Part shown: piece by piece, positions 1 through 64,000 of the stretch | How the letters are laid out: the number at the start of each line of letters is the position of its first letter | How positions within the stretch are numbered: the first letter of the stretch is position 1 | The notes under the pieces: model-generated | Seen by the model: the letters and a program-made list of their open reading frames with translations, nothing else | What the model was told of the DNA's origin: nothing | The model's database searches: none | Program-made: the position numbers and the translations under genes | Source: Tribonema minus | Taxonomy: Eukaryota > Sar > Xanthophyceae > Tribonematales > Tribonemataceae | Reading direction: 5' to 3' | DNA length: 64,000 nt | Assembly (NCBI GenBank): GCA_017506865.1 | Contig: JAFCMP010000224.1 | Location: 372,001-436,000, forward strand

Positions 1-1
1 T

Positions 2-709
2 GAGCGCACATGCGCGGAGGCTGCCACTGGCGGGCACTCGAAGCTGCTGCAGTGGGCTCGTGCCAACAAGTGCCCCTGGAACGAGTCAACGTGCTCATCG
101 GCTGCAGGGGAAGGTCACTTGAAGCTGCTGCAATGGGCACGTGAGCGCAGGTGTCGTTGGAATGAAGCGACCTGCTCATCTGCTGCTGCCAACGGGCACC
201 TGGAGACGCTGCAATGGGCTCGTGGCAAGGGGTGCCCCTGGGACCAGTCGACGTGCTCGGTCGCCGCACGCAACGGTCACCTGGAGGTGCTGCAGTGGGC
301 TCGCGCCAATGACTGCCCGTTGGACAGCTCTGTGTGCAACGTCGCCGCAGAAGGAGGGCATCTGCACGTGCTGCAGTGGGCCCACGCCAACGGCTGCCCC
401 TGGAACGAGGAAACGTGCTCAGCAGCAGCCAGCGGAGGGCACCTGGACGTATTGCAGTGGGCTCGTGCCAACGGCTGCCCTTGGAACAAGGACACCTGCA
501 GCGCGGCCGCGCGTACGGGCCAGCTGCACATCCTTCAGTGGGCTCGCGCGCATGGCTGCCCGTGGGATCTGGAAACGTGCCGCTTGGCTGCGTCCTTCGG
601 CCATCTTGAACTCCTTGCGTGGGCGCGCGCGAATGGGTTCGGGGACGTGCCTCCCAGCCGCATATACGGGCCGCTGTGGCCAGGCGCCGACGAGTGGCCG
701 CAGGTTTAG
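2..709 (+). CDS. Ankyrin-like repeat protein, C-terminal part (5' end outside window)
   Basis: The frame is open from the first full codon of the window to a TAG at 707-709, giving 235 residues without an intron. It consists of seven full copies and one partial copy of a 27-residue unit of the form GHLEVLQWARANGCPWN followed by xxTCsaAAxn. This is the degenerate ankyrin-type repeat that is hugely expanded in some algae, oomycetes and giant viruses. The Trp, Cys-Pro-Trp and Ala-Ala positions are kept in nearly every unit, and the last unit decays before the stop. Such solenoids bind other proteins; no catalytic domain is visible. The start lies upstream, so an N-terminal F-box or other domain cannot be excluded. 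The family call is firm; the cellular role is unknown. Confidence 0.85.
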   Translation, partial: ERTCAEAATGGHSKLLQWARANKCPWNESTCSSAAGEGHLKLLQWARERRCRWNEATCSSAAANGHLETLQWARGKGCPWDQSTCSVAARNGHLEVLQWARANDCPLDSSVCNVAAEGGHLHVLQWAHANGCPWNEETCSAAASGGHLDVLQWARANGCPWNKDTCSAAARTGQLHILQWARAHGCPWDLETCRLAASFGHLELLAWARANGFGDVPPSRIYGPLWPGADEWPQV

Positions 710-3700
710 GAGACATAGGGATGGGCGGCGTGTGTTGAGAAGAGCGCGTTGAGGAGGTGCGCTGGGCGCATGCGCAGAGGGGCTCAGCCATATGCTGCGG
801 GAGGCAGACTCAGGTGACTCGACTGCCGCGCAGCTGACGTGTTGCGTGTGTTGGGATTTTGAATGCAATGCTGGTGTCAATCAAGGTGGATAGTCAAGCT
901 CAGCAGCCGTGAGGACTCACAAACTGCCCCAGCTGCACTCCACGATATAACGGACTGTCGCGTTGTGAATGAAGAAAACAGCAGTCCATCATATGTACAG
1001 GAGAAGTGATCCTCAGTGCGCATTGAGACACTCCAAGTTGTCACAAGATGCACGTATACTGTCACAGCAAGCTTGACATCACTTACATGTGTTTTTTTTT
1101 TGCAATCTTGCAATGAAAATAAATGAGAAGTACAGTCACGCAGGTGACTTCTGTCTCATCACCCGTGCCATCGTTATCTCTCGTGCCTGCATAACAGGAC
1201 TCACAGACACTGCAAGTCTGGGGAGCAATGCAAGGAGAATGGCGAGCGGCAGGGGGGAAGAATGGCGATTGAGGTGCTAAGATGGCCAAGGAGCAGGTAA
1301 AAAAGCACGTAAGACTGCATTTGCAACCATGGTGCTTTCCTTGACGCTTCTCATAGCTCAACGGCAAAGGAGGTTGATTGACTCCCGATCACAGCTGCAA
1401 ATGCACATATGCATGTTTTGTTGACAACATGGTACTTGACTCAGTCAGAATCACCGCAGCGATGTCGTATCCTTGAAGTCTGTGCATTAGATCAGGATCA
1501 CCCGGTACATGGTGCAATCAGGGAGCGAGCAAACATCTTGGTAGTGATGTACAAAGCCGTCATAATTGGGCCCTGATTGTGTACGCACCTACTGCAACAC
1601 ATTGCCAACAAGCTCCACACCTACTCTCTTTTCAAACCGCGCCGCTTGTATGCTGCAGGTATGACTTTTGAGCATGCTCTGGTTCAATCTAGATGTCGGA
1701 AGTATCTTGGCGCAACAATTGTGTGGACAACACTTTGTAAATTGCACCCTACATTTGATGCATCAATCAGTCACATACTACGAGCTATATGCAGGCTCAG
1801 CTAATACTCGACAAATGTATATCATGAAACCGCCAGACTCTATGTCAAATACTTCGCAGGCTAGTTGAAATGTCAAATAAAGGCAACAGCAAGGTGCTTT
1901 GCCGTCAGAAGTATGCAACAACAGCAGATGCCACTGCACATCATCTTCAGCAAGCTTCAAGCAATGTGCTTCATTTCCTCAGTGCTCTTTCCACAACCTC
2001 AAACATGGGGGGCATTCTGATGTCCATGCTGACGCCACTCTCTGTCCTTTTGCTGCAAACAAGCCAGGCAAGGGGAGCGTTGCAATAGAGGCGGCAAACA
2101 ACAGAGCGAGGAACCAACGAGACAGGCACATATCGGTGCTGATGCTTTCAATGCGCAATCAATGACACAAGATTATTGATAAATAATGCTGATGCCTCGG
2201 ACATGACATGCAGTAAAATGAAATCATGGTCTATGCACCTGCATTCGAGTGGCTCGCATACTGACCAGGTGCTCTGCGGTCATGATGGGTGCACATTGTA
2301 TGCTACATTTTCACATTCTACGCCTCCAATGCGGAATCAACGAGACAATTGCATTTATAGTGCTGATGCCACCCACTTGACATGCAGTAAAAAGTACCTC
2401 TTGTCCATGCACCTGCATTCGAGTGGCTCGCGTGTTGATCAGGTCATGATGGGTGCACATTTATGGATATGTCGTCTTTGTGCCCACCGCACATTAAAGT
2501 TGCGTAGGGGCTGCTGCATGCTCTACATGACCCGGAGCAACACATGTAGAAGTATGCTGCTGTGATGGAGATGTTGCAATCACTGCCTGACAATTAATGT
2601 GAGCTTCAATGTCTTCCTCTGGCTCACTCATGATTTTCGAACAAGGTCCCCCAATGGCCATTCGTACTGCATAGCGACAAGCTGAATGGGTTGAAACATG
2701 CAATCTGTGTGTGAGATTGAGAGTTTTCACCAAAGACGTGGCTGCTGAGCACTGGGTAATGATCACCAGCTGCGCCAACTCGGAGAACATGTGCACATCA
2801 ATGAGTGATGTTTTGATTCAAACTTTTGAAATGGAAAAAGACGAATGTATAAATGCACCTGCATAAAATAGATCAGTTTAAACTGAATGAAGACATAGGT
2901 GACCGATTTTTAAAAGTACATGGGGAAGCAGATTAGGGCAACTTCGAGAATCACCTTATCAAGCGAGCACGATGCCATGTCCCCAGTGATGATGCAGGGA
3001 GACGGTGCAGTGAATGACCAGTGCCCAATCTCAGGTAGTCAAGACGTCAACATTCCACATACTAGGTCCACATTGCAGCAGCATCAGCACAGATGAACGA
3101 CAACACAAAGAGGGAGAACATACAAGCGCAATTGTCTGCCTGGTGTCAAGTGTGCATTGACGTGCAGAGAAGAAGCTCAAAAACAAGGGAACCTTGGCGC
3201 GAAACGGGAAGTGCGCACGGGGGCGCGTGTGGTGCATTGCCCCACTCCACCCCCGTGGCACCCCCCGCTTCGAAACTGTGATTGTTCAATTGTTTGGCCC
3301 GAACCCACAGGGGGTCCTAAACGGCGCCCGCCCTCCGGACGCCAGGCCGCTATGTGTCCCATGCGAGAGAAGAGAAAAAAATCGTGCCTGTGAACACCAT
3401 TGCGCAACGGGAGCGAAGGCAACGCGCGTGTGCACGACGGCGACAGTGCACACACGGAGAGTGTGTGTCGCCGCGCCGGCACACACGCCGCTGCCTGTGT
3501 GTGTGTTTTTTTTTCGTCCCGCCGCCTACGACCTACAGAGGCGCGCAGCTCTCCCCCCCTCCACCCCACATTGTGCAAACCACCTCTCACAGAATCAAGC
3601 CCCTACGACTACAACAGATATGTACTCAAGATATGTAAGATAGGGCGCGTGACTCCCCCCCTCCCCACAGTCCCTTTGCCTTAGGCCCTCCCCGCTGCTG

Positions 3701-3798
3701 CGAAAACCATCCCTGCTTCCCCGCCTTGGCCCCCACTATCCCCGCCGCTGAATGCTACGGACATCCTCGACAGCACCCGCCAGAGACAGCAGCAGCGC
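710..3798. other. Gene-poor stretch
   Basis: I see no convincing coding exon on either strand. The reading frames here are short and lack family motifs or consistent splice partners. The first 2.9 kb is AT-richer than the rest of the window and holds a diverged tandem repeat at 2109-2470. From about 3180 to 3760 composition turns strongly GC/CpG-rich, with C-runs and overlapping frames of biased composition that I take to be non-coding. Confidence 0.5.
2109..2470. repeat. Diverged tandem repeat, about 174-bp period
   Basis: The segment carrying GCTGATGCC, ACATGCAGTAAAA, CATGCACCTGCATTCGAG and GATGGGTGCACAT occurs at about 2187-2300 and again at about 2361-2462. The preceding AACCAACGAGACA / CAATGCGCAATC elements show a third partial copy from about 2109. 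One frame (2176-2565) stays open through two copies, giving a repeated Cys/His-rich peptide, but nothing else supports a gene there. Confidence 0.65.
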
Positions 3799-4299
3799 TC
3801 AGGGGGACTTGTGCACGGGGGCGTCGGCCGCGCGCTCCGCGGTGACGCGCGCGATGAAGCTGTGGATCTTGAGATCCGCATCCGCGCCGCCGGCCTCTGC
3901 GCCGCTGACCAGCGACTGCCACTTGGTGGGGGGGAACACGTCCGTCCCCTTTTGCGCGGCGCGCGCCTTCAGCTGCTGCTTGAGCTTGGCGGCGGCGGCG
4001 GAGTCCCACGAGCGCACGCCGCGCGCGCCGCCGCTGCGTGCAGCAGTGCTCATGGCGCGGCGCTGCGGGCGCGGCTGGTGGCGCGGGTCAAAGCCGTGGA
4101 CGCCGTTGACGCTGCCGCCCGCGAGGGGCGGGGGGATGGGCAGTGCGAACTTGCGGCCCATTATGTTCTTGAACTTTGGCGCGGTGGTGGCGGGGGTGGG
4201 CTTGAAGCTCTGTACAGCCTGCCTGGCAGCTGCCGAGGCGGCGCCTGAAGGGGAGGGGTTACGGAGGGTTGGGGGGGTAAGTGTCTTGAGGCGAGGCAT
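3799..4299 (-). CDS. Hypothetical basic protein (166 aa)
   Basis: A single open frame runs from an ATG at 4297-4299 to a TGA at 3799-3801. The N-terminal half is rich in Pro, Ala, Ser and Arg and looks disordered. The C-terminal third is more structured, with an Ala/Lys/Gln helix (AAAAKLKQQLKARAAQ) followed by a KWQSLVSGAEAGG segment and a DLKIHSFIARVTAERAA helix. No family is recognised. Base composition is coding-like, with GC-rich third positions, unlike the AT-richer DNA upstream. A TTGTTCAG acceptor-like site lies just upstream near 4320, so this may be the last exon of a longer gene, perhaps beginning with the candidate exon at 5139-5412; the phases do not join directly and a middle exon would be needed. 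Function unknown. Confidence 0.5.
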   Translation of the reverse strand: MPRLKTLTPPTLRNPSPSGAASAAARQAVQSFKPTPATTAPKFKNIMGRKFALPIPPPLAGGSVNGVHGFDPRHQPRPQRRAMSTAARSGGARGVRSWDSAAAAKLKQQLKARAAQKGTDVFPPTKWQSLVSGAEAGGADADLKIHSFIARVTAERAADAPVHKSP

Positions 4300-4674
4300 T
4301 TCATAATATAGGCCTGTCCTGAACAAAACAACAGTGCTTGCCGGATATACAAATAGTACGTGGCCGGCAAATCATACTTGACTGATGCAGAAGCCTGAAG
4401 ACAAGCATCTCCATCATGGGAATAGCGGTGCAAACCGTCGTCAAGGAGAGGAGAGCTATGCTCAACAAAGAGCTGAACGTCAGCGCAAGGATACTTTCAG
4501 ACACGAAAATGCTGTTACACTGGTACTTACGGCGTGGCTGTCCGGCGCACCAGAATACATGTGTGAATGGCCGCGGCATTCTTCGCCGTACAACCTCCAA
4601 AAAGGTGTAAAAAGAGGGGCAAAAACTGATATACGTGAAGCCGCAAAACATTCGGAGTCAGGCTTCAAAAGGCG

Positions 4675-4776
4675 TTGTTGCAGCATTATTCAAATTATCA
4701 TGCGACCAGGACGGTCCCAGCGCGATTGTTGCAGCATTATGCAAATTATCAAGCGACCAGGACGGTCCCAGCGCGG
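4675..4776. repeat. Two-copy 51-bp tandem repeat
   Basis: Nearly identical copies of a 51-bp unit containing GTTGCAGCATTAT, CAAATTATCA and GCGACCAGGACGGTCCCAGC lie head to tail. The unit is a multiple of three, so an overlapping frame (4385-5029) stays open through both, but that frame has no other sign of coding. Confidence 0.85.
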
Positions 4777-5138
4777 AGAGGGGCGCGAGGTGACTGTATC
4801 CCAGAACTCGAAGTTCACTCTGCGAAAGTACCGTGATACAGCAAACGCCGGAACAGCATCCGACGGCCAGTGTCTTGGTACATTTCACATCCTTCCAAAA
4901 GCCAGGCACTACACAGCCGATGCTTTGACTCGCGTCAAACGCTCAAGCGGAAACTGCCTTCAGAACAAACCAACTGCACCAGTTCGGAGAGAGCAACGTG
5001 TCATCCAGGTACAAAGCCGGCTGGCCTAGCAAAGCAGCGCGGCACCGGCTAGCTCATCGCTCGTATAATTCATGCAATACACCAGCCACAGACGGCTTAG
5101 TGCCCAACGCTGCTGGAGAGACGGCAAAAACCACTCAC

Positions 5139-5412
5139 CTGAAGAAATCGACTTGATAACCGAAGCCATTGTGTTGGTGAGAGAGACGGGAGGTGCTTCA
5201 GGAGGGTTTACTTCGTATCGACGGTGGTTCCCGTACGTCCAAAGGCAGCGCGACGACGACGCTGTCCTGGTGCATTCAAAGGCTTGCGTGAAGGTGTGTG
5301 TGTGAACTTCGAGAGAATCGATGCTCTCCACAAGGGGCTCTCGCGGGGGTTGAAGCGGCGGCGCATCCGGCATGAACGGTCGTGGTTCAGCGCCGAAGGA
5401 GAACGACGTCAT
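5139..5412 (-). CDS. Candidate first exon of an unknown gene
   Basis: An ATG at 5410-5412 opens a frame of 91 codons that runs into a good donor (CAG|GTGAGT, 5133-5138). The peptide starts MTSFSFGAEPRPFMPDAPP and ends near SLTNTMASVIKSISS. It is Pro-rich with plausible codon use and no known domain. The downstream exon is not found; the hypothetical exon at 3799-4299 is a possible partner in the same direction. It could also be a chance open frame. Confidence 0.3.
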
Positions 5413-6133
5413 GCTGCGGTTCGGCGTTCGCGGTCAAGGCGGAACCAGTCGCATCCAGTGACTGGCTCGGTCCGGCACCCCCCGCTCATGAGCTTGCGTA
5501 AGCATCGCAGCGTGAAGTAAAGTGATGTTCAGACACAAAAATATGCTACAGCTGCCGCGGCGCAACATGGCTGGAAAAACGCACTTGAGCGGCTGCAGAC
5601 ACGACAGACTGACAACCACAGTCGTCACGATTGCCAAATGACGCAGCAGTGCATTGAGATCTTCACAATGGTCTTGGTACTGTAGACGTGGAGATTTCGA
5701 CTCCAGAGATCGATCGTTTGATGTGCCGAGATGTGCAGGTGATATACGGTTGTGTGCCAACAAGCTGACAACACAGTGTGAATATATTGTGGATTCCAAG
5801 TGAGATTCAGATGACTCACATATCATCCCTCATCGACATACATGCCATGTATCATCATGTATATTTCTACCAAGAGGATCTCTGTTCTCTAGCAAGAGTA
5901 AACGTATATACATACAGAACATGACACCGTCATTGCAGCGGCCCCACTATATATGGCGACATTTGAAGAACCGTGTACATCGACTCAACAAAAAATGGCC
6001 GACAGGCGAATGGATGTGTCTGGTAGCCTAAACAAGAAACATGATGTTATTGCAAACACAGAAGAACTTTGTCGGTGGTGCTGCGGCTGCACGGGCGCTG
6101 CCGCGCAACGGCCGCACACCGCCGCCGCCGCTG
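5413..6133. other. Intergenic, no feature seen
   Basis: AT-richer sequence between the candidate exon at 5139-5412 and the 3' end of the methyltransferase-TPR gene. No exon, repeat array or RNA gene is recognisable. The last 70 bp is GC-rich and adjoins the stop codon of the neighbour. Confidence 0.4.
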
Positions 6134-9100
6134 CTATAACTCCACAGGCGCCAGCCCAGCGTCCGCATCGGCCTGCTCCTGCGCCGTCAACACCCCATCT
6201 ACACTGTCCGCTCGCCTACTGTCAGCTGTTGCTTGCGCCTCCGGCAGCGGGGGGTCGGGGGACGCACCCCCTTCAGCACTCTCATCTGCCCCCCCTTCCC
6301 CCGATTCTTCAACTGGAGCGGCAGCGGGGGACGCTACCAGTTTGGGGGTTTCGTCCCCCAGGAACTCCCTGAGGTGCTCCACCTTTCGGCGCCACTTGAG
6401 GGCGTCTGGGTAGTCGGGGCACAGCGCGAGTGACTCATCGAAGCAGTGCGCCGCGGCGTCGAGCTGGTTGAGGTAGTAGTGGCACACGCCCATGTTGTAC
6501 CTGCAGCGCGCGCAGGCGGCAGCGCACGCGATGAGTGCTGCGTTGGACGCAAAGGGCTGCATGTTACGGCATGGGTAGACTTAGTTAGTAGCGGCACAGC
6601 ACGAGCGACTCATCGAAGCAGTGCGCTGCGGCGTCGAGCTGGTTGAGGTAGTAGTGGCACACGCCCATGTTGTACCTGCAGCGGGCGCAGCAGCAGCGCG
6701 TCGCGCGATGAGCGCTGCGCTGCATGCACAGACTGCATGTCGCGGCATGGGTAGACTTCAGGTTGTGTGACTTGGTCTCTTTTTGAACTGAGAAAACCCC
6801 CATTCACGCATGAGATCCTCCACCAACCCTAGCCCCGGACAACTCAACTACTTGGACCCTAACCGTAGCGCAAGCTGTGCTCTCATTCGCTGTGCTGCGA
6901 ACCTGCACTGCAACTCAAATGGCGCTCTCAACAAGCGTAGAGATGCTGCAGAGCACTCCAGACATCCACACGTAGCATGCTCTTGCACGCAGCACAATCT
7001 CGCAGCAGCGCTCACCAGCTGACGTGGTGCACGCCGCAGTGCTTCTGGCTGTCGGAGAAGAGTTCCACGGCCTGCGCAAAGTCCTTGAGACCCATGTATA
7101 TGCGCCCGAGCTCAAAGGCGACATCCTTGCTGGGCAGCAGCGGGTAGTAGCACGAGTACACCTGCGCATCGGTGGCGGCGGCAAACGCGAGCGCGTTACA
7201 TACAAACATGCGTGGCAGTGAAGTCATGCACTTACCACCGTGGGGACAAGGGGCAGGCGTATATGAAAGACATCACCGCGCCTGTGGCCAACAGCGCTGC
7301 TGCACAAGGGACACAACTTCAAGTCAGATACAAGTTGAACTTGAACTTGAAGAAGTTCGATGCGGTTCGTAGTCTGACATCTCAAGTTTGAAGACGCGAG
7401 CCGCCTGACATGAAGCATACATTTGCCCATGTTGACGTCAACCCTGAATAATGTTTACACACAGCCAGGCGCATTCTCACCCTGCGCATGTCGTGGCGGA
7501 TGTCATTCTGCAGCTTCTCGGAGGCGTGCGGCGCCTTGTCGATGAACGCCTGCTTGAACTTGTAGAACACATCCGGGTCATGCTGGCTGAGACGCACCTG
7601 CCGCAGGCACAACAGCGCAATTTGACAAGTAGAAAGGGACGGCGTCAGAGGCGTGCGGCGTGCCGCTGCCCGCAAATGACGCAGCGGCGCTTTTTGTAAA
7701 GAAGAAGTCAGGGCCTTCGTCATTGGCGAATGTGTCGTGAGGCCTGCGTGGACCAATGGGCGCATCGCGGGCTGCCGCTGATCAGCTGCGCGGTCAGTGA
7801 GCAAGACTTCACTTCCACGCCATGGACCTCAGCGCATGCGCACGGTCGCAAAAACAGGGACGTGAATGAACTTCAACTTTTTGGCGGGATGAGCGAGAGA
7901 CGCAGAGATGAGGAACGGGCGCGGAGCGGGACAGAAAGCGAGCGACAGCATGTATGCGCACATAGGACGGCCTTGCATGACTTGGTGCGCGCGTTGTCCA
8001 CCACACACAGGCAGAGTTGGATAGATATGATGCCGTTTTGGGGGTAGGGGCCCACGGACACTGCAGTCGGGCTTGCGATACCTGCATACCCTTCCGTGCC
8101 TGATCAATGCGTGCATCTGCTGAGCACCAGCTGCTCCAGTACACCTTCTACTTCAAACTACGAAAAACTAGTGAAAAAAACTTTCGTTCTATAAATAAGG
8201 AAGATAGGGGGTGCTTACCACTGCAAGCGCGGATCGCAGGCCGGGGGTCTTGCTCTCCTCCTTGAGGCACCTCTGCAGCGTACTGAATCCGTCCGGACCG
8301 AACCGGCCGCCCAGTAACTGTCCAAAGTGCATTCTGCAGAGATGCCAACGGAGTGGGGAGCGATGAGGTTGAAGTTGCTGCAGCTCATGACGTTGCGAGT
8401 GCAGCAGTTCACCATGAACAATGCAGGACGCCAAGCGTGTTATGTATCGGCAGCTTGGCCACATGCAACTTTAAGTGCAACTTTAAGAACTCAGACACGG
8501 CCAAGCTGACCGCAAGAAGCGCTGTTAGCGCAGCAGGCGTTGCCGATGTCAACATCAAGCCGCGCTCCGGCCCACAAAGGATGATCAACCAATGAGCGTC
8601 GAGCTGATGCGCAGCGCAGCGGTTCATGTACAAGTGCCTGTGACGAAAGCACGTACCTGAATGAGGGAGCAGCTGCGGCGCCGCCCGGCAGGCCCAGGCC
8701 GTAGCCCACACATTTGAAGCCCTCCATCGCCGGCTGCGCGGCATTGCGGCACAGCGCATGGTCAGAATTCGCATACCTACGCAGTGAGTGTTGTACGTAG
8801 AGGCGCCCAATCTGTGAGACGCAGAGGGCGCAGAGCGCTGTCAGACAGTGCTCTCAGAGCGCTGTCGGACAGTGCTTGAGAGGGCCCAATGTTGGTAGTG
8901 GAATATGATTGCGGCGGTACGTGGAATTCTCAAGAGCGCACCGTATGAGACTGGCACAGTGATCATGCCAGCACATTGAATGAACCCCAACAAACTTGAA
9001 GTTTGGCAGGTGCCATGCGAGCAAGCACCATGTATACATCTATATATGGCACCATGTCCACATACACACATGCGTCTTAGGCAAGATGCCAACGTACCGA

Positions 9101-12100
9101 TGAGAGCGCACACCCGCCCGCTGCTTCCACAAACAGCCGCAGCGCGTAGAAGTTTACCTGCAGAACGAAGTAGAGTTCACAACGCCATGTTTACCAGGGC
9201 TGGGGCGTCCAAAGTCAATATTGAAGTTGCCTTCGTCTTCAGCATCAAGAAGTTCACTGAAACGAGGGACCGACGCACCGAGGTTCTGAATGCGTTCACC
9301 TGATTGTCAGCGCATTGCAGCCATGGACCTGCTGCTGGTGCCAGAGTCCTCCTTTCTGATGCGCACGTAGTCAGTCAAGTCAAGGAACAACGCAGGCAGT
9401 AGGGGACACGAAGCTAGATGTGTCCACAGCCCCGCAGAGCGGTCAAAGCACGCACTGCAACAAGAAAAGCCGCCACAGTGCTTTTTTTTTTAATACTCCA
9501 GCGTAGTACACAGTAGTCACAACACCAGAGCTGCTGAGGACGGTGGCCTTAACACTCCAGCAATACCGACCGGCTGCGTGCGTGTGGCACAATACTCATC
9601 GCTCACGCATGCCAGCAGCAGTTCAGAGTATGCACGCTGCGATGCTTGCCGGCACGGTACTGCACATGGACACGTGGCTCGCCTGAACCCTGCACCCAAT
9701 GGTCACCGACAGTCGACTGACCACACAAAGAAGCTGCATTGAACAACAAATGGATGTCTGAGTGTACTTACCATGCACGAAAAGCTGCCGTGTAATGCAA
9801 TGTGGGGATCCCGTTGCCCGTCCATCTCCGACAGTTGAGTGTGGCCCTGCGGCAGTCAGCCGACAACAGTGCTCAAATCAGCGTGCTGCCCATAGGTCCA
9901 CCTTCATCTGACTATGCTGACTGACACTTCAACGCTCAGACAGCATTGCACAAACGTAAACTACAGCGAATTCCCACACGACAATCAGCCACCTCCACTG
10001 ACTGCGCGTGGCCCTGAGGTGGACAAAGAGTAACAGCAGGAAAGCTAACGCCATGCAGAAAGGTATCTGATGACACCAACTCATTTAAGTATGATAACTT
10101 CAACCTAAACTTCAACCTAAATTAGTGGCCTTGCAACATGCAGCATGGCGCACCACCGCAGTCCTCCAGTGCTTTCATAATGCAGCAGAATTGACACATG
10201 ATTTAACAACTAGATGGTCAACGCACTGACAGATTTCACACAACAGCCCAGCAGCCTCACGCCAACAGTGACTGAGAGCTGACGTACAGTTCTGACATTG
10301 ACCGACCATGAGCATCAGACAAGGTGATTTGTGCCGCTATGGCAGAGGCTGCATCATGCACATGCGCGTGATGTTGGGCTAGAGTTGCTGTGCATTGAAC
10401 ATGCGTTTGGTGAGCGTTGCCAGTGGCAACTTGCCACCACTGCAAGTGCGCAGCGAACAAAACAACAAACAAACCACTACTTCCAAGTATGTTGCAGATG
10501 AAATCAACCAAGCAAGGTGCGCATGTGACGCACAGATTCGGCACCTGCAAGTTCAGCTTCAAATAATGCATGATGACCAGAGGCCAGGTTACTTCAAGGC
10601 AGTGACTACTCAGTGGCAAATCGATATAATCCACTACCGTCACCAGTGCTTCAACTATTTGAAAAGACCCTTGCTGAGCGCGTGACAAATTGCAGACGTC
10701 AGCACTCATACCACCCTTTCGTCTGTGATACTGTCAAATACTAGCAACGCGCTTCACCACGCTAGATGTCGCCATCATCAGCGCTCAGCGCACCTTGTCG
10801 CCGGCCAGCACCACCAGCTGCCCCCGCGCCGTCAGCGCGCGCAGGTTGCGGAGCGCTGCCAGCGCCCCCACGGGCATCAGGAAAGATGACCCGCTGCCGA
10901 CGCCGCCTCTGCCGCCGGCTGAACGCGCCAGCGCGAGGGGCGATGAGGGGTAGCGACCGTGAGTCATGAGTTGTGAGTCGTGAGTCATTTCAGCATGCGC
11001 GGGGCGGGCGGAGATGGAGGGTGGCTGGCGTGTGCTGTATGGCATACTTGAAGTAGAGGGTGACGCCCCCGAGTCTGATGCGGCACTTGCCGGCGAGAGC
11101 AGCGTGGCTCAGCCTGCAGCATGGCTCAGCTGAAGCACAGCGGCGCTCACACGGGATTCTCGTGTGTACGCTGGTGCCGGTATCGGCATTGAGACCAGTG
11201 AGCGCTGTATCTAGCAGCAGCGCAGCACGCAACGCCGTTACGACAACGGTGATGTTGATGCAACGCCGGGACTGCGGATCTGATGACGCAAATAACCGCA
11301 GGCCACGGGGTTGAGATGGAAGCAGTTGGCGGCGCGCTGCGATGTGGCAGTGCACATCATCAACGCGAACTTTGATTCAATGCAGGTGACACACCAGAGT
11401 TGAACTGCCTGTGCGCACACTTCTGCGAGTTCCACTGAGCTTGACCACTGTGTTCAAAGTCGGCGCGATCATTGTGATCGTGAGAAAATCACCTGGCTGT
11501 TGCTTTGGCACTGGTGTTTCGCCCGGCTGTCCATCTTCTCCTGCTTGCAGCACAGCATTGTGAAGCAAGGCAGTCGGCTGAGTGGGTTTAGCGACCCCCT
11601 ATCACAAGAGCGAGCGCTTGCAGATTGATAGTGTCGATGTCACAGTGAAAGTGCAGCTCCTCTAGCCGCAGGTGCAGCTTGTACTGCAACAGGACCGTCG
11701 CCCTAATCTGCTGCGCGGAGAGCTGCAGGCACATACCAACAAATGACAGCAAGCGCAGCGCCACTCTGCAACTGCGTTGAACATTATGTACGATTCTCCC
11801 AGCATGTTCCGCAGGTTACACCAAGGTCGGGCGGCTGCCTCAAAGCGCGTTATGGCACCACTGGCACTGCGTTACGGCGGTCTGCAGCAGGTGGAAGAGC
11901 CACTTCCAACATAAAATAATAACTGCCAAGGCCAAGCATCTGTTCGCCCCTGTCTCTGTCACATTACAGTTACAACTGTTACATTGATGAGCGCCACCAT
12001 CCGAGCCACTGCCACTTCACACCCAGCAGCGTGCCGCGCCGCCGCTGTGCATGCACGCACGATCCCAATGCGCAACATCGGCAAAGCCTGGGGGCGTTGC

Positions 12101-15074
12101 GGTTTGTACATCATGCATCTCACAACAGGAACACTGTCGAGCAGCTGCTAACCCTAACCCTCACCCTAACCCTGGCATTGATCAGGACTTTCAGGACGGT
12201 TTCTTGCGCCAAGGTCAGCCGCGCAGGTGCCAGCGAACTCTCAATATGATTGGAGCAATTAGGGCTAGGGTAGCACGAGTCTTAGCAGACCGACGGCGTT
12301 CTCACCTCTGACTGGAGTGACTAGGGTTAGAGCTCCACTAGTCTTAGGGGCTACTGTAGACCAAGTCCCCTGCAGTGGAACTGGTATGGTGATGATGAAT
12401 GGTGTGGCGCGCACACACAATACCTATGTATTTTACTTCGAAAGTACTTGGGTAAGGAGATGCCATTTTGCGATGTCATTGCCAAGTGATTGTCATCGCG
12501 TATCGGAACACTTTCCACAAGGTGTGTGCACGTAGATCCTGGTAGCAAGCTTGACATCAACCACCTGGGCGCTTTCGAGCCCGGATCGATAATCATTAAA
12601 GTCAAAGTACTTGGTACCACACTCATTAAAGTCCAAGTACTTGGTACCACATCGAGCATACTGAGCAATGCTGACGCACCCTGCCGCCGCCCCGCGTGCC
12701 GCAGCTCGCACGCGCGCCGCAGCTGTTCCAGCACCGCGCTTACTGAGCAATGCTGACGCACCTTGGCGCCGACCCGCGTGCCGCAGCTCACACGCACGCC
12801 GCACCTGCTCCAGCACCGCGCCAGCCTCCTTGTCGTCGGGATAGTAGGCAGCTGCGTCCGCCACTGACCGCGCCCGCCCTGACTCAACACAAGCGGCGAT
12901 TGCACTTGAAGTGGTGAGTTGAAGTTTTATCCGACAGCGGCGAGGCGCACGCAGTTGAAGCGGTGAGTTGCATGCACATCCAGTAGTGAGCTGCAAAGGC
13001 CGAATGGCGCAGTGCTTATAATCTGTGGAATGGATAGCTTTCGCATCAAGCTCGTCCAAGCTAGTTACTAGATGAAAATGGCCATACGTGAAAACATACC
13101 TTGTGACGGTTGAAGGCCCCCGGCCACGCCCGGCCTATTACGCCATTGTACGCATGCCTACATTGCACCCAAACTTCATGCTGGAAACTGTTGTCTAGCA
13201 ACGCCCCCTAGCCTGCAGCTGTCACGTGATCGCTGCCACAATGTGCAACGCCCCGTTGCTTGATTACGTGTAGCAAAATGCTACTGGGCCTCAGGATATC
13301 AGCGACGCCACATGGTCGATATCCATCAGCAAGTCTGCCTGGCAGACATGAGACTCAGGACAAGACAGTGCAAGTCGACCTGTTGCTGAGCCACGTGTGG
13401 TGCAGTGTCTTGTGTGGGCTAACCCTAACCCTAACCCTAACGTAACCCTACCCCTAACCCTAACCCTGGTGGTCATGGTGACACAGTACTGTCAAGTTTG
13501 CTACCGTATGCAATGGGTCCCCGCCACATCGCGCACTTCCAAGCTCCACAGTACTGCAACTTCAACTATTCCACAACACTTCAACTCTGTGACCTTCAAC
13601 AAGAAAATTTAACTGTAGACAAGAGCGATGATGTGGCTTCTTCAAAATTTCTGCGTCTCACATGTACACTTGATGTGCCTCAGGACCTCCGGCGCGAGCG
13701 ACGCGCGTACGTCTGCGGGCGCGGCGGCCGCTGACACAGTGCTCAGCAGCTCCTCCAGCTCGCCGCCGGCGGTCACGCGGAAGGCGTCCTGGCGCAGCGA
13801 GTCGAAGACGTAGTTGGCGACGCACACCACGGGGTGCTCCAGCGTGCCTGAGCAACAAAGTACATATCGTCGTTGATGGGCGTTGAGTGATCGAACGACA
13901 TACGTGCGCTGTGAGCATTGTTGAGCATTCAGCGATGGAAGTATCATAAGCAGTGTGTGTAGAAGTGTTTGAAGGGGCGCTGGGGACAAGGTGGATGCAG
14001 CAATCGATGTTTTCAATGGAAAAAAACGTTGTTTACAAAGGGAGAGCGCTCTTCCAGCGGGTGTCTCACTTTTTGCAACATCAAACTTCAAGTCATCAGT
14101 GCACACCAGGTCGAATGCTCACCGCCAACAAAATGCGGAAGACCAATCCGCAATATCGGAACTCCTACCAACAGCACGTGGTGCAGCAACATTGGGTCCG
14201 CAACATGTTGGTGGAAGGCATTCAATTTGACGGCTAACCACACCTTGTCAGCTACAGTAGTAGAGCTCTACAAACTTTTGATTCGTTTCCATGTTCAGAG
14301 GACGCACTTGGCGGTGTGATCACCGACACTGCAGACAATGCTCCCATTCAACGATGAAGTGGTGGAAGCTCATCAATGCTACGAAAGGAGGCCACACTGT
14401 GCCGCGATCAAGGCACGATCATCAGAAACGTCAACAGACTGACACTGCGCGCTTTTCAAACATCGAGCCTCAACTTCAGCATCGACCATCAGGAAACACG
14501 CAGAACAAGCGCACAGCGCATGACATCACAAACAACTCATTCACTTGAGGTCTTCACCTGGTTGTAGCACCTCGCCGGAAACCTCCAGCTGCAGCGCCCC
14601 TCCCTCCTCTGCGTTGTAGCGAGCCAGGTCCAACAGTCCGCTCTCGAACAGAGGCCGCAGGCACGAGTGCTCCCTGAAAAACTGGAACGTCGAATCCGTC
14701 ACGTCCGTTATGATGTACTTGAAAGGAGCCCCCCCATCCTCTCTCCTCGGCCAGAACTGCCTGAGACCCAGCAGCTTGTGCAGCAGGACAAAGCTCAGCT
14801 TGGCTGCTCCAGCTCCCAGTTCCACGATGTAGATCGGTTGTGATGTCGCCACCTTGGTGCGACCGCCGGCCATGTGCTCTCTTGCGAAGGCCAGTATGAC
14901 CCTGGCGTAGGCATGGGCTATGAAGCAATTGGACGTAACGAAGTTCGGCACTACACAGTCCTGCCAGCACTTGATGCCCGAAGCATCGTAGAAGGACCCC
15001 TGCAGCCTCCAGAGCTTGCTGGCGCTGAGGCGCACGTCCTCTTCAATAATGCCCTTCTCTATCGGGTTGCTCAT
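6134..15074 (-). CDS. SAM-dependent methyltransferase fused to TPR domain, 663 aa, 12 exons
   Basis: Exons in transcript order: 15074-14558, 13847-13662, 12863-12762, 10918-10794, 9846-9772, 9157-9098, 8811-8657, 8333-8219, 8116-8090, 7597-7481, 7161-7016, 6500-6134. Every junction has GT..AG and matching phase; the total is 1992 nt. The N-terminal part is a class I methyltransferase: a YARVILAFAREH helix, motif I IVELGAGAAKLSF near residues 83-95, then ANYVFDSLRQDAF (about 180-195), AYYPDDKEAGAVLEQVRR, FLMPVGALAALRNLRAL, a GDKGH turn, and HIALHGSFSCM joined to VNFYALRLFVEAAGG. It continues as RFGPDGFSTLQRCL, LSQHDPDVFYKF and two TPR-like repeats (FELGRIYMGLKDFAQAVELF; YNMGVCHYYLNQLDAAAHCF), ending in an acidic Gly/Ala-rich tail. 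From memory the order matches bacterial methyltransferase-TPR proteins with a V-N-x-x-A element after HGSFS. The substrate is unknown. The 27-nt ninth exon and a GTGCGC donor at exon 4 are unusual. The start is the only ATG fitting the domain's N-terminus. Confidence 0.88.
6416..6763. repeat. Tandem duplication of the last-exon 5' edge (about 175 bp x 2)
   Basis: The segment covering the acceptor and first TPR of the last methyltransferase-TPR exon (6416-6588) is repeated at 6592-6763, including CTGCAG|G and YNMGVCHYYLNQLDAAAHCF. The upstream copy keeps the acceptor (exon start 6675) in the same phase, but its frame stops after about 30 residues. If used, it would give a short isoform lacking the acidic tail; otherwise it is skipped intron sequence. 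Confidence 0.9.
12148..12174 (+). repeat. Interstitial CCCTAA array in intron 3 of methyltransferase-TPR gene
   Basis: About four CCCTAA-type units with one C/T variant. Single degenerate TTAGGG-like units follow at about 12258 and 12323. Confidence 0.9.
12661..12824. repeat. 82-bp tandem duplication spanning an exon 3' edge
   Basis: Units 12661-12742 and 12743-12824 each contain the end of exon 3 of the methyltransferase-TPR gene (peptide AVLEQ[VL]RRACELRHAGRRQ) plus its GTGCGTCAGC donor. The true exon runs through the 12743-12824 copy. The other copy keeps an open frame, the donor and the same phase, so it could act as a second donor or alternative exon. Confidence 0.9.
13420..13467 (+). 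repeat. Interstitial CCCTAA array in intron 2 of methyltransferase-TPR gene
   Basis: Eight CCCTAA-type units with two single-base variants. Confidence 0.95.
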
Positions 15075-15385
15075 GACAGGGACAGCAGTGTGTGTGAGAG
15101 ATCTCTAGCGAGTTTTAAAGAGCTTCAACTCTGTCTTGAAGTTCGAGATTGAGGGCGAGCACACCAGGGCGACAAGCACGCCGAAACGCTCGAGGATGCC
15201 CCCTGAAGCAGCGTCTGCATGCAAAGGGTGCTAACACCTTCGACCAGCGTACTGCACACACCTCCGAACGCCGGGCTTGATTCACGAACGTGAATTCAAA
15301 CGACAGCATGTCTGCGATGATGGAATAAGCCGAGGCCCCCGCCATGTTGCCTTTGAATGAAAACACGAGCCTTGTACGCAACAAC
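15075..15385. promoter_or_regulatory. Probable bidirectional promoter spacer
   Basis: The methyltransferase-TPR start codon (minus) and the membrane-protein start codon (plus) lie head to head about 310 bp apart, so promoter elements for both must lie here. I see no clear TATA box. A minus-strand frame within it (peptide MAGASAYSIIADMLSFEF) looks protein-like but has no consistent exon partner, so I treat it as chance. Confidence 0.5.
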
Positions 15386-18300
15386 ATGCAGGAGGAGCAT
15401 GGTGATGGTGGGAGGAATGCGGAGCAGCAGCGTGCTTTCAGGCACAGGCACCCCGCATTCTGGGAACCGGGCCCTGACAAGAAAGCAGCACTCGGGACGA
15501 GGCTGCACAGCACGAGGAAGCAGTTCAAGCTCGATGGACATAGGGTGGACTGGAGCTCACGAGCGCAGAGGCTGGGCAGGTCAGCATTGCTTGCGTTCAT
15601 GCGGAACTCTCATCATCAGCTGCTAATCATAGTAATGATTGCAATCTCATTTACCAGGCACTGGCAGCAGATAAACCTAAATTCCGAGGTGTTCTCACGC
15701 AGCGATCCGATCCTCTCAGGTATCCGAAGCTTCGTATAGACCCAAAGCTGGAGAAGCAGCTGGAGGTGCCTCCGTTGCGTCTTTGGGGATGGGAATTGGG
15801 CAATATCTCATGGCACGTGGCCATGTTTTTCACCTTTGGTAAGTGCACCCCAACAAAATCGAGAACCGTTCGCATGGCACATGGCCTGGCATGAAGGCCG
15901 GCGGCGCGTTAGTTATCACGCCGTCTATATATGCACCGGCATTGGCGGTGAAGCCCTTGTAACAGAAGCGCGTTGTGTGCAGGGCCCTGCCCACAACATC
16001 AACAACCCCAAACCGTAAATGCAAGTCCTCGAGTCTATCTGGTCTAGTAGCCATGCTTATTTGCAATCGCTGGTATCATCATTGCTGGTGCCATCATTAG
16101 TATGCACTGCACCCAGCTTCTCCTCTTTCCTGTTTTTGAAACAAGAACTTCAACTTTTCATGTACCGACACGTGTTTGATTGTACGGCGCTACTGTTGAC
16201 ACCGGCAAAGCGCATGTGGGATGGCTGGTCACGTTGGTGATCACCATCGAACGAGCTCACGGCAAGGCTGCACCGCAAAGTGTCAACTGCAGCAAGGCGG
16301 TGTTGGCAACAACCAAATTCTCACCTTCAATAATGAATATGGTTTTTTGGTGCATGTGGTCAGTGACCTACTTTACACCGCATGCTCATGCCAGTGCTGC
16401 CGCAGAAAGAGAGTTGAACACTAGCTGCATCGCGCATGCGTGCCCCTTCGGACCATCTGAATCTATGGTCAGTGCACATGAGCTGCCCGTCAGCATCATG
16501 GCACCACAACCTGCACCAGGTTCGGCGGCCCACCATCCTTCCAGTCGGATGCCCACTGCCATTGAAGCGCAGCGTCTCAAATACCTGCGCTGTCTCATTG
16601 CCTCACAGGGTCCATTGCCTGGTGTGTGAATGGGCAGTACGCGGTGGCGCACCCGGAATCGGATGTCATTGAGTGGTCTGCACTGGTGGGCGCGGGGCTC
16701 TTCCAGATTGGCGCATATTTGGTGAGCCCTAGTTTTGCGTCAGAAACCCTGGCACAATTGTCAAGTCTCCGGAATTTCGGTGCTGATAGACATGTATATA
16801 TAGGTGCATACTTGGCTATTCCAGATTGGCGCATACTTGGTGAACCCTAGGTTTGCGTTGTTGGAAACCCTGGCACAATTTTGAAATCTCCGCGGGTTCT
16901 GTGCTCCCAAATATGAACGCTAAAAAGCTTGCACACAGAAGTCTTTTTGTCTACTGTGGTTATGGTGGCACTCTTTGACTCGTGGCCAATGACTGCAGCA
17001 GCGGCGACCACGGTTATTGGTGGAAGGCACTTGCGGCTAACCATCCCTTGTCACCTAGAGCTCAATGATCTTCTTGATTCGTTTTTCATGTATTAGTAAT
17101 GCCTGCGCTACTGTTGCGGCATGGGCGGTGATGCCAGATTTGAGTAGTGGTGGAGTGCGACCACGGCTGCGCTGCGAGTGTTGTGGAACGCGACCAGCAC
17201 TGGCGCACAAGAGCGCGCTGCTGCACTTCGAGTGTGTGTTTGAAGTTGACGAGCACGGGACTCACTGAGCACTGGTGCGCACACACCAAGCACTGCACTT
17301 CATATTGAACTTCATGTGGCGAATGCGCGCAGCCCCATGCGCTGGCGCGATGTCGAGTCGGCTCAGCAGGCTTGTATGCGGGGTCTGTCCCCGCCCCAAT
17401 ACACACCTTCAGTCAAACGCCACTGTCTCAGTGTGCCCTTGGAAAACAATGCAGTGCTCGAGCTGCGCAGTGAGTGCTGCGAGCGCGGAACTTATGGTTA
17501 CGGTTAGGGTTAGGGTGAGCAAGCAGCACGCGATGTGCACAAGAAGAAGTGTCTGAACCGCGCCTCATGGACCTATGTCTGGCGCAGGCGGTGCTGCAAG
17601 CGCTCAACAGCGAGCAGCACATACCCCCCACCGGCTACGACGAGGAGGCGCTGGTGGCCCTGGCAAAGCAGGGCGGCGATGCCGGTGGCGAGGCTCAGCA
17701 GCAGCTGGAGGAGGCCAAGGGGGACAGCCTTGACGCCGCACCAAGTGAGCATTGAAGATGCATTGTATTGCATTTTACATTGTTGAAGTCCATGTTGTAG
17801 TTGATGACGGTGGCGAGGCTCAGTAGCAGCTGGAGGAGGCCAAGGGAGAGCCTCGACGCCGCACCGAGTGAGCACGGAAGTTGCATTTTGAATTGTTGAA
17901 GCTCATGTCAAAGTTGATGTGTGCTGTGCTGCTTTTTCTGACACTCTCGACATCCAGCTTGCGGCAGCAGAGCATCCAGTGCTAGACTGCACGCCAGCAG
18001 CACGCGCACAGTTGAAGTTTGTAACTGCCGTAACTGCCACTCCATGTGACCATGCAACTGGTGTTTTTACATACTTGAAGTCTGCGCGTGCTGCCGTGCT
18101 GGGTACTGCGTCTTCAGCATACTGGGTAATGTTGAAGTGCGCATGTGCGCAGCCGCGCTGAGTACGATCTTCCGCATAGGACCGTGCAGTTTGTACCCGC
18201 CATAACTTTCATAGCATGCCACGGCGCTGTACTCAGTACCACATATTTTGTATCCGGTTTGCGATACTACAGCACCGAGTAAGTGCGCTGCACACACCGT

Positions 18301-21300
18301 CAGCGCTCGCACTTCGCAACTGCTGCAACTGTCGCAGGATGGGGTCAGCAGTGTCAAAAATTGTAGTAGCTGATTATGCCTTCATAATGAGCCTGGTGCA
18401 ATTAGTGCCGCCAAAAGTAGTGAGATGAAATTCATACCTGTGCTTATGAGCTCATCTTGATGCCCTGCATTGGACATGCGTAAACGCAACACCAACATGC
18501 GCGCGTTGAAGTACACAGAACTGGCATCAACTTTCAAATTTGCACGATATCAAAGCACGTCCAGCATTTCGGTGTCCGCACTCACACACAAACATGAAAC
18601 ACGTGGACCGTGTACTTGAAGTACACCCGTGAGTGCGTAGATATGTTATGGTTTGAGACGTTTGTCAGGGACCTCAAAGCGTTCAAGTCGCTGCAAACGC
18701 GTTCTTTGCCGATGGTGCGCTTCAGTCAGCACGGCTATCACTATCCGCATTCACAACCGTGAACACGTGGAAGGTATACTTGAAGTATACTCCTGACGTA
18801 CATGAATACTATGAAGTCTACATGTTTCTAAACATTATTGCAGCATTCACGTTGCTGCGAACATGTTGTCCTCGGCGGTTTTGCGCTGCAGTTGGCACAA
18901 CGCCTCTGGAGCACGCCGCAAAAGCCGGCCAGCGGCACGCGCAAGAGCTGCTGGGCCTGGTCCGCTGCCTTGAACCTCGCAGGTATGAGTATTTTGAATG
19001 TAACTGCTCCGTGACAGCTCTGTAACCGCTCTGTAGCAGCTTTATAGCAGCTTGGGGCAGCTGTTTCGCTGACGACCGTGTGTGATAGTTTTGAGCTCCC
19101 CACAAGTGCTATCGCCAACTTCAACCAACAAGAGCTGGCCCACAAGAATGGTGGCTTTTCCAAGGCTGTCACCCTATGAGCCCGTGCCAGTCAACAAGCA
19201 ATACCTCGAAGTATGCAATCGGTTCGTGCATCGTGCGCATGCAGACAGTGCTCTACGCTGCTGCTGCTGCTGCTGCTGCCGCCGTCCCTATCGCCCAGGT
19301 GCAGGGACACTATACTGCAGCACATAGCTACTGCAGCGCTGCGCGCTTCAAACAGTCTCTGAGCACTGTTGCTGCCGCTGCCGCTCTCACCATCGTTCAG
19401 GCGAAGGCACACCATCCTGCAGCGCATGCGCGTGAAACGGCCGCCCAGCCCCCCCGGGGGCGCGGCCGGCTACGCGGGGGAGCCCCCTGTTGAGCCGTGG
19501 ACATGGTCTATTTTTCCGTCCACGCACTCGGCGCGGTGGAGCGAGCCGGGCTACATAGCAGCGCTCATACAGCTGTTCGGCGCGTGCATGTTCACCATGT
19601 CGGTGATCGTGGCGTTCAATGGCGTGCTCACGCCCATCAGCGACAGTTACTACGCGGTGAGCGGCTGTGAATGTGATGGCGATGCTTGTCGCTGAGAGCG
19701 TAACACTCAGCGTATGCTCACAACGGAGAGCGCATATGTATGAGTAGTACGCGAGCTCTTCAGAGGTCAAGGACACGTGCAATTGCAGTGGAGAGTGCGT
19801 ATGAGTCATGCGTGCTTCAAAGTTTAAGTACAAGTGCAAGTCAGAGTTGAAGTGCACACTCTTGTCGACTTGCACAGTTGACTCACCAACCTGAGGTTGG
19901 GTCACTGACGCCAGGACACACGCACGTGCTAGCAATATGTGCATCCTTACGTCATTGTTGCTCGCTGAGAACACAGCGTCGTTATGACAGACTATAGTAA
20001 TTGCAGTGTTCAGGCGGAGGGTGGTCCCGTGGCTGGCGCACGCACTGATGTCGCTATGCCTCAGGTCCGCGCCCTCTGTGCTCTGGGCCGTCGTCTCGTG
20101 GCGTGCAGGCCTGGTATGTTTCAGCTTGAATGTACAGCAGATAGAGCGATGCTGATGCGTCAATAGTGGCTACACAAAGGGTAAGCAAAAAAAAAGTTTG
20201 AGACACAAGAAGTCGACCTGTCGCCCCGCATGATCTGCTGGTGGGCCGAAAAAGTCACATCACGTCATATCTCATACCTCTGCTCCGCGTGCACTTTCCT
20301 GTCTCCTCATGTGGTCCGCAGGCCTGGTACGTGCTGGACTTCACGCCACAGGTCATTGGCAGCGTGTGCTTCATCGTGTCCAGCTACATTTGGATGGTGG
20401 AAGTGCAAGAAAAGTGAGTGAGCTGCGCGTCATTGTCAGTCTTTTTGGATGTTCATTTCATGCTCCTCATTGACTCAAGTGGGCTGGCCTACAAAGGGCT
20501 GCAGTGCACCGTCATGGTGACAATTACACACCATTTGTTTAAGACCGTGGGCATCTTGAAGTTGGCATCTTGAAGTTGGCATCTTGAAGTTCCACCTCGA
20601 AGCTTGGTGTACGCTCCCTCGCCCCCTGACGCAAACGTCAAGGTCGACTACTTCAAGTACTGCGCTGACCTTGGCTTAGGGTTAGGGTTAGGGTGAGGAG
20701 GGAGAGGCGAGAGGACCATGGCACTTGCAAAGGCTTCCCACTGTGGGTGGTCAAGTTGAAGTTTCACCAAAGTTCCACCTAGCACTGCGCCTTGTGTACA
20801 TTGCCATGTTCAAAGTTTGTTGGCGACCGTGATACGCACAACTCAAGTACGTGCATAAATTCATACGCACGACTCAAGTATGTGCATGCATCCAAACTTC
20901 CTCTGTACCCGCATGATGCAGGCCTACACCATGCACTCTTTACCAGCATAACGAATGTGCATACATGATGATCTGCTCACGCACCCAGCGCGCCGCACCG
21001 TTTACTCTGCATCGCAGCTGGTGGAAGCCCAAGCTCACAACGCTCGGCTGGCACGCCGCCTTCTGGAACCTCATTGGAGGGATTGGATTCTTGCTGAGCG
21101 CTGCCTTTGCCTTCTTGGACTACCCCGTGGAGTGCTGTCAGGTGAGACTGTTTTTCGTGTTCGATACTGCATCAGGGTGCATTATTTCGATACACACACT
21201 GGGTGCTCGCCCACAAACCCTAGCCCTGACCCTAGCCCTAACGATGACTCTCAGTGACGCGCCCGTGCGCCTTTCAGTAGACGTGCTCGATAAGTGCAGG

Positions 21301-21622
21301 GTCCCGTGCAACAAAATGGGGATAGCGCGCGCGACATTGCATAGAGTGCTAGCTTCAACCTCTCCTGTTTCCACAAGCCACCGCATTCTGCTATTTGTGG
21401 GGCACGTTCATACATACGCACAGCCATGATGGACTTTACATTCACCCCCTTCCGCGCCCCCTTGTGCCGCAGTATTACGGCACAGCCGTTTCGACCTACT
21501 GGGGCGCGTTCGCCTTCCTGCTGGGGTCGTACCTGCAGCTCGTGGAGACTCTGAATCCGCATCGGGCGCCACACGCGCGACGGCTCACTCTGCGCGCACT
21601 CCTCAATGTGCGGTTCTGGTAG
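15386..21622 (+). CDS. Multi-pass integral membrane protein, 445 aa, 10 exons
   Basis: Exons: 15386-15579, 15720-15838, 16609-16721, 17588-17744, 18892-18982, 19147-19210, 19423-19656, 20322-20413, 21018-21141, 21473-21622. Donors and acceptors are GT/AG, all phases agree, and the sum is 1338 nt. About six membrane spans are visible: ISWHVAMFFTFGSIAW (near 92-110), WSALVGAGLFQIGAYLAVL (118-140), YIAALIQLFGACMFTM (285-308), VIGSVCFIVSSYIWM (330-350), LGWHAAFWNLIGGIGFLL (365-388) and STYWGAFAFLLGSYLQLVE (402-422). Between spans 2 and 3 is a hydrophilic loop with PYEPVPVNKQYLERMRVKRP. These blocks resemble an uncharacterised fungal integral-membrane family (VNKRYLE, GWHIGFWNLIG and FWGSWAFLIGS type motifs, from memory). 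Function unknown. The start at 15386 is the first ATG in the open first exon; one further upstream is possible. Confidence 0.85.
16701..16893. repeat. Exon-edge tandem duplication, offset 118 bp
   Basis: The exon 3 end of the membrane-protein gene (LFQIGAYL), its GTGAGC donor and about 45 bp of intron (16701-16772) recur at 16819-16891 with the donor changed to GTGAAC. Similarity continues to a shared CCCTGGCACAATT. Confidence 0.9.
17496..17520 (+). repeat. Interstitial TTAGGG array in a membrane-protein intron
   Basis: Two to three TTAGGG-type units, about 70 bp upstream of the exon 4 acceptor. Confidence 0.85.
17683..17880. repeat. Exon-edge tandem duplication, offset 126 bp
   Basis: The end of exon 4 of the membrane-protein gene (GGEAQQQLEEAKG) with its GTGAGCA donor is copied at 17809-17876. 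The copy has substitutions, including an in-frame TAG, so it is decaying intron sequence now. Confidence 0.9.
20675..20695 (+). repeat. Interstitial TTAGGG array in a membrane-protein intron
   Basis: Three perfect TTAGGG units. Just upstream (20555-20600) CATCTTGAAGTTGG is repeated three times. Confidence 0.95.
21217..21243 (+). repeat. Degenerate CCCTAA array in a membrane-protein intron
   Basis: Four CCCTAA-like units (CCCTAG/CCCTGA variants). Confidence 0.8.
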
Positions 21623-23309
21623 ACGCAATGATGGGCAATAAACACGTGGTACATACATGCGGGGGCGCTACACGTGATGCCTGGTAACTGGTCCCCAGAG
21701 AGAGAGAGCGAGAAACATGCTTGCCAGCGAAGTGCACTCGTGATGGCAGCATTGTCTATGGTGTGCGCAGCGGGACGTGGGGTAGATGCGCACTCATGTG
21801 TATGCGTGTATAAGCAGGGGGGGCAGCCCCCCTCCTTTGTGTATGTTGTGCCACGTGCATTTTACGGAAAAGTTTTGAGGTACTGTAGTGGTAGCCGCAC
21901 CTTGGTGACATGCACAATGCACAGGGTCCTGATTGGAATTGCGATCGCAAACAACTGGCTCTTCTCAAATGTTACTCGGAGTCATGGGGGTATGAACACA
22001 TTGGCTGTTTCTCATCTCTTGTGGTGCCATTGCTACACTGTGACGTATGCATGCCACCATCCATTGGCAGCAGCGCAGCGTTGGTTTTACGCGAGCAGTT
22101 TGGCGTGGTAGTCTCGTGTTCGTGCGGGTGTTGCGCCATTGCAGAGTCCTTTCAGATGAGTACATGTATTGATCTAAGAATGAGGCTTTGTATGACTTCA
22201 ATGGCATGACAGCAGGCAGCTACAGAATGCACACATATTCATGCGTGATGGGGTTTACTGCGCATACAAAGCACGAATGCATGAAATCATTGCAGCTGCC
22301 TGGCAAAACAGCTGGAGCAGCATAGGTCACGCAAGCGCCGGGTTGTCCACATTGCAAGTAGCCAGAGCTGCCCTATCGTGAGGTGCATAGCACCGGCACC
22401 ATACATCAGCAACACGCACGCCATTGCACATACAATGTGAGCCAAGCAGCAGCTGATCTGAGTGCATGACGAACGAAGCTGCAGCGGCGCCGCTGAATGC
22501 CAATACAAGCTTCAAGAACTCACAGCGCCTCTATTGACTTCACTCGGTCGTGTGGTGTTTGCGAAAGGTATATAAAAACGAGACCCTGCACGTGTATTGT
22601 AAACCCGGCATCTCGCGCGTAAACGGTGCCGAAAACGTGCTACGGCTGCTTCTGCCGCTGCTGCTGTTGGCGCGCTGGCAGAGGCCATGTACAGACTGCA
22701 GCCGCTGCTGCGCTGCGCGTAGGTCGCTCACAGCGCGCGGGCACAGGCGCTGCGTCCGTAGTTCAGCGTAGCTTGCGTGCAGGGAAGGCACGCTAGCGCA
22801 GACACGGAGCAACGCACTCGGGCACAAAAATGCCAGCGCTGCTTCGATGATAGCCTGCAGCAGGGGCACAGAGCGCTGACGCAGCAGCGCGTGCAGCTCT
22901 GCGCAGCGCCCCCGCTGCCGCAGCCGTGCGCATAGCGTCCAGCTGTAGCTGGCGTTTTCACGGCATGACCGAGTGCTGCTGCGACGCCGACTGCGCTCAC
23001 ACGCCGCGCCCATGGGGAGGCAGCCCCTTGAGCGCCGGGGGGGGGGGGGGGCAGGGAGGGGCGCCTGTGCTGCCTTGCAGGGGGTGCTGCGCCGCCCGCA
23101 AGTGCACGCAAAGCGACCCTGGTAGAGGCGGCCGCGCACTCAATATCCGGAGTCGTAGGTGGTGAGCAGTGCTGCGCTGTCACGCTGCGCGCTGCTCTGA
23201 AGGAGCGCGCGCGCGTGCGAGAGGACAGCGCGCGCCTGGAGGGGCGCGGCACTGATGATGCTCAGCATGGCAGCTAGGGGGAGGGGGGGGGGGGGGGGGC
23301 TGCGTGTCA
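21623..23309. other. Convergent intergenic region between membrane-protein and kinase genes
   Basis: Contains the 3' flanks of both genes. One minus-strand frame, 22540-23139 (199 codons), has a Leu/Ala/Arg-rich central part (LLRQRSVPLLQAIIEAALAF) that could be a real small protein, but it overlaps G-runs (about 23039 and 23281-23300), has no family match and is in the most GC-biased part of the region. I leave it as an unproven frame. Confidence 0.35.
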
Positions 23310-26300
23310 TCAATTGTACTTGTGTCGGCCGAAGCCTACTCCCGCGCCAAAGCCACCCAACCCCCCCCCCGCTGCTGCAGCATTTGAACAGAGCGGCGCG
23401 CCGAAAGGCAGAGCGCTGCTTTGCCCTATGGAAGGTAGTCCCGTGCCGCCGATGCCCATGCCGAATGAGTCGTGCCGCTGCGGTTCGCCGGACCCTGCAG
23501 GCAGCGGCGGCAGCGCGCAGAGAGGTGGAATGAGGACAAGCATGAGCAGAAGGGTCCACGCCACTAACTTCAAATAGCCCAGCGCCGATGCTGACCAACA
23601 ACAACGAAATCGTGCGTGGAAAACACCACTTCATGTATGTACGCGGAATGCAGCGACGTCATGCCGCTGCGGTTCACCGGACCCTGCAGGCAGTGAGTGC
23701 GCAGAGGGGGTGGATGAGGTGCAGTCGTAGTAGGAATTGCTGCGGTTGTCCTGGTGGTAAACCTGAGGGTGAAGGGCACGCCCCACAAAGTTCAAGTTGC
23801 CGCAGCGCCGATGCTGATCAACATCAATGAGATTGTGTGGGCCGACACGACTTCAATCACGCACAATGCGGCAACTACAACCAGTCCCCACTGGCCAGGG
23901 GCTTGTACGATGGGCACGTGGCACAGCCTGCAGCAGCTACACCTGCCGTGTTAAATAGAGCGCCACAGCGGCGCAGTCCGTGAAACATACACCTCCCCCT
24001 GATATGCTCGTGTGGTGATTTCCGTGTCAACCAAACAACTGATGCTGCGACTGCAATGCGGTCCACTTGTGATGGTGGTACGACACACCACGCGACAGCG
24101 CCACAAACCCTAATCCTAACCCTAATCCTAAGCCGTCCACACCGCTCATAACTGCCGCATCAGCCTTACAACACCTAAGTTCAATACCATTTGCTGCGAA
24201 GACCAGAGCCAATTGCTGTCTTTGCAAGTACAGTACTACGGAAATGCCATTTAGAAATGGCACACAGACAGTATCGCAATGCAGCAGCGCTCACCGCTGC
24301 CTGCACCGCCCATCATCGCCGCTCCATACCCCCCCATGCCCGCCCGCTGCAGCGGCTTGTACGGCGACGACATTGGTGCCTTGAAGCCCCCAGACCCCCC
24401 GCTGCTGCCGCTGGGTGGGGGCCCCTGTGCCGGCCCGTACCTGCATTATGCAGGGAGGTGACCGATGTTGCAGGGGTCAATGTGCAGTTGCTGGTTGTAT
24501 GGTTGTAGCACAGCACCAGGATCCAGTAAGAAGAGTCTGATGCCAACGGGTCAGGACGAAAGATCGGCAAGAGCGAGTCAGCTGCACGTCATACAATCTA
24601 CAGCATCAAAGGCATCGTGCCCTGTTGCGGCTATGGATTCACTCCAGTCATTGGTGACACAGGGTGCCGCGCTGGCAGCTATTGCAAATACACCTGGGAT
24701 GCAACCGTATCGTAACTGCCCGTAACGTACTACTTCTACATATGCTTGCCATTCGTGTTGCTGTGTTCATCGACGTCGATGATGCACGGCCGTTACATGG
24801 CACCAAGCTTAAGGCCCCCACCACCTCTCACTTGACACACGGATCCCCCACATCCCTTCCTGGCGCAACAGCATGTACTGTTGTAACACCTACATACCTA
24901 CAGTTGCCAGACACCCCCAGCTCACCGTGCAAACCGCCCGAATTTGGACAAGCCCTGCGCCTGCTGTGCCGCCGGCTGCTGCTGCTGCTGCGCGCCCCCC
25001 GCCAACGACCCCCCCCACGCTCCAAACCCCCCAACGCCGCTCCCATAGCCCCCCCCCACTGCGCCGCCGCCCGCACCGCCGGCAGCCGCGCCTCCATAGC
25101 TACTTCCATACAAAGACCCTGAGGCGGCCGGTTGACTGGCAGTTGAAGTTGGCTGCCCGAACCGAGCCCCTCCCCCCGGCCAAGGCAGTGGCGCCGGCGC
25201 CGCGTATTGTGACGCGCTCGAAGCGGTGTAACTGCTGGCGTTGTTGCCGCCGGCGCCGGCTGCCAGGCTGGAGCCGATGCCGCCTGATTGTGCGTACTGA
25301 CAGTGCAGGCAAGAGGTGAAGCGGGAGCGTCAACATTGAAGTTGGTGTCCTTGCCATACGAAGCAACCGCCGCAGGCCATGCGGTTGTCAAGCACGCCTG
25401 CGCTGGTGCAACAGCTATGTTCGGTACTCTGAGCTGGAAGGTGCCATGCCAGGAACATCTGTGCACTTTGCTGTCCACAAACAGTGGCATCCAGCACATG
25501 ACGCGACTCGGGGCAACAGAGTGTTGTGATACAGTAAGGTTTTGAACATGCCTCGCTGCTCACAACAACAAAGCGGCTGAGCAATAAGTTGTGAGATATG
25601 TCCATGCAGAGCGAAGCCGCAGAACTGCTTATTACAAGCGTAGCTAAACTTCAAGTCAAGCGCTCATTGCAGACGCGCTGAGGCCGCACAGTGGCGGATG
25701 CGGCGCACCCCCTTCTGCTGCACTTCCAGCACGACTTCAACAAGCAAATGCTCTACAGGCACAAACGTCAAAGACTGACGTTGACGTCATGGCAACACAT
25801 CATCCATGTCCCGCACATCCTCAACATCCACTCTACATCAAGCACCGCCAACTTCAACACCTACACGGTACAGACCAGCACGCACCGATGACGCTCCGCC
25901 TTCCGCAACGCTCGCCCCGCCGCCCCCCCCAAACCCCCCTCCGAACCCCAACGCCCCCCCGCCCGCAGCGCCAAACGACGGTCGCCGCGCAGCAGGTGCC
26001 GCCGCCGCTGCCGCCGCCGCTGCTCCAAAGCCCCTACTTGGCCACTGCGCCGCCGGCGCTGCTGCCTGCGCTGCCGCTGCTGCCGGCGTTGCGGCGCTGG
26101 CATAGGATCCGAAACCGTCGGCGGCTGGCGCGCCGCCGCCGCTGCCAGCGTCGACTTCCGGCGCAGCCTGCTGCTGCTGCTCCTCCGCTGCTGCCGTCGC
26201 CGCCGCTGCTGCTGCTGGCGGCACAGAAGGCGCCATCGCGGCGTGCACCTGACGGGGATGCGGTCCAGGGAGGATGTGACGCTCGACACATTAGAGATAT

Positions 26301-28602
26301 GTACTGAATGGTGATGGCGCAGCTGTTGTGACTTCACATGTGACTGCTGCTGCGGTCGCTCCTGTATTGACGTTGGCGCTGCTGCTGGCAACCGGCGCGG
26401 TGTTGTTACATAGTGTGGCGTGCAACTGACGCGTGTGCTGACGTGGATGTTGGCGGCACCCGTTGACGGCATGACGTTCTTCTGGTGGGCAACATCATAC
26501 AGAGAGAGTACCAGTAGAATGCGTAGCAAGGCGTTGGTGCCTGTGCCTGCTCTCCACATGACAGCGTCATCCTCATCAATACCATCACCTTCGACGGGGG
26601 ATCAAGAAAGTGACAGTCAGATGTGGTGCCCAAAGGGTGTCTCCATCATTTCCACCTTGCTCTCATGCTCAAGCGGCCGTGGTCAACAGTGCCAGCACGT
26701 CCGATTGACACCAGCCACGTTGGCGATATTTCAAGTGCATCACTCATCCGTGTCATCGGTTCAAGATGCAGAACAGGCATGCTTGCATGCCTTTATTGAG
26801 GGTAAGCCTCACCTGGAAGAATGGGTACTGCAACGCCTGGCTAGCAGTGGGTCGCCTGTTTGGGTCAAAATGCATCAGGTCCGTCATCAGCGCCACCGCC
26901 TCCGGGCTGCTCCAGGGGCGCGCATGCATGGAGGCAGACACGCAAGGCAGCACAGCACATGGAGGTTTTAGACAAATGATTGGTGGGCGGGAACAGATGC
27001 AGGTGGAGCTGCAGTGCAGAGAGCAGAGCGTAAGCGAAGATGAATGTGTATACATGCAGAGCATGCGAGCGATGCAAGCCTGCAAGGTGGTTGCTGTCCC
27101 ACAGTGGTGGCATAGCGTGCCATGCAGGAGCAGGAGGCTACAGGATGCAAGGTGGACCTTGAGCAGCATCAGACACTACTTGCAAGCAACGCTGATGATG
27201 GGCAGGTGGACGGCGGGCAGACGCTGCGACTCTGACTGACTGCAGGGCACGCCAACTTCTGCAGCATCTCATGGTGGCATCACTCGCGTGCCCTATGGTG
27301 AGTGTGACTGGCACTGTAAGCGCGCCATGCATGATTGGACTGTTTCACCAGACAACATTTACTGCAAACAATCGCTTGCACCGCGTCGGCTCAAATCAAC
27401 GGTGCTTGGCGTGATGCCATACAAATCTGCAAGACATCCGGTGACGCTTCCCTCTCTCACCTGGCGTGCGGTATGAGCTGCGCCAGCGGCGTCTGCACGA
27501 ACTGCGGGAACTTGAAGTTCATCTGCGCCGCCAGCTTCAGGCCCTCCGGCCACGTCGCCGACGACGGGCTGCCGAGCACCGAGCAGATCTTGTGGATCTC
27601 GTCCGCTTCGCTGCTGCCCGGGAACAGCGGCCGCAGCGTGAAGAGCTCCGCCATGATGCAGCCGCACGCCCACGTGTCGATGGGGCTGTTGTAGGAGGTG
27701 CTGCGCAGGAGCACCTCGGGCGCGCGGTACCAGCGCGTAGAGACGTAGTCGGTGTACGGTGGGCGCGAGCGGATCTCGCGCGCGAGGCCGAAGTCCGCGA
27801 CCTTGCACACGTCGCCCTTGATGAGGATGTTCTCGGGCTTGAAGTCGCGGTGGAAGAAGCCGTGCTTGTGCATGAAGGTGAGGCCCTGGAGGATCTGGTA
27901 CATGATGTTGCGGATCTTCAGCTCGGGCAGGTGCCTGTCCCTCTTCTTCATGAGCTCGTACAGGTTGCCCTCCATGAACTCGAAGACGAAGTACAGCTCG
28001 TCGTTCTCCCGGATGACCTCCTTGAGTTTGACGATGTTGGGGTGGTTGAGCTTCTTCAGGGACTTGACCTCCCTCAGCTGCATGCACTCGTCCCAGTTGT
28101 AGAACTTCTTCTTCATCTTCTTGATGGCCACCACCTCCCCCGTCTGCCTGTTGACGGCTTTGAGGACGCTCCCATAGGTGCCATCTCCCAGCTGCTTGGT
28201 GACTTTGTACCGGTTCATGCCAGTGCCACCCTGCTGTGCTCCCCTGCTGTATGTTATGGCGCGCTGTCCAGGCAGCAAGTTGGCGGTGCCGCCACTGCGC
28301 CTTGCAAGCGCTGATCGCCCTCCCGCCACTGTCAAGCCTCTGCTTCCCTCAGGTTCTTCAACCTGAAACCGCCTTTCCAGTTGAAGTTGAGAGGGAGAGT
28401 CCAGGCTGCCTTTCCGTTCTGGCAAAGTTTGAGCCCAGGAGGTCGCAAGTTCTACTTGAGCAGCTGGTGGTGGCTTTGGCAAAAGAGTCCTTGAATCTTT
28501 CTCCACCATTCGACTGCGGAGGATGGCTTCAGGCTGCGCCAGCTGAAGGACTGGAGCACCCAGGCTTGCCTCGACGGCCAATCTGGCGTTGAAACAGCGC
28601 AT
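23310..28602 (-). CDS. MAK/ICK/LF4-like ciliary protein kinase, 6 exons
   Basis: Exons: 28602-27461, 26906-26813, 26248-25886, 25296-24926, 24440-24295, 23494-23310; phases agree (2301 nt, 766 aa from the first ATG). The kinase domain begins [18 protein letters not shown], as MAK and ICK do, so the true start may be the ATG at 28216-28218 (638 aa) and the 128 residues before it an extension or 5' leader. Visible: P-loop [13 protein letters not shown] lysine, alpha-C Glu in [10 protein letters not shown], catalytic loop [18 protein letters not shown] activation-loop motif in [14 protein letters not shown], and the C-lobe [16 protein letters not shown] ending FFQV as in MAK/ICK. The tail (about 350 residues) is low-complexity Ala/Gly/Gln with scattered FG dipeptides. 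Family members (Chlamydomonas LF4, animal MAK/ICK) restrain cilium length, so the cell is probably flagellated. Phe in HRDFKPEN replaces the usual Leu or Met. Confidence 0.92.
23445..23850. repeat. Tandem duplication of the last kinase exon's 5' edge
   Basis: The start of the last kinase exon with its CTGCAG acceptor and the intron upstream (about 23445-23625) recurs, diverged, at about 23646-23850. Shared blocks include GTTC[GA]CCGGACCCTGCAGGCAG and CAGCGCCGATGCTGA. The distal copy keeps an acceptor. Confidence 0.85.
24105..24132 (+). repeat. Degenerate CCCTAA array in a kinase intron
   Basis: Four units alternating CCCTAA and TCCTAA. Confidence 0.85.
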
Positions 28603-28676
28603 TGACCTAAGCCTGTGCTTGCAGGTCAGTCTTTGGACCGGCCAGGAGAGACATCTGACAGCATCAATTTCTCAGC

Positions 28677-28838
28677 ATGGCACGAGTTGAAGTGTCAAAC
28701 AGTTGTGCCCCACCACCACGACATGACATGGCCACCATTTCACGTGATGCCTACTCTGCTACCCCGACGCAAAGTGCTCCTCCTGAAAGGGACGTTCACA
28801 CCAGAACCGGCAGCAGCAGCAGCAGCAACAGCAGAAGG
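28677..28838 (+). CDS. Candidate first exon divergent from the kinase
   Basis: An ATG 75 bp upstream of the kinase start, on the other strand, opens a Ser/Thr/Pro-rich peptide (MARVEVSNSCAPPPRHDMA...) ending in a Ser run before a GTGCAT donor-like site near 28838. The frame stays open further without splicing. No domain is visible. It could be the start of a small gene ending at the candidate exon 29831-29935, or chance. Confidence 0.25.
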
Positions 28839-29830
28839 TGCATCAGCAAATTCATCCACTCGTCAGCTTTGCAAGATGGCCTTTTAGGCAGCCAGGGTTT
28901 GATCAACTCCTCACATGTGATTCTGCTGTGCATGGAGCATGTGCCCCCCAGGCAGGGCAGCCATGCCAAGAGCCTGGGCATATGCCGTGGGATATCTGCA
29001 TAGCGTGCGCAGCTGATGCCCATGCAGGCGTGGCTGCTGCTCTGTACGATGGCTCATGTGCCTTGTGCAACACTGGGGATGTCCCTGATTGCGCTGATCT
29101 GCGCTGCCTTGGCGACCAATGCACAAACTCGTCAGACTTGTAAACGGTCAGGATGAGGGTGAAGGCATGATGAGCACCGAGCGGTTCCGTGCACGTCGCT
29201 CAGCTTCTGTGACTTGCGCCTCGCACACAGATCAGAAAGCGTGCCACATGCAAGAGGGGTGCCCCATGCAGACGTCAACATGGATGAGCTGACAGCAAAA
29301 ATGGGGCCAGCGGGCACATCTGCTACTCGACTGCATCATTACACCAGGTGCTGCCCCCTCCCGCTGCTCAAGGCTGCAACGTGGCTTACCTCAAGCAGCC
29401 CCACATCCTGTAGCCGGGAAAGTGTAAAGATCAGAGATTATCAATTGTGCAAAGACTTGTGCTGCAGATGAGTGGCACCAATCATGGACCAACTGGGTGA
29501 TGTGAACTGGCGTACCTTATACCATGGCCCTACAACAGCAGAGGCAGCAAACAGCGAGATTCCCTGTTAGTCCTGGTTTTCGGCTGTTGAGGTACGCTGC
29601 TGCAATGGTCCTTGAGGGGTCCACATGCTCAGCGCATCATGCGCTGTCTGTACTCACAGAGGTGGCGGCAGCTCGAGACTCACTTAAACAAACCAGCAGC
29701 ATGTGTGCAGGAATCACACAATGTGGTGCACAGAGCAGGCACAATGTGACGACAAAAAAGCTCCTGCTACAAGCACCGGCACAGCACTAAAAGCAGCATC
29801 AGTGCAAACAATGCTGGCAAGCCTCACCAG

Positions 29831-29935
29831 TTCATTATTCTCATGGGCATGCTGTACCCGATGGTCCATGATTATCTGCAAGAGGATCTGCACTTGAGCC
29901 TCAGGAGCTCGGCGGGACCACCAGAGCATCTATAG
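29831..29935 (+). CDS. Candidate terminal exon, unknown gene
   Basis: After a CTCACCAG acceptor-like site the frame reads FIILMGMLYPMVHDYLQEDL and ends in TAG after 34 residues. The peptide looks protein-like, but no upstream exon can be joined with confidence. Confidence 0.2.
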   Translation, partial: FIILMGMLYPMVHDYLQEDLHLSLRSSAGPPEHL

Positions 29936-30086
29936 GGTGCCATCTACGGGAGCGGTGATACCCGCAAAGCTGCAGCCAGTGACTGGCGGTTTGTACATGT
30001 GGCATCAGCTGCTTCATGTGTCACAGCCGGCACAGTACTGCATATACATACGCCTCTGGCACAAGGCACGCACTGCATGCGCAAGT

Positions 30087-30171
30087 GCAGCCACTTGAGG
30101 GCAACGCGCTCTGCACGGCATGTGAGTGGCAGCCACTTGAGAGCAACGCGCTCTGCACGCCATGTGAGTGG
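30087..30171. repeat. 42-bp tandem duplication
   Basis: Two near-identical copies containing GCAGCCACTTGAG, GCAACGCGCTCTGCACG and CATGTGAGTG. Each ends in a donor-like GTGAGTG, as other exon-edge duplicates here do, but no exon is recognised beside it. Confidence 0.85.
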
Positions 30172-30318
30172 ATCTATTCCTCTCGCACAGCAGTGAGGCT
30201 GCAACACCTCCGGCCTGAAGTCGCGGCCACGTGCGCTGGCGCTGTGCTGCAGCGACCCCGCGGCTTGTCACGCGCTGAACTTCAACATCACTACTTCAAA
30301 CCGCACTACTTCAAGAGA

Positions 30319-31974
30319 TCACGACATGGGATGCCGTTGCCGCTTCTTGCCCTTCTGCACATACCCCACTTCGTGCGGCCCCGGTTTCGGCGGCACGTGC
30401 CCCCTCCCCTCCCACCCATCTGGTGCCATCATCTCCATGTCATGCTGATCTAGCTCCAGCACATCGTGCATGTACCAGTGCTGAAACGGTTCGGGCGCCT
30501 TGGGGGGTGGCGGCGGGGGCGGGGCATCTGGGTCTGGCCGCTTGAAGATACTGGCGTAGCAGAAGAAGACGGGGGGGGGGGGGGGGGGGGATAGAGCAAG
30601 GCAGTGTCAGGGCAGAGGTGCAATGCGCTCGCATGGCATGTGAACAACCACAAATAGTGGTACTTGAGAGGGTATTTGTCTTCCAAGCAGCAAGAGCCAC
30701 CCAGTTTCTAAGAAAAAAACCTGTGGCATCAAGTCGGTGTGCTGCCGCCGTTGAATCTGGTCGGTCTGCCAATTGCTGATGCTCAGCTGTCACGGTGCAA
30801 AGACCGTAGAGCAAAAGTATGATGCCAAGCAGCACATCAAAAAGTGAAAGCAGGTTCAATTGCGCAGCACTGTTGCAAATCACGAAGCGGCGCCATGTTT
30901 ATGCGCCGAGCGCTGTTGCTTGACTGAATGCTGTGCATGCACATAAACGCCGAAGCGCATTCGATCAGCTAGTACTACAATAGTACGCAAGCAGTACGCC
31001 AGTCATTGGAACAGCAAAGCGTGAACTGCGGTGAACCACGTCGGCTTCACTGCTGAGAGCGGAAACTTGTTGCGCTCTTGCCACCGTAAAGCCAACTTGT
31101 GCACTCATGTGCAAGCACTGTGAAAAATGTAGGTGAAGTTGCGCAAGAGCGCTGCCACTTGACCCGCACCGTCGAATGCGGCGCTTTGAAGGGCATTTAT
31201 ACGCAGCGGGCTGTACGCCGGAACTTGACTATGGTGAAGGCCGACACAAAAAAGGAAATCTGGGTGGCACGCCTGCAGCAACACCTGACTGCACATGATT
31301 AATGTTGGCGTGCATAATCCGGAGCTACGAGCTTCGGTGCAAAGGCTGCACGACATGGGGGCTCAGTTAGTTGTCGGCAGTGGTCACCAGCTTCGGTGCA
31401 AAGCGACAAGACGTCGGCACGGCGAGTTGTTGGTGATGGCCACCTGTAACCCTCCCGTTGCAGGGAACCGTGTCCAATAGTCACTGCTGCATAAGCGAGG
31501 CACCACAACGATGATGCCGCTGTCTATTCATCGATACACAAGGTTGCATACTGCTTTCACAAGCACACGCATAGCAGCACGCAGTCAGCACTTACTATCT
31601 GTATAATCTCTTGAGCTGATGCCAGAGGGGGTCCAAGCAGAAGCAGTACGCCAGCGCCAGAACCACCACGCTGCCCAGTATTATAGCTGCATCAGGAATG
31701 GCACGATCACAAGAGTGCATACTTCATCAGCGCACCATCATCGACTTGCATGACCTTAGGTATGGTCAATTGCGAGGTGAAAGTGTCTGAAAAGAGCAGT
31801 GGGCGTCCTGCTCGAGCTGAGTGAGCATGCGGACACACCGAAGCGAAGTATTGTAGCGTGCCCAGAGCACCTCTCGCGTGCCAGAAGAGCTCCCTCCAGA
31901 CAACAAACCCGCTTACCGATCCACCACCAGAAGTTGTCTCCATTGAAAGAGCCGTCAAAGGCCTTGATAGCCAT
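30319..31974 (-). CDS. Small single-span membrane protein, 126 aa, 3 exons
   Basis: Exons 31974-31917, 31686-31596 and 30550-30319 join with matching phases to 381 nt. The N-terminus is MAIKAFDGSFNGDNFWWW, followed by one hydrophobic span (IAIILGSVVVLALAYCFC, about residues 19-37) and a basic juxtamembrane stretch (HQLKRLYRYIFKRPD). Next come a poly-Pro linker, then a hydrophilic segment with PFQHWYMHDVLELDQHDMEM, and a basic end (KGKKRQRHPMS). I do not recognise the family. The Trp cluster before the span and basic residues after it suggest the C-terminus faces the cytosol (inference). The last intron's acceptor uses a 20-bp C-run followed by GTCTTCTTCTGC as its pyrimidine tract. An upstream exon is possible, but the ATG gives a complete protein. 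Confidence 0.7.
30571..30590. repeat. G/C homopolymer run (20 bp)
   Basis: Twenty G on the plus strand, so C-run on the transcript, immediately upstream of the acceptor of the last exon of the small membrane-protein gene. Confidence 0.95.
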
Positions 31975-33281
31975 GAACGCTGCTGCGTTCGTCACGTCGC
32001 TGTCTCCCACTCACTTTCCACGTGATCGCTTTCGGATGAGCCGAGACATGCAACTCCTCAGGCTTGAAGTTTGCGTCGGATCGGTTGACCTTGCGCTTAT
32101 TCACGGAGAACGCCCTGTTGCGGCAGAAAGTTGCTGTTGCGACAAGGTGGGCGTCATTGTGCACACTCAGCGCTGAACACCACAAACCGAGACGTTGCGC
32201 GATCACTCGACGCGCTGCGCGCGCTGGCCGACGCCGCATCCCTGCGCACCCGGTCGGCCACCTCTGCGGTGACGACGGTGCTGTGACACGGTCGGCCACC
32301 TCCTGCGGTGACGACGGTGCTGTGACGCGGTCGAGGTGATGGCTCGGATTCAAGTTCACGGTTCGCCGACTGTCCGGCGCTACTCCAACGGCGTACGGCG
32401 CCGGCGCGACCACCGAAGCCCTCCTCGTCGTATCGGAGATGCTCATCGTCGAACGCGTTGAAGCCGCCGTTCGACGTCGCGGCGGAGAAAAGGGAGGAGA
32501 AGAGATCTGGGCAACGGTCGTCTAGCTTGCTGTAGCAGCTTGCGCAGACTCAGTGTCATGAGTGGACACCAGCCTTGACCCGCGCAGCGCACTACGCGAC
32601 ATTGGCATTCAACGGGTATGGCGACATCAAGAGAGGTCAAGGCCTAGGTACACATTGCGTTGTAGAGGGCCGCAAACGTGCGACGTCGCTGTGGAGAGAC
32701 GATCCAATCCTACATGATTGTAGTTCCAATCGATTACGTGAAAAACGTACATGTTCAACATTGACGAGGCCACCGAGTGTCACCACCGTTGCATGGCCAT
32801 CGGCCCCCATGACTTGAGTAATCATAGTGCTGAATGTCATAATCAGAGTACCCAAGGGGTTTTTCCAAGCCATCATAGAGCAGGAAGGCCAAGATTCGAT
32901 GCAAGGGCCATGTAAGGGAGCCACAGCTGACGTCTGCTCACACTGCAACGATATGCACACGCGCCATAGCAAAATCGCCTGCAAGGTCATGTGCGCAGCC
33001 AACTACATAGTCTAGTGCAAGAGATTCACGACAATACCCACGCAATGCATGTGAAACGCAGCGCAGGTTGAAGCACAGCAACTAGAAAACATACTCCCAA
33101 GCTGCCATGGCTGTAAATATGGTGCCTTTATTTATAAACTCGTGGGGACACACATTCATTTATTTATAAAAAAATTGATGCGCATATTGTCTATGCCAAA
33201 GGCTCATAGTAGGGTATTGTACAATTTGAGCTGGCTCCGCACTTTGCACTGCATGCGGCAGCGCCACCTTGATCTGAATGT
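31975..33281. other. Intergenic between small membrane protein and quinone oxidoreductase
   Basis: Contains a two-copy 39-bp tandem repeat at 32252-32330 (CGGTCGGCCACCT, GCGGTGACGACGGTGCTGTGAC). A minus-strand frame (32446-31955) includes FSVNKRKVNRSDANFKPEEL, which reads like protein, but no intron of reasonable length links it to the exon at 31917. The rest shows no gene. Confidence 0.4.
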
Positions 33282-36200
33282 TTACAGCTTAGGTCTTGGC
33301 ATTGATGCTTCTTCCTCGTCCATGGTGACAACAACCTTGCCCTGCAGGTCAATGCACAGCAAAAGCACCAGCCTCAGCCCTTCAGCATGCAGCAAGCGTG
33401 TACAAAACATGACATCTGTGCTTACAAACGCATGCTTGAAGTCAAATGCGCAGCGGATGCCTCCATCTCTTGTCATGAGCATGTGTGGCAGATGGGCGAG
33501 CGAGCCCAAGGTAGGCTTCAGGTAGTACTTCAGATGCCAAACTTGGCATTCGCTAAGCTTGAACACGTTGCACTTTCTGCAAGTGCGAACGATGAGCCAT
33601 ATGCTCACCATGGCTCACCATTGTAACAGCACTCACAGCGCGATGCTACAAGACTTGGTCCACCAAACCGAATGTATGCGCTGATGCCTGGATGCAACAG
33701 GCACTTTGAACCGATTGACAGTTGGCGTGCGCCACTCACAACATAAAACAGGCTAGAATCCTTGTAGTTGAAACCGTTTTGGCCTAGAGCATCTCGACCA
33801 TGGAGTGTCTGGTATTTCCAAGTAGCAAGTGAGTTTGCTGAAAGAAGCAGCGAAAGGCAGGAAGGGGCTGTTTGCCTCCACGATGAGAACACAGCACCCA
33901 TCTGCAGCAAAGGCAGATGAGCTTTGAGAGTGTGCACAAAGAGTAATCTCCAACTGGCTCAAGTGAGACAGCAGCCCGTAGCTTAACTTCATGCACGGGT
34001 GACACAAAGCATGTGGCAAGTGCAATTACCTGTACTCGTCGATCTCGGACTTCGGCAAGTGCTTCTGGCACCTGCCGGAGCGGGTACACTGCGCTGATGA
34101 GCGGCTTTATACTGCCCTGCAATAGCAAGTGCAGCGCCGCTCAGCTTCTCGATGTGATATAAAAACTTCAGGCACATTCACTGCTGCAAGTGGCGGTGAC
34201 ACGGTCGACATGGCAATCCAGAACGCAGTGGTACTCCTCAGGTCCACGTGGTGTGTGGCATGCATCCTGGCATGCATCCTGATTGCTGCTGGTGTGGTGC
34301 AGCATCTTACAATCATGATTATGCTTCACGGCACAGACATGTGCGCAGTGTCGTGCTCGTCATGTGCCAGGAAGGTGCGCGCTGGGCTGCCTAACCCTAA
34401 CCCTAACCCTAAATCTAACCCTAACCCTAAGCGCAGCCCGCACTCAGAGAACAGGTACAGTGCATGCACGGCTGTCAAAGGTGCTTGAACCTATGACCTT
34501 GCTGACCAGCTAGTGCCCTCGGGGATCATTACGTGGTTCTGTATGAGCGACCAACAGTAGAGAGGGCATTTTTGTGCGAGACTTGCCTGCGCCAGCATTC
34601 CCACTAGCTCCTGAAGCAGCGCTGAGAACTGCTGCGGACACGACTCTGCCCACTGGCCCATGAACACCTGCAAGATGAGCACAGCGGCAGCTGCCGTGAC
34701 CAATCCAAGACACTGGTCTGGAAGAGGTTGGGACATTCACATTGCATGGACAAAACATGCGCAACCAGCAAACAATTGGTGTTTGATAAGTCTCCAATGA
34801 TGTCCGGGTAGGAAGCAACTGCTTGTGGGGTGCTATGGACTACTACCAAGTAGCGTACTGCCGTATGCACGCCAATGTCTGCAGCAAAATGTACTATCAA
34901 ATGCAGAGGTGCAAATCTTGCACACACCCACACTTTGTAGTCCTTCTCGCTTTTTCCTTGAAGCAGAAGCTTCAGCGTCCGAGAGTCATTTCTTGCACTT
35001 TGTAAGGTATTGCGTCACTGTAAGGTATTGCATCACTCTCACTGTAAGGAATTGCATCACCGACGTGTCACCACTGATATGCACGGCTTGTGTCAAGCGA
35101 GCAAAGCTCGGAACGTGCCTGATTGCCTGCGCACCCCATCTACGAGTAACGTGCAGTAGAATTTTTGATGTTAACATCATGGCTCCTACCCATCCACCCT
35201 TGAGCACTGCCCCCAGAACCACCTTCTAACTCAACACATGATGCTCATCGCAAACTAGGTCTGCACCACATCTCGCTCTCGCCTCTATCGGTGAGCACTG
35301 CCCCCGCGATCATTAACAACACACGCAATGCGCATCGCAAACCAGGTGATTTTATGCACCGCTTTTCGCTCTCACCCCCATCAGTGATGCTTGGCGGAGC
35401 AGCAGCAGGTTGGTAGGTATGCGGGGTATGTCCCCCGCGGCAAACCCCACTACGAGGTGCCGGCCGTATCTGCTCAGGCACCTCAGTGACTCTTCTGTCA
35501 CGGTGCCGCCGACTGCAGACAGCAAGCAAGCGGGGACGGTGGTCACTTAGCGCCATGTGCATGCAGCAGAGGCGCCAATGTAAGATCTTCAAGTGTAACA
35601 ACTTCAAGTGTAGCAACTTTCAGTAAGTTTTCATTATTACATCGCCTCCAACATTACATGTGCACGATCGACAGATAACCAGCAAGCGCTGCTGTGCATG
35701 CAGGTGTGGGGCTGGACTGTGTGGGACAGAACACTGGTGTTCCAGATTATCTGGCACACTACATAGAGCGCACTATAAGCAGGTGTCAATGTGCTGTGTT
35801 TGACAAAAAACATCGGCACCGCAGCGCCCGAGCAGATTGACGAAACATCGATTAAACAAGCTCTGTTCAAGCTTTGCGTAGTGCCATCATGCCATTTTCT
35901 CTGAAAGCCAAAATACATCTCGAACACTGTGCATCTCAGCAATTCGTTGTATCAGGTAGGGGCCTCCACGACTGATGTTGAACTAGATGCACTTATTTGG
36001 GCTTTTACTGCTTGACCATAATACATGGAGGAATTGTTCATGACCTATACATGGCGAGAGGCTGTGTCACTGAGGCCAATCAGCTCATCAAGGCGGCCCG
36101 CGTAGCGAAAGACAAGGCATTTCAACTTATTTCAGCATTGAACTCCGCGGTCTGGGGTCTTCATAGTCGCATGTCAACGCCCATCCCCTTGGTCGCACTT

Positions 36201-39200
36201 CCATGGTACACGGAGGGCACTGGAGACATGGCTAGCTTCCGGTGCACAAGAAATTCACTTTGCCATCCACCTCAGAGTAAATGTTCAGCTGCACCCGTGG
36301 CTTTGGCACCCGCAAGCGAGGGCAAGTTTACCGACTCGCAGATATGATGTGCCATCTTCAACTTCAACTCCCACTGATCCTTGCACTACACAGCCCGCCC
36401 TACATCTGTGCACCAGGCATGAACTTCACTACCAACTTGAACTGAGCGCTGGCGCCCTTGCGGGGCCACCCAGCGCGCCCAATGAGCTGCTGACCTACCT
36501 GTGTCGAACACGATGTCCACGCCGCGACCGCCAGTGGCTTGCTGCACCTGCGTGCGCAGCGACGCGGCGCCGCTGCCGCTTGTGCCTGCGTGCGCGAGCG
36601 CCGCGCAATGTCATATGTGTGCAGTGGATGTTGGCGCCACATTTAGACGCATTTGACCGGGGTGGGGGTTCCGTGACTGCAACTTCATGCAGTTGAAGTG
36701 ACTCGTCGTGCGTGAGCACCGGGCAATGCACTGTCATACGTATGCAGTGGATGTCGGCGCCACATTTGAATGTATTCAACCATGGAGGGCTTTCGTGACA
36801 ACTTCAAGCAGTTGAAGTGACTCATCCCGCGCTGAAGTGCCGAGCCGCTTCGGTCCACTATAACTTCTGATTCGTCGCAACATTGTGCTTAGTTTGGGGT
36901 TAGGGTTAGGGTTTAGGGTAAGGGTTAGGTGCTAATCGCGCGTGTTCATTGTGAGCCGATGCTGCATCTCAAGTGTCATTGTCTCTTCGACACCCAACAA
37001 TAATTGGCTAAATCCCAGCTGCGGCAAATGCTCACGATTGAGCGTACTTTGAAGCCATGCTTGTAGGCCGTACTGCATGTGCTACAAAGGACGCGGGCTG
37101 ATGCCTGACTCTCGCCGTCAAACACTCATCAACAAACTTCAAGCGTTGCTTTGCCGTCAAACACTCATCGACAAACTTCAAGCATTGCTGTGGTTTGGGA
37201 CCTGTACTCTGGGCATATGATCATGTCAGTGTGGATCTTCTCCCATGCGCATCAGCAACGATTTGACGCAAGTACCTACTTCTGTGATACATATGTACGC
37301 ATTCGCATTGCATCCTGTAGCAAGAATCATGTCGGATCGCTGAACCATACTTCGAATGCGCATCTTGGCGCTCCTGCAATCACCCCATCTTCAAATTGAA
37401 GCCAGCCCCGACCTTGTACATTCGTCCGAGACCATCTTCAGCGTGCACAGCGACCTTGTGAGCTTGTGCCCAGCTGATACCTGCCTTCTGGCAGCGTCCC
37501 ATTGAGTCATCGCATGTAAACCCCAACGCTGACTGCGCTGCAGTCATCCAGTACACAGTGGGGTGCAGTGAACCATAAGCCCGTGTACTGCGGGGCTGTG
37601 CACGAGTCCACTGTGGGTGCAGTGGACCACGAGCTGTGTACTGCAGGGCTGTGCGCGAGTACACTATGTGAGCCGTGAGCCATGAGATGTGTACTGCAGG
37701 GCTGTGCAGGAGTCAGCGCACAGGGCTGTGCAGGAGTACACTATGTGTCCAGTGAACCATGGGCTGTGTACTGCAGGGCTGTGCGTACCTTCTGGTGTGT
37801 ACTCCAGAGCGGCATCTGCGCCGCCGACCTCCAGGCACATGCGCCGCTTGGCAGCGGTGGACGCCACGGCCAGGGCCTTTGCCCCCATGGCTTTTGCCAG
37901 CTGCGAGCGAGGACGAAGCTTGCAACTGTGACTTCAACTTGCAGGGGTTCGCATGATAATGCTGCTTGATTGCATGATGGGTACCGCGTCCCCCGTCCAG
38001 CTGCCAGCTACATATTACTCGTGGTGCCCATAACGCAACTACAACATGAGACAGACACAGGTTGCTTCAGAGGTGCTACGCAGGTGGTCGTCTCGCACAG
38101 TCTTGCTGCACGACGAATATGGTCGTTCCTGTCCGTGGTCGTTTTCCGCGGCTTTGCATGCCCTGCTGCTGCTGGCGCTACTGCAAAGCCGCCGTAAAAA
38201 TGTAGTTGAGGATATATGACCACCCCCCCCCCCCCCCCGCGCCCCTCCATACTTCAGGGAAGGCGAAGTCGATCGTGGGAATGGCGTTAACAGGAGTTAC
38301 ATAAGCCAAAACGAGACAGCAGGCTCAATGCGGGGCTGTTCTCGGTGGTGCTGCAAAGGGTGCACCCCGGGTGGTGAGTGCAGAGATAAGCGGCACCCTC
38401 ATTCCCACGTAGCATTGAAGCTTCCCTCACATACAGGCTTGAGCGCAGGCACGCAGGGTGCGCTGATTGATGTTGTGCACGTCACGTGTGAAGTGACGTG
38501 AGGCATAGCCGATGGTGGTGTCACGCACCAGCACCTCCCTCTCGTTGAAAATGCTGCAAATAACAGTTGAAGCAGCGGTTGCGTACCTGCAGCACGAACT
38601 GCAAGCGCGCCAAGGCACGCTGGATGCCTCCCGAGGACAGCACTGGCGTGTATGCATACCACCACTTGAAGTAGGCGGGCAGCGCAAGGGGAAAGGCGGA
38701 ACACCGACAGCGGCGCGCGCCCGCGGCGGCACCGCGCGCATGCGCTGGTCTCATGAACCACCGCCGCTGCACATCGACAGACAGTACGCCACATGCGCAG
38801 CCACCAGGAGCCGCCGCCGCTGCGCATCACTAGATCACTAAGCCATGTGCGCAGCAACCGGCGCGCGCCCTAGGCAGCATCACGCACGTGCTCGGCTGCA
38901 GGAATCACCACTGCTGCACATCACCGGACACTGCGCGACGTGTGCAGCGACACCAGCGTTGCGCGGCCACGTCAGACGCTGCGATGTGCGCGCAGCCGCC
39001 GTCGTCACTGCTGAGACAGGGGCGTCAACTTCAATTTGAACCTGGCGCACCTGAACGGCGGCCATGCCGCAGCCCCCCGCAGCGCCCAGCACGAGGACAG
39101 TCTCCCCCGGCGCCAGTTGAGCCCTGGACTTGAGCGCGTAGTAGCTTGTCATGTACGTCACCAGGAACCCCGCGGCGTCGGCGAAGGGCATGCCAGGTGG

Positions 39201-40519
39201 CAACGGCGCCACCGCTGTTGCCTGCGGGGGCCAGGACGATGATGCGCATATGTGAATGTGCTGAGCACAAATGAAGTTTTTGTGCATTGATTACTGAAGA
39301 CGTCGAGGTTCTTGGGAAGTGGCCGCGAGGGAAACTTCATGTCAACGCTTGACATCAGGAGTCAGCGGCTGTTGCCTTCAGCGCGTGATCGTTGCGCACA
39401 CGACAAGAGATAGTGTTGTCGGCCCACCATGGCTCACATCTCGATCCCCAAAGCTGAGTTTGTTGCAAACCCAAAGGAACCCTCCTTGTGATGGACTGAT
39501 GCAACAGCATGTGGCCTTATGGCCTGTGCATGCTGCGACGCCAGGCGATGAGTTGATTGTAAGATGCAATAATGAGACCAACATGTAGCAGGCTGCAGCG
39601 TAAACATTGAAACGTCAATGGTGTGTACCCGCTTGGAGCTGTAAACAACAATAACCTGCCTCTGTTTGTGGTTCAGCGCAAGTGAATCTGGCATCCAACT
39701 GCAGTCAATGATAGCCATATCGAGTTGGCATGCAGTTGTACTCGCAAACTTTCAGACAGAAACGTCATTCCTTCCAGCCAGTAACATCAGGCCACAGAGC
39801 CATGCGCCTCCCCTATCCAAGGTCCACCGGCATGCAAGCCACCCACCTTCATTGTAATTTCCGTAGCGAACCCCCCATAACCGCAAAACCCAATTACAGC
39901 ATCTCCCTTCTTGAAGTGGGTGACGCCCTCGCCCACGTCTCTTATAATCCCTGAAACTTCACCGCCTGCCGCAAACGGCAGCTGCGGCCGTACTTGGTAC
40001 TTGCCCTGCACCTGCACGCATTCACGTTGCAAGAGAATCCGACTTGAAGGTCAGATGTGTGATGGTTGAACTTCGTGTGAAGTGTCTTGCGATCGCGGCA
40101 TCCGTGAGCGCATCTGGCAGTGAGACTGGCACAAAAAAGGGCACAAGCGAGGCAGCAGGGCTCAGGAACGTCAAGTGCTGAAACGAAGATGCTCAAATGG
40201 ATACTTTGCTAGCACCCGCAGTTCGGTGCAGCTGTTTCACGGGGAATCGAGAAACCTCTCGCGTGCATTGTACTCTAGCAGTGTCAAAAGTGCCAGAACG
40301 AGTCAATTGATGGATGGAATCTCACAGCATCATCACGTCACTGCCATTGATGAGCTGACTCACCATGAGAACATCTGGAAAGTTGACTCCGCAAGCCCTG
40401 ACGCTGATAACGACGTGACCGGGCGTCGGTGGAGGACACCGGGCAACAGTGCGGTAACGCAGGCTGTCGATGGGGCCAAATTTCTCACACAAAACTGCCT
40501 TGCCATCGCCTTCCGCCAT
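33282..40519 (-). CDS. Quinone oxidoreductase-like (zeta-crystallin type MDR) enzyme, 335 aa, 9 exons
   Basis: Exons: 40519-40364, 40011-39847, 39221-39051, 37900-37789, 36537-36499, 35512-35376, 34667-34587, 34116-34030, 33341-33282; total 1008 nt with agreeing phases. It is a zinc-free medium-chain reductase that would use NADPH to reduce quinones or enones. GVNFPDVLMVQGKYQVRPQL and GGEVSGIIRDVGEGV lie near residues 41-80, FCGYGGFATEITMK closes the catalytic domain, and the Rossmann loop is VLVLGAAGGCGMAAVQLAK (about 156-175). Then come TGGRGVDIVFDTVGG and RHLVVGFAAGDIPRIPTNLL. No Cys/His zinc-site set is visible. The end is GKVVVTMDEEEASMPRPKL. Exon 5 is only 39 nt with a CAAG acceptor and is the least certain junction. 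The intron after exon 7 starts with GC (GCAAGT). No targeting peptide is evident, so it is probably cytosolic. Confidence 0.92.
34390..34430 (+). repeat. Interstitial CCCTAA array in intron 7 of the quinone-oxidoreductase gene
   Basis: About six CCCTAA units, one reading AATCTAA. Confidence 0.95.
35197..35395. repeat. Tandem repeat overlapping an exon 3' edge, about 95 bp
   Basis: Two diverged units sharing TGAGCACTGCCCCC, CATCGCAAACxAGGT and TCGCTCTC lie just inside the donor of exon 6 of the quinone-oxidoreductase gene (exon edge at 35376). The CTCTCxCCxCxATCxGTGA block at the exon edge is part of the unit. Confidence 0.75.
36610..36830. repeat. Tandem repeat next to an exon acceptor, about 120 bp
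   Basis: Two diverged copies share GCAATGxCATAxGTxTGCAGTGGATG, GGCGCCACATTT and GCAGTTGAAGTGACTC. They lie just upstream (in transcript) of the 39-nt exon 5 of the quinone-oxidoreductase gene. Confidence 0.8.
36897..36932 (+). repeat. Interstitial TTAGGG array in intron 4 of the quinone-oxidoreductase gene
   Basis: Four to five TTAGGG-type units with small spacer changes. Confidence 0.9.
37557..37790. repeat. Four-copy tandem repeat abutting an exon donor
   Basis: The block GCAGTGxACCAxGxGCxxTGTACTGCxGGGCTGTGC occurs at about 37567, 37618, 37675 and 37748. The last copy ends at GTGCGTAC, the donor of exon 4 of the quinone-oxidoreductase gene (minus strand). Confidence 0.88.
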
Positions 40520-41026
40520 GGCTGCGCAGTGTTCCAGTGGAAATGTGCAGAGAGCAATATGTGCAGAAAGCAATAGACAAACAGCATCATCAGCCTGCAT
40601 AGTTCCAATGAATTCAAGTTCAAGTCGCTTTGACGAAAAATTTGCGCTAGAGCAGCAAGGTCACGTTGATGTGGTCCCGGATGCAGAGTTGATGTTTGCC
40701 CTGTGTGTACAGCCTTGTGACTGCTGATAGATACGACATCACTAGGCACGAGCGCAGGACACACACTGATGTGATTGCACTCTTTCACTCCATGCTAACT
40801 GGAGAAAGTATGGCTGATTTTTGAACTCTCAATGGCTTACCTCAGAGAATTCACAACTTATCAGCACGCAGGGTCCAACGCAACGCTGGTGGCTAGATTT
40901 TTTTTTTTTTCCACGGGCTTGTCAACCTCGCTGAAGGTCAAGTGCAACTTGCACTTGATGGAAGTGTGTGTTGGCTCATGCAAGAGCTTGCGAGGAGCCG
41001 GTGTTACGCGGAGCTGCGCCGTCAGA
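40520..41026. promoter_or_regulatory. Divergent promoter region
   Basis: The quinone-oxidoreductase gene (minus) and the plastid-protein gene (plus) start about 507 bp apart, head to head. A T12 run lies at about 40900. No specific promoter motif is evident. Confidence 0.4.
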
Positions 41027-42565
41027 ATGGTTTTCACACGCTCTTTGCTGGTTGCGGCAGTGCTGGCAGCGCTGGCGGCGTGTGTCACGGCTTTTGTGGC
41101 ACCAACAGCTCGAGTAGGACACACAGCGAGGAGTGCGGTGCGACCACTGCAGGCAGAGCAGGGCAATGGGTTCATGGACTTTGCCAGCAAGTTGTATCAC
41201 GAGGTGATGCCCTGGGGAGACGTCGACAAGGTCAGTCGCTCATGCACCATAAGCAATTTGATCGTGCTGCGTGCGAATTTTCGGTGATTTGTGCTGGACG
41301 CTGCGCTGATAGCAACGGCGTTAGCCTCTGACGTCTGGTTGTGGTGAAGCAGCAATCGCCATGCACATGCAACGTTGAGCGTCAGGCTGTGTACGCACGC
41401 AGACAGTTGTAACCTCACCTAGCAAGATCTTGTTAGGATCCACTTCAACGAGAGGTCGAGATTGCCAAGGCAAGTTTGCATCAGGAACGGGCGTCCCTAA
41501 TTCGTGCGCTCAACACAAGGGAGCAAGAAGATGTATTGTACTGTGCCCAAAACAGCGCCACCAACAGATACTCAGGCTAACCTCTAGTTGACGCAAGAAA
41601 ATGGCTGTTCAGTCCCCCCCACAATCAATTTATTGGTCATTCAACAGCTTTCATGTCAGCTGAGGCCATTGGCAGTCAAAGCAGGTGGTCATCACTGAAA
41701 ACATGGCCATGTCATCAACCTTCGCCTGCATTTCCATGCCTGTGCGATGCTTCATTGCTCTGCTCCGTCCAGCTGGTATTTTGAGGTAGGTTAGTCATTA
41801 TGTCAAGCATGTACACAGCATCTAGACAGCAGCATACCTCTGTCTTTCTGCAACGCAGGGCTTCACCCCTGAGTTCCAGAAGAGGGACAAGATGGTGTTG
41901 AAATACATGGCCAAGACTGGCATTACCAAGGAGGCGGCAGAGAAGGAGGTGGATGAATTTCTCGCTGACAAGGCAAGTGATGTGCACGTTTCATGATGCT
42001 GCCCAATCATGCTGGACGATTCCTGCTGCAAGTAGACTGTTTCCGCTTTGTTTGCTTCGGCGCATTCAGCCATGTGCACCAGTGCTGCCGGCAGGGTAAA
42101 CGTCATGTCATGGCCCTACATTCTGGATTGGATGCTCGTACTCTGCATGAGGGTTGTATTGATGGAATCCTCCCTTGATGCGAAACAGCACGCCGGCACA
42201 TTGCCCACGCTGTCTCTGCGCATATAGAAAATTGAAACTGCATGATTCAATCTACGAGTGAAACATGGCCAGAAAGTGACTGTGCTGTGCTGTGCTGCGC
42301 GTGTCGGACAGCGAGGCAGGCATCCATTCATATACAAGCATCATCACCCCACCTGCGCGGGTGAAGAGTCTTTGTACAAGGCTGCATCGAAGAGCGGCAG
42401 GTTTGCTGATGACAAGCGTCGCACACCATTTGACTGATGACAAGCGTCGCACACCATTTGACCTCGATCACATAGTGCATGTCGCCGACTGCCTCCGCGC
42501 TCGCCATCGTGCAGGATGCCTGGGTCAAGAAGCAGAAGGCCATTGATGCCCAGAAAAAGCAGTGA
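41027..42565 (+). CDS. Plastid-targeted small protein, 122 aa, 3 exons
   Basis: Exons 41027-41230, 41859-41972 and 42515-42565 (369 nt, all phase 0). The N-terminus MVFTRSLLVAAVLAALAACVTAFVAP is a signal peptide with predicted cleavage before Phe in TA|FVAP. A Thr/Arg/Ser-rich stretch follows (TARVGHTARSAVRPLQA). This is the bipartite presequence with a conserved Phe used by algae with secondary red plastids. The mature part is about 85 residues, charged and helical: GFMDFASKLYHEVMPWGDVD, then FQKRDKMVLKYMAKTGITKE, ending DAWVKKQKAIDAQKKQ. The family is not recognised; size and charge suit a soluble stromal or thylakoid-lumen accessory protein (inference). Intron 1 starts GTCAGT and intron 2 starts GCAAGT. 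Confidence 0.85.
42409..42462. repeat. 27-bp tandem duplication in an intron
   Basis: Two perfect copies containing TGATGACAAGCGTCGCACAC followed by CATTTGAC, about 50 bp upstream of the last exon of the plastid-protein gene. Confidence 0.92.
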
Positions 42566-43141
42566 GCATACACCTCCATTGGCGGTGGATGCCGTGACAA
42601 GCATAACTACCTCTGACCAGCCACTCGACAACTATTCACGTACGACACAAAGGATTCCTGCACACCACAGCTTCCCGCACAGCTTGGGTGTTCGGGCGGG
42701 CATCCTTCAAGAAGTCTTCATTGATGAGTCTAATTACGGCAATGCTCAGCGCTGGCATTGAAACACACACATGGAGAAAATCACTTAGTGCTGCGCTGCC
42801 ACGTGCACAGCCAGCAGTGCTCCACACATAGCCTAGGCCAGCTTCCTTCAATGCAACTGCGGTGATGGCATCAGACAGCATGCAAGACAACAAACTTCTG
42901 CTTGTTGCTGTGTTTTGTGCCTGTGTGACGAATGCGTACACCACCTGCTTCAACACTGTTTGACATAAAGTGCTGTGTCAATCTCACAGAAAATAATCAC
43001 TCACTGTGTGTCGGAGCGGGGTTTTGCAAACCGGCGTCCCCCCGACTCGGGGGACTTCGGGGGGGCTCCCCGAGGGGGCTCCAGGTCAAACAAAAAAAAA
43101 ATATTTTGTCAAGGGCTGCTTTGACTTGACGCGCTGGCGAC
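42566..43141. other. Intergenic, no gene seen
   Basis: Holds a short G/C-rich palindromic element at about 43030-43085 (TCCCCCCGA..TCGGGGGA and CTCCCCGAGGGGG) followed by an A9 run, which could act at RNA level as a hairpin, perhaps at a transcript end. No exon is recognised. Confidence 0.35.
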
Positions 43142-45188
43142 TTGCGCCGTAAAACTGGGTGCAAGGAGGGTCGTCAGCTGTTTCGTGGTCTCGCAGCTGT
43201 GTCAGGAAACTCTACCACCGTCGCGACGGGTCGGGTCAACAAAGATCTCGCCAACATGGAGGTAAGAGCGTCTATCAACATGCTCTTAGCACAACGCAAA
43301 CATATGCACGACCGCTTCTGTACGTGAATGCAACACGCTGGCGATGAGAATGCTGGACATCTCACTACTGCATTGCTGCTGCCGCATGTGTCCCCCGCAG
43401 ATGTCCACGTTCAGCTGCACAGAAGATACGACTTGGGAGGCCTTCAGCCACCTGGTATGCAGCACGCAGGTGCTTGGGGAAATGGAAGCGCGGCGCCATT
43501 TGGTGAATAGAATCATCACTGGCAATCAGGCAAGCTACAGATGTCGGCGGGGTCGCGGGAGCTCTGCGTTTTTGCGTGACGGGGCGGGGGGGCTCGGATT
43601 TTTGTGTCGTTCCCAAATCCCAGACTCCACGGTGAAGATGTGTCGAGATGCAACCATGCGTTGTCTCTAGGCATGCTTGTCGAAATGCACCCATGCGTTG
43701 TCTCTAGGCATGCTGTTGTGCATCACGTCAGCCAATTTGACGCAAGTGTTGGCTCCCGTGAAGCTTGAAGGAAGACGACAGGCTTTGAAGGCAGGTATGC
43801 CTGTTAGCTGGCGCCATAGCTATACTCAGGTGGCAGCAGCACTAACTCCAACAGAAGTAACAACGTCAACAGCAGTAAGAAGTATCTTACGAGATGTTCT
43901 TGTGAGTGACTGCATGAGCACCATCTAAACCTCCAAACTGATTGTACGCTGTCAGTGCCTGCAACGCAGTGGTCAGGTGGACACATGATGCATATTCATG
44001 AGGCGATGCACCCCAACCAGCGGGCATGTCTGCCATGATCCACTTGTGCATGTGTACACAGCGCATCCGCCAGAGGTGCAATCACTTGCATTTGCTTTGT
44101 CAAGTCTGAGCCCGGCATACTTCACGCTACGTAGTCACTGCTGCCTGCCACAGACTTGCCACCATGCTCTCTAGCTCCGTGACACTCTGAGCAGCCGATA
44201 ATCAACAATGCCAATGCGTCACCATCACTCCTGTGCAGGAGCTCAACATAGGCATCCTGAGGCCTGCGTTGGACGCAGCCCCTAGTATGGACGGTCAGTT
44301 TGTGATGACGTCGGGGGCGCTGCCAGTTGAAGATGGCTCGCTGGACTGCCTAATATATTGGGATCAGGACGAGTTCTATGCAGCCCAGGTACGCTGTCAC
44401 GCTGTCAATGTTATTTGCTTCATGGCGGCGTGTCATCTGGGCATGAAGCAGTGCCATGCTGTTGAGTCTTTGCCCTCATCACGTGCTGTGCAGGCCAATG
44501 CGTCGATGACTGGTGGTGCGTCTCATGAGCGCAGTTGGCACTTGCATTCACATCGGCCATATGTATCTGCATCCAGCGTTGCACGCACGGGCGTGGAGGT
44601 GATGGGCACCCTGCTGCGCCCAGGCGTGCATGCCACATTGTCGTAACGCTGGTGCTGCACCTATGTGCGCCCCCTTGCTCTCCGGTGCTGTCACCACGCA
44701 TCTCACACTGCAGTGATCTCTTGAACTGCTGCCCTGATGCGCACCCCTGACCTTCAAAAGTGACGCACAGACTTCCTGCCAGTAGGCATGTACTTCATAT
44801 GCTAGCAATACCAGCGCTGCACTCATACATACCCTCCCCTCTCTATCGTCCTACATCATCAAACAGACGGCCGCAGAGCTGGTGCGCGTGCTGCGGCGCG
44901 GAGGCGTGCTGCTGGTGGTAGAGGTGGAGGAGGCGCACAGCGGCGCGCAGGCAGAATTCATTGGCAGTGGCGTCTTTGAGGAGTCGTGCTATATGGTTGT
45001 GCAGCTGGGCGCGTTGGCGGTGAGTGTTCCCGATTACCTGCACGGCATACTGTTGCAACGTAGAGCGCCGCTGCTCACTAGCCTGTTGCTCCGCGCCGGC
45101 AGAGGTAGACATTGAGGTGGTCAATAAAACAGAAGACCGATGCCAGTCGTGTGCTGTTAGAAGTGAATGTAGTCTGGTCTGCGTAGCG
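43142..45188 (+). CDS. Methyltransferase-like protein (partly resolved exons)
   Basis: Supported exons: about 43142-43261 (open to ATG-GAG|GTAAGA), 43401 to about 43530 (MSTFSCTEDTTWEAFSHL, VNRIITGNQ, then a GCAAGC donor), about 43733-43794 (TQVLAPVKLEGRRQALKA), 44239-44388, 44867-45019 and 45105-45188. The last three join in phase. They read GQFVMTSGALPVEDGSLDCL, then TAAELVRVLRRGGVLLVVEV and a hydrophobic end. This is the second half of a class I SAM-methyltransferase: LPxxDxSLDCL corresponds to the post-I/motif II region, and RVLRRGGVLLVVE to motif III. The glycine-rich motif I was not found, so either an exon is missed or the SAM site is atypical. The junctions around the third exon do not agree in phase in my model. 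The 3' end is uncertain: a GCAAGT donor at 45189, or read-through to a stop at 45351-45353. Confidence 0.55.
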
Positions 45189-45796
45189 GCAAGTGTAACT
45201 GCCGTAACTGTCAAGCGTGCAAACGGCAATGAGCATGGTACAGTTGATGTTGAATGCCAACTTCATTGCTGCTATGGATACGCACCTGCTGCTAAGGTGC
45301 AGACGCCACGCACACTCACATGCTTTGAGGTCACATCCTTCAGAGATCAATGAAGTGTGAGAGCCTTTGCGAGTGTGACGGTTCTGCTGCTAGCGGCGCA
45401 CGCGTACTGCTCTTATTTGCGCAGCTGCGAGGCCCCGGGCGCAAGAATATGCGCACCGCAGGCATGCTGCGGCAGTAAGGGCTGTAACTTACCATATGCC
45501 TTTTCATATGTAGAGAGGAGAGGCGCACAGGTCGCAGCGCCACGAACTGCCTCATGCCCGTGGTGGTCATCTCATTATGCAGAATGTGTTGAAGAAGAGC
45601 ACTATCTGAGCACTGGTATGTCGCACTACATCAGCCCGCTACGGCATACGCTGGCATAGGCCCACAACCATCGCTGATCTGCTATACCCGCTTGCAGTTG
45701 TGCTTCCACGGACTGCCCTCCTCCCCGTGGAGCGCCACCCCTTCCCCTAGCATACATACCGCCACGAGGACATGACCGCACAGGCTAGGGCCCCCC

Positions 45797-46046
45797 ATAC
45801 GCATAGCTGCAAACTCTTCATCATTGCTCACAGTCAGCCCCTCCTGCGCGCACGCGTTGCGCCAGGCTCGGGCGGCCCATACAGACAGCTGTAAACTCGT
45901 CATCATTGCTCACAGTCAGCCCCTCCTGCGCGCACGCGTCGCGCCAGGCTTGGGCACATCTTCAGCTGTCCATCGCTCATACTTCAACTGTTCATTGCTC
46001 ATACTCAGTCCATTCCTCGCGCACGCATTGCGTTCTGCTGCGCCAG
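45797..46046. repeat. Three-copy tandem repeat of an acceptor region
   Basis: Two close 80-bp copies (from about 45797 and 45877) and a diverged third (to 46046) share TCATTGCTCA, CAGTC and GCGCGCACGCxTxGCGCCAGGC. The third ends exactly at the TGCGCCAG acceptor of the first resolved beta-hydroxylase exon, so the 3' splice site exists in triplicate. Confidence 0.88.
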
Positions 46047-49000
46047 GCCCTGCAGCACACGCTCGCGTACCCGCACGAGGACATCCCCGCGCAGGCGCTC
46101 GGCGCGGGCGGCGGCTACGGCGGCTGCGACTGCGCCGTCTACGCGCTGACCGTAACCGCCGCGCACGAGGCGCAGCGCGGCCACCACCACGGCGCCGCGG
46201 AGCACAAGCAGCAGCGCTCAGGGTCGGGGCGCAGCTCACGGGAAGGTTCCGGGACTGGCGCTGAGAGCGGTCCTGAGGAAGGTTCTGGCGGCAGCGGCGC
46301 AGACCGTGCGGAGGAGGGGGGACGGGAGCTGCAGACGTGCAGCGGGCAATGTTGCAGGGGGGTCAGGGGGGTTGCGCCCCCGTTTCTAGACTGGCGGGAC
46401 GTGTATCCGGAGCTGGGGATCCTGCTGGAGCCGCAGAATCTGAGTGACATCATGGAGGAGATGCGGTCCGTGAGAAGCGCGTGGAAGGTGAGTCATGACT
46501 CATGACTCATGAGTCATGAGTTCTGGAATGAATGCGTTCAATATGATTGTTATGCTTTGTCACTCTATGCTTCAGCGGCTGCAACGAATGGTGTCTGTTT
46601 CGACATCTCTTGTAGGAAGTGCTTTAGACTCCATGATTCAACGGCAAGTGGCAATGAATAATTATGAATTGAATGTATGGGTCCGCTCTGAGAGAGACTG
46701 GTGTCCAGCGCCCAGCCTGAACGTGCCCCCAGATTGGACGCAGTAACCTGATTGTATCGCAAATGTCCTCAGGGCATGTATGCACGATGCCGGCGTTGAA
46801 GCACTTCTGTCTGTAATCCTGGTGCATGGCGGGCATGACCAGACATGGGCTGCATTACTGCCAGCATTTCACTTCAGGCACGCATCATGTCTACTGCGCG
46901 GCTGCATCTCTAGCATGGCCGCAGCCGCAACAAAGCACTGCGCCAGGGCATTAACTGTCTCATCGCAGACATCATCTCCATCTGTCTCTCCTGGCACGAC
47001 CAGCATCGCATGCACATCCATTGCCACAGTGGTCAAGCAACGTCCTTAATGACCGCCACCTTGTGCCTGCTGCCTGCTATGGGCAAGCGTGGCCGCAGAC
47101 GCACTGCGCCTGTATCTAACCTTGTTGCCATGCCTGCTATAGACGAAGTGCTGCATTCAATCTCTGAAGCAGGGGACAAACCTCTGCGCAGTCTTCATGA
47201 TTGCTCCCCGAGTGTGAGGCTAACGTCAAAACCTTTTCATATCCAAGCTTGTGGGAGGCATGACTGAAGACGCATGAAGCTTTCGAATGTTGCACTTGAA
47301 CTTGAATTTCAAACGAGACACATTCCAGTCCTCAGGCAGTGATTGATAAACTTGGACTTTGCAACCCTTGCCTGAAGGCGCGCTATCGCTCTCATGAGCA
47401 GATTGTGCGTACACATGGTTGAGGCAAGCGCAGATGACGCTGCTCGGCTATAAACAACAGCAGCACCTCTGAGCTCCGCAACACCGACACCATCATGTGG
47501 GGGTAGGCAGAGCACTGCACGCCAAAGCACTTGTTAGTGCATTTCGTGAAACCAGAAATGTACGCGCCAAATCACTTGTTGGTTGTTGCATTTCGTGAAA
47601 CCAGAAGTGTGCGCGCACCGCCGCCGCCGCATTTCCCGCTGCATTTCGTGAGACCAGAAGTGTGCGCCCACCGCCGCCGCCCCCTGCAGGCATGGCCGGA
47701 GACGCACTACAGCGAGGGCGGCAGCGAGGACTGGAAGGTGGTGCCGTTTGCGCACTGCTTCCCTGCGTGCGACGCCAGCAAGCTCACGTGGGTGCCGCAC
47801 ACGTGCGCGCACTGCCCGCGCACGGTGGCGCTGCTCAGACAGGTGAGAGAGGACAGCGCTCGGCACCTGACACTGTTGAAGTTTGCCGTTGCGTCCGCTG
47901 GCGTGCGTCGTGCCAGCTGATTGGTCGGTGTGCCGTGCATGCAGCGCCTGGGGGCGTCAAGGTCGTGGTCAGAGGCAGAACTCATCACGCTTATGAAGGC
48001 AACATCTGACATAATGTGCAGTGGCGAGATGGTCTGTTGAGCAAGGCCGCTTCACAGTGGCCTCCCCGCACGCCCCCTGCACCGCCATGGCCGGCGCAGC
48101 TGCCAGCGACGCTGCCGCACGTGGCGCCCAGCAGCGTCGGCGGTAGTATCCCCTCCACCTGCCCCCCCCCCCCCCCACACACACACTGTGGGGTCATTGA
48201 TGAGCGCAGTAAGCGTGCCTTCCTCACATTCCCGCCACCGCTGCGGCGGCTGCGTCGGTCCACAGCATCGCTCAGCTGTGCTGCAGCAATACTCATCTAC
48301 GCCCCCCCCCCCCCCCGCCCCTCCCGTGCGCGCAGCTGCCGACGCTGCGCACGGCGCTCTTCAGCCGCCTCGGCGGCGGCACGAAGATCAGCTCACACCG
48401 CGGCTGGTCGGACCTCGCCAACGACGTGCTGCGGTGCCACCTGGCCCTGGTAGTCCCCCCTGATGACCCCCACAGCCGCGCTCTCAAAGGCGGCGGCGGC
48501 GGCGGGTCCTCCGGTAGCTTGGGCGGCGGCGGCGGCGGCGGCGGAAGTGCGCGCGCGGCGGAGGAGAGCGACGGCTGCTGCGGGATCTGGGTGGAGGGGC
48601 AGCGGCGCGCGCACCGCCAGGGGGAGATCATGGTCTTTGACGACAGCAAGCTGCACAAGGTGAGGGGGGGCGTGGAGCGCTGCCGCGCGGCGCTGCGGTC
48701 GCGTCGCGGCGGGTGATCTGACGTGTTCTTCCAGAGCGCGTGCGCTGCGCCGATGCTGCGGTCGTGCCTCTTTTTTACGGATGTGGTGCGCAGCGCTGCG
48801 GCGCGGCGCACTGGGGAGGGGCGTCTGTAGGGGGTGGGGACGCGCCACCGTTACGGCATGCACTGTTGTTGCTGCCGTTGGATTTGGTGTGCATTACTGG
48901 CATGCGCACGGTCCATTTAACGTCATTGCTCTACGCTGTTGTCTCTGCACACGATCGCGCCGATTCTGCTCCAAACCGTTCCTCTCCAGCATGCTGTTGA

Positions 49001-49426
49001 ACATGGCCGACGTGTTGCATGGCGGGAGCATGGGGCCTCTGCATCTGAGCTTTGTTGCCTGATAATAGCCTAAAACCCAGCTACGAGAACATGCGCACTG
49101 GTGGGCTTCGCATGCACCTGTTCTTCCAGGTCCAATCCTCAATCATCACAACTCAATCATCACAACATCGCCATGTGCCGTTTGCAAAGAGCTCGCTGAC
49201 GCCCCCCCCCCCTCATCCCTCGCGCCTGCCCCCCGCCCCCCCCGCCCTCTCATCCCCTGCGCCCACCGCTGATGTGACGTGCCACGCGCCGCAGGCCTAC
49301 AACCACAGCTACCACGAGCGCGTGGTCCTGATTGTGGACCTGCTGCGCCCGCCGCACGTCCCGCGCGGCACGGCGCGCCGCGGCATGACCGCGGAGCTCG
49401 AGGGCTTTATCGCTGCCTTCGCGTGA
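46047..49426 (+). CDS. Aspartyl/asparaginyl beta-hydroxylase-type dioxygenase (5' end unresolved)
   Basis: Resolved exons 46047-46487, 47690-47842, 48336-48659 and 49295-49426 are all phase 0 (1050 nt, 349 residues to TGA). This is the double-stranded beta-helix, 2-oxoglutarate/Fe(II) hydroxylase family (AspH type). Visible: KAWPETHYSEGGSEDWKVVPF; SSHRGWSDLANDVLRCHLAL, with the first likely iron His in HRGW; GEIMVFDDSKLHKAYNHSYH, with the second His in KLHK; and ERVVLIVDLLRP, where Arg would bind 2-oxoglutarate. A Gly/Ser-rich insert of about 25 residues lies between the two iron motifs, and the first exon holds a His/Gly/Glu-rich low-complexity segment. In animals the enzyme hydroxylates Asp/Asn of EGF domains in the ER; the substrate here is unknown. 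Upstream exons must exist. A frame at 45357-45460 resembles a signal peptide (VTVLLLAAHAYCSYL) but I could not join it. Confidence 0.85.
46488..46525. repeat. TGAGTCATGACTCA inverted/direct repeats at a donor
   Basis: Just after the donor of the first resolved hydroxylase exon, GTGAGTCATGACTCATGACT continues as further TCATGA units that are self-complementary. A similar GTGAGTCATGAG cluster lies at 10959-10990 in the methyltransferase-TPR gene. Confidence 0.7.
47536..47689. repeat. Three-copy repeat upstream of an acceptor
   Basis: GCATTTCGTGAxACCAGAA followed by xTGTxCGCxC recurs at about 47538, 47592 and 47641. The last copy runs through CACCGCCGCCGCC into the CTGCAG acceptor at 47689 of the hydroxylase gene. 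Confidence 0.9.
48162..48316. repeat. C-runs serving as polypyrimidine tract
   Basis: C-runs of about 15 bp at 48162-48176 and 48302-48316 lie in the hydroxylase intron before the 48336 exon. The second is 20 bp from the acceptor. A shorter C-run at about 49201 precedes the last exon. Confidence 0.85.
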
Positions 49427-51760
49427 GCCCATCCCCGTCCAGCTGCGCGCTGCGGCGGCGGCAGCGGTTGCGGGGGCGGCGATGGCCACCGCGGGCGCTG
49501 CGGCACCGCCGCTTTCAGCTGTCGCGCGCCGCTACGCGCAGAGCCGCAGGCATCGCCTGCTGCTACAGCGGCATCACCACTTTGATCGATCGCACGCGCC
49601 CGCTGCTGTAATCCTGATGCAGCAGTGCTCAACCGCGCCTGTTGCTGAGCAGCGCAGCAACCCATCGACCTCACTTACTGTTAGTTCGGCGCGCCCGGTC
49701 TGCCACCGCGGCGCGCCGCCGCGCGGGACGCCCGCCCCGCCCGCGTGTGTGCGGATGCAGAGATGTCAAGTCGAAGTTGCAGCAGCCGGCTGCGCGCACG
49801 GCGCTCATACCTTTGCTAGTACTTTTGTAGCTGTTTATACGGGGAACAGCCCCCTGGAACCGACTCCAGCAGCGAAGGTGAAGGCCTGCCTTCAACCCCC
49901 TGCCCCCCCCACCCACCCACCCATTCCACCCTCATGCGAGCCCATGTCAGCTGCCAACGTGGTGCGAACGCCCCCCCCTCCCAACTAGTGTGCTGCAGAC
50001 AGATGCTGATGGTCATGCGCAGAATTATTGATTCCAGGAGTTCCGAAATGAGCCAGTTCTTTTCCCCCGCCCGCGCTGCGGCACGCACAGCTGGGAATGG
50101 GGAGGGGGGGGGGGGGGGGGGGGGGGGCAGCAGGACGTGCCCGCACCGCGCAGCACTCATACAGAAGAAGACAAAGCAGAGAGCCCATCCAGACCCATGT
50201 GTGCGGTCGCGGGCTGTATGTCGTGACCACGAGCGGTCGCGGCACAGATACCATAGATAGATTGTCCGCATGCACAAACGATCACCGCCCCACACAGACA
50301 CGGTGTGTAATCCGCGCAGCCCCTTTTCCCGCCCCCTTCCTAGCCGGAAAAGACGGCCCGAGCTGTCAGTTTGTTTAGAGCGGCACAAGCAAGTGTGCTG
50401 CTTGACATGCCACCCCTCAGCTTCCACCATAGCCTCCCGCGGTTTACTTTTGAAGGGGAGTCTCGGCGACCCTAGGTGTGTCATGATGCTGTAATGCGGC
50501 TTATGGACGGCTATGCATGTGCGTGCCCGAGACAAGTATGCAGTAACCTCATTCGGGTCAGGTGTTGAGATGGGGCATACTGTCGCATTTTGAAATGGAG
50601 ACAGAACACACCTGTACAGCAGCATGGTGAGGTTTTCCATGTTTGTTTGTATGCGAACATTGGCCTGACAGTCAGCAGTGTTTAATATGCAATTCAATGC
50701 AGTTCATGCAAGCCACGGTCATGATGTGTATGAACTGATGGGGGCTTTGCAGACCAGCACATGTTTGGCAATGGGTGACCATGAGGTCACGCTGGTGAAT
50801 GCTCAGCAGGTACAGCGCCAATCTGCAAGCAGGCTACCGCTGTTATTGCCACCGTGTGTGACAGTATGGAAGCCGGTGGCCGTACAGTGTTGCGACTGTC
50901 TCATTGATGTACTGCGGCACCTGTTGTTCATCTGTTGCCTGCCGTCTGCAAGCCCGAGCTTGATGTCAACATTTTCTGAGATTTTTCTCCATCTTGCGTG
51001 GTCTGCCTTTCCCATGCTCAGATGGCCCTTCGCGTTCTGTAGATCACAGGGAACAGGGAGTCTCCCCTCCACTTGTCACGCGAGGCAATGTGACCAACAA
51101 GGTGTTGTAGAGCGCAGCCCCTGTATTTGCGTGTGAATACCATAATACAGTTCGTGGACTCCATGAGGATAGTCAGGTTGTCAAATCCATCACATATATA
51201 TGATAACATAAATTTCACAACTTAATTGAATAACAGTGGTAACCCGCTTGCTATACATCGCAGTTTTTTCTATGCAACAACAATCACGGCAGCAGTTGCA
51301 AGGCCTGCCATGATCATTGGCCACTGCCCCACCAATACACCTATTAGAGAGCTTTTTCCTTCCACAGCTACCTTCACCCATACCTACCCATTTGCTGTAG
51401 TCGAAGCCGGGTGTCTCTGCACAGGCAGTTTGCCTGTCGTTTGCCTGTCACTGCGCTCGTGCCTCGGCACTTGAATGTGCTGGGTCCGGTGACATCTGTC
51501 GCTGACACGATGTTTTTTGTGCAGGCAACTAATCGATTGAGTTGTGTCTGTGCGATGTCTCACAGGTACGGTTGTTGGTGCTTGAACTGCAATGTGAAAT
51601 GTTGTGTGAGCTTGGTGTGCTGCAGTCGTCGTTGCACATGCACCAACCTCTGCCCAAACTTCAACTTGAAGTGGAGGAGGTATGTATGTATGTATACTAC
51701 ATGGAAGGCCCTGCGCACAGCCCGTAGCTTGGAGCGTCAGCGCGGAGCGGAGCTAGCACT
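49427..51760. other. Intergenic region upstream of uL16
   Basis: No gene recognised. It holds a G-run of 23-24 bp at 50104-50127. A minus-strand frame of 293 codons (50697-49816) spans the G-run and C-rich DNA. It has no domain, no splice sites in expected places and a run of Pro from the homopolymer, so I regard it as chance. The last few hundred bases should contain the uL16 promoter. Confidence 0.45.
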
Positions 51761-54700
51761 ATGGGGAGACGTGAGTACAGGCTGGAAGCTTAAGTTGCTG
51801 CGAGATTGCTGTAAGAGGAGCGCTTCCTCCACAGCCATGCACTGCAGGCCCCATGTTTCACAAACCGGAGTGGAGCACTGGAGCCAGGCCTCGTGCAGCG
51901 TCAAGCAGCAGCGAGCCGTGCAGCTAGGCGGATTCAAAACACAATGCAGGAAACATCTATATTGCGGGCCGCAGGATCGTCAGTAGCGGGAAGGGGAGGG
52001 CAGTCACCGCCTTGCTGCTAGCTTGACATCTTCTTCTGGCACAGTCGTAGCGCTGTATGTTATTGGCGCTGCCAAGGCTTTCAAATCATGAGACTCTGTA
52101 GTGACGAACTTATCAAGCACGGCGTTTGTACGGACGATTGTGCAGGGCATCGAAGTCTTGAACTGAAAGTTGCAGCACTGCTGCATCCGCCGCTTGGCAT
52201 GCTGCATCAGCAGCTGCAGCTAAAGCTGTGCCCACCAACATCAGGCTCTCTAGCTCTTGCTACAGCTGCTGCTTGCGGTGCCTGCTACTGCTGCTATGCA
52301 GCTGTTTCAGAGCATAGGTCACCATTGCCCCCTTTCAGCATGGGTCGCAATGCTGCCTCTGCTGTTCTCAACCTATAAGCAGTAGTATCAGGAACAGCAG
52401 CAGCAACCCGTAGCAACAGTCACAGTAGCTCAGCGGCTTCAACGGCTGCTGCCGCTGTCTTGATTGCCTCTTCTGCATGGCATCAGCATGAGCGTGCAGC
52501 CTGCACCGCTATCAGGCACACATCAACTCCTGATGAAGCTAAGCCTAATGCATCAGGCCGGCTTCCTTTGGTCCTAGCGTCCTCAACAGCTTGCGTAGTG
52601 CGGCGCTCGCTATTGCAGCAATCCCTTCTGTCACTTTCACAACCACAGATCGTCATTCGCATACGCGTCCCGGTTACCATCACCGTCACTATCGTCGCGC
52701 CAGAGGCACCTCCTCGGTGTGCCGCTGGAGCGCATTTCACATGCCTACATACCCACCCGCAGCACCGCTCGACCGCCGCGCCGCCGCCGCGCAGGGCCGG
52801 CGCGCTGCATCCGCTTCCAGAAGAACAAGCCGTTCATAAAGTCGCGCTACTGCCGCGGTGTCCCCGACCCCAAGATCCGCATCTTCGACTGCGGCAACAA
52901 GGCGGCGTCCGTGGACCTCTTCCCCTTCGTTGCGCACCTCGTGTCCGATGAGAAGGAGCAGCTGACGAGCAACGCCCTCGAGGCCGCGCGCGTCACCGCC
53001 AACAAGTACCTGGTGAAGTTCGGCGGCAAGGACGCGTTCCACCTGCGCATCCGCGCGCACCCCTTTCACGTGATCCGCCAGAACAAGATGCTTTCGTGCG
53101 CGGGCGCGGACAGGCTGTCGAGCGGCATGCGCCACTCGTACGGCAAGCCCACGGAGACGGCCGCGCGCGTGAGCATCGGCCAGATCCTCATGTCCGTGCG
53201 CGCCAAGGACGCCAACGGCGCCTCCTGCATCGAGGTGAGCGCTGCTTTGCAGGAGGCCACAAGCCCTGTCTTCATTCACACAAACTCGTATGCATGTAGA
53301 CCATACTCATGTATGTGTATGTAGGTATGTACATGTATGTCCGTGCGCGCCAAGGACGCCAACGGCGCCGCCTGCATCGAGGTGAACGCTGCGCGTGCGC
53401 TGTTGAGCGTTGCTGGAGGTAGCAAGAGACTGCCTGTATCATGTACTTCAAGGTATTATGTTTGAGCGGCGACTTCAACAGGCTGTGCCCGCCCAAGGGG
53501 CCAGCGCACAGCCTGATAATGTATGTATGTATGCATTGTTCAAGCAGTGATTGTAACAGACTGTGCGCTCAAAAGGTGCGCGCGGAGCGCGCTGCATCGA
53601 CGCGAGCGTGAAGCAGCGCAATGGCGAACGTCAAGCTCTGCTCGCCGAACAACCCCCTCGTGCTCCTGAAATCCTGACTTTACTGCAAGCCCATGCATTT
53701 TCAATATAGGCCAGTGCATCTAGCATGACATGCTCCTGTGGACTGGGCTGGACTGGGACTTTGTCGTCTGGCACGTGAGGGTCGGTCGAGCGCTGCTGTA
53801 GTGGAGGCCATCGGCGCTGACCGTGCAAACACGAGGTGGCTTTCGTGCACCAGTGCAGACGGGCTGCCATCTCGTCGGCAGCAGTGCGCAGCAGGCTGCT
53901 TATGCAGTGGACAAATCCAGGGGCGCTGCTGCTGCTGCTCAGCTGCGCCACCAATTGCCAATTGCTCTCCATGCGCACTTGTGAAGCCCATGACGTCGAG
54001 GCCACAGGCGCGGAGAGCGCCCGCTGCGCTGTTCCGCGAGGGCAGCATCCCCTGTCACGCATGTCGTCTTGACGCACAGCAACTGTGCCGCTACCACTGG
54101 ACTCCAGGGCAGGTGTGCTTGCATCTGCCCCATGCGCAAACTGTTCGCCGCCGCGCCCCCGCGGCTGCCCCCGCTGCCCCCGTATCATGTCAACAGTTGC
54201 CGCACCCACAGCGCGCCATGACACTACTGGTACGCAGTACCCCCACCGCCTCCCCTTATAGAGGCACATCAAGCGCCTGCACTGTGGCACACAAAGCGAC
54301 CCCGCCGACTGCCTTGTCATCCTTGTAACAAGGCACGCTTGCACGTGCTCAACTTCAACTCCGCCGCCCCTCTTCGGTGCCAGGCCCTGCGCCGCGCCAA
54401 GTTCAAGTTCCCCGGGCGCCAGAAGATCCTGCGCTCCGAGAAGTGGGGCCTGACCAAGTGGTCACGCGAGGACTACGTGCGCGGCCGCCAGGAGGGCTGG
54501 CTGGTGCACGACGGCAACGGCGTCAAGTACATCAGCCAGGTGAGAATTAGCTGCTGCTGCTGCTGCCGTTGCCGCCAGGCGGATAGGGCGGGCGCACAGC
54601 AGAACGCATGCATGTCTGTATATTATGTTTCCGTTTGGGATGTAAGCCAATAGTCAGTCGCCCTGGCCGCCAGGAGGGCTGGCTCGTGCAAGACGGCAAC

Positions 54701-55391
54701 GGCACAAAGCACATCAGCCAGGTGAGAAGCGGCCGCTGCCGCCTATGCCGCCTGCGCTGTTGCTGCTGCCGCCGCCGCTGTTTTCGCCGCTATCCCCGGT
54801 GCCGGCAATTAGGTGGACAGCACGGACATAACTGGTTTGATGCCTGTTCAGTTGCATTGCCGGCGATGGCGTGCGGACACTTGCGCTGTTAACTTCAGAT
54901 TGAAGTTATGGGCAGGAGAGTCACCAGGTTGTTGGGTAGCATGCGGTGATGGCAGCCCATGAGCGTCAACCATGGCTTGTGTAAACTGCAAAGCGATGGT
55001 GTGCTGCGGCCAGAAGGGCAGGGCCCTTCGCACACAGCTGCCACATGGCCGAGCCCTACGCTGGGCGGTTCATTCCGAGGCATGTGACAGGCAGCGGCAG
55101 CCAGTCTGTTGCGTGAACGCAGAGAAGTTGACGCACCTTTGTACAGGGTGTCATCTGGTAGCCGTGTGCGTGCAAGAGGTGCAATCGTACAACGAGCCAG
55201 ACACCTGCGGTGCAGACGGCAAGTCTTGCACCGAAACTCTGCGCTTCTGTTATCATCGGGTGTCTGCCTTGTACACAAGCGTCTGTCTGCCGCAACACTC
55301 TCTACCTATCTCACCGCGAGCTTGCTCTGCTGCCGTGTCTTCTGCATCGTATCGTGCACAGCACGGTCCCCTCAACAAGCGCAGGAACTAG
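51761..55391 (+). CDS. RPL10: 60S ribosomal protein uL16 (L10), 211 aa, 4 exons
   Basis: Exons 51761-51770, 52795-53234, 54384-54539 and 55362-55391 give 636 nt. The first coding exon is only ATGGGGAGAC before GTGAGT; its final C completes Arg-4 with the next exon, giving the family N-terminus MGRRPARC. Hallmarks follow: [72 protein letters not shown], then [15 protein letters not shown] and [16 protein letters not shown]. uL16 sits in the large subunit near the peptidyl-transferase centre and completes late 60S maturation. Length fits the family (210-220). Both internal exons have tandem copies of their 3' ends in the following introns. The terminal exon adds just nine residues, placed by the conserved HGPL. 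Residues such as the ADRLSSGM loop are intact, so the gene looks functional. Confidence 0.95.
53190..53390. repeat. uL16 exon 2 3'-edge duplicated, offset 147 bp
   Basis: ATGTCCGTGCGCGCCAAGGA through GCATCGAGGTGA of exon 2 (53190-53243) recurs at 53337-53390 with few changes (a Ser to Ala codon; donor GTGAGC to GTGAAC). A third, degraded piece is near 53572-53630 (GCGCTGCATCGACG). The copy lacks an obvious acceptor in front. Confidence 0.92.
54483..54728. repeat. uL16 exon 3 3'-edge duplicated, offset 182 bp
   Basis: GGCCGCCAGGAGGGCTGGCT through ATCAGCCAGGTGAGAA (54483-54546) recurs at 54665-54728 with several amino-acid-changing substitutions (His to Gln, Val-Lys-Tyr to Thr-Lys-His). The donor is intact in both. 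The true protein must use the first donor, since the copy breaks conserved residues. Confidence 0.92.
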
Positions 55392-57078
55392 GTGCGCGCG
55401 CATCCAAGTCTGCGGCGGTCGGCGGCCATGGTGCGCCTGTGGGCAGGGCGCAGCATGCGGCACGGATGGGGTTGAAGTTGCGGCTGTAATGACAGACAAT
55501 CAGCAAACCCTGCTGCGGTTGTGCCTCGTGTGCGTCGCTCGTGCGGAGATCCGCAGTCGAGCTGTGCATGGTCATGGCGCTGGTTGCTTGTGCGTTGGTG
55601 GCGTGCGTCGCTTGCTCGGCAGCGCGCGATTGATTGCCGAGAGCGCGTGTGTGTGACAACGGCTGTTTGTGTGACATGCAGTTAGTTTGCTTGGCCTGTG
55701 AACCGTTTATTGCAGGATCGGTACGTATATGCTGTGTACTCCTGATTGTGTCCCATGTTCGTCATGTCTTGACACTTCACACGCTCATGTACGCTCGTCA
55801 AGGTGGGGCTTTCATAATGTAGCTGAGGCAATTGGTGCGATTCCTGCGTGCTGGTGGTCTGGCAGTGCACCATCTGCACAGAGACAGAGACAGCACGTGC
55901 CTGACAAAGTGAGAGTGCCGTATGTTTGTCTTTGGGAGCTGTATCAACTTCTGCACATATCGGCCAACTGCCACAGCAAAGCTCTCCAATGGTGCTGCAC
56001 CTAGGTACATGCAGGACTGACTTTGCATCACATCTGGCATTGTCCTTGCCCAGTGACCGCATTCTCACAGTTGTGAAACCATACAGTACGCAATATGCCT
56101 TTTCCGGGGAAGGGGGTCCTGAGACGTCCTCTCCTAAGAGTCTCCTTGAACTGTGCTGCTGTGTGGCGAGGGCCACACACGTGTGCAAGTGAGCGTGAAA
56201 ATGCCATCTGCCAATGTCGTCAGAGTGCATCATACATATGACCTCTAGCAACAAACTTGACATGAAACACCTGGGTTCTCACAGAGCTCACAAGCAAGCG
56301 TATAGGAAGTGTCTTGAGGAACCAGATCTCAGGGTAGCTGCGAACACACCTCTGGATTCAGCATGCATCGATGCTGCTCCTTCGCTCTGTCACAATCATC
56401 GCCAACCGGCATTATCCATCACGGGGGGGGTCATTTTCACTGTCTAAGAGACACAGCATATGGTGGTTGTGGTTCAACGTTCCACTGCTAGGGAATACCT
56501 ACCCATGTGGTACATGTGTGTGCGGGGTGCGCAATTTTGTAGAGCGTTGCTGCAAGGATCGTACACGCAGCAGCAGACTAAAGCAGACAAGGGGGAGTGC
56601 GCGCACAACGAGGCAAAATGTCGCCTTGAATAGGCATATATGTATAGCCCCGCAGCAGATGTGCCTACACACGGAGCCATCCGCTGCCCTCACACACGAG
56701 CAACTGAACATCAACCCCCACCGCCCCTTCCATCAAACTCCCCCCCCACCCCCCTTCCCCCTACTGTGCGCCGCGCATCGTGTCTAAGAGTAAAAAAGCA
56801 ACCAACGGCGGCCACCTGCAGCTCTGTATATGACAGCTAGAGAGTCGCGCAGCTCCGCCGCCGCTGTAGCCGCTGCCGCCGCCGCCGCCGCTGCCGCCGC
56901 TGTAGCCGCTGCCGCCGTCTGCTGGCCATGATGCGGCGGCGGTGGCTGAGGAACATGGGGAAAAGTGGCCCTGTGCCCATTCTAAGCATGCGCCGGTGGT
57001 GCTGCTTGCACTGCTGCTGCTGCTGCGGCTGCTGCTGCTGGCGCTGGCGCCGCCGCTGCGCCCGCGTGGCGCGGCGGC
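55392..57078. other. Convergent intergenic region between uL16 and V-ATPase B
   Basis: No gene recognised. Minus frames at 55682-56263 and 56837-57412 are long but lack motifs. The latter is an out-of-frame shadow of GCC/GCT repeats (56855-57060) next to the last V-ATPase exon. Confidence 0.45.
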
Positions 57079-63955
<6,877 letters not shown>

Positions 63956-64000
63956 CTGCGCAGCGCGCGCGCGGCAGCAGCAGCGGCAAATCACGTTTCG

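Follow-up and report, generated by a model that had tools for sequence, protein, structure and literature searches.

The window analysed here is the whole stretch of 64,000 nucleotides from Tribonema minus contig JAFCMP010000224.1 (positions 372,001 to 436,000). It holds genes for uL16 and V-ATPase B, a TPR-like gene, a kinase gene, and a quinone oxidoreductase region, and it is marked by short direct repeats. In the uL16 and V-ATPase B cases of Table 1, the edge of an exon together with the adjoining intron is repeated, once or several times, inside the intron that borders it. The copy at the first uL16 donor edge has a counterpart at the matching position of the paralog in locus L002.

Table 1. 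Exons, exon-edge copies, and other local duplications in the window
Feature	Position	Strand	Evidence or remark
uL16 exon, donor 53234/53235	52795..53234	+	PDB homolog alignment and spliced alignment; boundary read
Real copy of uL16 donor edge, 45 bp of exon and 11 bp of intron	53190..53245	+	96% identity to 53337-53392
uL16 donor edge, intronic copy, period 147	53337..53392	+	Self-BLAST; full repeat span 53190-53392
Real copy of donor edge in next uL16 exon, which ends at 54539	54483..54576	+	Self-BLAST; homology-located edge
uL16 54539 donor edge, intronic copy, period 182	54665..54752	+	Self-BLAST; full span 54483-54752
V-ATPase B exon, donor edge 63824	63824..63955	-	PF00006 match, PDB alignment, strict model
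V-ATPase B 63824 donor edge, three decayed intronic copies, periods 176, 133, 132	63377..63730	-	
V-ATPase B exon, acceptor edge 61362 and donor edge 61208	61208..61362	-	Profile match, PDB alignment, strict model
V-ATPase B acceptor edge (CAG/GACTTGTCGACC...), intronic copies	61479..61778	-	One above threshold; second visible in self-BLAST
V-ATPase B 61208 donor edge, intronic copy, period 119, 86% identity	61058..61129	-	
TPR-like gene, duplication at model exon edge, period 175, 88%	6411..6758	-	Strict-model exon 6383-6500
Tandem pair, period 82, 89%	12650..12821	-	Loose gene-model edges only
Local duplication, period 118, 82%, GTGAR motif common to copies	16696..16905	+	Loose edge 16721
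Local duplication, period 125, 80%, GTGAGC common to copies	17678..17919	+	Loose edge 17744
Local duplication near kinase gene	23469..23855	.	Self-BLAST; candidate splice edge
Quinone oxidoreductase region, three local duplications (35201-35387, 36589-36826, 37593-37785)	35201..37785	.	Self-BLAST; candidate splice edges
82-bp tandem pair, 89%, upstream of strict-model exon at 46047	45781..45955	+	No edge inside copy
Duplication at strict-model exon edge 58155; putative V-ATPase B C-terminal part by position	57878..58226	-	

Self-BLAST of the window (E < 1e-3) recovered direct local repeats at 11 of the 12 places where a preliminary description had listed exon-edge duplications; at the twelfth (47536-47689), only short matches were found, the best being 34 bp at 94%. 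The comparison gave 33 direct pairs and no inverted pair within 2 kb (a palindrome at 46493-46521 was set aside), and no pairs were obtained from 20 first-order Markov resamples of the window. These duplications are real. The same description held that the repeated units nearly always include the splice site, which is borne out at the homology-located donor edges 53234 and 54539 and at the strict gene-model edge 6500. At 12650, 16696, and 17678, it agrees with loose gene-model edges only, and at 23469, 35201, 36589, 37593, and 45781, no gene-model edge lies inside the copy. Inclusion of the splice site is also partly forced, since exon sequence cannot enter an intron by tandem duplication unless the duplicated piece spans that site. 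Edges with copies that had been overlooked include a clear case, the V-ATPase B gene at 61 to 64 kb (61208, 61362, and 63824), and the strict-model edges 58155 and 59452. Duplications away from strict-model edges were seen, for example, at 2149-2465 and, as short tandem pairs, at 4675, 30087, 32251, 37114, and 43641. The suggestion that most genes are affected was too strong: in loci taken by place, a copy accompanies 12 of 81 strict-model edges, and the CCT7 gene has none at its 11 edges.

Two gene models were used. One, a self-trained gene finder, tended increasingly to call micro-exons and was taken only as loose support. The other, the strict model, had the verified exons as its training set and is therefore not independent of them; it recovered nearly all verified edges, missing an L023 exon (8305-8439) and starting uL16 at 52821. 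Profile matches for proteasome and HSP70 genes were inspected by eye for overlap between neighbours; the HSP70 exons tile without clear copies, an observation of no weight because another profile listing likewise left out the known ATP-synthase copies.

Beyond the window, in this intron-rich genome, the survey of seven verified housekeeping genes found at least one exon-edge copy in the bordering intron at 24 of 47 splice edges, 46 copies in all. A copy was counted at a score of at least 50, the maximum in 428 comparisons of exons with foreign introns being 42. CCT8 has copies at 8 of 12 edges. All 46 copies reach the splice edge, with the GT kept in 21 of 27 and the AG in 18 of 19, and the longest exonic homology is 112 bp, shorter than the exon it comes from. 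The arrays contain up to five extra copies (six in all) with a median period of 165 bp (middle half, 142 to 182; mostly 130 to 205 bp). Orientation is almost uniform, with 239 direct and 3 inverted pairs in 25 sequences, among which L001 repeats part of the window. The four loci fetched by family (L021 to L024) have arrays at 17 edges, each also seen by BLAST, and three intron-only arrays. Taking the edges one by one along the gene, the ATP-synthase-alpha paralogs have above-threshold copy numbers of 0, 3, 0, 0, 1, 2 (L021) and 3, 1, 1, 3, 1, 4 (L022), and further weaker copies are visible in self-BLAST.

The copying is strictly local. Tests of the bordering intron gave a copy of the exon's own edge in 18 of 36 cases, and tests of the gene's other introns in 1 of 144; arrays are present on several contigs, each copying its own exon edge. 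These results support the earlier view of a process rather than one mobile repeat family. Introners or another mobile element are exceedingly improbable as the source. Introners are known in diverse eukaryotes and likewise act on introns genome-wide (PMC9860276), but no common element sequence was found here, with a single match within genes and none of the 428 foreign comparisons reaching threshold, and the orientation is nearly uniform.

Next to the real exon, the copies differ by 8.5, 6.0, and 17.1% at the three codon positions, and 15 of 17 indels in copies shift the frame. This pattern is decay of the copies like non-coding DNA, together with synonymous change of the exon. Within arrays, the nearer copy was the more exon-like in 27 of 37 comparisons (the opposite in 9, with one tie); overall, identity and distance were not significantly correlated (rho = -0.17, p = 0.26). 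Of 83 comparisons of spacers between copies, 40 showed homology at z > 4, which a tandem unit should show, and 43 did not clearly do so. In pseudo-copies, the exonic parts are 0.84 alike and the adjoining 60 bp of intron 0.60, against 0.52 for shuffled sequence. The view that introns were not co-duplicated, drawn from edge-anchored intronic comparison, was partly reversed by gapped alignment, which recovers many spacers, mostly at 0.74 to 0.89. Alignable intron is lost within 10 bp of the edge in 23 of 46 copies; these early losses and the 43 unclear spacers suggest that simple duplication of the whole tandem unit does not account for every copy. Read by eye, the uL16 copy in the window (98%) has variants in common with the window exon, and the L002 copy (84%) with the L002 exon, which fits gene conversion. 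As a general rule, gene conversion was rejected: by eye, ATP-synthase copies keep states that are unlike their own exon and match the paralog.

The harder question is whether junctions are favoured over other positions, and the preliminary description had named equal numbers of duplications away from splice sites as the finding that would count against it. That check came out mixed. In the seven verified genes, 53 pairs were edge-related, 4 intron-only, and none exon-only. Clusters containing strict-model exon edges numbered 8 of 18 in the window (2.06 under rotation), 11 of 54 in 17 loci taken by place (4.75), and 15 of 19 in the four housekeeping loci (8.51), with 0 of 400 rotations as high in each case, a test that is inflated in that the strict model also calls some pseudo-exon copies exons. 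Other comparisons do not favour edges as clearly. In four genes, duplicated copies cover 28% of intron-interior positions (2602/9302, a figure to which edge duplications contribute through their partner copies) and, of positions inside exons, 17% (532/3206); on the same measure, 13 of 35 edges are spanned. A copy lying outside the exon was found for 9 of 74 exon-interior 100-mers (overlapping 100-mers on model exons, from the window and loci taken by place), close to the 12 of 81 edges in loci taken by place, where 43 of the 54 clusters hold no strict-model edge.

These last figures would be expected if tandem duplication were uniform, the edges standing out through selection against exon duplications, slower decay of edge pairs, and a reader's eye for coding sequence. 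Duplications away from known edges do exist, and edge pairs do decay more slowly, which raises detectability: in simulation, 198 of 220 edge events were detected and 141 of 220 intron-only events. The far-noncoding control points the same way, giving 259 of 3,000, with 220 of the 259 in L009, L016, and L020, although it is contaminated by genes with ordinary third-position G+C that the strict model misses. Among the loci taken by place, L016 and L020 are the two richest without a strict-model edge, and the one array read in each resembles a copied donor edge whose gene the model overlooked. Among 10 open reading frames from L009, L016, L018, and L020, nine had no Pfam family below E 0.1, and the tenth, from L018, matched FNIP. 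Against uniform duplication stand the 17 edge arrays and 3 intron-only arrays of L021 to L024, since the expected intron-only share, from start positions estimated by hand and detectability as simulated, is 62 to 72%. The probability of at most 3 intron-only arrays in 20 is 2e-5 at a share of 0.62, 0.001 at 0.5, 0.016 at 0.4, and 0.1 at 0.3, values that rest on our own estimate of the expected share. That the copies include the splice site is explained by purifying selection, but the small number of intron-only arrays is hard to account for in this way. A junction bias in duplication is therefore probable, the coverage and exon-interior controls being less clear, and we regard uniform duplication as unlikely.

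Exon sequence repeated in a neighbouring intron is also the mark of tandem exon duplication with mutually exclusive exons, and the intronic copies might be functional alternative exons or splice-site decoys under selection. The greater likeness of their exonic parts and their mostly intact splice dinucleotides would agree with this. Here, edges are copied, with exonic homology of at most 112 bp; change occurs at all codon positions and the indels mostly break the frame. The splice dinucleotides, kept in 39 of 46 copies, are at about the neutral expectation for that rate (~0.86, by hand), many spacers are recovered as well, and the above-threshold copy number is unlike between close paralogs, all of which makes function for the copies improbable. 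Could the arrays instead record the origin of introns through tandem duplication of an exon piece with AGGT in it (the Rogers model)? The duplication is of the same kind and the model is well described (PMC4974935, PMC2891723); in the cases of Hellsten et al. 2011 and potato RdRp (PMC4974935), splice signals are likewise carried in the copy. There, a new intron is made, whereas here an existing intron is lengthened and the copies lie near their own edge inside it. None of 36 tests found the signature of birth, an upstream exon end at the 3' end of the intron or a downstream exon start at the 5' end, and this origin is very improbable. The nearest single analogue that we saw is also in the potato paper: a tandem duplication of 83 bp inside an intron, which left the gene structure unchanged (PMC4974935). 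An assembly artefact from mis-joined haplotypes or reads is barely credible: the assembly is a draft of 554 contigs, but most copies are 5 to 20% off their exon, some of them with private indels and a single 47-bp copy being identical, and several contigs, as well as paralogs, carry arrays.

Internal gene duplication spanning exon-intron boundaries was reportedly described by Gao and Lynch in 2009. The copies found here resemble it in being tandem, within a gene, and across exon-intron boundaries, and they are direct, close by, and in the same gene, as the counts of orientation and locality above indicate. They differ in their short units, in forming arrays of up to six copies, in affecting about half of the tested edges, and in that no new exon or intron was recognised. 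The exon-edge arrays are best read as a variant of internal gene duplication, new in form. Introns from tandem arrays in human genes are said to have been treated by Zhuo et al. in 2007, a likeness taken from the title, which links tandem arrays to introns. A literature search, with most subscription papers outside its coverage, returned no description that we recognised of exon-edge arrays in introns.

We consider it likely that recurrent local tandem duplication across exon-intron junctions produces the arrays, and that it is tolerated since splicing uses the copy joined to the exon remainder. The duplicated piece would comprise some 30 to 110 bp of exon and the adjoining intron with its splice site. 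Judging from gene structure, the junction attached to the exon remainder would stay in use (the first copy for donors, the last for acceptors), so that the mRNA would be unchanged and the duplication tolerated. Older copies would then lie deeper in the intron, decaying as non-coding DNA; some are re-duplicated as dimers, and others may be re-homogenised by gene conversion. The mutational step would presumably be slippage, template switching, or staggered-break repair. The 7-mer ACTTCAA (core TTGAAG/CTTCAA), which is over-represented in the window, found no support as a duplication seed, the core occurring at 5 of 46 junctions, against 6.8% of random intron positions.

Junctions appear to be favoured beyond the effects of selection and detectability. 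They may even be mutational hotspots, with a junction-tied process feeding edge copies into the intron like a conveyor, so that introns would consist largely of decayed pieces of their own exons with spare splice sites; this is possible, though we rather doubt it. Candidate causes would be chromatin registration, the period of ~165 bp lying near the nucleosome repeat, or transcription- or splicing-coupled breaks. If junctions are true hotspots, a mutational process would be tied to gene structure. Recurrent duplication at junctions would offer a mechanism, open to direct dating, by which introns grow and cryptic splice sites and fragments of exons are supplied, for which transposons or unseen steps are the usual explanations, and each array could be read as a time series of decayed copies in order beside the functional version. 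The copies also call for caution with gene finders, for they hold coding-like sequence and splice sites: the strict model called intronic copies exons at 1324-1421 in L021, 3883-3951 in L022, and 2882-2980 in L023.

The genome that holds the window (contig C224, 372001-436000) comprises 158 Mb in 554 contigs, and third codon positions are 94% G+C in the housekeeping exons used for training, a strong bias that makes exons and their copies easily visible. As seen by self-BLAST, the window contains 33 direct local pairs, grouped into 19 clusters. No local pairs arose in 20 Markov resamples of the window, and the palindrome at 46493-46521 was the only inverted pair with members up to 2 kb apart. 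A preliminary description had listed 12 places where an exon edge and its splice site were tandemly copied into the adjoining intron; 11 of these duplications were recovered, 47536-47689 being weak. Of the listed splice edges, the two uL16 donors were located by homology. At the places listed in the kinase, quinone oxidoreductase and beta-hydroxylase, the duplications are real (47536 weak), and the BLAST-detected copies contain no gene-model edge. Three homology-located edges with copies, all in V-ATPase B, were absent from that list. One cluster (20-636) reads as an ankyrin-type tandem repeat within a protein; with it excluded, 8 of the 18 remaining clusters contained an exon edge called by the strict model (a gene model trained on verified exons), against 2.06 expected from random placement by rotation.

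Further loci were chosen via conserved families, namely two paralogs of mitochondrial ATP synthase alpha (L021 and L022), CCT8 (L023) and CCT7 (L024), and a uL16 paralog (L002) was added. Exons were placed by spliced alignment to PDB homologs and, since this alignment sometimes ran through copies, boundaries were then adjusted by eye against the frame and GT/AG. V-ATPase B exons were delimited solely by visual reading and PDB alignment, and some outer edges (e.g., L021 828 and L022 3547) lie outside the aligned homolog. For each edge, the adjacent 100 bp of exon were searched against the bordering intron with a score threshold of 50. In the seven genes, 24 of 47 edges had copies (10/24 acceptors and 14/23 donors), 46 copies in total; in introns belonging to other genes, the highest score over 428 comparisons was 42, below the threshold. 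Edges with copies numbered 3/6 in L021, 6/6 in L022, 8/12 in CCT8 and 0/11 in CCT7 (17/35 for these family-fetched loci), the last two being contrasting subunits of the same chaperonin, and 2/4 in L002, 2/4 in the uL16 gene of the window and 3/4 in V-ATPase B. For introns between verified exons, copies were found in the bordering intron in 18 of 36 comparisons versus 1 of 144 with other introns of the same gene. Two additional CCT-family genes may also carry exon-edge copies, judging from chaperonin HMM ranges that overlap at neighboring positions (see the table).

All 46 copies reached the splice edge, with GT retained in 21/27 and AG in 18/19. Five copies lie upstream of the CCT8 exon that starts ATCATCAAGTCC; all have AG immediately before them, as CAG in four and AAG in one. 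Downstream of the ATP synthase exon that ends in ACCAAGG there are three above-threshold copies, all with GTGAG directly after them, and the V-ATPase B exon that ends in TACACG also has three copies. Neighboring copies are spaced with a median period of 165 bp (middle half, 142 to 182; range, 117 to 341), and 239 direct versus 3 inverted pairs were counted in 25 sequences, one of which (L001) overlaps the window. Intronic homology ended within 10 bp of the edge in 23 of the 46 copies. When gaps were allowed in the alignment, clear homology was seen in 40 of 83 pairs of spacers but not in the other 43, and in some spacers the first matched the third and the second the fourth, a dimer pattern that points to two-copy units putatively duplicated again.

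The mechanism is most likely recurrent junction-spanning tandem duplication. A short segment spanning the junction would be tandemly duplicated, repeatedly; splicing would stay on the junction that continues the exon, and the array would extend into the intron while older copies decay. Replication slippage, template switching and staggered-break repair are candidates for the mutational step, and a period close to a nucleosome repeat may hint at a role of chromatin. Internal gene duplication works alike. The intron-gain model of Rogers shares the duplication step but makes introns, of which there is no sign here, the intron-birth signature appearing in 0 of 36 tests. Similarly, comparisons with foreign introns and with other introns of the same gene revealed no shared introner-like element. 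Literature searches brought up no recognized account of exon-edge arrays in introns.

Exon and copy differed at 8.5% of first, 6.0% of second and 17.1% of third codon positions, the pattern expected if the copy decays freely and the adjacent exon changes only synonymously. Indels in copies were frame-shifting in 15 of 17 cases, and neither indels nor codon-position differences indicated that the copies are under coding selection. The nearer copy was more exon-like in 27 of 37 comparisons (9 opposite, 1 tie), with a slight mean difference of 0.027; the overall correlation of identity with distance was not significant. Between the ATP synthase paralogs, 35 of 243 third positions are different, and the two introns compared gave alignments of 0.78 over 681 bases and 0.74 over 553; judging from this divergence, many copies may be about as old as, or younger than, that gene duplication. 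Copies per edge, which depend on the threshold because BLAST detects further, weaker ones, were 0, 3, 0, 0, 1 and 2 in L021 versus 3, 1, 1, 3, 1 and 4 in L022. Since five of six edges are unequal, copy gain or loss probably went on after the paralogs split.

The edge pattern is in part forced, because tandem duplication carrying exon sequence into an intron must span the splice site, exon-internal duplications are selected against (exon-only pairs, 0/57) and only one member of an edge pair decays. The fair comparison is with duplications within the same introns. Intron-only pairs were 4 of 57 in the seven genes, and the four family-fetched loci had 3 intron-only arrays versus 17 edges with arrays; one of the three (L021 3475-3935) starts within the final bases of a pseudo-exon copy. 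In simulations (age uniform from 0 to 0.16, a 1.5-fold higher rate in introns and 0.1 indels for every substitution), 198/220 edge and 141/220 intron events were detected. With hand-counted start positions of about 8 to 13 kb for introns versus 3.5 kb for edges, 62 to 72% of arrays are expected to be intron-only. The probability of 3/20 is 2e-5 at a share of 0.62, 0.001 at 0.5, 0.016 at 0.4 and 0.1 at 0.3. A junction bias is probable, depending on this hand estimate and on few genes.

BLAST copies in L021 to L024 covered 13/35 edges, 28% of intron-interior and 17% of exon-interior positions, a measure that can reveal little bias because intron coverage includes partner copies of edge duplications. 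Among strict-model edges, 19/116 had a copy (12/81 in 17 loci taken by place, 7/35 in the window); controls from the same sequences gave 161/3000 for nearby noncoding, 259/3000 for far noncoding and 9/74 for exon-interior 100-mers. Three place-sampled loci, L009, L016 and L020, contributed 220 of the 259. L009 (10 kb) holds 37 local pairs in 9 clusters, 3 containing a strict-model edge, and two strict-model exons only. In both L016 and L020, one array resembles a donor-edge array of a gene with ordinary third-position G+C, the ORFs there having about 0.5 to 0.6 versus 94% in housekeeping exons. The L016 product may be an EFL1-like protein, an identity that a Pfam search of its ORFs did not return. 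By rotation over the 17 loci, 11 of 54 clusters contained a strict-model edge versus 4.75 expected.

Repeats and arrays in the window and in other sequences
Feature	Sequence	Positions	Remarks
Donor-edge-like array	L016	3960-4720	About five to six copies, spacing about 110-135 bp; non-coding in strict model
Donor-edge-like array	L020	7180-7830	About five to six copies, spacing about 110-135 bp; non-coding in strict model
Suggested exon-edge copies, CCT family	C51	21979-22639	
Suggested exon-edge copies, CCT family	C5	352998-353558	
Array of about three units of 152-159 bp	Window	58960-59462	Touches strict-model exon at 59452
Near-perfect two-copy tandem repeats, 37-51 bp	Window	4675-4775, 30087-30171, 32251-32333, 37114-37189, 43641-43714	Away from strict-model exon edges
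Heptamer ACTTCAA/TTGAAGT (examples)	Window	20556-20590, 30279-30314	
Telomere-like runs	Window	13419-13467, 17504, 20676, 34390-34430, 36892-36929, 59691, 61822-61872, 62130	

The five short tandem pairs in the table lie away from strict-model edges; therefore, tandem duplication in this genome extends beyond junctions. The heptamer occurs at 78 sites in the window versus 5.8 expected, and TTGAAG/CTTCAA has densities per kb of 1.9 in model introns, 1.6 in intergenic DNA and 0.44 in exons. As a duplication seed, the over-represented ACTTCAA was tested at junctions and was unsupported. Telomere-like CCCTAA/TTAGGG runs also occur inside the contig, the window having 16 matches to CCCTAACCCTAA versus 0 expected.
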